A stretch of 64,000 nucleotides of DNA from Mycobacterium sp. 3519A. Lineage in GTDB: Bacteria; Actinomycetota; Actinomycetes; Mycobacteriales; Mycobacteriaceae. This document shows positions 1 to 64,000 of the stretch, piece by piece. The notes below the pieces were generated by a model. It worked only from the letters and a program-made list of their open reading frames with translations. It searched no databases and was not told where the DNA came from. Position 1 is the first letter of the stretch. The number at the start of each line of letters is the position of its first letter. The stretch spans positions 1,426,001 through 1,490,000 of the forward strand of contig NZ_OESG01000013.1 of assembly GCF_900240945.1 (NCBI RefSeq). The letters run 5' to 3'. Made by a program: the position numbers and the translations under genes.

Positions 1-504
1 GGCGATCATGAGGAATTGCAGATTCCCCGTCGAAGGGGCACCAGGGTCAGACGGATCGAGGGTCCGCCGTACCCGCTCGGCGACCAGCGACCCCTCGGAA
101 TAACCGACGACCAACAGGAACTGGGGCACATTGTTTTCGTCGAGCGTGTTGTCCGCGATCGCGGCACGCAGCACCGGGACACCGACGTTCACGCTGTTGT
201 CGATGTCGTAGCCCGCTGGGTACTGGACGCCTACGTAGCGGGGGTACATGGTGCCGAATGGCACGACCTTTCCCTGCAATTTGTTGGGGATGTTGACCGC
301 GGCTGGGTCGCCGCGACCGCCGATGCCGATCGTGGCGGCCGCGAGCTCGATCTGGGCACTGTCCGGCGTCGTGTTGGTCGCGTGCCCCAAGACCAACGCG
401 GCTGACAGCGCGACGGCGGTGGAGCCGGCGAGAAACAGGGATGGCGACTGTCGCTGCCTCGCCGCTGAACGACGACGCCCCTGCGCCCTACGATGCTTTG
501 CCAC
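1..504 (-). CDS. PE-PPE domain serine hydrolase/acyltransferase, C-terminal part outside window
   Basis: The first 168 codons of a gene that runs off the left edge. The GTG start follows a strong GGGGAGGAG ribosome site. The product begins with a very basic segment (residues 1-20) and a hydrophobic stretch (about 21-42), so it is probably exported or membrane-anchored. The PE-PPE alpha/beta-hydrolase domain follows, with the nucleophile elbow GYSEGS (Ser136). Family members beside MmpL genes (Chp1, Chp2, the GPL-locus Pe) acylate cell-envelope glycolipids. Divergent placement from mmpS-mmpL suggests a similar job here, but this is inference; an esterase is equally compatible with what can be seen. 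Confidence 0.82.
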   Translation of the reverse strand, partial: MAKHRRAQGRRRSAARQRQSPSLFLAGSTAVALSAALVLGHATNTTPDSAQIELAAATIGIGGRGDPAAVNIPNKLQGKVVPFGTMYPRYVGVQYPAGYDIDNSVNVGVPVLRAAIADNTLDENNVPQFLLVVGYSEGSLVAERVRRTLDPSDPGAPSTGNLQFLMIA

Positions 505-745
505 GAACCACTCCTCCCCGTCGCCGCGATCAGGCAGCGCGCGTCGAACGCTATCGCATGACCTTGAACTCGGCGCATATTTCGGCCCGAAACGACCGCG
601 CATCGCCTTTAGCTGAGGCTGCTCGAAGCGCTTCGCTCCGCGGCTGTGGGCGACGGATCCGCCCGCGCGTTCGTGTTGTGGTGTCCGCTGACGTGTCGTA
701 CCGTCGTCGACAAGTTGATTAGCCGCACTAGGGAATTTCGAGCCC

Positions 746-753
746 AGAAGGAG
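746..753 (+). promoter_or_regulatory. Strong ribosome binding site pointing to an ATT start of mmpS
   Basis: AGAAGGAG lies 5 nt before an in-frame ATT codon (759-761) and 47 nt before the first in-frame ATG (801). No ribosome site precedes ATG 801. Between the in-frame stop at 729-731 and 801 there is no ATG, GTG or TTG codon in this frame. Confidence 0.6.
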
Positions 754-758
754 TTCCT

Positions 759-1205
759 ATTCATAGGGTTTCGTTCACTCGGCGACTCAGCCGGCGCTGG
801 ATGGTGCTGGTGGCGGTTGCGGTCGTCGCGCTGGCGGCTTTCGCTGTGTATCGGCTGAACGGAATCTTCGGATCGCAGGACGTCACGTCGACTTCCAGCG
901 GCGCCGCGGACGAGATCGTCCCATTCAACCCAAAGCACGTGGTGATGAACGTCTTCGGTCCGCCCGGCACCGTCGCGACGATCACCTATATGGACGTGAA
1001 CGCCCAACCGCAGCGCGTCGACGCCGCGAGATTGCCATGGACCTACGACACGACCACCACTCAACCCGCAGTGTTCGTCAACGTCTCGGCCCAGGGCGAC
1101 AGCGCATCGATCGGCTGCCAAATCAAGATCGACGATGTGGTCGCCGATGAGCGATCGGTGAACACGATGAACGCCTTCACCTACTGCCTGGACAAGTCCG
1201 GATGA
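759..1205 (+). CDS. MmpS family membrane accessory protein (MmpS4-like)
   Basis: Small accessory partner of an MmpL transporter, needed for export of lipids or siderophores. One N-terminal membrane segment is followed by the extracytoplasmic MmpS domain; the blocks FNPKH, FGPPGTVA, QPQRVD and the final TYC resemble MmpS4 more than MmpS5. I place the start at ATT 759 (148 aa) because of the ribosome site and because the added residues supply the basic RRLSRRW segment expected before the membrane helix. The conventional start, ATG 801, gives 134 aa beginning inside the helix. The last codons overlap mmpL by 4 nt (ATGA), so the two are translationally coupled. Confidence 0.85.
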   Translation: MHRVSFTRRLSRRWMVLVAVAVVALAAFAVYRLNGIFGSQDVTSTSSGAADEIVPFNPKHVVMNVFGPPGTVATITYMDVNAQPQRVDAARLPWTYDTTTTQPAVFVNVSAQGDSASIGCQIKIDDVVADERSVNTMNAFTYCLDKSG

Positions 1206-4060
1206 ACGTCGGATGGGTGCCTGACTTCATCCGGCGATATTCGGTCCTCATCGCGGTGTTCTGGCTTGGCCTGGCGGTGGTGACCAACGTCTTCGTCCCG
1301 CAGTTGGAGACCGTCGCCGAAGCGCACAACGTGTCGCTCAGCCCGCAGGACTCGCCGTCGCTGCTCGCCAGCAAGCGCATCGGCAAGGTGTTCAACGAAT
1401 TCGATTCCGACAGTTCGGCGATGATCGTGCTGGAGGGCGACGAACCGCTCGGGGCCGAAGCGCATCACTACTACGACGGCTTGATCGCGAAGCTCGAACA
1501 GGACACCAAGCACGTCCAGCACATCCAGAACTTCTGGGGAGACCCGCTAACGGCGGCGGGTTCGCAGAGTGCCGACGGCAAGGCCGCGTTGGTGCAGTTG
1601 TACCTCGCAGGTAACCAGGGCGAGTCGCTGGCCAACGAGTCGGTGGATGCGGTGCGCGACATCGTCGCGCACACCGCGCCGCCACCGGGCATCAAGGCCT
1701 ACGTCACCGGGGCCGCGCCGCTGGTCACCGACCAGTTCGAGGTGGGCCGCCAGGGCACCCTGAAGACCACCCTGATCACCCTCGGGGTGATCGCGGTGAT
1801 GCTGTTCTCGCTCTACCGCCGTCTGACGACGGTGTTCTTCGTGATCTTCACTGTGATGATCGAACTGACCGCCTCCCGCGGCGTCGTCGCGGTGCTGGCG
1901 AACGCAGGCATCATCCAGCTGTCGACATATTCCACCAATCTGCTGACGCTGTTGGTCATCGCGGCGGGCACCGACTACGCGATCTTCATCCTCGGCCGTT
2001 TCCACGAAGCGCGTTACGCCGGGCAGGACCGGATCACGGCATACAACACGATGTACCACGGCACCGCGCACATCATCCTGGGTTCGGGGCTGACCATCGC
2101 GGGCGCGGTGCTGTGTCTGACCTTCACCCGGCTGCCGTACTTCAACAGTCTCGGCGTTCCTGCCGGTATCGGCGTCCTTGTCGCGGTCGTGGCGGCGCTG
2201 ACGCTGGCGCCTGCGCTGCTGATGGTCGGCCGTCACTTCGGCCTGTTCGAACCCAATCGGCGCATGCAGACCAGGGGGTGGCGGCGGATCGGCACCGCGA
2301 TCGTGCGCTGGCCCGTGCCCATCCTGATGGCGACGGTCGCCATTGCCCTCATCGGTCTGCTCGCCCTGCCGAACTACAAGACGAACTACGACGCCCGCGG
2401 TTACCTGCCTGCCGACGCACCGGCCAATGTCGGGTACGCCGCCGCGGAGCGCCACTTCTCGCAGGCGCGACTGAATCCGGAACTGTTGATGGTCGAAGCC
2501 GACCACGATCTACGCAATCCGACCGACATGATCCTGCTGGAACGGGTGGCCAAGGCGGTCTTCCACACCGACGGCATCGCGCAGGTGCAGTCGATCACCC
2601 GCCCACTCGGCACACCGCTGGACCACACGTCGATCCCGTTCCAGATCAGTGCGGGCAGCGCGTCGCAGATCAACAACCTGCCGTTCCAACAGGCGCGCGG
2701 CGCCGATCTGCTCAAACAGGTCGACGTGATCAACAACTCGATCGACATCCTGCGGCAGCAGTACGCGCTACAGCAACAGTCCAGCGCCGCCACCGACGCC
2801 CAGACCAAGGCCTTCCAGCAGACCGTGATCACGGCGCAGGAGCTACGCGACAAGATCGCCGATTTCGACGACTTCTTCCGGCCGCTGCGCAACTACTTCT
2901 ATTGGGAGCCACACTGTTTCGACATCCCGGCGTGCGCCGCGCTGCGATCGTTGTTCGACGCGCTCGACGGTATTGATGCGCTGACCGATCAGTTGACCAA
3001 CGTCTCCGCGAGCATCGACAAGCTGGATCAGTTGCAGCCCAAGCTGCTCGCTCTGATACCGCCGCAGATCCAGACTCAGCAGGCCAACCGCGATCTGACG
3101 CTGACCAATTACGCCACCACCTCCGGGATAGACGACCAGACGGCGGCGGCACTGCAGAACTCGACCGCGCTGGGGCAGGCGTACGACGCGTCGAAGACCG
3201 ACGACTCGTTCTACCTGCCGCCCGAGGCGTTCACCAATCCGGAATTCCAGCGCGGACTCAAACTGTTCCTGTCGCCGGACGGCAAGGCCGCCAGGATGAT
3301 CATCACACACGACGGCGATCCCGCTACGCCCGAAGGCATTTCGCAGATCGACGGCATCAGGCATGCCGCCCAGGAAGCCGTCAAGGGCACTCCGCTCGCC
3401 GGCTCGAAGATCTACATCGCGGGCACTGCCGCCACCTACAAGGACATCCAGGACGGCGCCAAATACGACCTCATGATCGCCGGGATCGCCGCGCTGAGCC
3501 TGATCCTGCTCGTGATGATGTTCATCACCCGCAGCATCGTGGCCGCATTCGTCATCGTCGGCACCGTGGCACTGTCGTTGGGTGCCTCGTTCGGGCTCTC
3601 CGTACTCATCTGGCAGGACATCTTCGGCATCGAGCTGTTCTGGATCGTGTTGGCACTGGCCGTGATTCTGCTGTTGGCGGTGGGGTCGGACTACAACCTG
3701 CTGCTGATCTCCCGCTTCAAGGAGGAGATCGACGCGGGCCTGAACACCGGCATCATCCGGGCCATGGCCGGGTCCGGCGCGGTGGTCACGGCCGCGGGTC
3801 TGGTCTTCGCCGCCACCATGGCGTCGTTCATCTTCGCCGACTTGCGGGTCCTCGGTCAGATCGGAACGACGATCGCGCTCGGTCTGCTGTTCGACACGTT
3901 GATCGTGCGGTCGTTCATGACGCCGGCGGTCGCGGCCCTATTGGGCCGCTGGTTCTGGTGGCCGCTGAAGGTGCGTCAACGCCCGGTGCCCCAGCCTTTC
4001 AGCGCACGGCAGACGGCCCGTCAACTAACGCTGTGGGACGACGCCGATTCGCGGACCTGA
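1202..4060 (+). CDS. MmpL family RND transporter
   Basis: A 952-residue inner-membrane transporter of the RND superfamily, which exports envelope lipids or siderophores with proton motive force. It shows the MmpL plan: a helix near residues 12-30, a large periplasmic domain, a membrane block, a second periplasmic domain rich in Gln/Leu helices (about 480-690) and a second membrane block. Both Asp-Tyr proton-relay motifs are present: GTDY (D258) and GSDY (D830). It overlaps mmpS by 4 nt, and its last 40 bp overlap the convergent membrane-protein gene. The substrate cannot be read from sequence; the MmpS4-like partner and the PE-PPE neighbour favour a glycolipid or siderophore. Confidence 0.95.
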   Translation: MNVGWVPDFIRRYSVLIAVFWLGLAVVTNVFVPQLETVAEAHNVSLSPQDSPSLLASKRIGKVFNEFDSDSSAMIVLEGDEPLGAEAHHYYDGLIAKLEQDTKHVQHIQNFWGDPLTAAGSQSADGKAALVQLYLAGNQGESLANESVDAVRDIVAHTAPPPGIKAYVTGAAPLVTDQFEVGRQGTLKTTLITLGVIAVMLFSLYRRLTTVFFVIFTVMIELTASRGVVAVLANAGIIQLSTYSTNLLTLLVIAAGTDYAIFILGRFHEARYAGQDRITAYNTMYHGTAHIILGSGLTIAGAVLCLTFTRLPYFNSLGVPAGIGVLVAVVAALTLAPALLMVGRHFGLFEPNRRMQTRGWRRIGTAIVRWPVPILMATVAIALIGLLALPNYKTNYDARGYLPADAPANVGYAAAERHFSQARLNPELLMVEADHDLRNPTDMILLERVAKAVFHTDGIAQVQSITRPLGTPLDHTSIPFQISAGSASQINNLPFQQARGADLLKQVDVINNSIDILRQQYALQQQSSAATDAQTKAFQQTVITAQELRDKIADFDDFFRPLRNYFYWEPHCFDIPACAALRSLFDALDGIDALTDQLTNVSASIDKLDQLQPKLLALIPPQIQTQQANRDLTLTNYATTSGIDDQTAAALQNSTALGQAYDASKTDDSFYLPPEAFTNPEFQRGLKLFLSPDGKAARMIITHDGDPATPEGISQIDGIRHAAQEAVKGTPLAGSKIYIAGTAATYKDIQDGAKYDLMIAGIAALSLILLVMMFITRSIVAAFVIVGTVALSLGASFGLSVLIWQDIFGIELFWIVLALAVILLLAVGSDYNLLLISRFKEEIDAGLNTGIIRAMAGSGAVVTAAGLVFAATMASFIFADLRVLGQIGTTIALGLLFDTLIVRSFMTPAVAALLGRWFWWPLKVRQRPVPQPFSARQTARQLTLWDDADSRT

Positions 4061-4485
4061 GAAACCGGCAGCTTCCCATTCAGCCTGGCGACCCTGCGCA
4101 ACTGCGCGGCGATGTTCATCGACGTCAGCATCGGGATGCCGCCGACGAATGTCCGGAACGACGGATGGCCGCCGTCGAGATGGAGCATGAACAGACAACC
4201 GACGACGTAGAAGAATCCCATGCCGAACAGCGCCGCGGGGATCGCGTACGCCAGCGGTGAACGAGCATCCGCTATCAATTCCCTGGCGTAGTCCACTTCG
4301 TCCTGGGACATCGGTTCGCGCTTGCGGACCTTGGCGAGCACCGCCTTGTGGGCGCCGACCGTCTCACCCAACGGATGCGACGTCCGTCTCTCCATCCGGC
4401 TGACGTAGACGAATACACAAGTGGCGAAGACGATCTCCATCACCGCGGCGAACACGGTGAGATCACCCCACGGACCCAGATTCAC
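4021..4485 (-). CDS. Small membrane protein of unknown function
   Basis: A 154-aa protein I do not recognise. Two hydrophobic segments are visible (about residues 9-28 and 80-101), separated by a charged, probably cytosolic, stretch with an HPLGE motif and many Lys/Glu residues. The C-terminus is polar. The GTG start lies exactly 7 nt after a TAACCT box, so the mRNA is probably leaderless. The 3' end overlaps the end of mmpL by 40 bp on the opposite strand. Confidence 0.7.
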   Translation of the reverse strand: MNLGPWGDLTVFAAVMEIVFATCVFVYVSRMERRTSHPLGETVGAHKAVLAKVRKREPMSQDEVDYARELIADARSPLAYAIPAALFGMGFFYVVGCLFMLHLDGGHPSFRTFVGGIPMLTSMNIAAQLRRVARLNGKLPVSQVRESASSHSVS

Positions 4486-4492
4486 CCTGAAA

Positions 4493-4498
4493 AGGTTA
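4493..4498 (-). promoter_or_regulatory. -10 box of a leaderless promoter (TAACCT)
   Basis: Read on the minus strand, TAACCT fits the mycobacterial -10 consensus TANNNT. Seven nucleotides later comes the GTG start of the membrane-protein gene, so transcription would begin at the start codon. There is no ribosome site in between. Confidence 0.5.
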
Positions 4499-4601
4499 CC
4501 TGATCTAAGTTATTGCCGCGAAGGAGTGCGGACCTGGCGCCCGAAACGACGATCACGTGCGAAAGTGGTCTGACGGACAGGCTCGCGCAAGGAGGCGCTC
4601 A

Positions 4602-5765
4602 ATGCCCAGGTTGAGGTTCGGCTACTTCATCGCACCGTTTCACCGTGCGGGTACCAACCCGACGCTGGCGTTACAGCGCGACCTGGAATTCGCCGAGCAT
4701 CTCGACGCTCTCGGCTTCGACGAGGTCTGGTACGGCGAACATCACTCGGCGGGCAGCGAGATCATCAGCTCGCCGGAGATCTTCATCGCCGCTGCGGCCG
4801 AACGGGCGAAGCGGATCCGGTTCGGCACCGGGGTGATCTCGCTGGCCTATCACAACCCGCTGTGGGTCGCCGACCGGCTGATGCTGCTCGATCACCTGAC
4901 CCACGGCCGCGTCATCGGGGGAATGGGACCGGGCTCGCTGCCCAGCGACAGCGCGATGATCGGGCTGACGCCGACCGACACCCGTGAACTACTGGAGACC
5001 AACCTGGACATCGTCGTGCGCCTGCTGGCGGGGGAGACGGTGTCGGCGAAGACGCCCACGCACGAATTGATCGACGCACGACTGCAATTGGCGCCGTACT
5101 CCGACGGCGGCATTCCGTTGGCGGTGGCGGCCGTCGCGTCACCGACAGGCGCCCGGCTGGCGGGTAAGCACGGCATCGGTCTGCTGTCGATCGGGGCGAC
5201 ATTGGTGGTCGAAGGGTTCGACGCGCTCGCGTTTCACTGGGGCATCGTCGAGGAGCGGGCGGCGACGTTCGGCACGCGGGCCGACCGCAACACTTGGACG
5301 CTGGTCGGGCCGATGCACATCGCCGAGACCGAGGAACAGGCCCGCGCCGACGTGCGATTCGGCATCGGGCCGTGGTTCCGGTACTTCCAGAAGGTCGCCG
5401 CCTTCCCGCAGATGACGATGCCGGGGGACCAGATCGACGAGATGATCGACATCATCAACGACGCGGGGGCCGGCGTCATCGGCACACCCGATCAGGCGCG
5501 GGCACAGGTGCAGCGGTTGTGGGATCAATCGGGTGGCTTCGGCTGCTTCCTGCAGATGGGTCACGAATGGGCGAATCCCGCGGCGACGAAGCGGTCCGCT
5601 GAACTGTTCGCCGCCGAGGTGATGCCGCACTTCCAGGGCCAGGCGCAACCGACGCTGGACGCCGCCGCGCGCGCCAGCGAGGTGCGTGACGACCTCGCCC
5701 AGACCCAGCTTCAGGCGATCGACCACATGACCAAGAAGTACCAGGACGAAGTCGACGCGAAATGA
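4602..5765 (+). CDS. LLM-class flavin-dependent oxidoreductase (luciferase-like monooxygenase)
   Basis: A 387-aa cytosolic TIM-barrel enzyme of the bacterial-luciferase/F420 superfamily. The N-terminus RFGYFIAPFHRAGTNPT, the segment GFDEVWYGEHHS (about residues 39-51) and the block GTGVISLAYHNPL are typical of FMN-type long-chain monooxygenases rather than F420 enzymes, though cofactor choice is inferred. The ATG at 4602 is chosen over an in-frame GTG at 4557 because AAGGAGG ends 6 nt before it and homology begins there. The gene converges on the molybdenum hydroxylase operon with only 3 bp between stops. The substrate is unknown. Confidence 0.88.
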   Translation: MPRLRFGYFIAPFHRAGTNPTLALQRDLEFAEHLDALGFDEVWYGEHHSAGSEIISSPEIFIAAAAERAKRIRFGTGVISLAYHNPLWVADRLMLLDHLTHGRVIGGMGPGSLPSDSAMIGLTPTDTRELLETNLDIVVRLLAGETVSAKTPTHELIDARLQLAPYSDGGIPLAVAAVASPTGARLAGKHGIGLLSIGATLVVEGFDALAFHWGIVEERAATFGTRADRNTWTLVGPMHIAETEEQARADVRFGIGPWFRYFQKVAAFPQMTMPGDQIDEMIDIINDAGAGVIGTPDQARAQVQRLWDQSGGFGCFLQMGHEWANPAATKRSAELFAAEVMPHFQGQAQPTLDAAARASEVRDDLAQTQLQAIDHMTKKYQDEVDAK

Positions 5766-5768
5766 ACC

Positions 5769-8081
5769 TCAGTGGCCTGCCGCGGCGATCAGATCGAGAA
5801 CCTGCTTGGGCCCCAACGGCGACCCGGACACCGCGACGCCGAGCGGCGCCAGCGCGTCGGCCACCGCGTTGACCACCGCCGCGGGTGATGCGATGGCGCC
5901 GCCTTCGCCCATCCCCTTGACCCCCAACGGGTTCGGCCCCGGTGACTCGATGTGGCCGATCTCGATGGTCGGCGCCTCGGCCGCCGTCGGCACCAGATAG
6001 TCGACGAAGGTGCTGCTGAGCGGGTTGCCGTCGTCGTCGTACACCATGTGCTCGTAGAGCACACCGCCGACGCCCTGTACCACGCCGCCGCACACCTGGC
6101 CCTCGACCACTTTCGGGTTGATCATCCGGCCGCAGTCCTCGCTGACCACGTAGCGCAGGATCGCCACCCGTCCGGTGTCGACGTCGACCTCGCAGGTGCA
6201 GATGTGGCACGCGTTGGAGAACGTGAACGGCGGCGCCTTGAATCGATGTGAAGCCTCCAGCCCCGGCGCCGTGCCCGCAGGCAGCATGTCGTGCCCGACA
6301 TAGGCCAACTGGCCGACTTCGGTGAAGCTGATGCCCTTGGTCGCCGTGCCGCGCACGAACACGCGACTGTCGTCGACCTCGAGGTCCTCAACGGCGGCTT
6401 CCAGTGCGTCGGCGGCGATTTCGAGTAATTTCGACCGCAGTTCGATGGTCGCCTGGGCCACCGCGTTGCCGCAGAGCACCGCGGTGCGGCTGCCCCCGGT
6501 GCCCGCGCTGTACGGGGTGGCGGCGGTGTCGCCCTGGATGACGGTGACGTCGTCGGGCGCGCAGCCCAGGTGCTCGGCGACCACCTGCTTCATCGTCGAG
6601 ACGATGCTCATGCCGGTGCTGCAGCTACCCAGCAACACCGTGACCTTGCCGCGGTGGTCCATGCGCACCACCGCGGCCTCGGTACCAAGTCCGCCGACGG
6701 CGATCGCCGACGGCTCAACGCACAGGCTGATACCGATGCCGAGGTAGCGCCCCTGCTCGCGAGCCGCCGACTGTTCGGCACGGAAGCCGTCGTAGTCGAT
6801 CATCGACGCGGCCTGCTCGAGCGTCTCGGCCGGGGTGATCGAGTCGAAGCACATCCCGCTGGGCAGTGTGTACGGCAGGTCCTCGGCACGAATCACGTTG
6901 CGGCGACGCAGTTCCAGCGGGTCGACGCCGACCTGGCGTGCCGCGGTGTCCATCAACTGCTCGATGCCCACCGCATACATCAGGAACGGGCCGCGGTACG
7001 GGGCCTTGCCGCAAGTATTCGTGTACACCGCCGCACCCGCGAAACCGGTCGTGGGAATCTTGTAGGCGTTCGACAGAAACGGCGCCACGAAGGCGGCCAT
7101 GCCCGACGATCCCATGGTCTGGTAGGCGCCGATGTTCTCAACGTATTCGCCGCGGATGGCGGTGATGGTCCCGTCCGCGTCCAACGCCATCGACAGGTCC
7201 ATCTTCTCGTCGCGGGCGTGGGCTGCGGCCGTCAGGTTTTCGCGGCGATCCTCGAGCCAGCGCACGGGACGGCCAAGCAGGGTAGCGGCGAGCACGACCG
7301 CCCATTCGTCGCGGCCCAAGGCCATCTTCTGGCCGAATCCGCCGCCGACATCCGGTTGCATCACCCGTATCTGGTTGCTGTTGATATCGAGCAATCCGGC
7401 GAGAAAGGCCTGCACCTCGTGCGCGCTCTGGGTGGCACTCCACACGGTCAGGGTCTGCCCATAGGGTTCCCAGTCGGCGATGATGCCGCGACATTCCATC
7501 GGCACCTGCACGTAGCGGTGCATCACGATGGTGTCGCGCACCACGTGTGCGGCGTCGGCGAAAGCCTGCTCGAGTTCGGGGGCGCCGAAGAACGGAATGG
7601 AGGCCGGGGTATTGGTGCCGAGTTCCGGATGCACCAGCACGCTGTCGTCGGTGCGTGCGGCGTCGAGGTCGACCACCGGATCCTGGGGCTCGATGTCCAA
7701 CTCGATCAGTTCGACGGCATCCTCTGCGAGGTAACGGTTCTCGGCCACGACGATGGCGATCGGGTCGCCGACATAGCGGACGTCGTTCTCGGCAAGGCAG
7801 TATTTCGGCGGATACGGTGCTTCCGGCAGGGCGGCCAGGGAGGTGTTGTGCACGAGCGGATTCAGGTCGGCGGCGGTGTACACGGCCCGCACACCCGGCG
7901 CCGACCGGGCCGCCGTCACATCGAGTCCGACGATGCGGCCGCGTGCCACCTCGCTGCGCAGGAACGCGGCATCCGAGACGCCGGGAACCACCACGTCGCC
8001 GATGAAGCGACCGCGACCGGACAGCAGCCGCGGATCCTCCGAGCGGGCGATGGCCTGCCCCATGAATCGCCCGGCGGTCAC
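5769..8081 (-). CDS. Molybdenum hydroxylase, large (Mo-cofactor) subunit
   Basis: A 770-aa subunit of the xanthine dehydrogenase/aldehyde oxidase/CoxL superfamily, which binds Mo-molybdopterin and carries the substrate site. The N-terminal domain (SEDPRLLSGRGRFIGD), the molybdopterin-binding block VGGGFGQKM and the late GEGG segment are visible. The active-site loop reads PYRGPF near residue 361, not the AYxCSFR of true form-I CO dehydrogenase, so CO oxidation is unlikely; a hydroxylase of heterocycles, aldehydes or acyl compounds fits better. The GTG start at 8081 overlaps the small-subunit stop as GTGA. Last gene of a medium-small-large operon. Confidence 0.93.
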   Translation of the reverse strand: MTAGRFMGQAIARSEDPRLLSGRGRFIGDVVVPGVSDAAFLRSEVARGRIVGLDVTAARSAPGVRAVYTAADLNPLVHNTSLAALPEAPYPPKYCLAENDVRYVGDPIAIVVAENRYLAEDAVELIELDIEPQDPVVDLDAARTDDSVLVHPELGTNTPASIPFFGAPELEQAFADAAHVVRDTIVMHRYVQVPMECRGIIADWEPYGQTLTVWSATQSAHEVQAFLAGLLDINSNQIRVMQPDVGGGFGQKMALGRDEWAVVLAATLLGRPVRWLEDRRENLTAAAHARDEKMDLSMALDADGTITAIRGEYVENIGAYQTMGSSGMAAFVAPFLSNAYKIPTTGFAGAAVYTNTCGKAPYRGPFLMYAVGIEQLMDTAARQVGVDPLELRRRNVIRAEDLPYTLPSGMCFDSITPAETLEQAASMIDYDGFRAEQSAAREQGRYLGIGISLCVEPSAIAVGGLGTEAAVVRMDHRGKVTVLLGSCSTGMSIVSTMKQVVAEHLGCAPDDVTVIQGDTAATPYSAGTGGSRTAVLCGNAVAQATIELRSKLLEIAADALEAAVEDLEVDDSRVFVRGTATKGISFTEVGQLAYVGHDMLPAGTAPGLEASHRFKAPPFTFSNACHICTCEVDVDTGRVAILRYVVSEDCGRMINPKVVEGQVCGGVVQGVGGVLYEHMVYDDDGNPLSSTFVDYLVPTAAEAPTIEIGHIESPGPNPLGVKGMGEGGAIASPAAVVNAVADALAPLGVAVSGSPLGPKQVLDLIAAAGH

Positions 8082-8557
8082 GACGGACTCCCGTTGTTCG
8101 CTGCGCGTTTCACCGCGGCGACGATGCCCTGATAGCCGGTGCAGCGGCACAGGTTTCCCGACAGCGCCTCCCGGATCTCCTCGTCCGACGGGTTCGCATG
8201 CTCTTTGAGGAAGGCGTGCGCCGAGACCACGAAACCCGGTGTGCAGAAACCACATTGCAGCCCGTGTTCGGACTGGAAGGCCGCCTGGATCGGGGTCAGT
8301 TCGCCGTTGCGTTCGGACAGGCCCTCGATCGTCGTCACCTCAGCGCCGTCGGCCTGGGCTGCGAACATCAGGCAGGAGCGCACCGCCTCACCATCCAGCA
8401 GCACCGTGCAGGCCCCGCAGACCCCGTGTTCGCAGCCGAGGTGGGTGCCCGTCAGGCACAGGTCGTCGCGCAGGAAATCGGCCAATGTCCGCCGGGCTTC
8501 GACTGTCCGGACACATCGTTCACCGTTGACGGTCACGGTCACTGCGACTTCACGCAT
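8078..8557 (-). CDS. Molybdenum hydroxylase, small [2Fe-2S] subunit
   Basis: A 159-aa electron-transfer subunit with two 2Fe-2S clusters. The plant-ferredoxin-type cluster is in CEHGVCGACTVLLDG, followed by a Cys about 8 residues on; the second is in QCGFCTPG and GNLCRCTGYQ, the normal CoxS/XdhC arrangement. ATG 8557 is chosen because it starts the family N-terminus (a short beta strand ending in VNGE) and overlaps the medium-subunit stop by 8 nt; longer in-frame extensions read as unrelated sequence. Electrons should pass from the Mo subunit through these clusters to FAD in the medium subunit. Confidence 0.94.
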   Translation of the reverse strand: MREVAVTVTVNGERCVRTVEARRTLADFLRDDLCLTGTHLGCEHGVCGACTVLLDGEAVRSCLMFAAQADGAEVTTIEGLSERNGELTPIQAAFQSEHGLQCGFCTPGFVVSAHAFLKEHANPSDEEIREALSGNLCRCTGYQGIVAAVKRAANNGSPS

Positions 8558-9416
8558 GCTTCGCCTCGTCGATCGCGGCCGCAAGCACTTGCGGGACAAG
8601 TGTTTTGGCCATTCGTTTGCGTTGCTGGCCCGATGCGTGCAAGTCATCGGGCGGATCGAGGGTGGATGCCAGTTCGGCGCCCAGTTCGGCGAGGTCCAGG
8701 TCGTCCACCGTCGACCCGGTCATCGCCGCTTCTACGGTCGAAGCCCGTATCGGCACACTGTCGACGCCGAACAGCGCCAGCGCAGCTCTGCTCACCCGCT
8801 GGCCGTCGAGTTGGACACCGCACACCGCGCCGCACATCGCGAAATCGCCCGCGCGGCGAGCCACCTCAGCCACGGCCCAACCACAGCGTCCCAACCACAC
8901 CGGGAATTGCGCCGCCACCAACACCTCGTCGGGTTCGATGGCCGTCGTCCACGTCGACCGGAAGAAGTCCGAAGCCGGGATGCTTCTGCGGCCGGTCGGG
9001 CCCGCGACCTCGAGTGAGGCGTCGAGCGCGAGCGCCACCGCGGGATACTCCGCGGCCGGGTCGGCATGTGCGAGTGAGCCGCCGACCGTGCCGCGGTTGC
9101 GGATCTGGTAGTGGCCGATGTGCGAGGTGGCCTTGGCGAGCAGTGGCACCGCGGCGGCGTCGTCGCTGCGGGCGAGGGCGGACTGCGTGGTCATGGCTGC
9201 GACGCGCACCGACCCGTTCTGCGCGGTGATGCCGCGCAGGTCCGCGATCGCCCGCATGTCGACGAGGTGCTCAAAGCGCGAAAGCCGCAACGAGAGCAGC
9301 GGAATCAAGCTCTGACCGCCCGCGAGGACCTTGGCTTCGTCGCCGTGCTGCCCTAGCAGCCCGATCGCCTCGGTGAGATCTCCCGGGCAGTGATAGTCGA
9401 AGGCCGCCGGCTTCAC
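8550..9416 (-). CDS. Molybdenum hydroxylase, medium FAD-binding subunit
   Basis: A 288-aa subunit of the CoxM/XdhB type. It has the FAD-binding block KVLAGGQSLIPLLSLRL near residue 32 and the central TVGGSLAHADPAAEYP motif near residue 105, then the CO-dehydrogenase flavoprotein C-terminal domain. The GTG at 9416 follows a GGGGGGA ribosome site and begins the conserved KPAAFDYHCP sequence. First gene of the three-subunit operon. No Mo-cofactor chaperone (CoxD/CoxG type) lies next to it in this window. Confidence 0.93.
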   Translation of the reverse strand: MKPAAFDYHCPGDLTEAIGLLGQHGDEAKVLAGGQSLIPLLSLRLSRFEHLVDMRAIADLRGITAQNGSVRVAAMTTQSALARSDDAAAVPLLAKATSHIGHYQIRNRGTVGGSLAHADPAAEYPAVALALDASLEVAGPTGRRSIPASDFFRSTWTTAIEPDEVLVAAQFPVWLGRCGWAVAEVARRAGDFAMCGAVCGVQLDGQRVSRAALALFGVDSVPIRASTVEAAMTGSTVDDLDLAELGAELASTLDPPDDLHASGQQRKRMAKTLVPQVLAAAIDEAKHA

Positions 9417-9517
9417 AGAGTCCCCCCAGGTTCCCCTGGATAACGAATCGATCCACGCCCGAGCGAAGCATCGCACATCCGCGACGGCCAGGTGCACAGA
9501 TCGCGAAGGTCGTCAGC

Positions 9518-10411
9518 TCACCGCGGCGCGGCGCTCGCCTCGGTCACGATGTCGGGTTCGCGCTCCTGGTGTCGTCGGGTGGCCAGCAGACAACCCGCCA
9601 TGATGAGGGCCAGCGCGGCGACGTTGAACGCCGTCAACGGCTCGTGCAGCACGATGACGCCCGCCGCCAACGCAACCGCAGGGTTGATGTAGGTGAACAC
9701 CAACGCGCGGGCCGCCCCGACCTCGCGGATGAGGGCGAAGAACACGATGAACGCCAGCGCCGTGCAGATGATCGCGAGCCCGGCGAGCGCCAAAAGCACA
9801 CGCGTCGACGGCATCTCGTCCGGCCAGGTGGCCGCCGCAGGCCCGGCGTAGACCAGGGCGGCGAAGCCGAGGCAGACCGCGGTCATGGGCAGCGCAGGCA
9901 CGTCGGCGAGATGGCGGGCGGCGATCAGCGGCGCGATCGCGTAGCACGTCGCCACCAGGAGCACCTCGATGATCGGCCAGGTGCTGCCGCCGATGTGGGG
10001 GCCTGCCAGTACGGCGACGCCCGAGATGCCGACACCGAGGCCGATGATGCGCTTGTAGCCGAGGCGCTCACCGCCGGTGAACCGGTCCAGCACCGCGGCG
10101 ATGATGGGTGAGGCGGCGATCAGCAGACCGGTCATCGAGCTGGTCAGGTGGCGTTCGGCGTCCGAGAGCAGCCACCACGCGGCGATGATCTCGAAGAACG
10201 CGAACCCCAGCAGCGCCTTCCAGTGGTTCCGCACGATCGTCACGGTCTGCCGCGAGAACGCCAGGGGCAGCAGCACCGCGGCGCCGACCGCCGTTCGGGC
10301 CAGCACCAGCACCGGCACCGAGACGCCTTCGACGGCGATCTTGATCATCAGGTACGGGATGCCCCAGATGACGCTCATCGCGAGGAACAGGATCCAGCCG
10401 CGCGAGCTCAC
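9518..10411 (-). CDS. EamA/DMT-family transporter
   Basis: A 297-aa inner-membrane protein with about ten hydrophobic helices in two EamA repeats. The first repeat begins at WILFLAMSVIWGIPYLMIKI; the second ends before the RRHQER tail. Family members export amino acids, drugs or metabolites. The GTG start follows a TAGGGT box by 6 nt, so the mRNA is probably leaderless, and this box overlaps the -10 of the divergent YbaK-type gene. No substrate can be assigned. Confidence 0.9.
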   Translation of the reverse strand: MSSRGWILFLAMSVIWGIPYLMIKIAVEGVSVPVLVLARTAVGAAVLLPLAFSRQTVTIVRNHWKALLGFAFFEIIAAWWLLSDAERHLTSSMTGLLIAASPIIAAVLDRFTGGERLGYKRIIGLGVGISGVAVLAGPHIGGSTWPIIEVLLVATCYAIAPLIAARHLADVPALPMTAVCLGFAALVYAGPAAATWPDEMPSTRVLLALAGLAIICTALAFIVFFALIREVGAARALVFTYINPAVALAAGVIVLHEPLTAFNVAALALIMAGCLLATRRHQEREPDIVTEASAAPR

Positions 10412-10416
10412 GTAGT

Positions 10417-10423
10417 TACCCTA
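10417..10423. promoter_or_regulatory. Overlapping face-to-face -10 boxes for two leaderless genes
   Basis: The seven bases TACCCTA contain TACCCT on the plus strand (10417-10422) and TAGGGT on the minus strand (10423-10418), both fitting TANNNT. Plus: 7 nt to the GTG of the YbaK-type gene (10430). Minus: 6 nt to the GTG of the EamA gene (10411). Only 18 bp separate the two start codons, and neither gene has room for a ribosome site. Confidence 0.65.
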
Positions 10424-10429
10424 CGAAAC

Positions 10430-10894
10430 GTGGACAAGCGAAATTCCCGCGTGGCCGACGCGGTGGCCGCGGCCGGCATCGAGCCCAATGTCAGGATCCT
10501 CGATGCCGACGCGAAGACCGCGGTCGCGGCGGCAGCGCAATTGGGCTGCGAGGTCGGAGCGATCGCGAACAGCCTGGTGTTCGACTGCGACGGCGAACCG
10601 CTGCTGGTGATGTCCAGCGGCGCGCACCGCGTCGACACCGACCTGGTGGCCCGTGCGCTCGGCGCCGTCGCGATCCGCAAGGCCGATCCACGGTTGGTGC
10701 GCAGCGCGACCGGCCAGGTGATCGGCGGGGTCGCCCCGACCGGGCACCCGAGCCCGCTGCGCACCGTTGTCGACGAGACGCTGGCGCAGTATCCGGTGAT
10801 CTGGACCGCGGCAGGCACCGCCGACTCGGTGATGTCGATGACGTATGAACAGCTGCTGGTGCTGACCGACGGCAAGGCGATGCCGGTGCGCTGA
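10430..10894 (+). CDS. YbaK/EbsC-type aminoacyl-tRNA deacylase
   Basis: A 154-aa cytosolic protein of the YbaK/ProX editing family, which hydrolyses mischarged aminoacyl-tRNAs such as Cys- or Ala-tRNAPro. The conserved elements are the segment around GCEVGAIANSLVF with its family Lys replaced by a hydrophobic context, the LLVMSSGAHRVD block, and GQVIGGVAPTGHP. GTG 10430 is used because no other start precedes the homologous region and because it lies 7 nt after TACCCT. A 12-bp tandem duplication spans the stop codon. Confidence 0.88.
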   Translation: MDKRNSRVADAVAAAGIEPNVRILDADAKTAVAAAAQLGCEVGAIANSLVFDCDGEPLLVMSSGAHRVDTDLVARALGAVAIRKADPRLVRSATGQVIGGVAPTGHPSPLRTVVDETLAQYPVIWTAAGTADSVMSMTYEQLLVLTDGKAMPVR

Positions 10895-10909
10895 TTGGTG
10901 CGCTGATTG
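10886..10909 (+). repeat. 12-bp tandem duplication across the stop codon
   Basis: GTGCGCTGATTG occurs twice head to tail (10886-10897 and 10898-10909). The first copy carries the TGA stop of the YbaK-type gene, the second a further TGA in another register. It looks like a simple local slippage duplication. Confidence 0.85.
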
Positions 10910-10914
10910 TTGCG

Positions 10915-10972
10915 CGAACGTGGGTTACCCGCACGCTTGAGGCGCAGAAAGTGTGCGGGTAACCCACGTTCG
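10915..10972. terminator. Perfect 20-bp inverted repeat between convergent genes (palindrome family B)
   Basis: Left arm 10915-10934 and right arm 10953-10972 are exact reverse complements (starting CGAACGTGGGTTACC), with an 18-nt loop. It sits between the stops of the YbaK-type gene and the FadE operon, where a bidirectional terminator is expected, but there is no U-tract. The arm shares CGAACGTNNNTTACC with the hairpin at 52349-52405. Confidence 0.75.
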
Positions 10973-10976
10973 GCGC

Positions 10977-12086
10977 TCAGTTTTTGGTCAGCTCCGCGTA
11001 GCGCGCGACGTGGTAGTCGGTCGAGCCGAATTCGTACTGCAGCGCGGTGAGCCGTTTGAAGTAGTGGCCGATCGCCAGTTCCTCGGTCATGCCCATCCCG
11101 CCGTGCAACTGCACCGCCTGTTGACCGACGAAGCGCGCCGCCCTGCCGATCGTCGCTTTCGCCGCCGACACCGCCTTGGCGCGCGTGTCGACGTCCGCCT
11201 CGAGGTTCAGCACCGCGAGGTATACCGCCGCGACAGCCTGTTCGACCTCCATGTACATGTCGACCATCCGGTGTTGCAGCACCTGGAAGCTGCCGATCGG
11301 TTGGCCGAACTGCTGGCGCTGTTTGCAATATTCGACGGTGTCGGCCAACACTTTTTGCATCAAGCCGACAGCTTCGGCGCAGACCGCCGCCGCGCCCTCG
11401 TCACGTGCCTGCGCCAGCGACGGCCACGCTTGTCCCTCCTCGCCGAGCAAGGTTGCTGGCACACCGTCGAACCGGAGGTCGGCGGCGCGCCGGTCGTCGA
11501 CGGTCCGATAGTGGTGCGCCTCGATCGCTGACCAGTCGGCGTCGAGGAGGAACAGCGACAATCCGCCTGGTGTGCGCGCGGTGACCAGAAGGTGCGTCGC
11601 CAGCGGCGCGCTCATCGCGACGATCTTCACACCGCGCAAAGACCATGTGGCCCCGGTCTTTTCGGCGACCGTCGACACCTGTTGCCAATGGTCGCCGGTG
11701 TCGGCCTCCGCGGCGGCCAACGCCACGATCGCGGTCCCGGCCACCACCTTCTCCAGCAGTGCCGTGGCCGCCGCGCCACCGGCGCGACGCAACAGACCGC
11801 CGGCCACCACGACCGTGTCGACGTACGGCTCGACCACCAGCGCGCGCCCCAGCGCTTCGGCGATCACCATGACTTCGACTGGGCCACCGCCTATTCCGCC
11901 CATCTCTTCCGGCAGTGCGGCACCCAGGATGCCGAGCTCGTCGGCGAATCCGCGCCAGATGTCGGGCTGCCAGCCTGCGCCGGTCTTGGCGGCGGCGCGA
12001 CTCTTCTCGAGGTCATAGCGCGTCGACAGAAACTTGCCGAGCCCGTCGCGCAGCAGTTCTTGTTCCTTGGTCAGATTGAAGTCCAT
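10977..12086 (-). CDS. Acyl-CoA dehydrogenase (FadE), small partner of a pair
   Basis: A 369-aa flavoprotein of the acyl-CoA dehydrogenase family. The N-terminal helical domain, middle beta domain and C-terminal helical domain are all present, with HGGMGMTEE near residue 328. The last segment lacks the YEGTxEI motif that carries the usual catalytic Glu. It begins directly after the TAA stop of the larger FadE (TAAATG). In mycobacterial sterol side-chain degradation such adjacent unequal FadE genes form alpha2beta2 heterotetramers, with only one subunit contributing some of the FAD or catalytic contacts. A heteromeric enzyme is therefore inferred here. Confidence 0.88.
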   Translation of the reverse strand: MDFNLTKEQELLRDGLGKFLSTRYDLEKSRAAAKTGAGWQPDIWRGFADELGILGAALPEEMGGIGGGPVEVMVIAEALGRALVVEPYVDTVVVAGGLLRRAGGAAATALLEKVVAGTAIVALAAAEADTGDHWQQVSTVAEKTGATWSLRGVKIVAMSAPLATHLLVTARTPGGLSLFLLDADWSAIEAHHYRTVDDRRAADLRFDGVPATLLGEEGQAWPSLAQARDEGAAAVCAEAVGLMQKVLADTVEYCKQRQQFGQPIGSFQVLQHRMVDMYMEVEQAVAAVYLAVLNLEADVDTRAKAVSAAKATIGRAARFVGQQAVQLHGGMGMTEELAIGHYFKRLTALQYEFGSTDYHVARYAELTKN

Positions 12087-13325
12087 TTACAACCCCAGGG
12101 CCGCTTTGGCGAGAATGTTGCGCTGAATTTCGTTGCTGCCGGCGTAGATTGAGCCAGCCCTGTCGTTGAAGTAACGAAGTGGTGCCACCGCCTGCCATGG
12201 CTCACCGCTGACATAGCCGTCGGGTGGCGGCTCGTACTCCGAGATGGGACCACCGGGCCATGTCGCGTGCGGTTGGTAGACCCGTCCGCGCGGACCGGCG
12301 GTCTCCATCGCCAGCTCGGTGAGTGACTGACTCAGCTCGGTGGCCAGCACCTTGAGCATCGACGCGCCGGGTCCGGGATGGCCGCCTCCGGCAAGCGCGG
12401 CCAGCACCCGGTATTCGAGGATTTCGAGGACCTCGGTGCGGATGCGCGCATCGGCGAGCTTGCGTGCGAACGCCGGATCGTCGATCAGTCGGCCACCGCC
12501 AGGCGCCGGCTGATCGGCGGCCTTCGTCGCGATCTCCTCCGCCATCACCTGCAGCGCGGGCGACGCTGCGCCACCGCCTCTTTCGAACTCCAGCAGATAC
12601 TTCGCGACGGTCCAGCCGTCGTCGATCCGGCCGAGCACGTTCGCCTTGGGCACCCGCACCTCGTCGAAGAAGACCTGATTCTGGATCTCCTCACCGGACG
12701 TCATCACCAGTGGCCGGATCTCGATGCCCGGTGTGGTCATGTCGATCAGGATGAACGTGATGCCCTGCTGCTTCTTCTGTGTTCTCGACGTGCGGACAAG
12801 GGCGAACATCCAATTCGCCTCACCCGCGTGCGTCGTCCAGATCTTGCTTCCGGTGCATATCAAGTCCCCGGCCGCTTCATCGACGACCGCGGCCATCGAC
12901 AGCGCCGCAAGATCTGAACCCGCCTCGGGTTCCGAGTAGCCCTGGCAGAAGAACACCTCGCCGGTGAGGATCCGGGGCAGGAAGAAGTCCTTCTGGGCGT
13001 CGGTGCCGAACTTGATGATCGCGTGGGCGACCATCCTGATACCCATCGGGGACAACGAGGGCGCCCCGGCGAGTTGTGACTCACGGCTGAAGATGTAGTG
13101 CTGGGTCAGGCTCCAGTCGCAGCCGCCGTATTCGACCGGCCACGCGGGCGCCGCCCAGCCCCGCTCGTGCAGGATCCGCTGCCACTGCATGCTCGCATCG
13201 TGGTCGGCGTACACGCTGGTCATCAGGCGGCCTGCCTGCCGCAGTTCGGGCGTCAGCTTTTCCTTCAGGAACGCGCGCACCTCGTCGCGAAACGCCGAAT
13301 CGCTCGCCGACCATGTGAGGTCCAT
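12087..13325 (-). CDS. Acyl-CoA dehydrogenase (FadE), large partner of a pair
   Basis: A 412-aa acyl-CoA dehydrogenase with the block FFCQGYSEPEAGSDLA (about residues 121-136) that shapes the flavin site, ICTGSKIWTTHA, and a C-terminal SIYAGSNEIQRNI in which Ala stands where many family members have the catalytic Glu. This is usual in the ChsE-like heteromeric FadE group, where the base sits on another helix. ATG 13325 follows AAGGGAGAG. First gene of a two-gene operon whose second cistron abuts its stop. It faces a 205-bp intergenic region before the PAS gene. Confidence 0.9.
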   Translation of the reverse strand: MDLTWSASDSAFRDEVRAFLKEKLTPELRQAGRLMTSVYADHDASMQWQRILHERGWAAPAWPVEYGGCDWSLTQHYIFSRESQLAGAPSLSPMGIRMVAHAIIKFGTDAQKDFFLPRILTGEVFFCQGYSEPEAGSDLAALSMAAVVDEAAGDLICTGSKIWTTHAGEANWMFALVRTSRTQKKQQGITFILIDMTTPGIEIRPLVMTSGEEIQNQVFFDEVRVPKANVLGRIDDGWTVAKYLLEFERGGGAASPALQVMAEEIATKAADQPAPGGGRLIDDPAFARKLADARIRTEVLEILEYRVLAALAGGGHPGPGASMLKVLATELSQSLTELAMETAGPRGRVYQPHATWPGGPISEYEPPPDGYVSGEPWQAVAPLRYFNDRAGSIYAGSNEIQRNILAKAALGL

Positions 13326-13530
13326 GGCTCTCCCTTGTCTGTCGGAGGACTGCAGACAGAGTAAACCTAGTTAGTTATGTGGGCTACGTGGGGTGGTGGC
13401 TAAGTTAATGACCGTTCACGTGTTGCGTCGCGTCGGGGGCGCGAGATCTTGTTGGCAGGCGGATGGTCGGGTGCGGGTTAAACCCCGATCACGGTGACGG
13501 CGTCGGTGTGCAACGGCCATAATCGGGGGC

Positions 13531-13932
13531 GTGGAGCGGCGCCGAGAGGACCTGGACGGTCAGGATCCGATGACGCTGCTCAGGGAGCTACCGGCCTTGG
13601 TGGTGCTGGAGCGGTTTCCGGTCCCGGTGCTGGCCATCGCCGAGGACGGCGCCATCCTGTTCGCGAACGCGGCGTTCGCCGACATGCTCGGCTACCCGGC
13701 CGAGGCGGTCACGGCGTTGAAATTCCGCGAGATCTTTCACACTCTGCCCGCCGACGATTCCGCTGTTTCGGTCGTGCGCGCACACGCGAATCTGATTGTC
13801 GAACTAGTCCATTCCGACCGGTCCATCGTGCGCGCGCGGATGAGCAAGTCGGCCCTGTTGCGCGGCGACGATCCGGTGGCGCTTGCCACCTTCCAGGATC
13901 TGACCGAGCGACTGTGGGCCGAGGAACTCTAG
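13531..13932 (+). CDS. Stand-alone PAS-domain protein
   Basis: A 133-aa cytosolic protein that is essentially one PAS domain. LERFPVPVLAIAEDGAILFAN and FADMLGYPAEAV (about residues 27-60) are the characteristic start of the fold, and it ends TFQDLTERLWAEEL, the beginning of the usual linker helix. No output domain follows. The GTG start lies 7 nt after CATAAT, so it may be leaderless. Its stop abuts the stop of the convergent TetR gene. Ligand and partner are unknown; small mycobacterial PAS proteins often accompany lipid-metabolism genes. Confidence 0.8.
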   Translation: MERRREDLDGQDPMTLLRELPALVVLERFPVPVLAIAEDGAILFANAAFADMLGYPAEAVTALKFREIFHTLPADDSAVSVVRAHANLIVELVHSDRSIVRARMSKSALLRGDDPVALATFQDLTERLWAEEL

Positions 13933-14592
13933 TCAGTCAGCCACTGGATTAGGGGAGCGGCGCATCACCTCGCGCGCCAGGTACTCGGTGAAGTACGGCA
14001 GCGAGTCGGTAGTCACGATCCCCGGCAACAGCACCTGCCACACCCTGGTCACGCGGATCAAGACGTCGGCCCCCGCCGTGATGGCACTGGCCAGCAGTTC
14101 GGCCCCCAGCAGCGCGCCGATGATCGTCTCGCCGACCGCTTGCGGATCGGTGTCTGCACGTACGTCGCCTTCATCGATCGCCTGTTGCGTGTACCGCGTC
14201 ATCTCGGTTGTCCAGCCGGTGTAGGTGCGCGCCGCGACGTCGTTGAACTCCCCGAAGGCCCGCAGGAGTTGCGTTCCGCTGCGGGCGATCTGGTCGGCAG
14301 CCATCAGGTCCGCGACGACGAAGACGCCGTGGATGATGTTCTCCAGCGCCGGCGCAGACGAGCTGGTGATGCTGCGAAACGCCTCGGCGAGACGGGCGTT
14401 GCCCTCCATGATGATCGCGGTGGCCAGCGACTCCTTGGATTCGAAGTGGTAGTACAGTGCGCCTTTCGTCATCTCGGCGCGTTCGATGATGTCGCCCAAT
14501 CCCGCGGCCGGGTAACCGATTTCGTTGAACACCTCGACTGCGGAGGCGATGATTCGTCTGCGGGTGGCCTCGGACCGCGCTTGGCGCACCAT
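13933..14592 (-). CDS. TetR-family regulator, autoregulator-receptor (ScbR/ArpA) type
   Basis: A 219-aa repressor-type protein. The N-terminal helix-turn-helix (about residues 8-50: TRRRIIASAVEVFNEIGY, then GDIIERAEMTKGALYYHFESKE) matches the ScbR/CprB gamma-butyrolactone-receptor branch of TetR rather than the AcrR branch. The C-terminal ligand domain is all helical. ATG follows GGAGGTA. It lies 59 bp downstream of a second TetR gene on the same strand and is probably co-transcribed. The ligand is unknown; no butyrolactone synthase gene is in the window. Confidence 0.88.
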   Translation of the reverse strand: MVRQARSEATRRRIIASAVEVFNEIGYPAAGLGDIIERAEMTKGALYYHFESKESLATAIIMEGNARLAEAFRSITSSSAPALENIIHGVFVVADLMAADQIARSGTQLLRAFGEFNDVAARTYTGWTTEMTRYTQQAIDEGDVRADTDPQAVGETIIGALLGAELLASAITAGADVLIRVTRVWQVLLPGIVTTDSLPYFTEYLAREVMRRSPNPVAD

Positions 14593-14651
14593 TGTCCGAG
14601 TACCTCCAGAAACTCCGTCGACCGTCCTGGATCGGCCTGGCCTAGGGCATC

Positions 14652-15332
14652 CTAACCTAGAACAGTTTCCTCGATCGGTGTCGCGTTCTTCTGCGCAACG
14701 GCGGTGCGCCGCTTGAGGAACTGAAGCAGGTAGTCGATCCGATCCGGCTCGGCGAATCCGTTCAACGCCAGCACCCAGAGGTTCTCCAGGTCACTCAAGA
14801 ACTGCGCAGGCTGTGCCAGGCTGCTGGTCTGACGCAACCCCAGGTACATCGACACCAGAAGCTTGGCGATGCTGCGCGGGTCGCGCCCTTCGATGATGTC
14901 CCCGTCCCGGATGGCTTTTTCGGCGATCGCCGTGAACGCGTCCGCCCACTGTCCGAGGACGTGGGCCTGCAGGCCGTCGCTGCGGCCGACGGACTCGAGC
15001 AGATTCAAGCCGGCCCGGGCGACCTCGTCCCCGATGTCTTCGACGGCGACCAGATAGACGATGTCGATCAGGGTCTCCAGCCCCGACAGCTTGCGGGCCA
15101 GCAGGCCGTCGACGGACGCCGACGCCAGCTCGAACCGGTGCTCGACGATCGCCGCCGCCAGCGCGTGCTTGGACCGGAAGTGGAAGTACATCGCACCCTT
15201 GGTGACCTCCGCGTCGGCCAGAATGTCGTCGAGGCTGACCAGGCTGTACGACTTGCGCGCGAACTGTCGAGACGCCGCGCGGAGAATCTGTTGCCGCGTG
15301 GTGTCGGCTCGCCTGTCGAGCTGTTCGGTCAC
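14652..15332 (-). CDS. TetR-family regulator, second of a tandem pair
   Basis: A 226-aa TetR protein with its helix-turn-helix at about residues 12-57 (TRQQILRAASRQFARKSY, then LDDILADAEVTKGAMYFHFRSKHAL). It resembles the downstream TetR protein in the DNA-recognition helix (VTKGAMYFHF against MTKGALYYHF) but differs in the ligand domain, so the two could share related operators and sense different ligands. The GTG start is followed by the conserved fold from residue 10. A 568-bp non-coding region lies upstream. Confidence 0.88.
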   Translation of the reverse strand: MTEQLDRRADTTRQQILRAASRQFARKSYSLVSLDDILADAEVTKGAMYFHFRSKHALAAAIVEHRFELASASVDGLLARKLSGLETLIDIVYLVAVEDIGDEVARAGLNLLESVGRSDGLQAHVLGQWADAFTAIAEKAIRDGDIIEGRDPRSIAKLLVSMYLGLRQTSSLAQPAQFLSDLENLWVLALNGFAEPDRIDYLLQFLKRRTAVAQKNATPIEETVLG

Positions 15333-15900
15333 ATCCCAGCCTCGAAATCTGGACGGTGGCTCCGGTCGAGTAATCGTGCTTTCCGTAAATAGGTCAATTC
15401 TGTCGATTCTTTCACCCGATGCGTATTACCCGCAGGTTCGGGCGTCCCGCTTTTGCAGGGCAAACCCCTCAACGACCCTCCTCGGCGAACTTCGGATGTG
15501 CTGACGGGGCAAAGCTGACGGTCAATACTTTAAGTCATTTGTAGGACTGCATATCAGCCAAAAAGTATGTAAGGTACACATTGTGATGACTGGCGGTCCG
15601 GTCAACGGGGGGCGGCTCCAAAGGGTTGATCCCAAGGTCAGCGCGTGCGTTTACGCGCCCATAACGCTATCGCCGAGCAAATCCCGGTGGTATTTTCGTC
15701 CCGTTGCCATAGTCCGCGTTGGCAAACCCCCTCGAACCCCTGCGCGGGCTGTGGCAACTTCGTGTCGGCCGTTTGCACTACCCGCAGGATTTGTCGAGCG
15801 TGTCCGCCCGAACTCAACGGTCATCACCTCCCAAACCGCAGCGGAGCACTCGCCGGCGGTGCAGATATCGACCGATTTAGCAATACCGAGGTAATTAACG
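15333..15900. other. 568-bp intergenic region without a convincing gene
   Basis: It separates the divergent TetR gene and the flavoprotein-like gene. The part from about 15525 to 15590 is clearly AT-richer than the surroundings and holds an imperfect inverted repeat, TATGTA-AGG-TACACA (15566-15580), so promoters or operators are likely there. A 103-codon reading frame at 15583-15894 has a composition (Pro, Arg, Ser, Thr throughout) that does not look like a protein. I see no tRNA or riboswitch. Confidence 0.6.
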
Positions 15901-16830
15901 GTGAAGTGGGACTTAGAAGTCGACGTGGTGTGTACCGGCGCAGGGGTTGCTGGGCTGGCGCACTCGGTGGCGGTTGTCGACATGGACGGCGAGGTGTTCG
16001 TCGCCAGTGCCGACGACGCCCGATCCGGCGGGACACCGGTAGCGGTCCGGTCGCGTGTCGACCGACTGCACTGGCTCGATCTGCACGTTTCGGATCCGGA
16101 GACCAACGAATACTTCGCCGCCTTGTCATCCGACCTGGGTCCGCTGACCAGGTTCGCGGGAGACGTCGACCTGCCTATCCGCGTGGTGGAGCAGGCCCAA
16201 CCGGTGCAGGCACGCGGCGCCGTCCCGCCCTTCGTCGGGGCCAGGCTGCGCGACTGGGCGGCGCGTTGCCTGGTGTCGCCCTACGGTTATCTCTCCACCC
16301 GGGTGGTGGACTGGCAGTCGACCACGTTGCGCACTGCCGACGGTGAGGCGATCGAGGTCGCCGAGATCGGATCGATCGCGCCGGATCCGGACAACGTCGG
16401 TGGCTCAGTGATGGAGTGGCTCACCGCCAAGGCGCGTGACCGCGACATCGAGGTCTCTCACGCGACGTCACTGGAGCGCATCGTCTTCGAGGAGGGCGAG
16501 GTGCTCGGCGCCGAGTTCATGACGCCTGACGGTCGACTGGCCGTGCGTGCGCGGCATGGTGTGACGGTCGCCGCAGGCGGGCCGCAGGCCGCCACCGGTG
16601 CCGGTCGGCCGCTACCCGCCGACGCCGCTCTGCGTCTGTGTCTGGTCAGCCGACCCGCCAGCCGCTTCGGCCGTCTGGAACTGCTGAGCTCTGAGCCGCT
16701 TCCCAAAAGTGTCGCCTCCACATGCCGCGCAATGAGCAGGCGGTTGCCCGCGAACATGCGCGAGGCGCACACCCGCCTACAGACGTTGCGCTGCGGAAAA
16801 GTCGACGGGTATCCGGCCCCTGGCCAGTAG
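15901..16830 (+). CDS. FAD-binding fumarate-reductase/ketosteroid-dehydrogenase-like protein, short form
   Basis: A 309-aa protein with an N-terminal Rossmann motif (DVVCTGAGVAGLAHSVAVV, residues 8-26) and, near residues 213-226, RARHGVTVAAGG, the segment with which FumR/KstD-type flavoproteins return to the FAD domain. Those enzymes usually have 480-560 residues and a large capping domain; here the middle is short and the C-terminal substrate part is missing, so this may be a reduced or non-catalytic relative. The GTG start is weakly supported (GAGG about 10 nt upstream). Its last 54 bp overlap the end of the convergent GGDEF-EAL gene. Confidence 0.65.
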   Translation: MKWDLEVDVVCTGAGVAGLAHSVAVVDMDGEVFVASADDARSGGTPVAVRSRVDRLHWLDLHVSDPETNEYFAALSSDLGPLTRFAGDVDLPIRVVEQAQPVQARGAVPPFVGARLRDWAARCLVSPYGYLSTRVVDWQSTTLRTADGEAIEVAEIGSIAPDPDNVGGSVMEWLTAKARDRDIEVSHATSLERIVFEEGEVLGAEFMTPDGRLAVRARHGVTVAAGGPQAATGAGRPLPADAALRLCLVSRPASRFGRLELLSSEPLPKSVASTCRAMSRRLPANMREAHTRLQTLRCGKVDGYPAPGQ

Positions 16831-18624
16831 GGATTCCATCACGTCGCCGGCTACCGGCCGCGACAACAGGAACCCCTGCGCCCGGTAGCAGCCGTGCCGA
16901 AGCAGCGTGAGGGCGGCCGTCTCGGTCTCCACGCCCTCGGCGACCAGTTGCAGCCCGAACGCTTCCGCCAATGCGATGATGGCGCGCACGATCGCGAGGT
17001 CTCCCGGGTCGGAGCCCAGATCGCGCACGAAACTCCTGTCGATCTTGAGCGTGTCGACCGGAAGTGACTTCAGGTGCGACAGCACGCTGTATCCGGTGCC
17101 GAAGTCGTCGATCGCAACCTGCAGGCCAGCCCGCTTGAGGCCGGCCAAGGTGATGCGGGTGGTCTCGATGTCCTGCACCACAACGCTTTCGGTGATCTCC
17201 AGGCAGACCGAGCCACCGTCGAGCCCGAATTCGGCGATGATGTCCGCGACGGTGTCGACGAAACCGTCGGTGACCAGTTGAACCGGTGACACGTTGATGC
17301 GCAGCACCGCTTCGTGTCCCACTCCGCGCGAGCGCCACTGGGCAAATTCGGCGCACGCTGCGCGCATCACCCAGCGGCCCAATTCGCCTGCGAGATTTAT
17401 CGATTCGGCAACGCCGATGAACGAGTCCGGGGACAGCAGCCCGCGGGTGGGGTGCTCCCACCGCACCAGTGCCTCGGCTGCCAGGATCTCACCGGTGCGC
17501 ATGTCGACCTCGGGCAGGTAGTGCAGCATCAGCAAGCCGTTCTCGATCACACTCTGCAGGTGAAGCTCGATGTCGTTGCGGAACTCGCTGTCCAGCGACA
17601 TCTGGTCGGAGAACACCGCGACTTTGTTGCCGCCGGAGTTCTTGGCCGTCAGCACTGCCTGGTCGGCGCGCCGCAGCAGATCCGAGGTGGTGTCGCGGCC
17701 CGGAACGCCAAGCGCCACACCGATACTGACCGTGCGAGTGAGCATCTCACCATCGATGGCGACCCGTTCGCGCAGCGTCGACTGCAGGCGGTAGGCCAAC
17801 GCCTCCGCCGTCTCGGCGTCCATCGGTGCGGCGGGCACCACGACGAATTCGTCGCCTCCGAGACGGGCGATCAGAGTGGGGCCGTCGACGCCTCCGCGCA
17901 GCCGTTCGGCGAGGACGCGAATGAACCAGTCGCCTGCGGTGTGGCCGAGATAATCGTTGATGGCCTTGAGCCGGTCCAGGTCGAAGAACAACGCTGACAC
18001 CGGCCCTTGCTCTCCCGGGGCGAGCCGGGCGTCGAGATGCGCCAACAAGGCGCGGCGGTTGTGCAGTCCGGTCAGATCGTCGTGCTCGGCGAGGTAGCGG
18101 AGTTGTTCTTCGGCAAGCACCCGGGCCTGCACCTGTGCGAACAACGAGGCGATCGCTTTGAGCGCGTTGAGTTCTTCCGGCGACCAGTCACGGTCGCCGA
18201 ATTTGACGAACCCGAGCACGCCGGTGGTGACGTCACCGGACAGCAGCGGCACACATGCCATCGAGGTGGCCGCGACCTGTCTGCTGTCGTTGATGGTGCG
18301 CTGGTAGTCGTCGGTGGCAGGCTCCGGGCGAAAGACGATCGGTTCCTTTTGATGCTCACAGAGCGCGAAGACCGGGTCGGCGTCGGCGAAGTAGACGACG
18401 GCGAGGGGATCCGGGTCGGGGATACCGGGCCGGACCGGCCACTCGGCGACGAGGATGGACGCGCGGATGCGGTGATCATTGCGGCGCAGGAAGCTGACAT
18501 CGACATCGAAGTACGCGACGAGATCGGCGAGCACCTTCTGGCTCACCTCGACCGACGTGGCGGCGTTGACTCCCATCAATTCGGTGGCCACTGATGTGAC
18601 GACCATGTCCAGGTTGCTCGGCAC
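16777..18624 (-). CDS. dcpA: Bifunctional cyclic-di-GMP synthase/phosphodiesterase (GAF-GGDEF-EAL)
   Basis: A 615-aa cytosolic enzyme that makes and breaks cyclic di-GMP. It has a GAF sensor domain (about residues 15-160), a GGDEF domain with an intact active-site GGDEF at 256-260, and an EAL domain with EALVRWEHP from residue 384 and the DDFGTGYS loop. This is the arrangement of M. smegmatis DcpA/MSDGC-1 and M. tuberculosis Rv1354c. GTG 18624 is chosen over a much longer frame because GGAGGA lies just before it and the extra 104 codons read as shadow. Third gene of an operon with the MoeY homologue, as in M. tuberculosis. Confidence 0.93.
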   Translation of the reverse strand: MPSNLDMVVTSVATELMGVNAATSVEVSQKVLADLVAYFDVDVSFLRRNDHRIRASILVAEWPVRPGIPDPDPLAVVYFADADPVFALCEHQKEPIVFRPEPATDDYQRTINDSRQVAATSMACVPLLSGDVTTGVLGFVKFGDRDWSPEELNALKAIASLFAQVQARVLAEEQLRYLAEHDDLTGLHNRRALLAHLDARLAPGEQGPVSALFFDLDRLKAINDYLGHTAGDWFIRVLAERLRGGVDGPTLIARLGGDEFVVVPAAPMDAETAEALAYRLQSTLRERVAIDGEMLTRTVSIGVALGVPGRDTTSDLLRRADQAVLTAKNSGGNKVAVFSDQMSLDSEFRNDIELHLQSVIENGLLMLHYLPEVDMRTGEILAAEALVRWEHPTRGLLSPDSFIGVAESINLAGELGRWVMRAACAEFAQWRSRGVGHEAVLRINVSPVQLVTDGFVDTVADIIAEFGLDGGSVCLEITESVVVQDIETTRITLAGLKRAGLQVAIDDFGTGYSVLSHLKSLPVDTLKIDRSFVRDLGSDPGDLAIVRAIIALAEAFGLQLVAEGVETETAALTLLRHGCYRAQGFLLSRPVAGDVMESLLARGRIPVDFSAAQRL

Positions 18625-18664
18625 CTGATCCTCCGTATCGGCGTCAGCCCCGCGGCGACGAAAT

Positions 18665-20782
18665 TTAATGCAGCCCGCGTCGCCGGCTTGCCACCGACGG
18701 TCGCGGTGCGCGACTGAACCTGAGTACCAACACCTGTGACTCGCCCGCCGCGGTGTTGGCCAGCTTGCGGAAATTGTATTGCAGATCTTGAAGCTCCCCG
18801 GCGAAAGCGGGGGACAGCACGCGGAGGTCCTCGTCATCGTGCGCATAGAGAAACGGTGGCGAAACCGGTTGAACGGCAAGGTCGTGCTGTTGTGCTGCAA
18901 TCCACACCGATTCGACGGCCGATCCGCCGCGCGCATAATCGGTCAGGCTGTGGCCATCCACGGACACCACGGCGAGCGCGGCGCACTCGCGCACGCGCTG
19001 ACAGGTGTCGTCGCCCAACGCGAATCCGGCGTTCCACGCCGCGAGGTTGGCCATCACCTCCGGCCGCCGCAGGATGTCGAGCATGACCAGATCCGCGGGG
19101 TCCAGTTCGAGGCTGCGGACATCGATACCGGAGTCCGGCGACGGATCACCCGGCATGCGCAGTTCCGCGAACATCTCCGCGTGCAACCGTGGCGTCAGGT
19201 ACCGGATGCGGTCGGCGGCGGCGAGGATGGTCGCGGCTCGTTCGAGGTCTGCTGTCTGGCTGAGGATTTCGAGGCGCGCACCTTCGTTTCGGGCGGCCGT
19301 CCCGAGCGCTTCGACGGTGTGCTCGGCGATGGGCACGCGATCGCCGCGGTGCCGGTTCGTCTCCCTGCTCAACATGGCGTCGTAGAGCGGTGCGAGTTCG
19401 TGGTCGTCACCCGGCGCGAGATGGAGAACCGCGATCAGTGGCGACGCCTCGTCACCGGGTTGAAAGTTCACATCGCCGACCAGACCGTGCGCGGTCGCAG
19501 CCACGCGTGCATTGAAGGTCGCCGCCCCCACCGCGACGGCGCTGGCCCGGTAACGCACGTCCATCGCCGTCGTGTGCTCGGGGGCCAGTTTGATCGTCAG
19601 CGTGTCGGCACCCGCCTGGATGTGCCATGGCTGGGCATTGCCGCCCGAGGGTGCGCGGGCGGCAGCAGCGGTGATGCTCTCGGCGGGTCCTTGCGGTGCA
19701 ACGTCGATGGCAGGCTCGTCGGTTGGCTGCGGTTCAGCAACCACCGGTTCGGTCAGCTTGTCGAGTGCTGCAGCGGTGTCGATGCGCACGCGACCGGAGG
19801 GCAACGGCTGGCGTAGTCCGATCCGTTTGACCGCTTCGGCAACCGCGGCGACATTGAGCGCGACTTCCGATGCGAGTTGCGGCCAGGTCGACAGCGTCTT
19901 ACCGACCTCGACGAGTGAGGCCGCCATCCGCGGGGAGACTCTGGTGGCGTCCGTCATGCGAAGCGCATACGGAAGTTTGTCCTTACTGCTCAGGCCTGCA
20001 AGTCGCGAGGCATCAAGATCACCGACCAGGCCGTGCATGATGGGCCGTGCCGGGTCGAGGTCGAACCGCTCCACGTCCAGCAGGCCCCGGTCGCTGGTGG
20101 CCATCAGCACCGGCAGGCGTCGTGCTCTGGCGGCTTCGCGGACAAGGACTTTCGCGTCGAGCGAATCGCATTCCTCGATGAGGATGTCGATGTCGTCGAG
20201 GAAATCGTCGACCGTCTGCGCGGTGATGCCTGCCGTCATGACCGCGACAGGCAGATACGGGTCGAGTTCGGCGATTCTCCTGGCGCACACGACGGCCTTG
20301 TTCACTCCCAAGTCGAGGAGTGTCGCGGGCACGCGGTTGAGGTTCGACAGTTCGACGTCGTCGAAGTCGGTGAGTCGCAGTTCCCCGCAAAGCCCTTGTA
20401 CGGCAAGGTTATAGGCGATCGCATGCCCGACGCTGAGGCCGACGACGCCGACGCGAAGCCGGCTGAGGCGGTCAAGCTCGTCGGTCGTGATCAGATTCCT
20501 GTTGCGGTCGAGGCGAACCAGCCGGAAGGCCTTGGGCCCGAGCGCGCTGACGACGGTCCTGCGCCACGGATAGTAGACCCACCTCGTGGCCTCCTCGGCC
20601 ACCTCGGGTGACGGTGCCGGCCTGAGCCGGTGCAGCGCGGCCAACTGTAGCGGCGCGGTGTCGAGGAATTCGGTACTGCGGTCGGCTCGAAGTTCGGCCA
20701 GCATCGCATCGGACGCCGGATCCCCGACGCTGAGCACTATTCCGTTGCACTGCTGGCCGTCATCGATGCCAGAGGTCATCAC
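18665..20782 (-). CDS. moeY: E1-like (ThiF/MoeB fold) and nitroreductase fusion, Rv1355c/MoeY homologue
   Basis: A 705-aa two-domain protein. Residues about 95-330 have the E1/ThiF nucleotide-binding fold (RVGVVGLSVGHAIAYNLA, then LTDFDDVELSNLNR), which adenylates carboxyl groups in related enzymes. Residues about 360-690 are a nitroreductase-type flavin domain (ITAAAARAPSGGNAQPW). The CxxC zinc pairs and the catalytic Cys of true MoeB are not evident, so the historical name MoeY need not mean molybdopterin synthesis. E1-like plus flavin oxidase domains also occur in azole-forming peptide pathways, but no YcaO gene is here. Its start overlaps the upstream stop (ATGTGATG). Confidence 0.85.
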   Translation of the reverse strand: MMTSGIDDGQQCNGIVLSVGDPASDAMLAELRADRSTEFLDTAPLQLAALHRLRPAPSPEVAEEATRWVYYPWRRTVVSALGPKAFRLVRLDRNRNLITTDELDRLSRLRVGVVGLSVGHAIAYNLAVQGLCGELRLTDFDDVELSNLNRVPATLLDLGVNKAVVCARRIAELDPYLPVAVMTAGITAQTVDDFLDDIDILIEECDSLDAKVLVREAARARRLPVLMATSDRGLLDVERFDLDPARPIMHGLVGDLDASRLAGLSSKDKLPYALRMTDATRVSPRMAASLVEVGKTLSTWPQLASEVALNVAAVAEAVKRIGLRQPLPSGRVRIDTAAALDKLTEPVVAEPQPTDEPAIDVAPQGPAESITAAAARAPSGGNAQPWHIQAGADTLTIKLAPEHTTAMDVRYRASAVAVGAATFNARVAATAHGLVGDVNFQPGDEASPLIAVLHLAPGDDHELAPLYDAMLSRETNRHRGDRVPIAEHTVEALGTAARNEGARLEILSQTADLERAATILAAADRIRYLTPRLHAEMFAELRMPGDPSPDSGIDVRSLELDPADLVMLDILRRPEVMANLAAWNAGFALGDDTCQRVRECAALAVVSVDGHSLTDYARGGSAVESVWIAAQQHDLAVQPVSPPFLYAHDDEDLRVLSPAFAGELQDLQYNFRKLANTAAGESQVLVLRFSRAPRPSVASRRRGLH

Positions 20783-21516
20783 ATGGTTCCCGCGGTGGCG
20801 ACGTCGGCGACCTGTGTGGCGATCTCCTTCTGCTCGGTGAAGAACATCGAAAGTTGTTTCGGGTCAGCATGGTTGGCGAAGGTCGCCCGGTCCCACCAAG
20901 CCAGCTTGGTTTGGTACCGCTCATCGGGATACGGTGTTGCCGGAATCTTGGTCGCCAACTGTCCGCCGGACGAAAGCCATCGCTTGAGCACATACTCCGC
21001 CGCGGTCGCGACGATGAACTGGATATCGAGAAGGTTCAGCGCATGAAGCGGGGTGCGGGAGATCGCGCTGGTGAGTTGTCTGCCGCGATCGGGATCGTCT
21101 GCCACCCATGCGGTTTTCATCTCGACGACGCCGAACGGCAGTCGGTCGGCCACCATTTTGCGTACCGCGTCCTGACCCGGTTGGCCGTTCCATTCGAGCA
21201 GTGCGTGGCATTCATCGGCGGACCCGTAAGGACCCCGTCCTCTCAGACCGGCGACGACGCGACCGGCGTCGTTGACGCAGGCCGCGAAGATCACCGTATC
21301 CTCGCCGCTTCGCAGCGCTTCCATGTCGAGCGCCCTTTCGACACCGTGTTTGCGGTAGCTCTGGCACGCACCCCGCACATAATCCAGCCAAAGTTCTCGC
21401 TCGACCGAAGGCTGCGCGAATACGATTCTGCACTCACTGGCTGGATCCCAGCAGCTCGGGCTTCGCTCTAGACTGACGAATTTGCGGCAGGTAGACGCGG
21501 ACTGGGGAACGGTCAT
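20779..21516 (-). CDS. Unknown protein, possibly GNAT/autoinducer-synthase-like
   Basis: A 245-aa protein heading the operon with the MoeY homologue and the cyclic-di-GMP enzyme. I cannot name a family with certainty. The stretch from about residue 30 to 120 (YRKHGVERALD, an acidic patch, then VIFAACVNDAGRVVAGLRGRGPY) has the order of elements seen in GNAT N-acyltransferases, including LuxI/FeeM-type synthases: Arg-rich helix, acidic residues, beta strand with Gly-Arg. The ATG follows an AAGGGA ribosome site, and the stop overlaps the next gene. If it transfers acyl groups, its product could feed the E1-like/nitroreductase enzyme; this is a hypothesis. Confidence 0.6.
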   Translation of the reverse strand: MTVPQSASTCRKFVSLERSPSCWDPASECRIVFAQPSVERELWLDYVRGACQSYRKHGVERALDMEALRSGEDTVIFAACVNDAGRVVAGLRGRGPYGSADECHALLEWNGQPGQDAVRKMVADRLPFGVVEMKTAWVADDPDRGRQLTSAISRTPLHALNLLDIQFIVATAAEYVLKRWLSSGGQLATKIPATPYPDERYQTKLAWWDRATFANHADPKQLSMFFTEQKEIATQVADVATAGTM

Positions 21517-21716
21517 TCTTGTCCCTTCCTAGGGAAGCCTGTCAACAAAGGTGTTGTGGCTGGCTGACGCAGATCAGTATCACGCCACGAGTAACTCGGA
21601 TTCCAGCTAGCAATAAAAACTTTTCCTGCGAGTTGATGTGGTGACACCAATTCCTTGCCAGTCTGCACCCGGGTGGTGCTCTGGTGGCAATCACGGATTG
21701 AGGAATTCGTACTGGT

Positions 21717-21739
21717 AATCACCTTATCGTGAGGTGATT
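21717..21739. promoter_or_regulatory. Perfect 8-bp inverted repeat upstream of the dcpA operon
   Basis: AATCACCT (21717-21724) and AGGTGATT (21732-21739) are exact reverse complements with a 7-nt spacer. The element lies about 200 bp before the start of the first gene of the dcpA operon and about 290 bp before purU. It could be an operator for either direction; no regulator is evident. Confidence 0.45.
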
Positions 21740-22008
21740 GGCGAAGTTGGCAGGCAGTGTCATAATTTGGGCCGCCGGGCGGGTAAGACATTCCGAGATT
21801 CTTTCGCTATACGTTCATTGAGCCAGTGAAATAGCCCGACAACAGCTGTGCGCAGCCGGTCAGGCGGCGTGGCGAACTATTCCTTGGACGGGGTACCCGC
21901 ACCCCGCCTCCGGCTCGCCTGCGGACGCTCTTGTTGCCCGGACGGCGGATCCTTGCTGGCGGCTATCGCCGCGATATGTGCTGATTCCGCGTCCGGACCG
22001 GTATTGGG

Positions 22009-22023
22009 GTGACACCCTGTCAC
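22009..22023. promoter_or_regulatory. Inverted repeat GTGACA-CCC-TGTCAC next to the purU start
   Basis: Perfect 6-bp arms with a 3-nt spacer, ending 2 nt before the preferred GTG start of purU at 22026. A related TGGTGACACCA palindrome lies 370 bp upstream. It may be an operator or block the start region as a small hairpin. Confidence 0.4.
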
Positions 22024-22025
22024 AC

Positions 22026-22922
22026 GTGGAGGAGGAGTACCCGACCGCAGGTCCCGGGGGTTTGCCAGTGAAGGATGTGGGCAGGCTTTTACTGCGGTGC
22101 GCCGACCGGCCAGGCCTGGTCGCGGCGGTGAGCGCATTCCTGACGGGCGCAGGCGCCAACATCGTGTCGCTGGATCAGCACTCCACCGAACAGTCCGGCG
22201 GCACGTTCATGCAGCGGACGATATTCCACCTGCCCGGGCTGACGGCAGCACGCGACGGGTTGGAGCGCGATTTTCGCGAACAGGTGGCTGGGCGGTTCGA
22301 TATCGATTTCCGATTGACCGAAGCGGCCAAGCCGAAACGGGTCGCAATCATGGCGTCCAAGGAAGACCACTGCCTGCTCGACCTGTTGTGGCGCAATCGG
22401 CGCGGTGAACTCGACATGTCGGTTGTGATGGTGATTTCCAACCATCCCGATCTCGCCGATCAAGTGCGCCCATTCTCCGTGCCATTTCTGCACGTGCCCG
22501 TCAGCAAGGAAAAACGGGCGGAGGCCGAGCGGCGCCAACTCGACTTGTTGCGCGGAAACGTCGATCTGGTGGTTTTGGCCAGGTACATGCAGATTTTGAG
22601 CCCACAATTCCTCGCCGTAGTCGGGTGCCCGTTGATCAACATTCATCACTCATTTCTGCCTGCTTTCATCGGCGCCGCGCCGTATCGGCGGGCGAAGGAG
22701 CGTGGCGTCAAACTCGTCGGCGCGACAGCGCATTACGTGACCGAGGACCTCGATGAAGGGCCGATCATCGAGCAGGACGTGGTGCGGGTGGACCACCGTC
22801 ACGGCGTCGACGATCTCGCGCGGCTGGGCGCGGATGTCGAACGCCTTGTTCTGTCGCGAGCGGTGCTGTGGCACTGTGAGGATCGCATCATCCGATACGG
22901 CAACCAGACGGTCGTCTTCTAG
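22026..22922 (+). CDS. purU: Formyltetrahydrofolate deformylase
   Basis: A 298-aa enzyme that hydrolyses 10-formyltetrahydrofolate to formate and tetrahydrofolate, balancing one-carbon pools. It has an N-terminal ACT domain (GRLLLRCADRPGLVAAVSAFL) and a C-terminal formyltransferase fold with KPKRVAIMASKEDHCLLDLL, NIHHSFLPAF (catalytic His) and ATAHYVTEDLDEGPIIEQ (catalytic Asp). It matches M. tuberculosis PurU closely. GTG 22026 retains the Pro/Gly-rich N-terminal tail seen in that protein; GTG 22068, just before the ACT domain, is the alternative. The MaoC-type hydratase gene follows within 20 bp. Confidence 0.92.
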   Translation: MEEEYPTAGPGGLPVKDVGRLLLRCADRPGLVAAVSAFLTGAGANIVSLDQHSTEQSGGTFMQRTIFHLPGLTAARDGLERDFREQVAGRFDIDFRLTEAAKPKRVAIMASKEDHCLLDLLWRNRRGELDMSVVMVISNHPDLADQVRPFSVPFLHVPVSKEKRAEAERRQLDLLRGNVDLVVLARYMQILSPQFLAVVGCPLINIHHSFLPAFIGAAPYRRAKERGVKLVGATAHYVTEDLDEGPIIEQDVVRVDHRHGVDDLARLGADVERLVLSRAVLWHCEDRIIRYGNQTVVF

Positions 22923-22941
22923 GCGGTTAAGGAGAGAAGTG

Positions 22942-23394
22942 GTGAAGAAGTTCAGTGGGCTGGAAGAGTTCGCCGCTGCCCAGGGCAGCCAGCTCGGTCC
23001 CACGGATTGGCTGGAGGTGACTCAGGATCGGGTCAATCTGTTCGCCGACGCCACCGACGATCACCAGTGGATCCACGTCGATCCCGAACGCGCGGCCAAC
23101 GGCCCCTTCGGCGGGACGATCGCCCACGGCCTGCTGACGCTGTCGCTGCTACCGCACTTCACCTCGCAGATGTACACCGTCAGCAACATCGCGATGGCGA
23201 TCAACTACGGCTACAACAAGGTGCGCTTCATTACGCCGGTGAAGGTGGGCGCCAAGATCCGGGCCCGCGCTGAGATCACCAACGTCGACCAGCTCCAGGG
23301 GGCGGTGCAGGCGACGCTGACGACGACGGTGGAGATCGAGGGCTCGGACAAGCCTGCGGCCGTCGCCGAGTCGATCGTCCGGTTCATCGGCTGA
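22942..23394 (+). CDS. R-specific enoyl-CoA hydratase, MaoC-like (HtdZ/Rv0130 type)
   Basis: A 150-aa single hot-dog-fold protein hydrating trans-2-enoyl-CoA to R-3-hydroxyacyl-CoA. The catalytic Asp and His lie in FADATDDHQWIHVD (about residues 33-46), followed by GPFGGTIAHGLLTLSLLP, the hydratase-2 signature. Length and sequence match Rv0130 (HtdZ). AAGGAG is 7 nt before the chosen GTG; an in-frame GTG one codon earlier is also possible. Convergent with the mycofactocin-type SDR gene. Confidence 0.9.
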   Translation: MKKFSGLEEFAAAQGSQLGPTDWLEVTQDRVNLFADATDDHQWIHVDPERAANGPFGGTIAHGLLTLSLLPHFTSQMYTVSNIAMAINYGYNKVRFITPVKVGAKIRARAEITNVDQLQGAVQATLTTTVEIEGSDKPAAVAESIVRFIG

Positions 23395-23413
23395 CGCTTC
23401 TTCTGGCGAAGGC

Positions 23414-24235
23414 TCAGTACTGCGTCATACCCTGATCGATCGAGATTGCCGCCGCGGTAACGTTTTTCGACTCGTCGCTGGCCAGCCAGCACACCGCGTC
23501 GGCGATATCCTCCGGCTCTGCGGCCCACGTCGGCAGGAACGGTGTGATCATCTGCGCCAGCTGCGGATAGGTCTCGATGGCGCGGCCGAGCGAGCCGATC
23601 ATGTCGCCGCTGCCCATCAGGGTGTTGACCGCCCCGGGATGCACGCTGTTGACGCGGATGGAGTACCTGCCCAATTCCGCTGCGAACGCGCGCGCCATCC
23701 CGGTGACCGCATGCTTGCTCGCGGTGTAGTGCACCATGAACGGCTGCATCTTGATGCCTGCGGCGGAGCTGATCAAGATGATCGAGCCGCCGCGGCCGCC
23801 GTCGATGATCTTCTGTGCGCCTGCCATCACGGTGTTCCAGGTGCCGGTCACGTTGATGTCCATCACGTCGCGGAAGTCGTCGGCGGTGATCGCATCCCAC
23901 GTCTGCGGCGCCGATACCCCGGCGTTGGCCACGATGATGTCGAGTCGGCCCAACGCGGCGACTCCGTCGTCGACGGCGCTGCGGAGTCCGTCGGTGTCGC
24001 GGACGTCGACCACCGAAGCCAGGATCTTGCGACCGGTGGCCTCGACGAGGCGGACCGTCTCTGCGAGATCGTCCGGCGTGGCGGGATCGTAAGGGACGCA
24101 AGGGGGAAGCTCGCCGGCGATGTCGACGGCGATGATGTCGGCACCCTCGTTTGCCATCCGCACGGCGTGGGCGCGGCCCTGGCCGCGCGCCGCGCCGGTG
24201 ATGAATGCGACCTTGTCCGCAAGCCGCCCGCTCAC
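23414..24235 (-). CDS. Mycofactocin-coupled SDR oxidoreductase
   Basis: A 273-aa short-chain dehydrogenase of the group in which NAD is held tightly and re-oxidised by the peptide cofactor mycofactocin rather than exchanged (carveol-dehydrogenase-like). The markers are TGAARGQGRAHAVRMANEGA at residues 13-32, DI at the end of beta-2, and the insertion after it (PPCVPYDPATPDDLAETV) that covers the cofactor. The active site YTASK and the Ser three strands earlier (ILISSAAG) are intact. Its ATG overlaps the FadE stop by 4 nt (ATGA). The substrate is probably a secondary alcohol or hydroxyacyl-CoA of the same pathway. Confidence 0.88.
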   Translation of the reverse strand: MSGRLADKVAFITGAARGQGRAHAVRMANEGADIIAVDIAGELPPCVPYDPATPDDLAETVRLVEATGRKILASVVDVRDTDGLRSAVDDGVAALGRLDIIVANAGVSAPQTWDAITADDFRDVMDINVTGTWNTVMAGAQKIIDGGRGGSIILISSAAGIKMQPFMVHYTASKHAVTGMARAFAAELGRYSIRVNSVHPGAVNTLMGSGDMIGSLGRAIETYPQLAQMITPFLPTWAAEPEDIADAVCWLASDESKNVTAAAISIDQGMTQY

Positions 24236-25398
24236 CTGGCCTCCTTCTGGGCCGCCTTGACCAGATTCGAGCCGATGATCAGTCGCTGGATCTCGCTGGT
24301 GCCCTCATACAGTCGGAGCAGGCGCACGTCGCGGTAGATCCGCTCGACGGGAACCTCGCGCATGTAGCCGCTGCCGCCGTGCACCTGGACGGCGAGATCG
24401 GCGACCTTGCCTGCCATTTCGGTGCAATACAGCTTGGCCGCCGACGGTGCGATTCTGCGATCCTCGCCGCTGACCCAGAGCCGGGCGGTGTCGCGGACCA
24501 GTGCCCGACCCGCCATCACTCCGGTCTGCATATCGGCGATCATTGCCTGCACCAGTTGGAAGTTCCCGATCGGCGTGCCGCCCTGCGTCGCAGTGGCGGC
24601 GTAGGTGACGGATTCGTCGAGGGCGCGCTGCGCGATGCCGACAGCCAGTGCCGCAATGTGCACCCTGCCGCGCGCCAATGACGTCATCGCGGCCCGGTAG
24701 CCGATGTCTTCGCTGCCGCCGATCAACGCCGCGTCGGGCACGCGGACGTCGTCGAAACTGACGTCGGCGGTCCATGCGCCCTCTTGGCCCATCTTCGCGT
24801 CCTTCGCCCCGACGACGACACCCGTCGCGTCGGCGGGCACCAGGAATACCGCGATGCCGGGGCCGTCGTCGTCGGCGGGCCTGGTGCGGGCGAAGACGAT
24901 GAACAGGTCTGCCATCGGCGCGTTGGTGATGAAGCGCTTCTGCCCGTTGATGATCCAATCACCGTCCTCGCGTACGGCTTTCGTGCGCAGACCGGACGGA
25001 TTCGAGCCGGCTCCCGGTTCGGTCAGTGCAAAGGAGGCGATGAGCCCCGCGGCCATCGGCTCGAGCCAGCGCGCCTTCTGCTCGTCGGTGCCGAAGCCGA
25101 CGAGAACCTGGCCCGCGATGCCGTTGTTGGTGCCGAACATCGACCGCAGCGCCAGCGATGTGTAACCGAGTTCCATCGCCAACTCGACATCCTGGGCGAG
25201 GTTGAGACCGAGGCCGCCCCACTCCTGCGGGATGGCGTATCCGAACAGTCCCATCTTCTTGGCGTGCTCACGCAGGTCGTCGGGAACGCGGTCCTCGGTC
25301 AGGATCTCCTGCTCCCTGGGAACCACTGCGGTGCGGACGAAGTGGCGGGTCTGCGCCAGGATCTCCCGGAAATCGTCGTCGCTGACTTCGGCGGTCAT
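24232..25398 (-). CDS. Acyl-CoA dehydrogenase (FadE) with canonical catalytic Glu
   Basis: A 388-aa flavoenzyme introducing the 2,3-double bond in an acyl-CoA. FALTEPGAGSNPSG and WIINGQKRFITNA mark the flavin site, and RLYEGTSEIQRLI near residue 370 carries the catalytic Glu in the short/medium-chain position. ATG follows AAGAGGAG. It is the first gene of the minus arm of a divergent unit, 178 bp from the SDR-thiolase-FadE-GntR arm, with an AT-rich palindrome between. Confidence 0.92.
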   Translation of the reverse strand: MTAEVSDDDFREILAQTRHFVRTAVVPREQEILTEDRVPDDLREHAKKMGLFGYAIPQEWGGLGLNLAQDVELAMELGYTSLALRSMFGTNNGIAGQVLVGFGTDEQKARWLEPMAAGLIASFALTEPGAGSNPSGLRTKAVREDGDWIINGQKRFITNAPMADLFIVFARTRPADDDGPGIAVFLVPADATGVVVGAKDAKMGQEGAWTADVSFDDVRVPDAALIGGSEDIGYRAAMTSLARGRVHIAALAVGIAQRALDESVTYAATATQGGTPIGNFQLVQAMIADMQTGVMAGRALVRDTARLWVSGEDRRIAPSAAKLYCTEMAGKVADLAVQVHGGSGYMREVPVERIYRDVRLLRLYEGTSEIQRLIIGSNLVKAAQKEAR

Positions 25399-25425
25399 TG
25401 CGCTCCTCTTTCTCGGCTCTTTCGG

Positions 25426-25487
25426 CGCGAGCAGACGTAAAAGGTCCCGACACGCCAGGAAAAGGGAACCTTTTGCGTCTGCTCGCG
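25426..25487. repeat. Intergenic palindrome family A, copy 1
   Basis: Arms CGCGAGCAGACGTAAAAGGT (25426-25445) and its complement (25468-25487), with one mismatch in 20 bp and a 22-nt loop. Unlike the other copies it lies between divergent genes, so it cannot simply be a shared terminator. The core GCGAGCAGACGYAAA recurs at 29397 and 50681. Confidence 0.8.
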
Positions 25488-25505
25488 GGGCCCACGGTTT
25501 CCAGG

Positions 25506-25524
25506 ATCATATATGAAATATGAT
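25506..25524. promoter_or_regulatory. AT-rich palindrome, candidate GntR operator
   Basis: ATCATAT (25506-25512) and ATATGAT (25518-25524) flank a 5-nt spacer. The stretch is strikingly AT-rich for this genome and lies in the 178-bp gap between divergent FadE and SDR starts. The last gene of the plus-strand arm is a GntR regulator, so autoregulation through this site is likely. Confidence 0.5.
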
Positions 25525-25576
25525 GTGTGATTGACGGGGCCCTCAGTGGGCCTTGACAGCAAAAAGGGGTGATCAG

Positions 25577-26317
25577 GTGTCGTTGTTGGCCGGTCAGACC
25601 GCGGTCGTCACGGGCGGTGCGCAGGGTCTCGGATATGCCATCGCGGAGCAGTTCATCGCAGCGGGGGCGCGGGTGGTGCTGGGTGATCTGGACCTCGGCG
25701 CCACCGAAGCCGCGGCCAAGCAGTTGGGCGGCGACCAGGTGGCGCTTGCCGTGCGCTGCGACGTGACCAAGGCCGACGAGGTCGATGCGCTGGTGGCCGC
25801 CGCCGTCGACCGTTTCGGCGGCCTGGACATCATGGTCAACAACGCAGGCATCACCCGCGACGCGACACTGCGCAAGATGACCGAGGACCAGTTCGATCAA
25901 GTGATCGCCGTACATCTGAAGGGCACCTGGAACGGCACCAAGGCGGCCGCGGCGATCATGCGCGAGAACAAGCGCGGCGCGATCGTGAACATGTCGTCGA
26001 TCTCGGGCAAGGTCGGCCTGGTCGGGCAGACCAACTACTCGGCGGCCAAGGCGGGCATCGTCGGCATGACGAAGGCGGCCGCCAAGGAACTCGCGCACCT
26101 CGGTGTGCGGGTCAACGCGATTCAGCCGGGCCTGATCCGGTCGGCGATGACCGAAGCGATGCCGCAACGCATTTGGGACCAGAAGCTGGCCGAGGTGCCG
26201 ATGGGCCGAGCGGGCGAGCCCGCCGAGGTGGCCAAGGTCGCGTTGTTCTTGGCCAGCGATCTGTCGTCGTACATGACCGGCACGGTCCTCGAGGTCACCG
26301 GCGGAAGGCACATCTGA
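25577..26317 (+). CDS. SDR-family 3-hydroxyacyl-CoA/3-oxoacyl dehydrogenase (FabG-like)
   Basis: A 246-aa short-chain dehydrogenase with TGGAQGLG (cofactor), [12 protein letters not shown] with the active-site Ser, and YSAAK. Asp in VLGDLDLG at the end of beta-2 predicts NAD preference. In this operon it would oxidise the 3-hydroxyacyl-CoA to the 3-oxoacyl-CoA cleaved by the next gene's thiolase. GTG 25577 follows AGGGGTGA; an upstream in-frame start at 25553 lacks one. The stop overlaps the thiolase ATG (TGATG). Confidence 0.9.
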
Positions 26318-27531
26318 TGCGTGAAGTTGTTGTCTGCGAACCTGTTCGGACACCGATCGGCCGCTACGGCGGCATGTTCAAATCGCTGACCGCCGTCGAC
26401 CTCGGCGTGGCCGCACTGAAGGGACTGCTGGAGCGCACCGGGATCGAGCCGGCAGCGGTCGACGACGTCATCCTCGGGCACTGCTACCCCAGCAGTGAGG
26501 CGCCCGCCATCGGACGCGTGGTGGCGTTGGACGCCGGGCTGCCCGTCACCGTGCCTGGCATGCAGGTCGACCGCCGGTGCGGTTCGGGATTGCAGGCCGT
26601 CATCCAGGCCGCGCTGCAAGTCGCCAACGGCGACAGCGACGTCGTCGTTGCCGGCGGCGCCGAAAGCATGAGCAACGTGACGTTCTACTCGACCGACATG
26701 CGGTGGGGTGGCGCTCGTAGCGGGGTGAAGGTGCACGACGGCCTCGCGCGCGGGCGCACCACCGCAGGCGGCAGGCACTACCCGGTTCCCGGCGGCATGC
26801 TCGAGACGGCGGAGAACCTGCGAAGGCAGTACGGCATCACGCGCGCCGAACAGGACGAACTGGCGGCGACCTCCCATCAACGCGCGGTCGCCGCGCAGAA
26901 GGACGGCATCCTCGCCGAGGAGATCATCCCGGTTGCGGTGCGCACCCGCCAGGGTGAGGAGCTGATCGACACCGACGAGCATCCGCGTGCCGACACCTCC
27001 GTCGAGTCACTGAGCAAGCTCAAACCTGTTCTGCTGGCTCAGGATCCAGACGCGACGGTGACAGCGGGCAACTCCAGTGGACAGAACGATGCCGCATCGA
27101 TGTGTCTGGTCACAACGCCGCAGAAGGCCGACGAACTGCAGCTGACACCGATGGTCCGGCTCGTGTCGTGGGGCTCCGCGGGCGTCGCGCCCAACATCAT
27201 GGGCATCGGCCCGGTATCCGCCACCGAAGTGGCGCTGGGAAGGGCCGGGCTGAAACTGTCGGACATCGACCTGATCGAACTCAACGAGGCTTTCGCCGCG
27301 CAGGCGCTCGCGGTGATGCGGGAGTGGCAGTTCGGCCCGGCCGATCTCGACCGGACGAATGTGCATGGTTCGGGAATCTCGCTGGGGCACCCGGTCGGTG
27401 CGACGGGCGGCCGGATGCTTGCGACGTTGGCGAGGGAGCTCAACCGGCGCGGCGCCCGCTACGGCCTGGAAACGATGTGCATCGGTGGGGGACAGGGCCT
27501 GGCTGCGGTGTTCGAGCGGGTCGGCGCATGA
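26317..27531 (+). CDS. Acetyl-CoA acyltransferase (thiolase)
   Basis: A 404-aa thiolase of the degradative FadA type. The acyl-accepting Cys88 is in DRRCGSGLQA, the His in HGSGISLGHPVGATGGR and the second Cys in MCIGGGQG, so all three catalytic elements are present. It would cleave 3-oxoacyl-CoA made by the preceding SDR, releasing acetyl- or propionyl-CoA. It overlaps the SDR stop by 1 nt and the next FadE start by 4 nt, so the operon is tightly coupled. Confidence 0.94.
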   Translation: MREVVVCEPVRTPIGRYGGMFKSLTAVDLGVAALKGLLERTGIEPAAVDDVILGHCYPSSEAPAIGRVVALDAGLPVTVPGMQVDRRCGSGLQAVIQAALQVANGDSDVVVAGGAESMSNVTFYSTDMRWGGARSGVKVHDGLARGRTTAGGRHYPVPGGMLETAENLRRQYGITRAEQDELAATSHQRAVAAQKDGILAEEIIPVAVRTRQGEELIDTDEHPRADTSVESLSKLKPVLLAQDPDATVTAGNSSGQNDAASMCLVTTPQKADELQLTPMVRLVSWGSAGVAPNIMGIGPVSATEVALGRAGLKLSDIDLIELNEAFAAQALAVMREWQFGPADLDRTNVHGSGISLGHPVGATGGRMLATLARELNRRGARYGLETMCIGGGQGLAAVFERVGA

Positions 27532-28721
27532 CACGACTGGCGCAGACGCTCGGGCTCACCGAGTTCCAGACCGAGATCGTCGCGACGGTCCGGCAATTCG
27601 TCGACAAAGAGATCATCCCGACCGCGCAGGAACTCGAGCACACCGACACCTACCCGCAGGCCATCGTCGACGCGATGAAGGAGATGGGGCTGTTCGGGTT
27701 GATGATCCCCGAGGAGTACGGCGGGCTCGGTGAGTCACTACTGACCTACGCGTTGTGTGTGGAGGAGCTCGCCCGCGGCTGGATGAGCATCTCGGGTGTG
27801 ATCAACACACACTTCATCGTGGCGTACATGATTCGCCAGCACGGCACCGATCGTCAGAAGCAGCATTACCTGCCCCGGATGGCCACCGGCGAGACCCGCG
27901 GCGCGTTCTCGATGTCCGAGCCGGAACTGGGCTCCGACGTCGCCGCGATCCGCACCAGGGCCACGCGTAACGACGACGGCACCTACACCATCGACGGCCA
28001 GAAGATGTGGTTGACCAACGGCGGCAGCTCGACCTTGGTCGCCGTGCTGGTGCGCACCGACGAAGGCGCGGACAAACCGCACCGCAACCTGACCGCGTTC
28101 CTGATCGAAAAGCCCACGGGCTTCGGCGAAGTCGCACCAGGGATGACGATTCCCGGCAAGATCGACAAGCTCGGCTACAAGGGCATCGACACGACCGAGT
28201 TGATCTTCGACGGCTACGTCGCGAGCGCCGACGACATCCTCGGTGAAGCACCCGGCCAGGGTTTCTTCCAGATGATGGACGGTATCGAGGTGGGCCGCGT
28301 CAACGTTTCGGCCAGGGCGTGTGGCGTCGGCATCCGCGCATTCGAACTCGCGGTGCGATATGCGCAGCAGCGCCAGACGTTCGGCAGGCCGATCGCCGAC
28401 CACCAGGCCATCGCGTTCCAATTGGCGGAGATGGCAACGAAAATCGAGGCCGCGCACCTGATGATGGTCAACGCCGCCCGGCTCAAGGACTCCGGGGAGC
28501 GCAACGACGTCGCGGCGGGAATGGCGAAATACCTGGCGAGCGAATTCTGCGCCGAGGTCACTCAGCAGAGCTTCCGCATCCACGGCGGCTACGGGTATTC
28601 GAAGGAATACGAGATCGAGCGGTTGATGCGCGACGCGCCGTTCCTGTTGATCGGCGAGGGCACCAGCGAGATTCAGAAGAACATCATCAGCAAGCGACTG
28701 CTCGCCGACTACCGGATCTGA
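27528..28721 (+). CDS. Acyl-CoA dehydrogenase (FadE)
   Basis: A 397-aa flavoenzyme with AFSMSEPELGSDVAAIRTRA and IDGQKMWLTNGG at the flavin site and IGEGTSEIQKNII near residue 377, which carries the catalytic Glu. It is the second FadE of this divergent unit; both are full-length and homomeric-looking, so the unit may handle two chain lengths or two dehydrogenation steps. ATGA overlap with the thiolase. Confidence 0.92.
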   Translation: MTRLAQTLGLTEFQTEIVATVRQFVDKEIIPTAQELEHTDTYPQAIVDAMKEMGLFGLMIPEEYGGLGESLLTYALCVEELARGWMSISGVINTHFIVAYMIRQHGTDRQKQHYLPRMATGETRGAFSMSEPELGSDVAAIRTRATRNDDGTYTIDGQKMWLTNGGSSTLVAVLVRTDEGADKPHRNLTAFLIEKPTGFGEVAPGMTIPGKIDKLGYKGIDTTELIFDGYVASADDILGEAPGQGFFQMMDGIEVGRVNVSARACGVGIRAFELAVRYAQQRQTFGRPIADHQAIAFQLAEMATKIEAAHLMMVNAARLKDSGERNDVAAGMAKYLASEFCAEVTQQSFRIHGGYGYSKEYEIERLMRDAPFLLIGEGTSEIQKNIISKRLLADYRI

Positions 28722-28722
28722 T

Positions 28723-29391
28723 ATGTCCGCACCCGAGTTCGCGTTCCGGCCACAGTTGGCCGAGGACGTCGCGCGCTATGTCCGCAGGCGCATCTTCGAC
28801 GGCACATATGCTGCGGGCCAATACATCCGGCTGGATCAGCTGGCCGTCGAACTGGGGGTCAGCGTCACGCCGGTGCGCGAGGCGCTCTTCGTGCTGAGCG
28901 CGGAAGGGCTGCTCGCCCAGCAGCCCCGGCGCGGCTTCGCGGTGGTCCCGGTGACCGCTCGGGATCTGGCTGACGTCGCGAACGTGCAGGCCCACATCGG
29001 CGGCGAACTCGCCGCGCGGGCCGCCGCGAACATCACCGAGGCGCAGATCAGGGAACTGGAGAAGATTCAGACCGAACTCGAAGACGCCTACGTCGCCGAC
29101 GACGACGAGCGCGCCGTACGGCTGAATCACGAGTTTCACAAGGCGATCAACGTGGCCGCCGATTCGCCCAAGCTCGCCCAGTTGATGTCGCAGATCACCC
29201 GCTACGCGCCCGAGTCGGTGTTCCCGACCATCGCGGGCTGGCCGGAACAGTCGACCGACCATCACCGGAAGTTGCTGGCCGCGCTGGAGGCACACGACGA
29301 GACCCTCGCCCGCACCGCGATGTCCGAGCATCTTGCCGCCGGTGCGGCGCCGTTGATCGAGCACCTCACCGCCCGCGGGGTGGTCGACTAA
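28723..29391 (+). CDS. GntR/FadR-family regulator with FCD ligand domain
   Basis: A 222-aa regulator with an N-terminal winged helix-turn-helix (about residues 12-75: RRRIFDGTYAAGQYIRLDQLAVELGVS, VTPVREALFVLSAEGLL) and an all-helical FCD domain whose conserved Asp/His residues (NHEFHKAI, DHHRKLLAAL) normally bind a metal and an organic acid or acyl-CoA. It starts 1 nt after the FadE stop and so belongs to the operon it probably controls through the palindrome at 25506-25524. Confidence 0.9.
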   Translation: MSAPEFAFRPQLAEDVARYVRRRIFDGTYAAGQYIRLDQLAVELGVSVTPVREALFVLSAEGLLAQQPRRGFAVVPVTARDLADVANVQAHIGGELAARAAANITEAQIRELEKIQTELEDAYVADDDERAVRLNHEFHKAINVAADSPKLAQLMSQITRYAPESVFPTIAGWPEQSTDHHRKLLAALEAHDETLARTAMSEHLAAGAAPLIEHLTARGVVD

Positions 29392-29396
29392 TCGCG

Positions 29397-29457
29397 GCGA
29401 GCAGACGCAAACTTGCCCGTTTTTCGGCCAAATTTGTGCGAGTTTACGTCTGCTCGC
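29397..29457. repeat. Intergenic palindrome family A, copy 2
   Basis: GCGAGCAGACGCAAACT (29397-29413) pairs with 29441-29457 with one mismatch; the loop is 27 nt. It lies between the convergent GntR and acyl-CoA synthetase genes. The right arm encodes the last residues (REQT) and the TAA stop of the synthetase, so the element has become part of that coding sequence. Confidence 0.8.
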
Positions 29458-30934
29458 GCAACAAAGCCCGCAACTTACGCGCGTCGACCTTGCCCGTTGT
29501 GCCGCGTGGCACCTCGTCGTCGGACGACAGCAGCAGCCACACGGTGGGAACCTTGAAGGCGCTGAGCCGTTTTCGCGCCTCGGCGCGCAGTTGCTCGACG
29601 CTGCTATCGGTCACCACGACCGCGCCGACGGCCCCGGCCACCTCGGTGACATAGGCGTTCTGCACGACGTCGATACCCCGCAGCGCCTGCTCGACCTCGC
29701 TGGGGTAGACGGTGGCGCCGCTGACCTTGAACATGTCGTCGGAGCGGCCGTGGTAGAACAGGAATCCGTCGTCGTCGAGGTGGCCGAGATCGCCGGTGGG
29801 GTAGTAGCCGTCCGCGGTGTACACCTCCTCGCGACCGCGACGGCAGATTCCCCGCAGCATGTGCGGCCCCCGAAGCTGGATCATGCCGATGGTCCCCGCG
29901 GGAACCGGTTCGCCCGTATCGGGGTCGACGATCCGCACCTGCATGCCGTCGAACGGCTTGCCGCAGCTACCCCAGGCCGATCGCGGCATGTCGGTGTCGG
30001 CGGGATAGCCGCAGTACGGTCCGAACGATTCGGTCATCCCGAACAGTTTCGCGCGCGCACCGGGTGGCGCGCGATGCTCCGGCGGCAACAGCGCCTCGAG
30101 GCTGCCCGTTCGCAGCGCCGACAGATCCGCATCGACGAAGGAGGATTTGCGTGCCAGCGCCTCGGCCTGATCGGGCCAGCCGCGAAACAGCGTGACGCGT
30201 TCGCGTGCCAGCAGTTTCAGCGTGCTCTCCGGCTGCGGGGTCTCCTCGGTCACCAGCGTCGCGCCGGCCAGCAGCGCCGACAGCACGCCGCTGCCGAAAC
30301 CGCCCACCCAGAAGAAGGGCATCGGCAGGTACAGCCGGGTGTCGGCGTCGATGCAGCGCGCGGCCAGACCGGATCGCACCGCGGCCAACGCGTTGCCATG
30401 CGAGTGGATGACCCCCTTCGGCGGCCCGCTGCTGCCGGAGGTGAAGATGACGACCAGTGTGTCGCTTCCGGTCACGGCGGCGGTCACCGCGTCGATGCTC
30501 CGCTCGGAGTTCGTCAACTGCTCGGGAGTCCAGACTGCTTGCAGTGCAGGAAGTTCAGGCGTGTCCACGACGCCGGCGATGTCGTCGAGATAGCGGTGGC
30601 CGCGGAACTCGTCGACCGTGATCAGCAGCTGCACCGCGGCGGCCCGCAGTTGCAGCGCCAGTTCCGGCGGCCGCAGTAGCGTGCTCAGCGGCACCAGTAC
30701 GGCGCCGATGCGCGTGAGCGCCATCGCGATCTGCACCCATCGCGCGCCGTTGGGCATGATCAGGCCGACGCGGGTGCCCTTGCCGACGCCTGCGTCGAGG
30801 AATCCGGCGGCCATCGCACGGCTGGACTGGTCCAGTTCGGCGTAGGTGAGCCGCAACTCGGTGTCGATGACCATCGCCTTGTCACCGAATTCCTCGGCCC
30901 GAAACCTCAGCAGCCGGTCGATGGTGTCAGGCAT
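29444..30934 (-). CDS. Acyl-CoA synthetase (FadD), AMP-forming
   Basis: A 496-aa adenylate-forming enzyme that activates a carboxylic acid to acyl-CoA through acyl-AMP. It has FTSGSSGPPKGV (phosphate-binding loop, about residue 170), the LFGMTESFG adenine motif, YPTGDLGHLDDDGF and a C-terminal TTGKVDARKL with the catalytic Lys. ATG 30934 overlaps the stop of the next upstream synthetase by 8 nt; the longer frame is an extension into that gene. Last gene of a six-gene minus-strand run. Its final codons lie in palindrome A. Confidence 0.92.
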   Translation of the reverse strand: MPDTIDRLLRFRAEEFGDKAMVIDTELRLTYAELDQSSRAMAAGFLDAGVGKGTRVGLIMPNGARWVQIAMALTRIGAVLVPLSTLLRPPELALQLRAAAVQLLITVDEFRGHRYLDDIAGVVDTPELPALQAVWTPEQLTNSERSIDAVTAAVTGSDTLVVIFTSGSSGPPKGVIHSHGNALAAVRSGLAARCIDADTRLYLPMPFFWVGGFGSGVLSALLAGATLVTEETPQPESTLKLLARERVTLFRGWPDQAEALARKSSFVDADLSALRTGSLEALLPPEHRAPPGARAKLFGMTESFGPYCGYPADTDMPRSAWGSCGKPFDGMQVRIVDPDTGEPVPAGTIGMIQLRGPHMLRGICRRGREEVYTADGYYPTGDLGHLDDDGFLFYHGRSDDMFKVSGATVYPSEVEQALRGIDVVQNAYVTEVAGAVGAVVVTDSSVEQLRAEARKRLSAFKVPTVWLLLSSDDEVPRGTTGKVDARKLRALLREQT

Positions 30935-32411
30935 CGAACATCTTCTGCAGCGCGGCGAGGTCGACCTTGCCGCTGGACAGCACCGGAATGGTCGAGCGCG
31001 GCAGGGCGACAAACCGTTTCGGAATCTTGTAGGCCGACAGCTCGGCCCTCAGCCGGTCACGCACCGCTGCTTCGTCGAACTCGCCGTCGTCCTCCAGTGC
31101 GATCACGGCTGCGACCACCTGACCGCGCTCGGGATCCGGCAAGCCCACCACGTGCGCGACGGTTCCGCCGGTCACCTTGGCGATCGCACGTTCCACTTCG
31201 GCAGGCGCGACATTGGCTCCCGCGGTCTTGATCATCGAACCGCGCCTGCCGAGGAAGTAGACGAAGCCGTCGGCGTCGGTGCGCACCAGGTCCCCGGTGT
31301 GGAACCAGCCGTCCTCGTCGAAGCACTCCTCGCGGCTGAGTTTGTAGTACCGCTGCATCAGATACGGGCCGCGGATGCACAATTCGCCGTCGACGATCTT
31401 GGTGTCGAAGCCCAGTGCGGGCTTGCCGAACGAACCCCGCCGGTGCTCGGGCTGGTCGGACTCGTCGGCGCTTATCGTGATGACACTGCCGGCTTCGGTC
31501 ATACCCAGCATGGTGTGGCGCAGTTCGGGATCGGCGGGGCGCACCTCGGGCGCCATGATCGGATACAGGTTGCCGCGCCGGATCGACGACAGGTCACGGC
31601 CGGGCAGGCTGGGGTGATGGGCCAGGTGAGCGATGCCCGCCACGAAACCGTTTGTCATCGTCGGTTTTTCGGCCTCAAGTAGGTCCAGTGTCTGCGCCGG
31701 GTCGACGGCATTGGAGCACAGCAGCGTGGAGCCTGCCAGCAGGGTGGCCAGCGCCGCGAACGCGATGCCGCCGATCCAGAAGAACGGGGAGTTGCAGAAC
31801 AGCTTGTCGTCCGCGGTCAGCCCGCGGATCTCGTTGAGCACCCGCTGATGGTCGAGCAGGGAGAAGTGCGTGTGCACCACGCCTTTGGGGATGCTCGTCG
31901 AACCGGACGTGTACACGATCGCCAGCAGATCCGATTCCTCGACGTCGCGCTCCAGCGCCTCCAACCGCCAGGCCTCCGCCGTGTCGTCCGGTTCGGTGTC
32001 GATCAGCACATGCCGTAACAGCGGGGCGGCGTCCTTGACGGCGGCGAGGCGGTCACGGTAGTCATGTCCGCGAAACGCTGCTGCGGCAAGCAGGATTTCG
32101 GTGTCGCTGTGCGCCAATTGCGTCGCGAGTTCGGGCGCGGTGGCGAACGTCGAGAACGGGACGACGACGGCGCCGATGCGGGCGGCCGCCAGCATCGCGA
32201 TGATCCAGTCGCCGCCGTTGGGGTACAGGACGCCGATGTGGCTGCCCTTGCCGGCGCCCAGGCCGATCAAGCCGCGGGCCAGCCGCGCGGAGCGGCGTTC
32301 GGCGTCGGCGTAGCTGAGGCGCTCGCCGTCGCACACCAGCAGCTCGTGCTCGCCGCGGGTGCGGGCCTGATGCTCCAGGACGGCACCGACGGTCAATGAG
32401 TCAGGTGGCAT
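30927..32411 (-). CDS. Acyl-CoA synthetase (FadD), second of three
   Basis: A 494-aa AMP-forming acyl-CoA synthetase: YTSGSTSIPKGV, MLGMTEAGS, FHTGDLVRTDADGFVYFLGR and a C-terminal LSSGKVDLAAL. It is clearly paralogous to the downstream synthetase (similar length and motif spacing) but diverged, so the two probably activate different intermediates. ATG 32411 overlaps the upstream stop by 11 nt. Confidence 0.92.
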   Translation of the reverse strand: MPPDSLTVGAVLEHQARTRGEHELLVCDGERLSYADAERRSARLARGLIGLGAGKGSHIGVLYPNGGDWIIAMLAAARIGAVVVPFSTFATAPELATQLAHSDTEILLAAAAFRGHDYRDRLAAVKDAAPLLRHVLIDTEPDDTAEAWRLEALERDVEESDLLAIVYTSGSTSIPKGVVHTHFSLLDHQRVLNEIRGLTADDKLFCNSPFFWIGGIAFAALATLLAGSTLLCSNAVDPAQTLDLLEAEKPTMTNGFVAGIAHLAHHPSLPGRDLSSIRRGNLYPIMAPEVRPADPELRHTMLGMTEAGSVITISADESDQPEHRRGSFGKPALGFDTKIVDGELCIRGPYLMQRYYKLSREECFDEDGWFHTGDLVRTDADGFVYFLGRRGSMIKTAGANVAPAEVERAIAKVTGGTVAHVVGLPDPERGQVVAAVIALEDDGEFDEAAVRDRLRAELSAYKIPKRFVALPRSTIPVLSSGKVDLAALQKMFDA

Positions 32412-33822
32412 GTTCGACGTGCTGGGTGAAGAAGGCACGGACCGCGCTGAGATCAGCCTTGCCGGAAGGTGTTCGGGGGATCTGGTCGACGATCACAATG
32501 TCGCTGGGAATCTCGTAGCGTGCCAGCCTTGTCCGCAGGAACTCGATCAGCACGGCGGCCTCGACCGGTGTGCGCAGCTCCACCAACGCCACCGGCGTCT
32601 CGCCGAGACGGTCGTCTGGCCTGCCGACGACGGCCGCACCGCGCACCGCGGGATGGCTCTCCAGCGCGGCGCGCACGTCGTCGGGCATCACCTTGAAACC
32701 ACCGCGGATGATCGCCTGATCGGCGCGGCCGAGGATCCACAGGAAGCCGTCGTCGTCGATGCGGGCCATATCGGTGGTCCGCATCCACACCGCTGACGGC
32801 CCCAGCTGCCCCGGTTTGACCTCCAGCAGGCCGGGCCGGCCAGCTGGCAGCGGGGCGCCGTCCTCGTCGACCACCCGCAGCTGTGCGCCAAGGCTGGCCC
32901 TGCCCACGCTGCCACGCTTGTCCCGCCAGTACCTCTGGTAATCGGTCAGCGTCCAGCCCGCCACCCCGCCGCCGAATTCCGTTGCGGCGTAGGACGTGAG
33001 CACGGGGATACCGAACTTGGCCGTGAACGCGTCGGCGTCGTCGGCCGACAGCGGCGCGGTGCCCGAGGTGACCGCCCGAATGCTTGCCAGGTCGTCGCGG
33101 GTCAAATCGGAGTGCAACACGGTGCGCAGCGCGGCGGGCACCAGCGATACCGCACGGGGCCGATGCCGCCGCACCGCATCGGCCCACTCGTCCAGCTCGA
33201 ACCGATCGAGCAGCGCGAACGCCCTTGCCTCGCAGACGCACTGCAGCACCCGAAAGACGCCGCCGATGTGCACCATCGGGGCGCTGACGATCGCCACGCC
33301 GCGCCGCACCTCGGTGGGCATCGGCGACGTGATCACGCTGTGCGCCAACATGTCATATGTCAGGTCGATCCGCTTGGGCGGACCGGTCGTTCCGCTGGTC
33401 AACATCCGCACCGCGACACCGGTTGACTCGGCCGCGACGGTGGGCACACGCGGTGCGTCGTCGTCGAGACCCGCCAGCGGAACCCGAGCGGGCCCGTCGG
33501 GAACCAGCGACGTGAGATCGTCGGGTTGCCCGATCACGACCGGCAGGTTCAGCGCGGCGATCTCGGCGCGGGTCCGGTCGTCGCCACGGGACGGATTGAT
33601 GGTGACGACGGTGCCGCCGCCAAGCAGAACGCCGAGGAACGCGGCGACCTGCGCGGGATCATTGCGCAGCAGCATGCCGACTTCGGCTGCGCCGGCGGCC
33701 GATATCCGATTCGCAAGCTCGCCGATCCGGCGCCAGGTGGACCAGCGACCGTGGTACTCGATGGCCGCCGCATCGGGTTGCAGCGCCAACACGTCGGCGA
33801 TCCGCCGCCGCAGTGCGTGCAT
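32401..33822 (-). CDS. Acyl-CoA synthetase (FadD), third of three, divergent P-loop
   Basis: A 473-aa adenylate-forming enzyme, shorter than its two downstream neighbours. The phosphate loop reads LTSGTTGPPKRI, with Arg-Ile replacing the usual Gly-Val after the Lys; the adenine region is SYAATEFGGG and the C-terminus TPSGKADLSAV keeps the catalytic Lys. ATG 33822 shares one base with the upstream stop (TGATG); a 700-codon frame through this gene reaches into the hydratase in another register and is not real. Confidence 0.88.
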   Translation of the reverse strand: MHALRRRIADVLALQPDAAAIEYHGRWSTWRRIGELANRISAAGAAEVGMLLRNDPAQVAAFLGVLLGGGTVVTINPSRGDDRTRAEIAALNLPVVIGQPDDLTSLVPDGPARVPLAGLDDDAPRVPTVAAESTGVAVRMLTSGTTGPPKRIDLTYDMLAHSVITSPMPTEVRRGVAIVSAPMVHIGGVFRVLQCVCEARAFALLDRFELDEWADAVRRHRPRAVSLVPAALRTVLHSDLTRDDLASIRAVTSGTAPLSADDADAFTAKFGIPVLTSYAATEFGGGVAGWTLTDYQRYWRDKRGSVGRASLGAQLRVVDEDGAPLPAGRPGLLEVKPGQLGPSAVWMRTTDMARIDDDGFLWILGRADQAIIRGGFKVMPDDVRAALESHPAVRGAAVVGRPDDRLGETPVALVELRTPVEAAVLIEFLRTRLARYEIPSDIVIVDQIPRTPSGKADLSAVRAFFTQHVEHAT

Positions 33823-34607
33823 CAGCGGACCCTCGGGGTGGCGGTTGGGCTCGCACCTCCGGCGGCCAATTCGGCCTGCCCGAGCGGATTTCCAAGCCGG
33901 GTGTAGATCAGGTTCTGCTCGAGCGCCACCCGGTACGGCTTGTCCAGCGACTCCCAGATCGCCTTCACCGTGCCCTGCGTCGCCGACGGAGGTTTGGCGG
34001 CGATCGCCGCGGCGATCTCGTATGCGCGGGCCCACAGCCGGTCGCGTGCCACGATTTCGGACACCAGCCCGATCCGCAGCGCGGTGTCGGCGCCGACACG
34101 TTCGTCGTTGCCCATCAACGCCATTCGCAGTGATTCGCCAAGGCCGACCCGGCGCATCAACCCGATCGGTTCCAGGGCGCACACCAGTCCGGCGCTCACG
34201 TGCGAGTCGAAGAACGTCGCGTCGTCGGAGCAGATCACGACGTCGGACTCGTTGACGAAGTAGAACGCCCCCGCCGTGCACATACCGTGCACCGCGCACA
34301 CGACCGGCTTCCACATCTTCTGCCACTTCGGGCTCAGCGCTTCGCCCGGATCCTCGTGATTCCAGACGTTGTCGGGCTGACCGTAGGACGCCTTGGTGTC
34401 CAGGCCTGCGCTGAACGCCCGGTCGCCGGCGGCGCGGAGCACGACGGCGTGCACCCGGTCGTCGAGCTTGACCACCCGCCAGGCCTCGGCCATCTCCTCG
34501 CACATGGTCCTGTTGAACGCATTCAGCGATGTCGGTCTGTTCAGCGTGATCGTCGCGACATGATCGACGGAATCCACGTCAAGCAGGATCGTCTCGAAGG
34601 CCGTCAT
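33822..34607 (-). CDS. Enoyl-CoA hydratase/isomerase (crotonase fold)
   Basis: A 261-aa crotonase-family protein. The oxyanion-hole loops are around AGDRAFSAGLDTKA and AVHGMCTAGAFYFV. In place of the first crotonase Glu the loop reads FFDSHVSAGLV, as in several mycobacterial EchA proteins, so hydratase activity is not assured; isomerase, hydrolase or C-C lyase activity is possible. ATG 34607 overlaps the preceding stop by 4 nt; a GTG two codons earlier is an alternative start. Confidence 0.86.
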   Translation of the reverse strand: MTAFETILLDVDSVDHVATITLNRPTSLNAFNRTMCEEMAEAWRVVKLDDRVHAVVLRAAGDRAFSAGLDTKASYGQPDNVWNHEDPGEALSPKWQKMWKPVVCAVHGMCTAGAFYFVNESDVVICSDDATFFDSHVSAGLVCALEPIGLMRRVGLGESLRMALMGNDERVGADTALRIGLVSEIVARDRLWARAYEIAAAIAAKPPSATQGTVKAIWESLDKPYRVALEQNLIYTRLGNPLGQAELAAGGASPTATPRVR

Positions 34608-35401
34608 CGGCACTGCCAGTTCGGCGGCCGCTTCTCCATGAACGCTTTCGGTCCTTCGAGGGCGTCCTCGGTGCGGACCACCCGCTCGCGGAACGTCTCG
34701 GCGAGTATTTCCGCCTCGTGCAGCGGAAGGTCGAGTGTCTTGTGGATAGCCAGTCGCGTGCCGCGCACTGCCAGCGGCGCGTTGGAGTTCACGATGTCGG
34801 CGATCTCGTGTGCGCGTTCGAGCAGCCTGTCGTGTTCGACCACCTCACTGATCATGCCCAGTTCGTAGGCGCGCTGGGCGGTCATCCGCTCGTGCTTGCC
34901 CATCAGCGCCATCCGGAGGGCGATGTTGCGGGGCAGCACACGGGCCAGTCGCACCATCTCGCGGCCGGCCACCAATCCGATGCTGACGTGCGGATCGAAG
35001 AACGTCGCCTTGTCGGAGGCGATGGCGATGTCGCCGGTGGTGATCCAGTCCAGCCCTGCGCCGCAACACAATCCGTTCACCGCGGTCAGCACCGGCTTGG
35101 CCATCCGCCGGAACGGCGGCGTGCCTTCCTGCGGCGCCTCCCACTGGTCGTAGGACGATAGATAGGGGCGCTCGTAGATCACCCTGCCGTCCTCTGGGAT
35201 CTCGCCGACGTCGGCGCCGGTGCAGAATGCGCGCCCGGTGCCGGTGACGATCAGCGTCCAGATGTTGTCGTCGTTTTCGGCTTCGTCGTAGGCCGCGCGC
35301 AGTTCGGTGATCATCGCGGGGCTCAGCGCGTTGAGCGCATCCGGCCGGTTGAGCGTGACGGTCGCCTTGTGTCCGTCGACCTCGTACTTGATGTATCTCA
35401 T
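34604..35401 (-). CDS. Enoyl-CoA hydratase/isomerase (crotonase fold)
   Basis: A 265-aa crotonase with TGTGRAFCTGADVGE and AVNGLCCGAGLDWI forming the oxyanion hole. The active-site segment FFDPHVSIGLVAGREMV keeps a Glu at the second catalytic position only. It resembles the downstream hydratase (FFDxHVSxGLV in both), pointing to a duplication. ATG 35401 is chosen because GGAAGG sits 7 nt before it; a GTG two codons earlier overlaps the upstream stop. Confidence 0.88.
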   Translation of the reverse strand: MRYIKYEVDGHKATVTLNRPDALNALSPAMITELRAAYDEAENDDNIWTLIVTGTGRAFCTGADVGEIPEDGRVIYERPYLSSYDQWEAPQEGTPPFRRMAKPVLTAVNGLCCGAGLDWITTGDIAIASDKATFFDPHVSIGLVAGREMVRLARVLPRNIALRMALMGKHERMTAQRAYELGMISEVVEHDRLLERAHEIADIVNSNAPLAVRGTRLAIHKTLDLPLHEAEILAETFRERVVRTEDALEGPKAFMEKRPPNWQCR

Positions 35402-35403
35402 GG

Positions 35404-36195
35404 TCACCTTCCACCGAACTCCGGTGCGCGCTTGTCACGGAACGCCGCCAGGCCCTCCCTGAAATCTGCGGTGCGACAGGACAACTCCAGGTTGAAGAGT
35501 TCCTGCGTCATGGCTTGCGGCAAGGTCGCATGCTGCGCATAGTTGATGGCCTGCTTGGCGAGTCCGATCGCGACGGTCGGGCCTGCCGCCAATCGGGCGA
35601 GCAGTTGTTCTGCGACGTCATCGACATCGGACGCGCACCGGTGGATCAGCCCGCAGGCCGCGGCGTCGCGCCCGCTGATCTGCTCGCCGAGCAACAGCAT
35701 CTCCTTGGCCCGCGCCATCCCGATCAACCGGGGCAGCAGCCAGGTCGCACCCGAATCGGGGGAGAACCCGCGGCCGATGAACGGTTCCCAGAACACGGCG
35801 TCGTCGGCGGCCACGGTGAAATCCGCGGCCAGTGCCAGGTTGCAGCCGAGGCCGACGGCCCAGCCCCGCACACTGCACACCACCGGCAACTGCACGGTGT
35901 GTACCAATTCGATGACACGGTTGGCGGTGTGCGGGATCCTCCGCACCAGATCGCCTGTGCGAGGCCGCTGTCCGGCGCTGTTGGTGGCGACCCAGTCCGA
36001 ACCCGCGCAGAAGTCGTCCCCCGCGCCGCGGATGTGGATGGCCCGCAGTGAATCGTCGGTGGCGGCGTCGCGCAGCGCGGCGGCCAGCGAGTCGGTCATG
36101 GCGTGGTCGAGCGCATTGCGTCGGGACGGGCGGTCGAGCGTGAGCCGCAGGACATCGCCGTCCCTGGTCGCTGTCACTGTGCCTTCGTCGGTCAC
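35404..36195 (-). CDS. Enoyl-CoA hydratase/isomerase, first gene of a six-gene run
   Basis: A 263-aa crotonase: RGAGDDFCAGSDWV and SVRGWAVGLGCNLAL build the oxyanion hole, and FWEPFIGRGFSPDSGATWLLPR shows Asp at the second catalytic position, as in dienoyl-CoA or other isomerases. The GTG start lies downstream of the palindrome at 36223-36241. The whole EchA-EchA-EchA-FadD-FadD-FadD series has overlapping ends and should be one transcript. Confidence 0.88.
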   Translation of the reverse strand: MTDEGTVTATRDGDVLRLTLDRPSRRNALDHAMTDSLAAALRDAATDDSLRAIHIRGAGDDFCAGSDWVATNSAGQRPRTGDLVRRIPHTANRVIELVHTVQLPVVCSVRGWAVGLGCNLALAADFTVAADDAVFWEPFIGRGFSPDSGATWLLPRLIGMARAKEMLLLGEQISGRDAAACGLIHRCASDVDDVAEQLLARLAAGPTVAIGLAKQAINYAQHATLPQAMTQELFNLELSCRTADFREGLAAFRDKRAPEFGGR

Positions 36196-36222
36196 GGTGA
36201 AAATCCCGCCAATCCAGAGCTA

Positions 36223-36241
36223 TACGGTTAGGGCTACAGTA
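36223..36241. promoter_or_regulatory. TACTGTAA-type operator, site 1
   Basis: TACGGTTA-GGG-CTACAGTA: 8-bp half sites with a 3-nt spacer, a degenerate copy of the consensus TACTGTAA-N3-TTACAGTA. It lies between divergent EchA (36195) and thioesterase (36277) starts. A TATCCT -10-like box follows 5 nt later on the plus strand, so binding would block RNA polymerase. Confidence 0.6.
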
Positions 36242-36276
36242 TTGCTATCCTGTACAAGTTAGCAAGGAAAGGGCGA

Positions 36277-36926
36277 ATGGCGGAAGACATCCCCGAGTAC
36301 GGCGAGCGCCCGCTGCCGCAAACGGTGGCCGCGGCGGGTGCCATGCGGCGTCTGGCCGGGCTGCTGCTGTCACTCGAACACGAGCATCCGGCCGTGGACG
36401 CCATGATTGCCCAGTTCGCCGACTGGGAGGAGCAGTTGACCGCCGCTGCGGCGCCCGATCCGATGCCGCGGATAGGGACGGTGGGTATGACAAGCGCGTG
36501 TATCTGGACCACGCGTTCGACATCGGGGCATACAATCCCTGCTTCCCCGAGTACACGTTCGACCATCTCGACGACGAAACCGCCTCCGGCAGCGTCACTT
36601 TCCCGCTCGTCTACGAGGGGCCGCCCGGTCTGGTCAACGGCGGCTTCCTTGCGGTGTTCTTCGACTGCATCACCCAGCATCAGAGCTGCGCGGCGCGGCG
36701 TACCGGCAAGACGCGGTCACTGTCCGTGACCTACCGCCGACCGACGCCCATCCTCACCGAACTGCGCTTCGAGATCGAGCGGTTGGCAGAAGAGAACGAA
36801 GTGACGTCGACGGCGCGCCTGCTGTTGGGCGACGAGGTGTTGTGCATCGGCGAATCCAAGACGGCGGCCAGTTCGCCGCAGAAGCTGACCGGCTTCCGGT
36901 TCGGTAGACGGCGGGTCAAGGCCTAG
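36277..36926 (+). pseudogene. PaaI-like thioesterase, interrupted by a 1-nt frameshift
   Basis: The reading frame from ATG 36277 (good AAGGAAAGG site) gives about 66 residues ending PDPMPRIG, then degenerates. The other frame, from about 36470, continues with DGGYDKRVYLDHAFDIGAYNP and a full hot-dog domain with VYEGPPGLVNGGFLAVFFD to the stop at 36924. One extra G in the GGG at 36475-36477 would join the two into about 217 residues. So one base has been lost, either in the genome (inactive gene) or by sequencing error. It is the first gene of an operon with the GntR regulator, whose start overlaps its stop. Confidence 0.75.
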
Positions 36927-37708
36927 TGGTGGTGCAGCGCATCCGCCAACCACGCGTCGCCGAGATCGTGGCGGCGCGGCTGCGTGAAGACATCTTGTCG
37001 GGCCGCCTCAAGGAAGGCGACGTGCTGCCCTCGCAGGAAAGCCTGTTCTCCGAGTTCGGGGTCAGCCCGCCCGCGCTGCGCGAGGCCATCCACATTCTCG
37101 AGACCGACGGGCTGATCTCGGTGCGCCGAGGTAACGTCGGAGGAGCGGTGGTGCATCAGCCCTCCGCTGAACGCACCGCGCACATGATCAGCATGGTGCT
37201 GCAATCGCGGTCGTCGACGCCTGCGGACGTCAGCGGCGCGCTGTTGCACCTCGAGCCGATCTGCGCAGGCATGTGCGCGGCGCGCGAGGACCGTGCAACG
37301 GAGGTGCTGCCCTACCTGGAAGCTGAAATCCGCCTGCAGCAAGAGCAATTCGACGACCTGACAACGTACGTGCCCAATGCCAGGCGATTCCATGAGGCGA
37401 TCGTCTCGCGGTGCGGCAACGAGCCCATGATTCTGCTGATCGGATCGTTGGAGTTGATCTGGTCCGCGCATGAGTCCTCGGTGTGGAGCGACGAAACCGA
37501 CCCGCTGAACCGCAAGACCATGCGCGCAGCGCTGCGCGACCATCAACGGTTGTTCGATGCCATCACCGATGGTGACTCGGCGCGCGCGGTCCGCCTCGCC
37601 CAGGGACATCTGGCTGCCGCCAGGCGCAACACGTTGGCTGTTGGAAACGACAGGACCATCGAGGCGAGATTGATTTCGAACGGCAACCATCAGGAGCTTG
37701 GCCGATGA
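36926..37708 (+). CDS. GntR/FadR-family regulator with FCD domain
   Basis: A 260-aa regulator. The winged helix-turn-helix covers about residues 8-75 (VAARLREDILSGRLKEGDVLPSQ, FSEFGVSPPALREAIHILETDGLI), followed by an FCD ligand domain with RRFHEAIV and DHQRLFDAI, the positions of metal-binding residues. Three GTG codons stand in a row at 36926; the first overlaps the thioesterase stop. It is one of two regulators that have a TACTGTAA-type site upstream of their own transcription unit, hence a candidate for controlling that set of promoters. Confidence 0.9.
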   Translation: MVVQRIRQPRVAEIVAARLREDILSGRLKEGDVLPSQESLFSEFGVSPPALREAIHILETDGLISVRRGNVGGAVVHQPSAERTAHMISMVLQSRSSTPADVSGALLHLEPICAGMCAAREDRATEVLPYLEAEIRLQQEQFDDLTTYVPNARRFHEAIVSRCGNEPMILLIGSLELIWSAHESSVWSDETDPLNRKTMRAALRDHQRLFDAITDGDSARAVRLAQGHLAAARRNTLAVGNDRTIEARLISNGNHQELGR

Positions 37709-38568
37709 CCGACGAACGTGTGCTTTTCGACGTGGATACCGACAAGCGGATCGCGACGGTCACGCTCAACAATCCGAAGCAGCGCAACTCATACGACGCG
37801 GCGATGCGTGACGCGCTCGCGCGCTGCCTCGATCGGGTCGCCGAGGACGACGACATCACGGTGGTCTTGCTGCGCGGTGCGGAGGGCGTGTTCAGCACTG
37901 GCGCGGATATGAACAACGCGTACGCCTGGTACGGCGACAAGGACGCGCCGGAGGCCAAGCGGCGGCCGAGCCAACGGAGAAGGCTCGCTGTCGATCGTAA
38001 GTCGTTCAGCTTCTACCACAACCTCATGGGATTCCCGAAGGTCACGGTCGGGGAGATCAGCGGCTACGCGCTCGGCGGTGGCTTCGAGATGGCGCTGATG
38101 ACCGACATCTCGGTGATCGGGCGGGACACCAAGATCGGTATGCCCGCGACGCGTTTCCTCGGCCCTGCACTCGGAAGCCTGCACCTGTTCTTCCACCGAC
38201 TCGGCCCGGTGCTGGCGCGGCGGCTGCTGCTGACCGGCGACATCATCGAGGCCGGTTCCGTTGAGCACCTCGGGGTGTTTACCGAGACGTGCGAATCTGC
38301 CTCGGTTCCAGCCAGGGCGAGGTACTGGGCGGAGAAGGCAGCGAAGATGCCCGCCGACGGCGTGGTCATCGCGAAGGAAGCCTTCCGGCTCGTCGAGCAG
38401 AATCAGGCCTATCAGGGCGAGGAAGTCGCCAGTTACCTGTTCCACGCCTTCGGGACGAATCTGCAGTTCGCGCCGGGGGAGTTCAACTTCGTCAAGGCCC
38501 GGGCCGAGCACGGAACACGGGAGGCGTTTCGGATGCGCGACGAGCACTTCAACGTGCCCGAGCCGTGA
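37705..38568 (+). CDS. Enoyl-CoA hydratase/isomerase (crotonase fold)
   Basis: A 287-aa crotonase, longer than its neighbours. The loop RGAEGVFSTGADMNNAYAWYGD is followed by an insertion rich in Arg/Lys (about residues 82-100) not seen in the other EchA proteins here. GEISGYALGGGFEMAL forms the second oxyanion loop. The region GMPATRFLGPALGSLHLFF lacks the paired glutamates, so the reaction type is open. ATGA overlap with the GntR gene. Confidence 0.87.
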   Translation: MTDERVLFDVDTDKRIATVTLNNPKQRNSYDAAMRDALARCLDRVAEDDDITVVLLRGAEGVFSTGADMNNAYAWYGDKDAPEAKRRPSQRRRLAVDRKSFSFYHNLMGFPKVTVGEISGYALGGGFEMALMTDISVIGRDTKIGMPATRFLGPALGSLHLFFHRLGPVLARRLLLTGDIIEAGSVEHLGVFTETCESASVPARARYWAEKAAKMPADGVVIAKEAFRLVEQNQAYQGEEVASYLFHAFGTNLQFAPGEFNFVKARAEHGTREAFRMRDEHFNVPEP

Positions 38569-38651
38569 GTGACGCCGGTCACCTACTGGCGGCAATACAA
38601 TATCTGCTACTTTTGTAACGTCGATAACGCCCGAACCCCGAGGTTGAGAAC

Positions 38652-39827
38652 ATGTCCAAGCCTGTCATCGTCGGTGCCGTCAGGACGGCGATCGGCCGTT
38701 CGTTCAAGGGGACGCTGGTCAACACCCCGCCGGAGACGCTGATCACCACGGTGCTTCCCGAGGTGGTTCGCCGGTCAGGCGTCGACCCGAAGGACTTCGA
38801 CGACATCATCTTCGCTGAATCCCATTACGGCGGTGGCGATCTCGCCCGCTACGCGGCCGACGCCACCGGCATGCAGGACGTTCCAGGACAGTCGGTGAAC
38901 CGGCACTGCGCGGGCAGCCTGACCGCGATCGGCAATGCCGCGGCGCAGATCGGGTCCGGAATGGAGCGCGCGCTGATCGCAGGCGGGGTGCAGTCGCTGT
39001 CGATGACGCCTCTGGTGAATTGGCGGATCCCCGGCCCCGAACTGAAGTTCGAGGAGCGCTGGATGCCGCCCACCCACGTCGAGACGCCTGATGCGCCCTG
39101 CAAGGACATGTCGATCACCGTCGGATGGAACACCGCGCAGGCCGTCGGCATCACCCGCGAAGAGATGGACGCCTGGGCGGCCCGCTCTCATCAACGCGCC
39201 ATCGCGGCAATCGATGCGGGCAAGTTCCTCGACGAGATCATTCCGCTGAAGGTGCAGCAGTTCGACGGGTCGGTGGTGGAGTTCAGCGTCGACGAGCATC
39301 CGCGCCGCGACACCACCGTGGACAAGTTGGCGGGCCTGGCGCCCCTGCACCCGGAGATCGAAGGGTTCTCGATCACCGCGGGCAACAGCAGCGGGACCAA
39401 CGACGCGGCGGCCGCCGTCGCGTTGGTGGACAACGACTACGCCGACGCCAACAAGCTGACCAAGATGGCGACCGTAAAGGCATGGGCCGCAGCGGGTGTG
39501 CCGCCTCGCGACTGCGGACTGGGCGCGGTCAAGGTGATCGGCAAGGTGCTGGACCGTGCCGGACTGAAACCGTCGGACGTCGCGCTGTGGGAGATCAACG
39601 AGGCGTTTGCTTCCGTGCCGATCGCCGCCTGCTGCGAGTACGGCATCGATGAGGAACTGGTCAACTTCTCCGGAAGTGGTTGCAGCCTAGGCCATCCCAT
39701 CGCCGCTTCGGGCGCGCGGATGGTCACCACGCTGGTCTACGAGTTGCAGCGACGTGGTGGCGGCATCGGGGTCGCGGCGATGTGCGCAGGCGGCGGCCAG
39801 GGCGGTGCGGTCGTCGTCGAAGTCTAG
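38652..39827 (+). CDS. Acetyl-CoA acyltransferase (thiolase)
   Basis: A 391-aa thiolase with Cys86 in NRHCAGSLTAIG, SGSGCSLGHPIAASGARM and MCAGGGQGGA, so the catalytic Cys-His-Cys set is complete. It stands alone: 83 bp after the EchA stop with its own probable promoter and 86 bp before the solute-binding lipoprotein. It would remove a two- or three-carbon unit from a 3-oxoacyl-CoA of the same catabolic set. Confidence 0.94.
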   Translation: MSKPVIVGAVRTAIGRSFKGTLVNTPPETLITTVLPEVVRRSGVDPKDFDDIIFAESHYGGGDLARYAADATGMQDVPGQSVNRHCAGSLTAIGNAAAQIGSGMERALIAGGVQSLSMTPLVNWRIPGPELKFEERWMPPTHVETPDAPCKDMSITVGWNTAQAVGITREEMDAWAARSHQRAIAAIDAGKFLDEIIPLKVQQFDGSVVEFSVDEHPRRDTTVDKLAGLAPLHPEIEGFSITAGNSSGTNDAAAAVALVDNDYADANKLTKMATVKAWAAAGVPPRDCGLGAVKVIGKVLDRAGLKPSDVALWEINEAFASVPIAACCEYGIDEELVNFSGSGCSLGHPIAASGARMVTTLVYELQRRGGGIGVAAMCAGGGQGGAVVVEV

Positions 39828-39913
39828 TTAGGAATTCGCTGGCAAGAAACTGTATCGAAGCGCGACGGCGCGACGTTCTCTCCGTGGGGCCACTCGAAAC
39901 ACGGAGGTAACGA

Positions 39914-41128
39914 ATGCGTAGTCGCACCGCACGCGATGCGATTGCTCTTGGCAGTGCTGCGCTTGTTGCGCTGATGACTTCTGCTTGCAGTCAGGGTGCA
40001 GCGCAAGAGGCACCGCCCAATCTGAAAATCGTCGGCGTGACTCAGGTCGATGCGAACGGTGCGGCGGTCACGGCGAGTAGCGGCGATGCGCCCGCGGATC
40101 CGGCCGGGGACGGCAAGGCGGTGTGTCAGCCGGTCGCGATCGCGACGGCGGGCGCCTTCACCGGCGCGGACGCCGCGTTGGGAGCCAACATGAAAGACGG
40201 CGTGCAACTGGCCGTTGACCGGCACAACGCGGCCAATCCAGGCTGCCAGGTGCAGCTGAAGGTGTTCGACACCGAGGACGATCCGCAGAAGGCAACCGAA
40301 GTCGCGCCGCAGATCATCGACGACCCATCGATCGTCGGTCTGGTCGGCCCGCAATTCTCGGGCGAGACGAAAGCGACCGGGAGCATATTCGCCCAGGCGG
40401 GTCTGGTGGCTGTCACACCGGCGGCCACCAATGTCACGTTGTCACAGAACGGTTGGAAAACCTTCTTCAGAGGCCTGGCAAACGACGGCGTTCAGGGGCC
40501 TTCGATCGCGAACTATCTCAAGAACACGGTCGGTGCGAAGAAGGTGTGTGTGATCGACGACAGCACCGATTACGGACTCGGGATCGCGCAAGCGGTCACC
40601 CAGACGCTCGGGCCGATCGCAGCCTCGGACTGCAAGATCGAGGTGAAGAAGGGCGACAAGGACTTCTCGGCAGCGGTCACCCAGCTCAAGTCGGCTGCGC
40701 CCGACGCGGTCTTCTACGGCGGGTACTACACCGAAATGGCACAGCTCGTTCAGCAGGCACGCGACGGGGGCGTGAAGGCGACCTTCGCCGGGGGCGACGG
40801 CAGCAAGGATCAGCAGTTGGTGAAGCTGGCCGGGGAATCGTCCAAAGACGTAATACTGTCGTGTCCCTGTGCGCCTGCGAGTGGCCCGTTTGCCGATGAC
40901 TACACGCGCGAGTTCAGTCAGGAGCCAGGCACCTACAGCACCGAGGCCTACGATCTCGGCACGATTCTCGTCAAAGGCATTGACTCAGGCGCGATTACCC
41001 GCCAGGCCCTGCTGAACTACGTGCGCGACTACAACGGCCAGGGTGTCGCGCGCAGGTACCAGTGGACGCCAACCGGTGAGCTGACGTCGAGCCTGGTCTG
41101 GATCTACAAGGTGCAGTGGCGGCGCTAG
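39914..41128 (+). CDS. ABC-transporter solute-binding lipoprotein, branched-chain amino-acid type
   Basis: A 404-aa exported protein. A basic start, a hydrophobic stretch and the lipobox-like MTSAC (Cys near residue 25) predict lipidation. The mature part is a type-I periplasmic-binding fold of the LivJ/amide-binding family (VAIATAGAFTGADAALGANMKDGVQLAVDRHN, VGLVGPQFSGETKA, DDSTDYGLG). Such proteins bind amino acids, amides, aromatic or dicarboxylic acids. No permease or ATPase gene is nearby, so it may work with a transporter elsewhere or as a sensor. GGAGG precedes the ATG. It overlaps the convergent TetR gene by 4 bp. Confidence 0.9.
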   Translation: MRSRTARDAIALGSAALVALMTSACSQGAAQEAPPNLKIVGVTQVDANGAAVTASSGDAPADPAGDGKAVCQPVAIATAGAFTGADAALGANMKDGVQLAVDRHNAANPGCQVQLKVFDTEDDPQKATEVAPQIIDDPSIVGLVGPQFSGETKATGSIFAQAGLVAVTPAATNVTLSQNGWKTFFRGLANDGVQGPSIANYLKNTVGAKKVCVIDDSTDYGLGIAQAVTQTLGPIAASDCKIEVKKGDKDFSAAVTQLKSAAPDAVFYGGYYTEMAQLVQQARDGGVKATFAGGDGSKDQQLVKLAGESSKDVILSCPCAPASGPFADDYTREFSQEPGTYSTEAYDLGTILVKGIDSGAITRQALLNYVRDYNGQGVARRYQWTPTGELTSSLVWIYKVQWRR

Positions 41129-41883
41129 GAGCGGGAAGAAGCCTTGGCCCGCGTGCGTGCGGACTTAACGGGCTTCTTCCCGCCCGCGTCGATGAGCCGG
41201 CTGGCGTGATCGAGGATGCATTCGAGTCCGAACTCGAAGTTCTTGTCGTCGGCCGCGCCGATGTGGTGGCCCTTCGCGGTCACCTGGGCCAGCAGCGGCG
41301 TGCTGTCGGGGTCGATGGTCATCGTCTCCTCGAGATCGCTCGGCCCCTCCGCGTCGGCGGCGCGGTTCTTGTCCCGGAGTCGCTGCAGCACCACTGATCC
41401 GCGCACATGCACGGACACCGCGGAATACGTGTCGAACGCATCCTCGGCCGACAGGCCCGCCTCCACCAGGCTGGCGATCGCCTTCTCGACTTCTTGCACA
41501 CCGACTTTGGCGGCGCGCGGCGAAAGCGCCGACCGGATGAGGATCAGATCGCACAGAATCGGGTTGCCCTGGAACGTCTTTCGCATGGTGCGCGCATGAT
41601 TGCGCAGCGTCTCGCGCCAGTCTTTGGCCTCGACGTAGGGGGTGGCGAAAACGTACTGCCGAAGCGCACGGTCGGTCATCGCGTTGAGCAGATCGTCCTT
41701 CTTGCGGAAGTACCAGTAGATGCTCGTGACGCCGACGCCCAGGTGCTTGCCGAGCAGTGGCATGCTCAAGTTGTCGATGCCGACCTGTTCGGCGAGGTCG
41801 AAGGCGCCCTTGATGATGTCGTCGGGATTGATGGACCCGCGCTCGCGTCGCTGACGCTTCTCAGCGGTTGCTTGCTTGGCCAC
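41125..41883 (-). CDS. TetR-family regulator with basic C-terminal tail
   Basis: A 252-aa regulator. Its helix-turn-helix is at about residues 22-68 (DDIIKGAFDLAEQVGIDNLSMPLLGKHLGVG, TSIYWYFRKKDDLL) and a TetR class-C-like ligand domain follows. The last 15 residues are strongly basic (KKPVKSARTRAKASSRS), unusual for TetR. GGAGGTG precedes the GTG start. The 199-bp gap to the divergent SDR gene contains a TACTGTAA-type site, so this protein is the other main candidate for the regulator of that site set. Confidence 0.9.
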   Translation of the reverse strand: MAKQATAEKRQRRERGSINPDDIIKGAFDLAEQVGIDNLSMPLLGKHLGVGVTSIYWYFRKKDDLLNAMTDRALRQYVFATPYVEAKDWRETLRNHARTMRKTFQGNPILCDLILIRSALSPRAAKVGVQEVEKAIASLVEAGLSAEDAFDTYSAVSVHVRGSVVLQRLRDKNRAADAEGPSDLEETMTIDPDSTPLLAQVTAKGHHIGAADDKNFEFGLECILDHASRLIDAGGKKPVKSARTRAKASSRS

Positions 41884-42031
41884 GAGGGCACCTCCATCGA
41901 GTGCTTGTCACTGAAATCTACCGGCGGTCACGCTCTGAACTGCGTCTTTGCCTGCGTGTCGCCGCTCGGCCGTTATCGACAACCTTACCGGCAGCCATCT
42001 TGTCGATGGCACCTTCACATTCTCCCGCTTC

Positions 42032-42050
42032 TACTGTAAGACCTATAGTA
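42032..42050. promoter_or_regulatory. TACTGTAA-type operator, site 2
   Basis: TACTGTAA-GAC-CTATAGTA: the left half site is perfect, the right half keeps 6 of 8 consensus bases. It lies 33 bp before the SDR start (42083) and 149 bp before the divergent TetR start (41883). Confidence 0.6.
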
Positions 42051-42082
42051 AGCATTTCTAGCGATTCGGTTCAGAGGTAGGG

Positions 42083-42880
42083 ATGGACCTGGGACTCGAG
42101 GACGCCGCCGCCGTCGTCGTCGGCGGTGGCCGGGGAATGGGGTTCGCGGCCGCGCGCTGCCTTGCCGAGGACGGCGCCCGGGTTGCCGTCGTCGGCCGGA
42201 CCAAGGAGGTGCTTGACCGGGCCGCAACGGAATTGACCGCCTCTGGAAGTCCCGATGCGCTCGCGTTGGTGGCTGACGTCGGCGACGCCGAGCAGGTTCA
42301 GCGGGTGTTCGACGAGGTGAGCGCGCGCTGGGGCGGAGAACTCAATGCGCTGATCAACGCGGTCGGTCCAGGCGTCGTCGGCACCTTCGAAGACCTCACC
42401 GACGAACAGTGGCGGCAGGCGTTCGACGACGGCGTGCTGGGGATGGTGCACTGCGTGCGTTCGGCTTTGCCGCTGCTGCGCAAGGCGAAATGGGCTCGCA
42501 TCGTCAACTTCTCCGCGCACTCGACGCAACGGCAGACCGTCACGCTGCCCGCCTATACGGCCGCAAAGGCGGCTGTCACAAGCATTTCCAAGAATTTGTC
42601 GCTGTCGCTGGCCAAGGACGAGATCATGGTCAACGTCGTATCGCCGGGCAGCATCGCGTCCGAGGCGCTGCGCGGATGGGCGGCATCGGTCGGCGTCGAC
42701 GGTGACGATCCGTACGCCTTGATGGCCGCGATCGACAAGCACTTCGGGCACCCCGCGCACCTGCCCCGGGCCGGACAGCCCGAGGAGATCGGGCCCGTCG
42801 TCGCATTCCTCGCGTCCAGACGCAACTCGTACATGACCGGCGCCAACATCAACGTCGACGGCGGTAGCGACTTCACCTGA
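42083..42880 (+). CDS. SDR-family oxidoreductase
   Basis: A 265-aa short-chain dehydrogenase. The cofactor motif is VVGGGRGMGFAAARCLAEDGA with VVGRTKE after beta-2, which suggests NADP preference. VNFSAHSTQ and YTAAK hold the active-site residues, and the tail MTGANINVDGGSDFT is typical. Its stop is 10 bp before the aldolase gene, so the pair is probably one transcript controlled by the site at 42032-42050. Confidence 0.9.
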   Translation: MDLGLEDAAAVVVGGGRGMGFAAARCLAEDGARVAVVGRTKEVLDRAATELTASGSPDALALVADVGDAEQVQRVFDEVSARWGGELNALINAVGPGVVGTFEDLTDEQWRQAFDDGVLGMVHCVRSALPLLRKAKWARIVNFSAHSTQRQTVTLPAYTAAKAAVTSISKNLSLSLAKDEIMVNVVSPGSIASEALRGWAASVGVDGDDPYALMAAIDKHFGHPAHLPRAGQPEEIGPVVAFLASRRNSYMTGANINVDGGSDFT

Positions 42881-42890
42881 GGAGTGAAAT

Positions 42891-43895
42891 ATGGCGACTG
42901 CCAACCAAGCTCGTGATTGGGCGCATGCGACGTTGCGCGGAATCGGCAACAGCCTCTACACGCCGTTCTGCGGTGTCGACGGTGACGACATCGACTGGGA
43001 CGCGTACCGGACCCTCGTGCGCTACTGCGTCGGCGAGCTTCGCCACCCGATGCTGTGGTGCACCAGCGGCATTGCCGAGTTCTGGTCGCTGACGCTTGGC
43101 GAACGAAAGCGTCTGCTGGAGGTCGCAATCGAGGAGGGTCGGGCTGCCGATCCCGCCGTAGTGGTGCAGGCCTGCACCGCCGCGATGTCGGCCAAGGATT
43201 GTTTGGAGTTGACTCTGCATGCCCAGGAGGCGGGCGCCGACATCGTCTACATCCAGACGCCGATGATGGAGGCTCACGGCGGCGAGGGCGTGCTGAAGTT
43301 CTTCCGCTACGTCGCCGACCGCACCGATATCGCCTTGGGCATGTTCAACTCTCCGTCGTCCGGATATGTGCTGACCCCGGCCGAAGGCGCGCGAATTTAC
43401 GACGAAATCCCCGCCGTCTGCGCCACCAAGGAGGGCGCGTTCCGGCCCGCGAGTAGCCGGCTGCTGCATGAGCTCGCACCCAACCTGGTGATCTGGGAGT
43501 GCGATACCACGGTCTATCGCGCCGGCTGGCTGCGTGCCGGAATCGTCGGCCCGGCTCAACTGGGCACGGCCGGCTATCTGTACGAAACGCCGCGGCAACC
43601 AATCCTTTCCGAGTACTGGCAGATGGTCTGGGACGGCAGACTCGTAGAGGCGATGGACTACGGCCAGAAGTCCGGGCTCGATCAATTCGGTGTCGACATG
43701 CGGTCCTGGTTCACCTGCTATCCGGGCCGAGGAGATTACTTCACGCACTGGGGCGGCGCGTTCAAATACGCCGCGTCGCTGGTGGGGCTGCCGATCGGTG
43801 ACTATCCGCATTCCAGGCCGCCGCAAGCGGAATTACCCGACGATGGGAAGACGCAGATCCGAACCGCTTACCAGCGCTACGGGCTGATCGCCTGA
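42891..43895 (+). CDS. Dihydrodipicolinate-synthase/N-acetylneuraminate-lyase family aldolase
   Basis: A 334-aa class-I aldolase-type TIM barrel. The Schiff-base Lys180 lies in AVCATKEGAF, and YTPFCGVDGDDIDWDAYRTLVRYC is the family N-terminus. Members split or join pyruvate-like and aldehyde parts; several catabolic ones are hydratase-aldolases of aromatic side chains. DapA itself is unlikely because the gene sits in a catabolic unit after an SDR and the protein is about 40 residues longer. GAGGAG precedes the ATG. It may perform a retro-aldol cleavage of the pathway substrate. Confidence 0.85.
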   Translation: MATANQARDWAHATLRGIGNSLYTPFCGVDGDDIDWDAYRTLVRYCVGELRHPMLWCTSGIAEFWSLTLGERKRLLEVAIEEGRAADPAVVVQACTAAMSAKDCLELTLHAQEAGADIVYIQTPMMEAHGGEGVLKFFRYVADRTDIALGMFNSPSSGYVLTPAEGARIYDEIPAVCATKEGAFRPASSRLLHELAPNLVIWECDTTVYRAGWLRAGIVGPAQLGTAGYLYETPRQPILSEYWQMVWDGRLVEAMDYGQKSGLDQFGVDMRSWFTCYPGRGDYFTHWGGAFKYAASLVGLPIGDYPHSRPPQAELPDDGKTQIRTAYQRYGLIA

Positions 43896-43912
43896 CCGGT
43901 CGCTGAAAGGGT

Positions 43913-43931
43913 TACCGTTAGGTGTACAGTA
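43913..43931. promoter_or_regulatory. TACTGTAA-type operator, site 3
   Basis: TACCGTTA-GGT-GTACAGTA. It starts 18 bp after the aldolase stop and lies 43 bp before the GTG of the EchA gene that opens a six-gene operon. Nearly the same bases (TACxGTTA-GG, CAGTA) occur in site 1. Confidence 0.6.
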
Positions 43932-43974
43932 TCGAGATACATCCAGCTCAGCCGTTTCGGAGGAGGTTCGCCGG

Positions 43975-44793
43975 GTGAGCCTGCCCGACCCGGTCTTGTA
44001 CGAGGTTCGCGACGCAGGCGTCGCGGTGCTCACGCTCAATCGGCCCGAGCGGACGAACGGCTGGGGCGGTGGCCTCGCTGCGATGTTCTACGAGCGTCTC
44101 GACGACGCCGAAGCCGACCCGGCGGTGCGCGCCATCGTGGTGACAGGCAGCGGTCGCGCCTTTTGCGCGGGTGCGGACATGGGCAGTCTCAACTCGATCG
44201 GCACTGCGACGGTGGAATCCGCCGGCGAAACCGATGTCAGCAAGTTGGTTGGTTCGCGGCACCCGCACCACCTGATGACCATGCGCAAACCCGTCGTCGC
44301 CGCGATCAACGGTGCCTGTGCAGGGATGGGCATGACGATCGCATTGGCATGCGATGTCCGGTTCGCAGCACAGGGGGCCAAGTTCACGACGTCGTTCGCG
44401 CGGCGCGGGTTGATCGCCGAGTACGGCATCTCGTGGATCCTGCCGCGGGTCATCGGCCGGGGCGCCGCACTGGACCTGCTGCTGAGCGGACGGGTCTTCC
44501 TCGCCGACGAGGCGGCGCAACTCGGCGTGGTCAACGAGGTGGTGCTGCCGGATGAGCTGGTGCCGCGCGCGATCGCGTACGCCGAGGACATCGCCGCGAA
44601 CTGTGCGCCCAGTTCGCTAGCGGTGATCAAGCAACAGGTGTACGCAGACACCATGCGCGATGTCTTCGAGGCCAGCGACCGCGCCGAAAAGCTGATGCAC
44701 TCCTCGATGCTTCGGCCTGACTTCATCGAGGGCATCACCAGCTTCTTCGAGAAGCGTCAGCCCAACTTCCCGCCGTTGAAGGAGACGACATGA
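43975..44793 (+). CDS. Enoyl-CoA hydratase (crotonase fold)
   Basis: A 272-aa crotonase: TGSGRAFCAGADMGS and INGACAGMGMTIAL make the oxyanion hole, and RRGLIAEYGISWILPR carries the catalytic Glu at the usual position, so true hydratase or isomerase activity is likely. GGAGGAGG precedes the GTG start. First gene of the EchA-amidohydrolase-FadD-amidohydrolase-FadE-FadE operon; ATGA overlap with the next gene. Confidence 0.9.
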   Translation: MSLPDPVLYEVRDAGVAVLTLNRPERTNGWGGGLAAMFYERLDDAEADPAVRAIVVTGSGRAFCAGADMGSLNSIGTATVESAGETDVSKLVGSRHPHHLMTMRKPVVAAINGACAGMGMTIALACDVRFAAQGAKFTTSFARRGLIAEYGISWILPRVIGRGAALDLLLSGRVFLADEAAQLGVVNEVVLPDELVPRAIAYAEDIAANCAPSSLAVIKQQVYADTMRDVFEASDRAEKLMHSSMLRPDFIEGITSFFEKRQPNFPPLKETT

Positions 44794-45992
44794 CGCTCGG
44801 CTATAAGGCGATCGACGTCGACAACCACTACTACGAGACGCTGGATTCCTGTACCCGGCATCTACCCAAGGAGTTCAAACGTCGCGGCGTGCAGATGGTG
44901 CAGGACGGCAAGCGCACCCTGGCGGTGATGGGCGAGAAGGTCAATCACTTCATCCCGAACCCGACATTCGACCCGATCATTGAACCCGGCTGCCTCGACT
45001 TGTTGTTCCGCGGCGAGATTCCCGAAGGCGTGGACCCGGCGTCGCTGATGAAGGTCGACCGGTTGGCCGATCACCCCGAGTACCAGAACCGCGATGCCCG
45101 CGTGAAGATCCTCGACAAGCAGAATCTCGAAACCGTGTTCATGCTGCCGACATTCGCGTGCGGTGTCGAGGAAGCGCTCAAACACGACGTCGACGCGACG
45201 ACGGCCACGGTGCACGCGTTCAACCTCTGGCTCGACGAGGACTGGGGTTTCGACCGTCCGGACCATCGGATCATCTCCGCGCCGATCATCTCGCTCGCCG
45301 ATCCCGACAAGGCCGTCGAGGAGGTCGAGTTCGTGCTCGGGCGGGGCGCCAGGATGGTGCTCGTGCGGCCGGCCCCGGTGCCCGGCGTGGTCAAGCCGCG
45401 TTCGTTGGGCGACCCGCTGCACGATCCGGTGTGGGCGCGGCTGGCCGAGGCGGGCGTTCCGGTCGGATTCCACCTGTCCGACAGTGGATATCTGGCGATC
45501 GCGGCGCTGTGGGGCGGCAAGTCGACCTTCGAAGGGTTCGGTAAGAAGGATCCGCTCGACCAGGTGCTGCTCGACGACCGCGCCATCCACGACACGATGG
45601 CCGCGATGATCGTCCATCAGGTGTTCACCAGGCACCCGAAGCTGAAGGTCGCCAGCATCGAGAACGGGTCCTACTTCGTCTACCGGTTGATCAAGCGGCT
45701 GAAGAAGGCCGCCAACACCGCGCCGTACCACTTCAAAGAGGACCCGGTCGAGCAGCTGCGCAACAATGTCTGGATCGCCCCGTATTACGAGGACGACGTG
45801 AAGTTGTTGGCCGACACCATCGGCGTCGACAAGATCCTGTTCGGTTCGGACTGGCCGCACGGTGAAGGGTTGGCCGACCCGATGTCCTTCACCGCGGACA
45901 TCCCGCAGTTCCCGGAGTTCAGCGCGGAAGACACCCGGAAGGTGATGCGCGACAACGCCCTTGAGCTTCTCGGCGTCAAGGTCTCGGCCTAG
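44790..45992 (+). CDS. Amidohydrolase-2 family metal-dependent hydrolase/decarboxylase (ACMSD-like)
   Basis: A 400-aa TIM-barrel protein. The N-terminal VDNHYYE (the ACMSD family often has DxHxH), central GFHLSDSG, HQVFTRHPKLKVASIENG and the late FGSDWPHGEG are family marks. Only one His is visible in the first motif, so the metal site differs from classic amidohydrolases. In acyl-CoA operons such proteins may open rings or remove CO2 from a CoA-bound intermediate; the reaction is not known. Coupled to both neighbours (4-nt overlap upstream, 7 nt downstream). Confidence 0.87.
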   Translation: MTLGYKAIDVDNHYYETLDSCTRHLPKEFKRRGVQMVQDGKRTLAVMGEKVNHFIPNPTFDPIIEPGCLDLLFRGEIPEGVDPASLMKVDRLADHPEYQNRDARVKILDKQNLETVFMLPTFACGVEEALKHDVDATTATVHAFNLWLDEDWGFDRPDHRIISAPIISLADPDKAVEEVEFVLGRGARMVLVRPAPVPGVVKPRSLGDPLHDPVWARLAEAGVPVGFHLSDSGYLAIAALWGGKSTFEGFGKKDPLDQVLLDDRAIHDTMAAMIVHQVFTRHPKLKVASIENGSYFVYRLIKRLKKAANTAPYHFKEDPVEQLRNNVWIAPYYEDDVKLLADTIGVDKILFGSDWPHGEGLADPMSFTADIPQFPEFSAEDTRKVMRDNALELLGVKVSA

Positions 45993-45999
45993 TCTGCCC

Positions 46000-47607
46000 A
46001 TGAGTGAGTGGACCATTGGCGCGGTACTGGACGCCATCGCGGAGACCGTTCCCGACCGGCTGATGACGGTCTGCGGCCAGCGGCGCAGCACGTTCGGCGA
46101 GTCGGCGGAGCGCACCCGTCGGCTGGCGAACTTCCTTGCCGCGCAGGGGTTTGGCGCCCACCGCGAGCGCTCGGAACTCGCGAACTGGGAATGCGGGCAG
46201 GACCGGGTTGCGCTCATCATGCACAACGATCTCTATCCCGACATGGTGATCGGCTGTCTGAAGGCCCGCACCGTCCCTGCCAACGTCAACTACAACTACA
46301 CGCCGCGCGAGGTCGCCGAACTGCTGGACTATCTGCGGCCGCGCGCCGTCATCTATCACCGTTCGCTGGGCCCGAAGTTCGCCGACGTGCTGTCACCCGA
46401 GTCCGCGGAGCTGTTGATATCGGTCGACGACGGAAGTGGCGTCGCCGAACTGGCGGGTGCGACGACGCTGGAAGATGTGTTGGCTAACGGCGATTCGAAC
46501 CAGGACATCACACCGTCGCCCGACGACGTGCTGATGGTGTGCACGGGTGGCACCACCGGACGACCCAAAGGCGTCATGTGGCGGCAGTGCGACAGCTACG
46601 TGGTGTCCATGAACGGCGCCGACCACGAATCCGTTGGCGAGATACACGACAAGGTGCGCCGCGGCGGGCAGCCGTGGTTCGCCGTTTCGCCGCTGATGCA
46701 CGCGGCGGGTATGTGGACGGCGTTCGCGGCATTGCTGAACGGGCTACCGGTGGTGCTGTTTGACCAGACGAAATTCGACCCGCCCGCTGTGCTCGCGACC
46801 GCGCAGCGCGAGAAGGTCGCGATGATGACGATGGTCGGCGACGCGTATGCGGGGCCGCTGGTGGAGGAGCTGAGGCGGGGCTGCTACAACCTGTCGTCGA
46901 TGTTCGCCATCGGCACTGGGGGAGCGGCGACGAACCCGAAATACCAACGGGCGCTGCTGGAATTGTTGCCGCAGATCACCCTGATCAACGGCTACGGATC
47001 ATCGGAGACGGGAAACGTGGGCTTCGGCCGCAGTCAGCGGGGTGCGGAGAAGGACACCTTCGAGCTGCGCGACGGTGCGGTGGTGGTGTCCGAGGACTAC
47101 AGCCGATTCCTGCAGCCCGGTGACGCGGAAATCGGCTATGTCGCGCGTGCGGGCCGCATCCCGCTCGGCTATTTCGACGACCAGGCCGCCACTGAGAAGA
47201 CCTTCCCGATCGTCGAAGGACAGCGCGTCGTGATCTCGGGGGACCGCGGAGCGCTGACGACCGACGGCACGATGCGCCTGTTCGGCCGCGATTCGTTGAT
47301 CGTCAACACCGGCGGGGAGAAGGTCTTCGTCGAGGAGGTCGAAGAGGTGCTGCGCGCACATCCCGCTGTGGCGGACGCGTTGGTGGTTGGCAGGCCCAGC
47401 GAACGGTGGGGCCAGGAAGTGGTCGCGGTGGTGGCGCTGCGCGACGCGGCAGACCACGCGCAGCTGCACGACCATTGCACCGCGCACCTCGCCCGGTTCA
47501 AGACCCCCAAGGAGTTCATCATCGTCGACCAGGTCCGTCGGCTCGGCAACGGCAAAGCCGACTACCGGTGGGCGAAAAGCACTGCGGCACAGAAAGCCAT
47601 GGCATGA
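46000..47607 (+). CDS. Acyl-CoA synthetase, FadD19/FadD17-like
   Basis: A 535-aa AMP-forming enzyme: CTGGTTGRPKGVMWRQ, NGYGSSETGNVGFGR, VISGDRGALTTDGT and the C-terminal GNGKADYRWAK. The TGGTTG form of the phosphate loop followed by MWR is typical of the FadD19 group that activates branched sterol side chains. It is paralogous to the synthetase at 56558-58216. ATG 46000 is preferred to an earlier frame opening inside the amidohydrolase. Confidence 0.92.
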   Translation: MSEWTIGAVLDAIAETVPDRLMTVCGQRRSTFGESAERTRRLANFLAAQGFGAHRERSELANWECGQDRVALIMHNDLYPDMVIGCLKARTVPANVNYNYTPREVAELLDYLRPRAVIYHRSLGPKFADVLSPESAELLISVDDGSGVAELAGATTLEDVLANGDSNQDITPSPDDVLMVCTGGTTGRPKGVMWRQCDSYVVSMNGADHESVGEIHDKVRRGGQPWFAVSPLMHAAGMWTAFAALLNGLPVVLFDQTKFDPPAVLATAQREKVAMMTMVGDAYAGPLVEELRRGCYNLSSMFAIGTGGAATNPKYQRALLELLPQITLINGYGSSETGNVGFGRSQRGAEKDTFELRDGAVVVSEDYSRFLQPGDAEIGYVARAGRIPLGYFDDQAATEKTFPIVEGQRVVISGDRGALTTDGTMRLFGRDSLIVNTGGEKVFVEEVEEVLRAHPAVADALVVGRPSERWGQEVVAVVALRDAADHAQLHDHCTAHLARFKTPKEFIIVDQVRRLGNGKADYRWAKSTAAQKAMA

Positions 47608-48440
47608 CCCAGCGAGCCATCGACTGCCTCGTCAACGTGCATTTCGGTGAGACCGAGAAGCAGCCGACCTGGATGCTGAAGGTGCGCGACGACTACTTCA
47701 AGGGCCCGGAGTCGATGTTCGCACCCGTCGACATGGCCGAACTCATCGACGAGATGGATGAACAGGGTGTCGCGAAGGCTGTCCTGATGGACAACCTCGC
47801 CAAACCGTCGGTGACGGCGCGTAAGTTCGTCGAGGCGAAGCCGGACCGGTTCGCGTTGGCGATGGGCGGTGTCAACCTGCTGCGTCCGATACCGGCGCTT
47901 CGGGAACTCGCCGCGGTCGCCACCGATCTACCGGTCGTCTACGCCGTTGTCGGACCGAGCTTCTGGGCCGACGGGCAATATCCGCCCAGCGACGCGGTCT
48001 ACTACCCGCTCTACACCAAGTGCGCCGAGATCGAACTGCCGTTGTGCGTCAACACCGGTATCCCGGGACCGCCGATCCCCGGCGAGGTGCAGAACCCGAT
48101 CCACCTGGACCGGGTGTGCGTGCGGTTCCCTGAACTCAAGCTGTGCATGATTCACGGCGCAGATCCGTGGTGGGACATCGCGATCCGGCTGCTGATCAAG
48201 TATCAGAACCTGCGGCTGATGACGTCGGCGTGGTCGCCGAAGCGGCTACCCGAAAGCCTGCTGCACTACATGCGGACCCGCGGAGCCAACAAGGTGATCT
48301 ACGCCTCGGACTGGCCGGTGCTCAAGATGCGTCGCGTCGTGCCCGAGGCGGTTGCGTTGGATCTGCCTGCTGAGGTGCTGGACAACTATCTGTACCGCAA
48401 CGCGGACGAATTCTTCTTCGGTCGGACAAGGGAGCAGTGA
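47604..48440 (+). CDS. Second amidohydrolase-2 family protein
   Basis: A 278-aa protein of the same superfamily as the amidohydrolase two genes upstream, but about 120 residues shorter. Shared marks are LCMIHGADPWWDIAIRL and VIYASDWPVLKMRR, followed by YRNADEFFFG. The start IDCLVNVHFGE has NVHFG where metal-binding DxHxH would be, so the metal site is incomplete. The two might form one heteromeric enzyme. ATGA overlap with the synthetase and TGATG overlap with the FadE. Confidence 0.85.
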   Translation: MTQRAIDCLVNVHFGETEKQPTWMLKVRDDYFKGPESMFAPVDMAELIDEMDEQGVAKAVLMDNLAKPSVTARKFVEAKPDRFALAMGGVNLLRPIPALRELAAVATDLPVVYAVVGPSFWADGQYPPSDAVYYPLYTKCAEIELPLCVNTGIPGPPIPGEVQNPIHLDRVCVRFPELKLCMIHGADPWWDIAIRLLIKYQNLRLMTSAWSPKRLPESLLHYMRTRGANKVIYASDWPVLKMRRVVPEAVALDLPAEVLDNYLYRNADEFFFGRTREQ

Positions 48441-49477
48441 TGGACCGCTACGAACTCCGCAGAATCGACTACAGCCTCACGCCCGACCATGACGCGCTGC
48501 AGGCGGCGTACAAGGACTTCTTCAAGACGCACTGCCCGATCGAAACCGTCCGCGCCGCAGAGGAGTCCGGATTCGACAAGAGCCTGTGGGAACGGCTGTG
48601 CGCCATGGGCGCGACCACCATGGCGCTGCCGGAGGCCGTCGGCGGGGACGGGGCAACACTGGTCGACCTGACGCTGGTGGCCGAGGAGATCGGCCGCTCG
48701 CTGGCGCCGGTGCCGTGGATCGACCACGTGTGCGCGGCCCGGCTGTTGGCCCGCCTGGGCGCGCTGGAAGCCGACGTCGTCAACGGCAAGCAGCTGGCGG
48801 CGTTCGACCCGCAGCACGACAACGTGTCCGGGGTGCGGTTGCTTCCCACCGGTTCGATCGCCGACCACATCGTGGTGCGCGACGGCGAAGAGATCGTCCG
48901 GCTGACGTTCGGCACCCGGCCTGCCAAGGTCGACAACATCGGCCGCTTGCCGATGGCGTGGGTCGACCCGACCGCCGCCGACACCCGGACTGTGCTGGCC
49001 GGCGGCGCCGATGCGCTGGCGGAATATCAACGTGCACTGGACGAATGGCGGGTGCTCACCGCGGCGGCGCTGGTGGGTTTGGTCGAGGAGACGCTGAGCA
49101 TCGCCGCCGAGTTCGCCAAGACCCGCTACACGCTCGGTGTTCCGATCTCGACCCTGCAGGGCATCTCGCACCCGCTGGCCAACATCGCGATCACCGTGCA
49201 GGGCGGCCGGAATCTGGCCCGTCGGGCGGCGTGGTTTTTGGACAACGAGCCTGACGAGCGGCCCGAACTCGCGCCATCGGCGTTCGTGTTCATGGCAGAG
49301 GAAGCATCGAAAGCCGCGACGATGTGTGTGCACGTCCAGGGTGGTCTCGGCGTGTCGGCGGAAGCGGCGGCGACGGCGTATCTGGTGCGCGCACGCGGAT
49401 GGTCGTTGGCGGGCGGCGACCCAGGTGCAAGCGCGAAGTACATCGCGCAGATCGTCTCCGCTCGGGAAAGCAGGTAA
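48440..49477 (+). CDS. Acyl-CoA dehydrogenase-like protein (small FadE partner)
   Basis: A 345-aa FadE-like protein. Helical N-domain with LPEAVGGDGATLVDLTLVAEEIGRSL, a shortened middle domain, and HVQGGLGVSAEAAATAYLVRARGWSLAGGD at the C-terminus. Both the TEPGxGS flavin motif and the YEGT catalytic motif are missing, as in the beta-type subunit of heteromeric mycobacterial dehydrogenases. The full-size FadE follows after 8 bp. Confidence 0.87.
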   Translation: MDRYELRRIDYSLTPDHDALQAAYKDFFKTHCPIETVRAAEESGFDKSLWERLCAMGATTMALPEAVGGDGATLVDLTLVAEEIGRSLAPVPWIDHVCAARLLARLGALEADVVNGKQLAAFDPQHDNVSGVRLLPTGSIADHIVVRDGEEIVRLTFGTRPAKVDNIGRLPMAWVDPTAADTRTVLAGGADALAEYQRALDEWRVLTAAALVGLVEETLSIAAEFAKTRYTLGVPISTLQGISHPLANIAITVQGGRNLARRAAWFLDNEPDERPELAPSAFVFMAEEASKAATMCVHVQGGLGVSAEAAATAYLVRARGWSLAGGDPGASAKYIAQIVSARESR

Positions 49478-49485
49478 GGGGCGCA

Positions 49486-50679
49486 ATGGATTTCTCACGG
49501 GTTCAGCTGTCCGCCGACGACCAGGCCTTCCTCGAAGAGGCGCGCGATTTCCTGCGCACGCACGTGACCGAAGACGTCATCCGGCGCGACCGCGAGACGG
49601 GCGACAACTTCGACGAGGGCGTGCACCTCACACTCGGCGCCGCTGGGTATCTGGTCAAAGAGTGGAAGCCGGAGTCCGAGGGCGGCTTCAACCGTGTCCG
49701 CCGCCGCATCTGGGAACTGGAGAAACGCCGCGCGCACGTGCCATGGGTGACGTCAGGCACCACCGCGATGATCGCGAGATCGGTGGAGAAGTTCGGCTCA
49801 CCGGAACTGAAGGCCGAGGTGATGCCCGGCGTGTTCAGCGGACACATCCGGCTGTGCCTCGGCTACACCGAGCCCGAAGGCGGTTCGGACGTCGCGACAT
49901 GCAAGACCCGCGCGGTGCGCGACGGCGACAGCTGGATTATCAATGGTGCCAAGATGTTCACCACCGGCGCGCACAACTGCCAGTACGTGTTCCTGATCAC
50001 CAACACCGACCCCGACGCGCCAAAGCACAAGAGCCTGACCATGTTTCTGGTCCCGCTCGACTCGCCAGGCGTCGAGATCCAGGGCATCCGGACGGTGGAC
50101 GGCGACCGCACCAACATCGTCTACTACAGCGACGTCCGCGTCGACGACAAGTACCGGTTGGGTGAGGTCAACGACGGTTGGACGGTGGTGCGTGAACCGC
50201 TCAATGTCGAACACGGTGCGGTCGATGCCGCTCCGGACGGGCTCCAAGACGTGTCGATCATGATGCATCAGGCCGGTTTCATGGCGGCGGCAGTCGACAA
50301 GGCCGCGGCCAAGGTCGTCGAACCCGATCCCAACGGCCGCCGCCTGATCGACGACGCATCGGTGGCATATCGACTGGGCCGCAGCGTGGCCCGGATGGAA
50401 GCGTCGCTGTCGGCGTCGTCCATCTTCGGCCGGGTGGCGCTGGCGCAGACGATGCGCGACATCTCGCCGGACCTGATGGACATTCTGGGGACCGCGGCGT
50501 CGCTGCCCGTCGGCACCGATGGTGCCGCGGACGACGGGGCGGCGGAATACGTCTACCGATTCGCACCGCTGGTTGGCATCTACGGCGGCACCCTCGAGGT
50601 GTTCCGGAACATGATCGCGCAGTATGTGCTGGGGCTGGGCAAGCCGGCCTACGCACCGCCCGCGCAGAAGGTTTCGTAG
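49486..50679 (+). CDS. Acyl-CoA dehydrogenase (large FadE partner)
   Basis: A 397-aa dehydrogenase with LCLGYTEPEGGSDVATCKTRA and IINGAKMFTTGAHN at the flavin site. The end reads VGIYGGTLEVFRNMIAQ, with Gly where the common Glu base stands, so catalysis must use another residue or need the small partner. With that partner it probably forms an alpha2beta2 enzyme acting on a bulky acyl-CoA. Last gene of the operon; palindrome A copy 3 follows at once. Confidence 0.91.
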   Translation: MDFSRVQLSADDQAFLEEARDFLRTHVTEDVIRRDRETGDNFDEGVHLTLGAAGYLVKEWKPESEGGFNRVRRRIWELEKRRAHVPWVTSGTTAMIARSVEKFGSPELKAEVMPGVFSGHIRLCLGYTEPEGGSDVATCKTRAVRDGDSWIINGAKMFTTGAHNCQYVFLITNTDPDAPKHKSLTMFLVPLDSPGVEIQGIRTVDGDRTNIVYYSDVRVDDKYRLGEVNDGWTVVREPLNVEHGAVDAAPDGLQDVSIMMHQAGFMAAAVDKAAAKVVEPDPNGRRLIDDASVAYRLGRSVARMEASLSASSIFGRVALAQTMRDISPDLMDILGTAASLPVGTDGAADDGAAEYVYRFAPLVGIYGGTLEVFRNMIAQYVLGLGKPAYAPPAQKVS

Positions 50680-50680
50680 A

Positions 50681-50740
50681 GCGAGCAGTCGCAAAATGTT
50701 CGAAATCGTCGGCGTGTCGGTGCATTTTGCGTCTGCTCGC
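50681..50740. repeat. Intergenic palindrome family A, copy 3
   Basis: GCGAGCAGTCGCAAAATG (50681-50698) pairs with 50723-50740 with one mismatch (T for A in the left arm); the loop is 24 nt. It fills the gap between the convergent FadE and thiolase genes and may stop transcription from both sides. No U-tract. Confidence 0.8.
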
Positions 50741-50744
50741 GGGA

Positions 50745-51890
50745 TCAAGTCGTCAGGATAGTCGCCGCGGCGGTGCCGGGCGCGCCGTACAACTGGGTGA
50801 ATCCGACCTTCGGGTCACCGGGCACCTGGCGATCGCCCGCCTCGCCGCGCAGTTGCCGGACGATCTCGTGGATCTGCCGCAGCCCCGACGCGCCGATGGG
50901 TTCACCGTTGGCGATCAGCCCGCCGTCGGTGTTGACGGGCATCGCGCCGTGGATCTCGGTGGCGCCGTCGGCAAGCAGCTTCTCCTGTTCGCCGTCGGCG
51001 CAGAAGCCGCACTCGGCCATGTGGATGATCTCGGCGCCCGCATCGGTGTCCTGCAGTTGGATGACGTCGACGTCTTCGGGTGCGACGCCGGCCTTTTCAA
51101 ACGCGGCCTTGGCCGCGTACACCGTCGGCGACACGTCTTCGTCGACGGGTGCGAACGTCGTGTTCACCTCGTAGGCACCGTATCGGCGGGTGCGGACCTC
51201 GACGGCTCGCAGGTATACCGGCTTCGCGGTGTAACGGCACGCGATGTCGGCCCGGCACATGACCACCGCGGCGGCGCCTTCGTCGGGCGCGCAGAACATG
51301 TACTGCGTGAGCGGATAGTTCAGCATCGTCGAGTTGAGGATGTCGTCCTCGGCGATGGGCTTGCGCCGGAATGCGTTCGGATTGAGCGCGCCGTTGCGGA
51401 AGTTCTTCGCAGCGACCTTGGCGAGGGTCTGCTGCGAGATGCCGTGATCGTTGAGATATCGGTTGGCCTTCATGCCGAAGAACTGTGTGGTGAGGTACTG
51501 GCCGTTCTCGGCGTACCAGCGGGGCATGCCGACCAGGGCCGGATCTTCGGTGAACGCGCCGCGGGGGTGCTTGTCGAGGCCGACGGCGATGCCGATGTCG
51601 TAGTCGCCCAACCGGATTCCGTCGGCGCACGCCTTGGCGGCGCTGGCCGCGGTGGCGCATGCGTTGAACACATTGGTGAAGGGGATGCCGGTCAACCCGA
51701 CCATGCCGACGATCGCATCAGGGTTGGCGACCGTCCAACTGCCGCCGGTGGCGAACTGGATGTCGCTCCACTGCACACCGGCATCCGCGACGGCGGCGAA
51801 GATTGCGTCGACCCCCATCTGCATCGCCGACTTGCCCCCGAAGCGACCGAACGGGTGCAGGCCGACGCCGATGATGGCCACGTCGTTCAT
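50745..51890 (-). CDS. SCP-x/lipid-transfer-type thiolase
   Basis: A 381-aa thiolase-fold protein of the group that includes sterol carrier protein x thiolases and the Ltp aldolases. The nucleophile Cys78 (FNACATAAS) is present, but the usual GHPxGxSG reads GEPIGASGLRQ, with Glu for the catalytic His. It could thus be a slow thiolase, a retro-aldolase or a thioesterase-like enzyme. No DUF35 partner gene is adjacent. ATG follows GGAAGGA; a near-perfect TACTGTAA-type site lies 33 bp upstream. Confidence 0.88.
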   Translation of the reverse strand: MNDVAIIGVGLHPFGRFGGKSAMQMGVDAIFAAVADAGVQWSDIQFATGGSWTVANPDAIVGMVGLTGIPFTNVFNACATAASAAKACADGIRLGDYDIGIAVGLDKHPRGAFTEDPALVGMPRWYAENGQYLTTQFFGMKANRYLNDHGISQQTLAKVAAKNFRNGALNPNAFRRKPIAEDDILNSTMLNYPLTQYMFCAPDEGAAAVVMCRADIACRYTAKPVYLRAVEVRTRRYGAYEVNTTFAPVDEDVSPTVYAAKAAFEKAGVAPEDVDVIQLQDTDAGAEIIHMAECGFCADGEQEKLLADGATEIHGAMPVNTDGGLIANGEPIGASGLRQIHEIVRQLRGEAGDRQVPGDPKVGFTQLYGAPGTAAATILTT

Positions 51891-51922
51891 GCGAGTCCTT
51901 CCTCAGAGCCGCTGGAGACGTC

Positions 51923-51941
51923 AACTGTAACCATTACAGTA
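51923..51941. promoter_or_regulatory. TACTGTAA-type operator, site 4
   Basis: AACTGTAA-CCA-TTACAGTA: 7 of 8 half-site pairs are perfect. It lies 33 bp before the thiolase start on the minus strand and directly against the end of the NYN-domain gene. On the minus strand the site contains TACTGT and TACAGT, both TANNNT-like. Confidence 0.7.
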
Positions 51942-52319
51942 TCAAGTCTGCGGATCGATGAGACTCCGGAGCCGCTCGGCGGGGAAGACGCACGCGCCTG
52001 CCTGTTGTACGCGGGCCGCCAGCGTGCGATCGGAAGTGGCGACGCAGACCTGTTCGGGATGGGCGTCGGCGCACACCAGTCGGACGATCTCGTCATCAGC
52101 CGAGTTCGGCGCGGGCCGTGGCGCGTGCCGAACTGCGACCACCGACGATTCGATCGGTGGCGACGGCGGCTGCTCGAACACCACGGTCACGTCGGCATGT
52201 TCGGTGGCCGCCCATTGCTCGAGCCGTTCCACCAGAGTCGCCATCGCGCGGCGGCGGTCTCGCCACCATCCGTCGGGCCGCGACCCGATCACGTTCATGC
52301 CGTCGACGATCCACCGCAC
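51942..52319 (-). CDS. NYN/YacP-like ribonuclease-domain protein
   Basis: A 125-aa protein with a PIN-like NYN fold: IVDGMNVIGSRPDGWW (first acidic residue), VTVVFEQPP, SADDEIVRLV and VATSDRTLAARV (further acidic residues). Such proteins cut or process RNA. It is not related to the surrounding lipid genes and may be an ancestral gene around which they were inserted. The GTG start lies 6 nt after TAGCCT, so it is probably leaderless. Confidence 0.85.
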   Translation of the reverse strand: MRWIVDGMNVIGSRPDGWWRDRRRAMATLVERLEQWAATEHADVTVVFEQPPSPPIESSVVAVRHAPRPAPNSADDEIVRLVCADAHPEQVCVATSDRTLAARVQQAGACVFPAERLRSLIDPQT

Positions 52320-52325
52320 TCACCC

Positions 52326-52331
52326 AGGCTA
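52326..52331 (-). promoter_or_regulatory. -10 box of a leaderless promoter (TAGCCT)
   Basis: Read on the minus strand, TAGCCT (TANNNT) is followed by six bases and the GTG of the NYN-domain gene. No ribosome site is present. Confidence 0.5.
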
Positions 52332-52348
52332 GGCCGCCTGACTGCCCG

Positions 52349-52405
52349 CGAACGTTCCTTACCGCTCGAAAAATCGTCGATTTTTGGAGCGGTAAGGAAC
52401 GTTCG
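52349..52405. terminator. Long near-perfect hairpin (palindrome family B, copy 2)
   Basis: The outer 19 bp (52349-52367 with 52387-52405) are exact complements beginning CGAACGTTCCTTACC. Pairing continues with one mismatch through the AT-rich centre, giving 57 bp of almost continuous hairpin. It follows the CoA-transferase stop and precedes the promoter of the co-directional NYN gene, a good position for a terminator. Confidence 0.75.
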
Positions 52406-52412
52406 GCGAAAA

Positions 52413-53639
52413 CTAGGCAATGGCGCCGGAGTTTTTGAGCTCCTCGATCCGGTCCCAGTCCATGCCCAGATCCATCAACACCAACTCGGTGTGCTCCGAC
52501 GCCTGGGGAGCGCGCGTCGTCTCGAGCGGTTCGTGGTTGAACTGCACAGGCCCGCGAACGACCTTGAACGGTTTCCCGCCGTCACCCGCTTCGACTTCGA
52601 CGATCATGTCGTTGGCGATCGCCTGCTCGTCGGTGGCGAGGTCGAGGAAGCTCTGGAACGGCGCCCACTGCCCCTTCATCGTCTTCAGGTGCTGACGCCA
52701 GTACTCGAACGGTTTGCTTCGGATCTGCTCGGCAATGAGTTCGACTGCAGCAGCGGCGTTCTCGATCAACGGAAGCACGTCGGAGAACCGCGGATCGTCG
52801 GCGAGTTCTCCAAGCCCGAGATGTTCGAACGCATCACGGATATAGCCGGTCGGGCTGACGATGCACAGGTTGATCGTGCCGCCGTCCGACGTCAGATAGT
52901 TGGCCATGAACGGGTTCACCGTCGGACCCGTCGCGCCCGGCATCACCGAGCGCATCGTCTCGCCGGTCTCCATGCCCTGGGTCATGCTGGCGCCGCCGGC
53001 CCACCAGGCAGTGCTCAACAGCGAAACGTCCAGTTCGACCGCCTCGCCGGTGCGGTCCCGGTGAAACAGCGCCGCTGAGATCCCGCCCGCGATGAACATG
53101 CCGCCGATCGAGTCGCCGAACGCTGGAATGCCTTGTGACAGCGCGCCTCCCAGCTCCTCGGGCGTCAACGCGTGGCCGACGCCGCTACGTGTCCAGAACG
53201 CGGTGCCGTCGAACCCTCCGGTGTCGCGTTCGGGCCCCTTGTCGCCGTATGCGCTGCCGCGGGCGTAGATGATGTTCGGATTCACCGCGCGGATGTGTTC
53301 GACGTCGAACTTGTTCTTCTGCCGCTGGGCGGGCATGTAGTTGGTCAGGAACACATCGGCGGTCTTGGCGATTTCGTAGAGCACCTCCTGACCGCCTGGC
53401 GTCGAGACGTCGATCCCGACGCTGCGCTTACCGCGATTGGGGTGCTCGATCAGCGGATGCCGATTCGGATCCAGTTGGAAGCCGCCCATGTTGATGAACC
53501 CGCGCTGGGTGTCGCCGCGCACCGGATGCTCCACTTTGATGACGTCTGCGCCCCAGTCGGCCAGGATCGCACCCGCCGCAGGGACGAACGTGAACTGCGC
53601 GACTTCGAGGACCCGCACGCCCTCCATCACCTTGATCAA
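52413..53639 (-). CDS. Family III CoA-transferase (CaiB/BaiF)
   Basis: A 408-aa enzyme that moves CoA between carboxylic acids. The N-terminal block VRVLEVAQFTFVPAAGAILADWGADVIKVE and the RGKRSVGIDV segment are typical, and Asp in IPAFGDSIGGMF is the expected acyl-anhydride-forming residue. It starts with TTG at 53639 behind GGGAGAGG. It is divergent from the aldehyde dehydrogenase gene, with an almost perfect TACTGTAA-type site between them. Confidence 0.92.
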   Translation of the reverse strand: MIKVMEGVRVLEVAQFTFVPAAGAILADWGADVIKVEHPVRGDTQRGFINMGGFQLDPNRHPLIEHPNRGKRSVGIDVSTPGGQEVLYEIAKTADVFLTNYMPAQRQKNKFDVEHIRAVNPNIIYARGSAYGDKGPERDTGGFDGTAFWTRSGVGHALTPEELGGALSQGIPAFGDSIGGMFIAGGISAALFHRDRTGEAVELDVSLLSTAWWAGGASMTQGMETGETMRSVMPGATGPTVNPFMANYLTSDGGTINLCIVSPTGYIRDAFEHLGLGELADDPRFSDVLPLIENAAAAVELIAEQIRSKPFEYWRQHLKTMKGQWAPFQSFLDLATDEQAIANDMIVEVEAGDGGKPFKVVRGPVQFNHEPLETTRAPQASEHTELVLMDLGMDWDRIEELKNSGAIA

Positions 53640-53670
53640 GTGAAGCCTCTCCCTGGTCGTTGAAGTAACC

Positions 53671-53689
53671 TACTGTAATGGTTACAGTT
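53671..53689. promoter_or_regulatory. TACTGTAA-type operator, site 5
   Basis: TACTGTAA-TGG-TTACAGTT, one base from perfect symmetry. It is centred in the 87-bp gap between the divergent CoA-transferase (31 bp away) and aldehyde dehydrogenase (37 bp away) starts, so it could control both. Confidence 0.7.
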
Positions 53690-53726
53690 GATCGTCCCGC
53701 GGGCTCCGATTGTACGAGGTGACAGG

Positions 53727-55274
53727 GTGAGCACCACCGAGAATCGAGTAGAACGGACCGAGACCAGCGTCGAGGTGGGCGCCCGTGCCGCGACGCGCGC
53801 GGAGTCGAGAATGCTGATCGACGGCGAACTGGTGCCCGCCGCCGCAGGCGAAGAGTTCGACAATCTCAGCCCCGCGACAGGACGGCTGCTCGGGCGCACC
53901 AGCGCCGCTGGACCGCACGATATGAACCGCGCCGTTGCCGCGGCGCGACGTGCCTTCGACGACACCGACTGGTCGACCAACCGCGCACTGCGTAAGCGCT
54001 GTCTGCAGCAACTGCAGAGCGCCATCGAAGCGGACAGGGAGGTTCTTCGGGAGGAACTGATCGCCGAGGTCGGCTGTCCGGTCATGACCACCCAATCCGC
54101 GCAACTGGATTGGCCGTTGGCCGAGGCTTTGCGCTATCCCGGCCGGCTGATCGACGAGTTCGAATGGGAGCGCAGGCTCGACGGCGGTGGGCTGTTCGGC
54201 GAGCGGAACGTGCGCACCGTCGTCAAGGAACCGGTGGGTGTCGTCGCCGCGATCACGCCGTCGAATTTCCCGATCGAGGTCATCCTCAACAAACTCGGCC
54301 CCGCGCTGGCCGCGGGGAATACGGTTGTGCTCAAGCCGGACCCGAACACACCGTGGAACGCCACCCGCCTCGGGCGTCTCATCGCCGAGTGCACCGATGT
54401 CCCGGCAGGCGTCGTCAACGTCGTGCCGACACCGTCGAACGAGGTGGCTGCGGCACTCGGCACCGACCCTCGTGTCGACATGGTCTCGTTCACCGGTTCG
54501 ACTGCGGTCGGCAAATCACTGATGCGCCAGGGCGCCGACACGATGAAGCGGATGTTCCTCGAACTCGGCGGGAAGTCGGTGGCGATCGTCCTCGACGACG
54601 CGAACCCGGCGGCGATCCTTGGCGCGGCGATCGGCGTGTGCGTCCACGCCGGGCAAGCATGTGCGGCGACCACCAGGATGCTCGTGCACCGGTCGCTGTA
54701 TGACGAGGCCGTCGCGACCATCACCGCCGCATACGCGGCCGTGCCCGTCGGCGACCCGCTGCAACCGGAAACACTTGTGGGACCGGTGATCAGCGCAGCC
54801 CAGCAGGACCGTGTGCTCACCGCGATCGACAACGCGCGCCGCGACGGCGCCGAGATAGCCGTCGGCGGTCGAGAGGTCACCGACCTGCCGGCACACCTGC
54901 GAGACGGTCACTTCGTGGCGCCGACCGTGATCGTCGGTGTGCCCAACGGCGCGGCGATCGCACAGGAAGAGGTCTTCGGCCCGGTGCTCATCGTGATGCC
55001 GTTCGACGACGACGAGGAAGCGGTGCGCATCGCCAACGACAGCCCGTACGGCCTTGCAGGCGCTGTGATGTCGCGGTCAACAGAGCGTGGGATGAGCATC
55101 GCGCGCCGTGTCCGCACCGGGTCGTTCGGCGTCAACGGCGGCATGTTCTACGGCGCTGACGCGCCATTCGGCGGCTACAAGAACAGCGGTGTCGGTCGGC
55201 AGTGCGGAATCGAGGGTTTCCAGCAGTATCTCGAGACCAAGACCATCGGTTGCCGAACGCCTCGAAAGGGTTAG
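53727..55274 (+). CDS. NAD(P)-dependent aldehyde dehydrogenase
   Basis: A 515-aa enzyme oxidising an aldehyde to the acid. ITPSNFPIEVILNKLGPAL, FTGSTAVGK, the general-base Glu279 (FLELGGKS) and the nucleophile Cys312 (HAGQACAATTRM) are present. GTG 53727 is chosen over an earlier frame because the family N-terminus and an AGGTGACAGG ribosome site fit it. Next to a P450, it would turn a terminal alcohol/aldehyde of an oxidised substrate into an acid for CoA activation. Its last 4 bp overlap the P450 gene. Confidence 0.94.
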   Translation: MSTTENRVERTETSVEVGARAATRAESRMLIDGELVPAAAGEEFDNLSPATGRLLGRTSAAGPHDMNRAVAAARRAFDDTDWSTNRALRKRCLQQLQSAIEADREVLREELIAEVGCPVMTTQSAQLDWPLAEALRYPGRLIDEFEWERRLDGGGLFGERNVRTVVKEPVGVVAAITPSNFPIEVILNKLGPALAAGNTVVLKPDPNTPWNATRLGRLIAECTDVPAGVVNVVPTPSNEVAAALGTDPRVDMVSFTGSTAVGKSLMRQGADTMKRMFLELGGKSVAIVLDDANPAAILGAAIGVCVHAGQACAATTRMLVHRSLYDEAVATITAAYAAVPVGDPLQPETLVGPVISAAQQDRVLTAIDNARRDGAEIAVGGREVTDLPAHLRDGHFVAPTVIVGVPNGAAIAQEEVFGPVLIVMPFDDDEEAVRIANDSPYGLAGAVMSRSTERGMSIARRVRTGSFGVNGGMFYGADAPFGGYKNSGVGRQCGIEGFQQYLETKTIGCRTPRKG

Positions 55275-56467
55275 GCCGCAACGTCGAACGTCACCGGGAT
55301 CGCCGTCGGCGACCGGAACGGATGCCCCCATATCTGCGGGTCGTCATCGCCTGCCAAGCGGATGTCCGACAGTCGGGTCAGCAAGCCCTCCAACGCCACC
55401 CTGGTCTCCATCCGAGCCAGGTGCAGGCCCATGCAGGTGTGCTCACCGGCTGCAAAGGAGATGTGCGGCAGCCGCTTTCGGAAGATGTCGAAATCCTCCG
55501 ACCGCTCCCATCGGCGTTCGTCCCGGTTCGCTGATCCGATCGCGACGTCGATCACCGCGCCTTTGGGTATGCGCACCCCCTCGACTTCGGTTTCCTCCGC
55601 GGCGTACCGCTGTACCACCGTCAACGGCGTCTCGTAGCGCAGCCCCTCTTCGATTGCGGGCGCGATCAACCCGTGGTCGGCCTGCACGGCGCGGAACTGC
55701 TCGGGATGGGTGAGCAACAAGAACAGCAGGTTGCCCGACGAGCGATAGGTGGTCTCGAGGCCCGCGGGCAGCAGCAGCCGCAAGAACGAGTAGATGGCCT
55801 CGTCGCTGAGCTTCTCGCCGTCGATCTCGGCGGTGACCAGATCACCGATGATGTCGTCCGTCGGTTTGGAGCGGCGCAACTCGATCTGTTGGAGGAAGTA
55901 GTCTTTCAGCGCCGCGGACGCCTCGAAGGCACGCTTGTACTTGACGGTGTAGCTGATCAATTCGACCGCGCGTTTACGGAACCAGGGCAGGTCTTCTTCC
56001 GGCAGGCCGAGCAGCTTCGAGATCACCCTGGTGGGGAACTCCATGGTGAAGTCGCGGACCAGGTCCGCCGCACCGGCCTCGATGAACTCGTCGATCAGTT
56101 GATGGACGACGGGCCGGACGATCTCGGGTTCCCAGCGCAGCAGTGACTTCGACTTGAAGGCCGCGGACACCAGATTGCGGTGCTGCCAATGCGTTTTGCC
56201 TTCCATCGCGAGGATGGTGGGGCCGATGAAAAGGCCGATGGTGCTGTCGTAGATGTGGGAGTTGAACACCTTGCCGTCGCGGAAGACGCGGTTGACGGCA
56301 TCGAAGGACATCGCCGCGTACAGCTGCTCGGGCATCATGGACTCCGGCGTCTTGGACCAGTCCATCACGCTGCCCTTGAACACGCCGGGTCCGTGCCGCC
56401 TCTCGGCGAACAGCGGGTACGGGTCACGAAGCAGATCGAACGTCTCGTCGTGCACCGGGCTTTCCAC
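55271..56467 (-). CDS. Cytochrome P450 monooxygenase
   Basis: A 398-aa soluble bacterial P450. The heme-binding Cys345 is in SFAAGEHTCMGLHLAR, ExxR is EGLRYET, and the I-helix oxygen motif reads LLPAGLETTYRS (Glu in place of the common Asp). It would need a ferredoxin and reductase encoded elsewhere. GTG follows GGGAG. The perfect TACTGTAA-type site lies 46 bp upstream. The CYP family cannot be assigned by eye; the position suggests the first oxidation of the unknown substrate. Confidence 0.95.
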   Translation of the reverse strand: MESPVHDETFDLLRDPYPLFAERRHGPGVFKGSVMDWSKTPESMMPEQLYAAMSFDAVNRVFRDGKVFNSHIYDSTIGLFIGPTILAMEGKTHWQHRNLVSAAFKSKSLLRWEPEIVRPVVHQLIDEFIEAGAADLVRDFTMEFPTRVISKLLGLPEEDLPWFRKRAVELISYTVKYKRAFEASAALKDYFLQQIELRRSKPTDDIIGDLVTAEIDGEKLSDEAIYSFLRLLLPAGLETTYRSSGNLLFLLLTHPEQFRAVQADHGLIAPAIEEGLRYETPLTVVQRYAAEETEVEGVRIPKGAVIDVAIGSANRDERRWERSEDFDIFRKRLPHISFAAGEHTCMGLHLARMETRVALEGLLTRLSDIRLAGDDDPQIWGHPFRSPTAIPVTFDVAA

Positions 56468-56512
56468 CGCTGATCTCCCGCGTCATCGAACGGACAGGCG
56501 TCCAGCTGATAA

Positions 56513-56531
56513 TACTGTAAAGCTTACAGTA
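56513..56531. promoter_or_regulatory. TACTGTAA-type operator, site 6 (perfect)
   Basis: TACTGTAA-AGC-TTACAGTA, fully symmetric, in the 90 bp between the P450 start and the end of the co-directional acyl-CoA synthetase gene. It defines the consensus for the set. Confidence 0.75.
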
Positions 56532-56557
56532 TTGCGATCAGAAGCGGGAGCGAGCGG

Positions 56558-58216
56558 TCAGGCGTCGCCGCTGACGGCCTGCTCGCGCGCCCACCTGTAG
56601 TCGGCCTTACCCGCGGGACTGCGCTCGATGACAGGCCGGAACACCACGGCTTTCGGCAGTTTGTACCGAGCGATGGAAGCCGACGCATGCTCGATCAGCT
56701 CCTCGGCCGTCGCGCTGGCGCCGTCGACCAGCGCGACGATCGCGACCACCTCCTGGCCCCACCGCTCGCTGGGCCTGCCTGAGACGACAACGTCGGCGAC
56801 CGAAGGATGCGACAGCAGCGCGGACTCGACCTCTTCGACGAAGATCTTCTCGCCGCCCGAATTGATGGTCTGCGATTCCCTGCCCAGCAGTTCGATGCCG
56901 CCCTCGGTCAGGTGGCGGGCACGGTCGCCGGGTATCGAGTAACGCACTCCGTCGATGACCGGAAAGGTCTTGGCCGTCTTGGCCGCATCGCCCTTGTAAC
57001 CGAGCGGGACGAACCCGCGCTGAGCCAGCCAGCCGATGCCGTCATGACCCGGTTCGAGAATGGCGTCGAGGTTCTCCGCCGCCACCTTGGTGTCAGGCCC
57101 TGCGTTGAACTTGCCCGTGGACACCGCGCCCGGTGTGGACATGTGGCTCATCTGGATGCCGGTCTCCGAGGAGCCGACACCGTCCATCACGATCAGGCCC
57201 GGTTTGACGTCGATGAGTCGCTGTTTGGCGGTGGGCGTCAGCAGCGCACCGCCGTTGGCGACCACCGCCAGCGACGACACGTCGGCCGAACCGCGTTCGA
57301 TCGCGTCAGCGAGTGGCCGGGCCATCGCGTCGCCGACCACCTGCACCGTCATGACCTGCTCGCGCTCGACAGTTCGGACCACCTCCTCGGCGTCGAAACG
57401 TTCTGGGGCAGAGGAAAAGACGACCGTCTGGCCCGTGGTGAGCGCGGTCATGACGGCCCACTGTGCGGCACCGTGCATGAGTGGCGGAAGAGTGAAGATC
57501 TTGGTGCCGGGGTTGCCCGCGACGCGGGCGGCGATGTCGTCGTAGGATCCCGCCACGTCACCCGTGTACATGTTCCGGCCGCCGAACGACGTCATGAAGA
57601 TGTCGTGCTGACGCCACAGCACACCCTTCGGCATCCCCGTCGTGCCACCGGTATACAGCACGTACAGGTCGTCGGGGGAGGGCTCGACCGGCGGCAGCTT
57701 GACCGGTCCGGACGCCACGATCGACTCGTAATCCACTGCGCCGTGCACCAAGTCGTTGCCGGAGTCGTCCGCGATCTGGATGAGCACTCGCAGGCGGGGC
57801 AGGTTGGGAAGGACATCGGCGACCCGCGGTGCGAACGCCGCGTGATACAGCAGCGCGGTGGCACCCGAGTCGGCGAGCAGATAATGCAGTTCGTTCTTGA
57901 CGTACCGGTAGTTGACGTTGAACGGGGCCACCCTGGCCCGCCATGAGCCGAGCATCCCCTCGACGTACTGCGGCCCGTTGTAGGCGTAGATGCCCAACAG
58001 ATCCTGGCCGACCTCGTGGCCCGCGAGTTCCGAGCGCTCGGTGTGACAGCCCAGCCCGCGGGAGTGCAGGTAGGCCGCGAGGCGGTTGGAGCGTTCGACG
58101 ATCTGCGCGAAGGTGTACCGGCGATCGCCTTGAATGATGAACTCCCGATCGCCGATCGCTGCGGCCACCGCGTCGGCGGCGGCCGGGACGGTGAATTGCG
58201 TCGTGGACTCAGACAT
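56558..58216 (-). CDS. Acyl-CoA synthetase, FadD19-like
   Basis: A 552-aa AMP-forming enzyme with YTGGTTGMPKGVLWRQHD, DGVGSSETGIQMSH, IPGDRARHLTEGG and C-terminal SPAGKADYRWARE. A stretch HTERSELAGHEVGQD (about residues 58-72) is also present, in similar form, in the synthetase at 46000, which marks them as close paralogues. The ATG is 8 bp after the thioesterase stop. Last gene of the Rieske-hydrolase-thioesterase-FadD operon. It may activate an acid formed by oxygenase and dehydrogenase action. Confidence 0.93.
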   Translation of the reverse strand: MSESTTQFTVPAAADAVAAAIGDREFIIQGDRRYTFAQIVERSNRLAAYLHSRGLGCHTERSELAGHEVGQDLLGIYAYNGPQYVEGMLGSWRARVAPFNVNYRYVKNELHYLLADSGATALLYHAAFAPRVADVLPNLPRLRVLIQIADDSGNDLVHGAVDYESIVASGPVKLPPVEPSPDDLYVLYTGGTTGMPKGVLWRQHDIFMTSFGGRNMYTGDVAGSYDDIAARVAGNPGTKIFTLPPLMHGAAQWAVMTALTTGQTVVFSSAPERFDAEEVVRTVEREQVMTVQVVGDAMARPLADAIERGSADVSSLAVVANGGALLTPTAKQRLIDVKPGLIVMDGVGSSETGIQMSHMSTPGAVSTGKFNAGPDTKVAAENLDAILEPGHDGIGWLAQRGFVPLGYKGDAAKTAKTFPVIDGVRYSIPGDRARHLTEGGIELLGRESQTINSGGEKIFVEEVESALLSHPSVADVVVSGRPSERWGQEVVAIVALVDGASATAEELIEHASASIARYKLPKAVVFRPVIERSPAGKADYRWAREQAVSGDA

Positions 58217-58224
58217 CGTGCCTC

Positions 58225-58839
58225 TCAGGGCTGGTGCGGGAGCAGTTTGATCATCAGGCCGTTGGCCTCGGATAGTACGTTGCCCGCCGAGTCGGTCATC
58301 GCCGCCCTGACGACCAGCTTGCGGCCCTCTGCGCGCTCGATCCACGCCCGAGACGACAACACCTCGTCAGTGGGGGTTACCCGCCGGTAGTCGACGTGCA
58401 GGAATGCGGTTCGGCTGTCGGGTCGCCCGGCGGCGGAAACCACCATGCCGAAATGCCAGTCGTAGAAGAGCGGGATGACCCCGCCGTGCACTGCGCCGTT
58501 GCCGCCGACGTGGAAGCGGGTGAAGTGCCCGCGCATGGTGACCTCGTCGGGGCTCGACTCGACGACCTGCCACGGCGGCATGAGCGGATGTCCGTTGCCG
58601 GGAAGGTTGGTGGCCCGTCCCGCGGGTGCGACGCCCTCGGGTGCGCGGTGCTTCTCGAGTCGGGCGCAGACATCTTCGATTCGGCCCGCCGCGTCATTCC
58701 ACACCGACCTGTCGGGATCCGTGGCTACCGCGATGTCTTGCAGTCGGCGCATCGCCGCCATGAACCGGTCCATTTCCGGTGTCGCCAGCAGCGGTGTGAC
58801 TTTTGCGAATTCGCGGATGCCGTCCTCGGTATCGGTCAT
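58225..58839 (-). CDS. PaaI/hot-dog-fold thioesterase
   Basis: A 204-aa protein: an N-terminal helical part of about 90 residues, then a hot-dog domain with FHVGGNGAVHGGVIPLFYDWHFG, the PaaI-type active-site loop. It probably hydrolyses an acyl-CoA, releasing CoA or a dead-end product. Its start overlaps the upstream stop as ATGA; a much longer frame running through the next gene is a shadow. Confidence 0.88.
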   Translation of the reverse strand: MTDTEDGIREFAKVTPLLATPEMDRFMAAMRRLQDIAVATDPDRSVWNDAAGRIEDVCARLEKHRAPEGVAPAGRATNLPGNGHPLMPPWQVVESSPDEVTMRGHFTRFHVGGNGAVHGGVIPLFYDWHFGMVVSAAGRPDSRTAFLHVDYRRVTPTDEVLSSRAWIERAEGRKLVVRAAMTDSAGNVLSEANGLMIKLLPHQP

Positions 58840-59447
58840 GTCCACGCCTCGATGAGGTCGTCGGTGGTGGTGAGGGTGGCGAGCAGCGACAGCGTGTTGT
58901 CGATGATCGATGTCGCGTACTCGGTGGGGATTCCCGCGACCGCATCGCGTGGTACGACGACGCGGTAAGCGAGGTTCACCGCGTCCATGACGAGATTCGT
59001 GATCGCGATGTTGACCGAGACGCCGACGGCGACGATCGTCGAGACGCCCAGATTGCGCAGCGTCGCGTCCAGGTCCGTGCCGCCCATCGGACCGATGCCG
59101 TGGGACCGCCGCAACACCACATCGGTTGGCGCAGGGCCGAGTTCGGGCAACAGGGCGGCACCGGGACTGCCCGGCGCGATGTCGACACCGCTTCCGATGG
59201 TGAAGATCTTCGCGTTGTGATTGGCGCCCAGTCCGTCGGGCCGCCGCCGCACCAGGCAGTGCACGATCTTCACGCCTGCGTCGCGGGCGGCGGGCAACAT
59301 GCGTGCGATGTTGGGCACGGCTTCCCGACGCGCTTCCTGCGCAAGCACCGCAAGCCCGGCGTCGGGGCCGACTACCGCGCCTTGACATTCCTGCGTGACG
59401 ATCGCGGTGTGTGCCGGCGCCGCGATCTCGGCGAGATTCTTCGTCAT
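58836..59447 (-). CDS. Isochorismatase-like protein with altered catalytic residues
   Basis: A 203-aa protein with the isochorismatase/nicotinamidase fold. Compared with the usual Asp-Lys-Cys triad, the first motif reads AIVTQECQGAVVG (Glu or Gln near the Asp position), the Lys region reads VVLRRSHGIG (Arg), and the Cys region reads VGVSVNIAITNLVMDA (Ala where Cys is expected). Only the fold-forming MDA and PRDAVAG motifs are standard. It may be a binding protein or a changed enzyme. ATGA overlaps on both sides place it firmly in the Rieske operon. Confidence 0.83.
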   Translation of the reverse strand: MTKNLAEIAAPAHTAIVTQECQGAVVGPDAGLAVLAQEARREAVPNIARMLPAARDAGVKIVHCLVRRRPDGLGANHNAKIFTIGSGVDIAPGSPGAALLPELGPAPTDVVLRRSHGIGPMGGTDLDATLRNLGVSTIVAVGVSVNIAITNLVMDAVNLAYRVVVPRDAVAGIPTEYATSIIDNTLSLLATLTTTDDLIEAWT

Positions 59448-60442
59448 GCGGTGGCGGGAACTTCGTAGAACTGTGTGGCCCACTTGCGCATGGCCATATA
59501 CGGTTTCGCGTCGACTATGGACAGGGCGGGGTGCTCGACGTACTCCTGATGACGCCAGATGTTGAGGTCATCCCATACGGTGCCCATGAACTGGCGCTCG
59601 ACCTGTGCGCGCACCGGATCGGGCGGCACCTCCGACGTGTCGCCGGGCAGCCGTGGCCACCAGATCGAATAGAACATGTCGGAGAACCCGTCTTCGACGG
59701 GCGTGCAGGCGAAGATCAGACGATGGTTCGACGAGCCCTCGAAAGCGCTGATCGCGAAGCCGAGGCCGGAGAAGTGACTGTGGATGTAGAGCGCCATCTT
59801 GCCCGGATCGTCGCTGCGCACGTCGGGCCAGCCGGTCAGGAATCGCCATTCCTCGTCGACCGCTTCCCACTCGAGACACACCGGCGTCACCGTCGCGCCG
59901 TGCACGTAGTGGAAATGCGCGCTGTCGGGGCCGTTTTCGGCGACGATCTGTGGGTGCACCGGTTCGCGCTCCGCGCGGCTGGAAAACTCCGGATACGGGC
60001 GGTAGTACGCGTCGGGGTCCGTCGGGAACTGCGGGAACTTCGCGAACAGATCGGGCATGTCCCACCGCGGTTCGGCCCCGTCCGGGTGATGCCAGACGAA
60101 CACACAGCCGTACTGCTCGACGAGCGGATACACCCGAAGTCGCAGCGCCTTGTTCGGCCGGTCCGGCTGATAGGGGATGTACCGGTTGGTGCCGTCGGGT
60201 CCCCACCGCCAGCCGTGGAAGGGGCACTCCACGCAGTCACCGACCACCTTGCCGCCATGGCCGATGTGCGCGCCGAGGTGCCGGCAATGACCGGATAGCA
60301 CGTGCAGTTCGCCGGACTCGTCGCGATAGGCGACCAGGTCCGCACCGAAGTACCGAAGCGGCCGCACGTCGCCGACACCGAACTCCGCCGACCAGCCGAC
60401 CATGAACCAGCCGGTTACCTTCCAGGTAAAGGGGACTTTCAC
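59444..60442 (-). CDS. Rieske non-heme iron oxygenase, KshA-like
   Basis: A 332-aa oxygenase component. Rieske ligands: Cys53 and His55 in CRHLGAHIGHGG, Cys73 and His76 in CPFHGW. The mononuclear iron motif is ENGPDSAHFHYVHG (Asn, Asp and two His). The layout and length resemble 3-ketosteroid 9-alpha-hydroxylase KshA and other mycobacterial monooxygenases for alicyclic substrates. The reductase is not in the window. GTG 60442 is chosen because the conserved WKVTGWFMVGW start follows; earlier codons form no homologous sequence. First gene of its operon. Confidence 0.92.
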   Translation of the reverse strand: MKVPFTWKVTGWFMVGWSAEFGVGDVRPLRYFGADLVAYRDESGELHVLSGHCRHLGAHIGHGGKVVGDCVECPFHGWRWGPDGTNRYIPYQPDRPNKALRLRVYPLVEQYGCVFVWHHPDGAEPRWDMPDLFAKFPQFPTDPDAYYRPYPEFSSRAEREPVHPQIVAENGPDSAHFHYVHGATVTPVCLEWEAVDEEWRFLTGWPDVRSDDPGKMALYIHSHFSGLGFAISAFEGSSNHRLIFACTPVEDGFSDMFYSIWWPRLPGDTSEVPPDPVRAQVERQFMGTVWDDLNIWRHQEYVEHPALSIVDAKPYMAMRKWATQFYEVPATA

Positions 60443-60469
60443 GGGCGGCCGCCTCTGGGTTCCGTCGGA

Positions 60470-60488
60470 TACTAAATTGATTACAGTA
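60470..60488. promoter_or_regulatory. TACTGTAA-type operator, site 7
   Basis: TACTAAAT-TGA-TTACAGTA: the right half is perfect, the left half keeps TACT and one A. It lies 27 bp upstream of the Rieske gene start on the minus strand. Confidence 0.6.
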
Positions 60489-60611
60489 TAGATTTCCGCA
60501 CGGGGCAAGCAGGGCGGGCGGTGGGTGGGCCCCACCGTGGCCGCGACGGGTCCGTCGTGAAACAGGCTGCCGGTCAGCAAAATTGGACGCACCACTTGAT
60601 TTTCGCCCGAC

Positions 60612-60640
60612 CTACGGTAGCGTAGGTTACGCAGTCGTAG
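60612..60640. promoter_or_regulatory. 29-bp imperfect palindrome upstream of the desaturase
   Basis: CTACG (60612) and CGTAG (60636-60640) form outer arms, GCGTA (60620) and TACGC (60628) inner arms, around a GGT centre; 10 of 13 pairs match. It ends 20 bp before the desaturase ATG and includes TACGGT and TAGCGT, both possible -10 boxes. A TetR-type repressor site is likely. Confidence 0.55.
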
Positions 60641-60660
60641 GTAAGTGACGGAGAGTCTCG

Positions 60661-61581
60661 ATGACGACAACGCAAGCAGCATTGCTCACTGAGCTGGAAC
60701 CAGTGGTAGAGGCCAATCTGAATCGCCACCTGGAGAAGGCGAAGCCCTGGAATCCGCACGATTACATCCCGTGGAGTCGCGGGCGCGATTTCGCGCTACT
60801 GGGTGGGCAGGACTGGACGCCTGACGATTCCCAACTCGACGAGGTTGCCAAGGCCGCGATGCTCGTGAACCTGCTGACCGAAGACAATCTGCCGTCCTAT
60901 CACCGCGAGATCGCGGTGCGCTTTGGGCGCGACGGCGCCTGGGGGCAGTGGGTCGGTCAGTGGACGGCCGAAGAGGGCCGCCACAGCATCGCGATCCGCG
61001 ACTATCTCGTCGTCACCCGAGGTGTCGACCCGGTGGCCCTCGAGCACGGTCGCATGGTGCACACGGCCGCCGGTTACGACTCGGGTGACAAATCACCGAT
61101 CGAGGCGCTGGCTTATGTGTCCTTCCAGGAACTGGCGACGCGAATCAGCCACCGCAACACCGGCCGGGCGTCTGGGTGTCCGATCGCCGAACAACTTCTC
61201 ACGCGCATCGCGACCGACGAGAACCTGCACATGGTGTTCTACCGGAACCTGGTGAACGCCGCGCTCGACATCGCACCGAACGTGACGATGAAGGCGATCG
61301 CTCGCGAAGTGATCAACTTCCAGATGCCGGGCAGCACCATGCCGGGCTTCGCGGAGAACGCGTTGGTGATTGCGAAAGCGGGGATCTACGACCTGCGTGC
61401 ACATCTGGACGATGTCGTGCGCCCCGTGTTGCGCTTCTGGCGGGTGTTCGATCGCGAGGATCTCGACGGCGAAGGCGCTCGCGCCCGGGACGAACTGGCG
61501 GCGTTCCTCGATCTCGTCGAGGAGAAGGCCGCTTACTACGACCGGCGTCGCGAGGATCGACTGGTCGCCTCGGCGGGGTAG
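60661..61581 (+). CDS. Acyl-ACP desaturase, DesA1-like di-iron protein
   Basis: A 306-aa soluble desaturase of the DesA family, which introduces double bonds into acyl-ACP chains for mycolic acid or other lipid synthesis. It has the di-iron ligands Glu74 (TEDNLPSYHRE), EEGRH at 104-108 and DENLH at 186-190, as in DesA1 of M. tuberculosis, but lacks about 30 C-terminal residues of that protein. GGAGAG precedes the ATG. It is the only biosynthetic-looking enzyme in this stretch, has its own operator, and is divergent from the Rieske operon. Confidence 0.92.
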   Translation: MTTTQAALLTELEPVVEANLNRHLEKAKPWNPHDYIPWSRGRDFALLGGQDWTPDDSQLDEVAKAAMLVNLLTEDNLPSYHREIAVRFGRDGAWGQWVGQWTAEEGRHSIAIRDYLVVTRGVDPVALEHGRMVHTAAGYDSGDKSPIEALAYVSFQELATRISHRNTGRASGCPIAEQLLTRIATDENLHMVFYRNLVNAALDIAPNVTMKAIAREVINFQMPGSTMPGFAENALVIAKAGIYDLRAHLDDVVRPVLRFWRVFDREDLDGEGARARDELAAFLDLVEEKAAYYDRRREDRLVASAG

Positions 61582-61684
61582 CTCGGCACCCTGCTGCGGT
61601 CGGACACTGTGTCCCGGTTGGCATTCCCGGTGGACCTGTTAGTGAGCGACCCCTCGGCGCCACCGGCGCGTTTTCTGCGCGGGC

Positions 61685-62467
61685 TCAGCGCGGAAGCCGG
61701 CCGCCGATCGTGCGGGTGACCTGCTCGGCATAGCCGACCAGCAGGTCGATCCACGCCTCGCATTGCGATTGCGGCATGCGCACCGTCGGCCCGCTGATCG
61801 TGATGGCGCCGAGAATGTCTGCCGCCGCGTCGAAGACCGGGGCGGACAGACCGGACGCCGAATCCTCGCGCTCGCCTGCCGTGATCGCATAGCCGTCGGC
61901 CTTGGCCTGCGCGATCAACTTCTGCAACTCATCGGGACTGGTGACCGTCCCATCGGTCATCGGTTCGAGCGGGGCGGCCAGAATCTTGTCGGCCAGATCG
62001 GGATTCCAGGCCAGCAAAATCCGGGATGCCGATCCGACGTGCAGCGGAATGACCTTGCCCACGTACATGTCCCGGCGCAGCGCATGACGCGTTTCGGCCA
62101 CCGCGACGCATACCCTGAAGTTCTGTTCGACCTTGAAGAAGCAGGCGGTCTCACCGGTCTTGTCCCGGATCTCCTTGAGCACAGGGTTGACCACCGCCAG
62201 CACGTCGAGGTCCTTCAACGCGGTGGCGGCCCAGTACGACATCCGCACACCGATCCTGATCCGATCACCTGTCCTGTCGAGCAGACCCTGCGCGACCATG
62301 TTGCTGACCAGGCGCTGGACGGTCGAGGTGGGCAGGCCGGTCGCCTGCTGGATCTCGCCGAGCGACATATCGGGATGGGTCAGCGAGAAGGCATCGAGGA
62401 TCTCGGTGATCTTGCCGAGCACCAGCAGTGGTTGCTGCTTGGTCGACGCGGCGTCTTCGGTTGCCAT
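61685..62467 (-). CDS. IclR-family regulator
   Basis: A 260-aa regulator with an N-terminal winged helix-turn-helix (about residues 15-70: ILDAFSLTHPDMSLGEIQQATGLPTSTVQRLVSNMV) and a C-terminal effector domain (LHVGSASRILLAW, GYAITAGEREDSASGLSAPVFD). IclR proteins sense aromatic or small organic acids. Its ATG lies 6 nt after TAGATT, a probable leaderless promoter inside the end of the HMG-CoA-lyase-family gene. It may control the genes just upstream of it. Confidence 0.92.
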   Translation of the reverse strand: MATEDAASTKQQPLLVLGKITEILDAFSLTHPDMSLGEIQQATGLPTSTVQRLVSNMVAQGLLDRTGDRIRIGVRMSYWAATALKDLDVLAVVNPVLKEIRDKTGETACFFKVEQNFRVCVAVAETRHALRRDMYVGKVIPLHVGSASRILLAWNPDLADKILAAPLEPMTDGTVTSPDELQKLIAQAKADGYAITAGEREDSASGLSAPVFDAAADILGAITISGPTVRMPQSQCEAWIDLLVGYAEQVTRTIGGRLPR

Positions 62468-62473
62468 GACGAG

Positions 62474-62479
62474 AATCTA
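62474..62479 (-). promoter_or_regulatory. -10 box of a leaderless promoter (TAGATT)
   Basis: On the minus strand TAGATT (TANNNT) is followed by six bases and the ATG of the IclR gene. The box overlaps the TAG stop of the lyase gene, so IclR can be transcribed independently of the operon before it. Confidence 0.5.
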
Positions 62480-63415
62480 CCCGCGGTCGATGACCCATTC
62501 GAACGCCTTGGCCTTGGAACGCGCGCCCTGCGCGGTCCGCGACCGGTTCGGTTCGCCGAGTTCGGCGAGCAGTTTGTCGGAGATGTCCACGATGGACGCC
62601 AGCGTGGCAGGCGTGAACCAGTCCGGGCGGATCGCGAACAGCAGGTCTTCGCTGCTGGTGTTGCCGCTGGCGCCGGGTGCGAACGGGCAACCGCCGAGAC
62701 CGCCGAGAGAACCGTCGACCATGGTGGCGCCTGCATCGATCGCGGCGAGCGTGTTCGCCACGCCGAGACCCCAGGTGTCATGCCCGTGAAAGACGATGCG
62801 GCGCTGCGGAGTCCATGCCTTGAGCGTCGCGATCAGATCAGTGACCTGCGTGGGGATGGCCTGCCCGACGGTGTCGCACACGACGGTGTCGTCCGCCCCC
62901 GCGGTGCGCGGGTCAGCGGCAATGCCGATCACTCGTTCGGGACTGATCAGGCCCTCGAACGGGCACGTGAACGCCGTCGCGATACACAACTGGATGCTGC
63001 CGCCGACCTCCCTGGCGATCCGCACGGCATCGGGCATCGCCGCGACGCTGTCCTCGGTGCTGCGCCCGATGTTGGCCTTGTTGTGAGAGTCCGACGCGGA
63101 AAAGCAGTACTGGAAGTTCCGCGCGCCGGCGGCCGCCGCCTTCTCCACGTGCCGCGGCGTCGCCACCCAGATCCAACAACGTTCGAGTTCGTCGGCGGTC
63201 AGTGCCGCGACGACGTCGAGCGTATCGGCAAGCGGCGGAACGAGGTCCGGTCGCGCCATCGACCCGATCTCGAGCGCGGGAACTCCGAGCGCCAGCAACT
63301 CGCGGACGATCTCCACCTTGCGCTCGGTGGGGAGCTTTTTCGCGGTCAGTTGCAGTCCGTCGCGCAATGTCACGTCGCGCAGTTCGGCGCGCGGGGTGTA
63401 TGGACGTGGTGTCAT
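62477..63415 (-). CDS. HMG-CoA lyase family protein
   Basis: A 312-aa TIM-barrel lyase that splits a 3-hydroxy-3-methylglutaryl-CoA-like compound into acetyl-CoA and an oxo acid. RDVTLRDGLQ (catalytic Arg and metal Asp), the HGHDTWG metal motif and the signature loop GGLGGCPFAPGASGN with its Cys are present. Paired with a family III CoA-transferase (ATGA overlap), it fits the last steps of leucine- or isoprenoid-like branched-acid breakdown, or the cleavage of a related tertiary alcohol. Confidence 0.92.
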   Translation of the reverse strand: MTPRPYTPRAELRDVTLRDGLQLTAKKLPTERKVEIVRELLALGVPALEIGSMARPDLVPPLADTLDVVAALTADELERCWIWVATPRHVEKAAAAGARNFQYCFSASDSHNKANIGRSTEDSVAAMPDAVRIAREVGGSIQLCIATAFTCPFEGLISPERVIGIAADPRTAGADDTVVCDTVGQAIPTQVTDLIATLKAWTPQRRIVFHGHDTWGLGVANTLAAIDAGATMVDGSLGGLGGCPFAPGASGNTSSEDLLFAIRPDWFTPATLASIVDISDKLLAELGEPNRSRTAQGARSKAKAFEWVIDRG

Positions 63416-64000
63416 GTCAGCGCTCCTATCTCGTCGTCGCTGAGGCCGAGCACCGAGGAGAGCACCTCACGGGTGTGCTCGCCGAGGTCGGGTCCGACGT
63501 TGCGGATCGGCAGCGACGCGCCACCGATCACGGGGACGATGCCGGGAAAGCCGACCGACTTGGGCTGTGCCTCGCCGGTGTCGACGTCGAAGTGCTGGAT
63601 CATGTTTCGCGCCTCGTACTGTTCGTCGGCGCAGATGTCGGCGGCGGTGTAGATGGGTCCGGACGGCACCCCCGCCTCGTCGAGCAGCTTGAGGGCTTCG
63701 TCGCGGCCGTGCCGGCCGGTCCACTGCCCGATCGCGGCGTCGAGTTCGTCCCGGCGGCGCCAGCGCCCCGCATTGGTCTGCAGGTCGGGATCGTCGGCGA
63801 GGTCGGGCCTTCCGATGGTATGCATGTAGCGCTGGAATATCGCGTCGCCGTTGCCTGCCACGATGATGTTGGTGCCGTCGGCGCAGGGGTAGGCGTTACT
63901 GGGCGCAATACCCTCCATCCGCCCGCCGACGCGTTCGCGTGTGACGCCGTAGGCGAGGTAGTCGGGAACCAGCGATTCCATCACCGAGAGCACGGACTCG
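63412..64000 (-). CDS. Family III CoA-transferase, C-terminal part; gene continues beyond the window
   Basis: The last 195 residues of a CaiB/BaiF-type CoA-transferase; the catalytic-Asp region lies outside the window. The visible part has NAYPCADGTNIIVAGNGDAIFQRYM, the flexible-loop region, and a typical end with GEHTREVLSSVLGLSDDEIGAL. It overlaps the start of the lyase gene as ATGA and would supply its CoA-ester substrate by transfer from succinyl-CoA or a similar donor. Confidence 0.9.
   Translation of the reverse strand, partial: ESVLSVMESLVPDYLAYGVTRERVGGRMEGIAPSNAYPCADGTNIIVAGNGDAIFQRYMHTIGRPDLADDPDLQTNAGRWRRRDELDAAIGQWTGRHGRDEALKLLDEAGVPSGPIYTAADICADEQYEARNMIQHFDVDTGEAQPKSVGFPGIVPVIGGASLPIRNVGPDLGEHTREVLSSVLGLSDDEIGALT

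Follow-up and report, generated by a model that had tools for sequence, protein, structure and literature searches.

The enzyme and regulator genes of the window, that is, of the whole 64-kb stretch of DNA that was analysed, are listed below with the palindromes that lie between them. The palindromes are predicted operator sites and have no strand; their mismatches are counted against TACTGTAA-N3-TTACAGTA, and distances are to start codons.

29444-34503: three acyl-CoA ligases, the continuation of the enoyl-CoA hydratase-led run
34604..36195, minus strand: two enoyl-CoA hydratases, the one at 35404 with the PaaG model as its best match, below cut-off
36223..36241: predicted site 1 with 3 mismatches; it separates the divergent EchA (start at 36195, 27 bp away) from the ORF at 36277 (35 bp away) that heads the GntR-containing run
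36926..37708, plus strand: GntR regulator, with NanR and PdhR as its best-matching models, both below cut-off
41125..41883, minus strand: TetR-family regulator (PF00440 and PF02909), the proposed repressor of the regulon
42032..42050: predicted site 2 with 2 mismatches, lying between the divergent TetR and SDR genes; the start of SDR is 32 bp away and that of TetR 148 bp
42083..43895, plus strand: SDR and DapA-like aldolase
43913..43931: predicted site 3, 3 mismatches, 43 bp from the EchA start of the EchA-amidohydrolase-FadD-amidohydrolase-FadE-FadE run
43975..50679, plus strand: EchA, amidohydrolase, acyl-CoA ligase, amidohydrolase and a FadE pair
50745..51890, minus strand: SCP-x-type thiolase
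51923..51941: predicted site 4, 1 mismatch, 32 bp from the thiolase start
52413..53639, minus strand: CaiB-type CoA-transferase
53671..53689: predicted site 5 with 1 mismatch; CoA-transferase (31 bp) and aldehyde dehydrogenase (37 bp to its likely GTG at 53727) diverge from it
53727..55274, plus strand: aldehyde dehydrogenase, Rv0768-like, below the cut-off of that family
55271..56467, minus strand: cytochrome P450
56513..56531: predicted site 6, a perfect palindrome, 45 bp from the P450 start
59444..60442, minus strand: Rieske oxygenase with a KshA_C domain, its closest solved structures being KshA
60470..60488: predicted site 7, 3 mismatches, 27 bp from the GTG at 60442 of the KshA-like Rieske oxygenase
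Window-equivalent 73442: predicted eighth site of the cluster, conserved, at an F420-dependent oxidoreductase (LLM) gene

The palindrome in the window and the genome

The preliminary description had placed palindromes at 36223, 42032, 43913, 51923, 53671, 56513 and 60470, and all seven were recovered there. The one that it called symmetric (56513) has no mismatch and the two that it called nearly so (51923 and 53671) have one each. With the starts chosen here, all seven are also intergenic and near a start, as had been claimed, at 27-45 bp from the nearest. Two mechanically called ORFs (TTG 53688; ATG 60682) overlap a site because the calling takes the farthest start. In 100 dinucleotide shuffles of the window there were no sites, compared with seven in the window itself.

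The 7.3-Mb genome was searched for the core of the palindrome, TACTGTA-N5-TACAGTA, in the form TACNGTA-N5-TACNGTA with at most one mismatch. The core pattern occurs at seven places, every one of them within the single 37-kb stretch of the cluster, while the backwards control gave six genome places at the same threshold. Site 60470 falls short of this threshold. For the full palindrome, four places were found at no more than two mismatches, all inside the window. At no more than three mismatches there were 10 places versus five for the backwards control; eight of the 10 belong to the cluster, including the LLM site 9.4 kb beyond the window. An unlinked site at a P450 gene is probably a further target of the regulon, and it was present at up to three mismatches in 6 of 12 genomes, three of which had been picked for its known presence. 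One further place with three mismatches lies at C13:1337453.

The 10 genome places look intergenic, three of them in open frames that run upstream of a start codon. The preliminary description had held that a palindrome as frequent inside genes as upstream of them would speak against a regulon, and the positions give no such indication, but the comparison is weak because the backwards control consists of only five places, two of them in coding-like frames, a sample too small to weigh.

Conservation of the sites in relatives

Conservation in orthologous gaps had been named as a second point on which the proposal would stand or fall. The sites recur in mycobacteria, so this objection does not apply, and they are also present in other genera with reshuffled gene order. 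We counted the relatives that have a site at up to three mismatches within 400 bp of the gene in question, unless stated otherwise. The site of the P450 (56513) was found in 20 of 20 relatives, even at no more than two mismatches, that of the LLM gene in 15 of 17, and that of the CoA-transferase (53671) in 13 of 15, the gap shared with the aldehyde dehydrogenase being better judged from the CoA-transferase side. The 4 of 18 obtained from the other side is an artefact of an aldehyde dehydrogenase query that started ahead of its likely start codon. TetR (42032) had a site in 16 of 23 relatives and the Rieske oxygenase (60470) in 11 of 19. For the SCP-x thiolase (51923) the count was 9 of 20 within 400 bp and, with the range widened to 700 bp and the own genome counted, 16 of 21 genomes. 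The site at EchA (36223) was retained in only 6 of 20 relatives, and site 43913 was weakly conserved (4/22). Genes internal to the operons of the window mostly had no sites (AmH1, 0/22; FadE1, 0/22; FadD4, 0/21), the exceptions being GntR (2/12), Ech3 (1/20) and Aldo (1/11). In G014, G028 and G029, a gene of the operon-internal type stands first after the site.

The palindromes leave a conserved footprint at five promoters. In rows with a site at up to three mismatches, the own genome included, the average share of the commonest base was 95-99% for the half-sites, 44-71% for the spacer and 45-64% for the flanks; the half-site percentage is inflated because the best match per gap was picked. 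The spacer of the LLM site is nearly invariant, unlike those of the other sites, which suggests a possible constraint from promoter elements or from a further protein.

Across 80 named loci, we found 50 sites at no more than two mismatches, 45 of them of the TACTATA type; 60 shuffled palindromes averaged 0.017. At this threshold, sites were present in 109 of 148 sampled genomes, at 370 places versus 61 for the backwards control. Ten genomes of other genera had 1-15 places each at up to three mismatches, and since the controls gave 1-7, these counts are uninformative alone and only nearness to genes was used: 4 of the 10 have a site no more than 300 bp upstream of TetR. In G026, which is without most of the cluster, TetR adjoins a carboxyltransferase-like gene that is divergent from the LLM gene, and a site lies between the two.

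Candidate readers of the palindrome

Two regulators had been put forward as candidates, the TetR protein (41125-41883) and the GntR protein (36926-37708), and only the first fits the data. It belongs to the TetR family by its PF00440 helix-turn-helix domain, its C-terminal ligand domain PF02909 and its PDB sequence matches, which are TetR classes A, B, D and G. Its predicted structure is all-helical, with a mean pLDDT of 52.5 and a pTM of 0.42, too poor for use in a fold search. The palindrome at 42032, in the promoter gap of the regulator itself, is probably an autoregulatory site. The motif at up to two mismatches was present in 104 of 113 genomes with a TetR ortholog versus 5 of 35 without one, a co-occurrence confounded by shared ancestry and by the gain or loss of cluster and TetR together; the Fisher test treats genomes as independent. 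The other nine TetR-bearing genomes had no site at this threshold. The string VGVTSIYW.FR is kept in 41 of 41 aligned TetR homologs from 34 genomes (36-100% identity), and the recognition helix is nearly invariant down to 36% overall identity.

It is also conceivable that the sites are read by another TetR-family protein, encoded elsewhere, with the local TetR only sharing some of them or competing for them. TetR proteins are numerous in mycobacteria (PMC4482099), in some relatives a second paralog has the same recognition helix, and in another strain the phytosterol-induced "motif X" was attributed to the ortholog of Rv0767c (PMC6593523). We regard this as unlikely, since the site in TetR's own gap is conserved, sites still lie near TetR in rearranged clusters, and the own genome has a single TetR match at E <= 1e-40. 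A further TetR stands next to the best match to Rv0768 in this genome, and from gene order we take it to be the Rv0767c ortholog. It has no significant BLASTP similarity to the cluster TetR (E 0.14), and no palindrome under five mismatches occurs in the 4.4 kb around the Rv0768 match.

The GntR protein sits in the run headed by site 36223, the motif is present in all 53 genomes with a GntR ortholog, and GntR-type proteins can control acyl-CoA pathways. Against its being the reader, the ortholog is missing in 60 of the 113 TetR genomes, 51 of which keep the motif, and it is found without TetR in none. A site within 400 bp of GntR was limited to the two relatives noted above, and in G014, G095, G016 and G073 the cluster has a perfect site at the P450 but shows no GntR match. 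We reject GntR on its distribution across genomes and give this reading very little credence. Least probable is that the palindromes serve as promoter elements or terminators, or are AT-rich inverted repeats due to chance, as the TATAGT -10-like box that site 42032 overlaps or contains and the TTGACC -35-like box ahead of the LLM site might suggest, given that same-letter shuffled palindromes are almost absent, that at five promoters both half-sites are kept although the spacers vary, and that motif presence tracks TetR, with the confounding stated above. The IclR protein (61685) was set aside as a regulator, its match being in the window's own cluster only, among the matches listed.

The preliminary description had one repressor controlling all of the genes. 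Confinement of the sites to the gaps of one cluster, their conservation and their co-occurrence with TetR support one regulon under one regulator, and we infer that this regulator is a repressor.

Relation to known regulons and probable substrate

In the KstR regulon, a TetR-type repressor acts through numerous palindromic operators over P450, KshA, FadE, FadD, EchA and SCP-x genes (in part from PMC6593523). The present system resembles it in its TetR-type regulator and its many palindromes over a similar enzyme set. On the KstR model NF033703 the TetR reaches 20.6 bits, the cut-off being 280, and the cluster palindrome differs from the KstR motif, TnnAACnnGTTnnA. Judged by motif and model score, the regulon is distinct from that of KstR. 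The mycofactocin regulator MftR2 was rejected on the same ground (44.3 bits on NF038211, cut-off 285). KstR2 exerts TetR-type control over the CoA-based steroid pathway of the C and D rings (PMC6593523), which is a likeness to the present cluster. None of the five families matched by the TetR was a KstR2 model. The KstR2 gene set differs from that of this cluster, and the palindrome probably differs from the KstR2 operator as well.

Motif X, under Rv0767c/G155_05115, is a palindrome that precedes genes for P450, aldehyde dehydrogenase and SDR in operons induced by phytosterols (PMC6593523), and the palindrome studied here likewise stands ahead of such genes. The protein comparison and the missing motif at the Rv0768 locus, both described above, speak against identity, and the regulon is apparently distinct from this one as well. 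KstR3 of Mycolicibacterium neoaurum is a TetR/AcrR repressor of sterol side-chain genes whose deletion altered seven genes; it is set apart by a small operon of other content (atf1, chsH4, chsE6) (PMC10398937). The available part of PMC9782250 held nothing matching this system. Within the literature searches made, no paper describing this regulon was found, which agrees with its having been called unreported-looking; the palindrome and TetR pair appears to be a fresh instance of a familiar type of control.

The enzymes parallel the cholesterol regulon of KstR in the KshA-like Rieske oxygenase, a FadE26/FadE27-like pair (closest solved sequences 4x28 and 6wy8/6wy9), the SCP-x thiolase and the P450, for which no functional name occurred among the 120 homologs listed. 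These parallels suggest that the cluster is probably a derepressible steroid-like catabolic regulon. The guess at a substrate class rests on remote homology.

We propose, with a probability of about 0.8, that the TetR protein encoded at 41125-41883 recognises the palindrome as its operator and represses a steroid-like catabolic cluster until an inducer releases it. A TetR dimer would bind the palindromic promoters, its own included, and keep the ~37-kb cluster silent; an intermediate of the substrate, CoA-linked or free, would then release it. We infer the binding, the repression and the ligand sensed alike. The cluster would encode a P450/Rieske/acyl-CoA pathway that resembles sterol catabolism in a paralogous form, and from this likeness the probable inducer is an acid of steroid-like or other polycyclic isoprenoid type, or the CoA ester of such an acid. 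Together with its probable reader, the operator would define a catabolic regulon found through much of the genus, and a known operator with a derepressible promoter would offer a direct route to the inducer. The hint at a steroid-like compound is relevant to steroid biotechnology and to the diet of environmental mycobacteria.

More tentatively, mycobacteria and neighbouring genera may possess a further sterol-like catabolic system parallel to those of KstR and KstR2, in which some species use one operator with two paralogous TetR repressors of near-same helices and diverged ligand domains, responding to two inducing intermediates. Such an arrangement in relatives presents a testable case of two sensors at one operator. 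In 5 of 23 mapped relatives, the second TetR paralog, whose recognition helix is the same, adjoins the P450, and the two proteins may share the operator there.

Sites in the window, the genome and mycobacterial relatives

All seven palindromic sites claimed in the preliminary description are present, and no motif site occurred in 100 dinucleotide shuffles of the window. The motif is a 19-bp palindrome of two 8-bp half-sites and a 3-nt spacer.

Motif sites and regulator genes: mismatches to the full motif, gene preceded, and relatives with a site at three or fewer mismatches within 400 bp upstream of that gene
36223: 3 mismatches; Ech2, 6/20
42032: 2 mismatches; gap between TetR, 16/23, and SDR1, 4/21
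43913: 3 mismatches; Ech4, 4/22
51923: 1 mismatch; SCP-x, 9/20
53671: 1 mismatch; CaiB, 13/15
56513: 0 mismatches; P450, 20/20
60470: 3 mismatches; Rieske, 11/19
41125-41883, minus strand: TetR, proposed reader of the motif
36926-37708, plus strand: GntR, rival candidate regulator

The genome (7,306,349 bases, 14 contigs), in which the window occupies C13:1426001-1490000, was scanned with the full motif and with a core pattern, both run against a backwards control. The full motif matched 10 places with three or fewer mismatches versus 5 for the control; the cluster holds eight of the 10, including C13:1499442 beyond the window on the same contig, and the four best (two or fewer mismatches) all lie within the window. 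The core TACNGTA-N5-TACNGTA, allowing one mismatch, matched 7 places, all in C13:1462223-1499460, versus 6 for the control. A three-mismatch place outside the cluster, C13:1337453 (L014:5954; TACTGTCACGATTACCGCA), is apparently intergenic.

Conservation in orthologous gaps had been set as a check on these sites, and they do recur there across relatives when 60 kb around the TetR ortholog is taken from 23 genomes and the window's proteins are mapped onto each. Shuffled palindromes (n = 100) gave at most 0.016 per gap. By the same measure, no site preceded the operon-internal genes Thl (0/19), AmH1 (0/22), FadD4 (0/21), AmH2 (0/22), FadE1 (0/22), FadE2 (0/22) and FadD5 (0/18). The operon-internal exceptions were GntR (2/12), Ech3 (1/20) and Aldo (1/11); the first gene after the site is GntR in genome G028, Ech3 in G014 and Aldo in G029. 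Across five promoters, the mean share of the commonest base ranged over 95–99% in the half-sites, a value inflated by picking the best match per gap, with chance matches of this kind very rare in shuffled controls; the range was 44–71% in the spacer and 45–64% in the flanks. These rows include our own genome and only gaps with a site at three or fewer mismatches, and the G026 row for P450 (three mismatches) represents a different P450.

A scan of 80 named loci and their flanks of up to 10 kb gave 50 sites with two or fewer mismatches, spread over 48 loci, versus a mean of 0.017 for control palindromes (n = 60); 45 of the 50 start with TACTATA, as does the site in the TetR gap. Among the 20 genomes listed, 62 of 75 such sites lie within 60 kb of TetR, and four of the other 13 are on G007 contigs that could not be placed. 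We consider the finding sound and, in evolutionary terms, the regulon real.

The predicted regulator and known systems

A single regulator had been claimed, with TetR and GntR as candidates. Sites with two or fewer mismatches were found in 104 of 113 genomes with a TetR ortholog (E <= 1e-88) versus 5 of 35 without one, averaging 3.22 and 0.17 per genome (backwards control, 0.42 and 0.37; Fisher p = 2e-18 for co-occurrence, phylogeny ignored). A GntR ortholog (E <= 1e-110) occurs in 53 of these 148 genomes, every one of which has TetR; another 60 have TetR and lack GntR, and 51 of these keep the motif. The regulator is thus most likely TetR and not GntR. What is new is the candidate assignment of the regulon to one TetR as its predicted reader. 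TetR would repress the cluster promoters and a pathway intermediate would relieve this repression, which is the ordinary mechanism for the family.

Nine genomes have TetR and no site with two or fewer mismatches (G010, G023, G026, G029, G057, G064, G070, G074 and G091). The two examined were G026, without most of the cluster in 60 kb, and G029, without most or part of it. In G026 the gene next to TetR is carboxyltransferase-like and is separated from a divergent F420-dependent oxidoreductase (LLM) gene by a gap that holds a three-mismatch site.

The recognition-helix sequence VGVTSIYW.FR is common to TetR homologs of 36–100% identity (41 sequences, 34 genomes); the closest from a named genome, Mycobacterium sp. 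ACS1612, is 96% identical to the window's TetR. At E <= 1e-40, 32 of 148 genomes have two or more TetR matches, and the window's own genome has one. A second paralog, 50–53% identical to the window's TetR, lies beside P450 in 5 of 23 mapped relatives; it has the same helix (G065:C1:1791613 and relatives). IclR and HMGL-like genes (61685-63415) adjoin the cluster; neither was found in relatives' clusters among the matches listed.

PMC6593523 describes a palindrome named 'motif X', which marks 14 operons in a phytosterol-fed strain and is assigned to the Rv0767c ortholog. BLAST gives no significant match between the window's TetR and the TetR beside our genome's best Rv0768 match (E = 0.14), and the locus of the latter has no motif site under five mismatches. 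We therefore judge the regulon to be distinct from that of Rv0767c, on the basis of the regulator protein and the locus scan. PMC4482099 gives the motif of Rv0767c as a figure only. A further point against identity is that Rv0767c sites are rich in GAC and GTC and poor in TAA and TTA, according to PMC10312376. KstR3 of M. neoaurum governs a small aldolase operon (PMC10398937). The window's TetR falls far below the cut-offs of the KstR and MftR2 models. No description of the regulon, by operator letters or gene combination, was found among the open-access papers listed, subscription papers being mostly outside this scope.

Enzymes and likely substrate

Family models and solved structures supplied the enzyme names. 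A KshA_C domain is present in the Rieske protein, whose best matches among solved structures are 3-ketosteroid 9alpha-hydroxylases. For FadE1 and FadE2 the best matches are the chains of 4x28 and of 6wy8/6wy9, heterotetrameric steroid acyl-CoA dehydrogenases. The thiolase is of the SCP-x-like type, two ligases exceed the PRK07798 subfamily cut-off, and the P450 matches include CYP125- and CYP142-type steroid enzymes, not at the top. Because these enzymes resemble the cholesterol gene set, we infer a steroid-like or polycyclic isoprenoid substrate; the link of the regulon to such an uncharacterised pathway, also new, is suggested by homology. The cluster further encodes two amidohydrolases, a DapA-like aldolase and a fatty-acid desaturase homolog, for which we know of no place in the cholesterol pathway.

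Added candidate targets and other genera

Added targets and conservation of the sites beyond the genus are likewise new.

L011:7802-10519 (window-equivalent about 71800-74520, outside the window): divergent carboxyltransferase and LLM pair
L013:4403-5677: unlinked P450

The site at C13:1499442 (L011:9442) is 12 bp upstream of the ATG of LLM, a luciferase-like protein of the TIGR03617 family (527 bits versus a cut-off of 278). Sites with three or fewer mismatches lie within 400 bp of LLM in 15 of 17 relatives and of the divergent carboxyltransferase in 17 of 18. Since the spacer of the LLM site is almost invariant and the site directly follows a TTGACC box, promoter elements probably constrain it too.

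The unlinked P450 is a probable regulon member. A site at C11:171658, on another contig, is 53 bp upstream of its start, and 6 of 12 hand-chosen genomes, three already known to have the site, carry one at three or fewer mismatches. The clusters of G166 and G191 contain P450s 59–62% identical to it, each preceded at about 140 bp by a site. Among the neighbours of the unlinked P450 are two NAD_binding_2 dehydrogenases, a hydrolase and a thiolase that carries a fused ChsH2-like domain.

Other genera have a reshuffled gene order, but sites remain upstream of EchA, P450 and Rieske genes and, in 4 of 10 genomes, preceding TetR. The core has drifted to TACTGTA-N5-TACAGTA, and site counts of 1–15 versus 1–7 for controls show no clear excess by themselves. 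Genome G260, of another genus, has a one-mismatch site at its LLM gene. A conserved pair adjoining the cluster (27102-29391) consists of a long FadE of 539 aa and another GntR, and a weak palindrome (CACTGTAATACTTACCATA) lies upstream of the ortholog of this FadE in G260.
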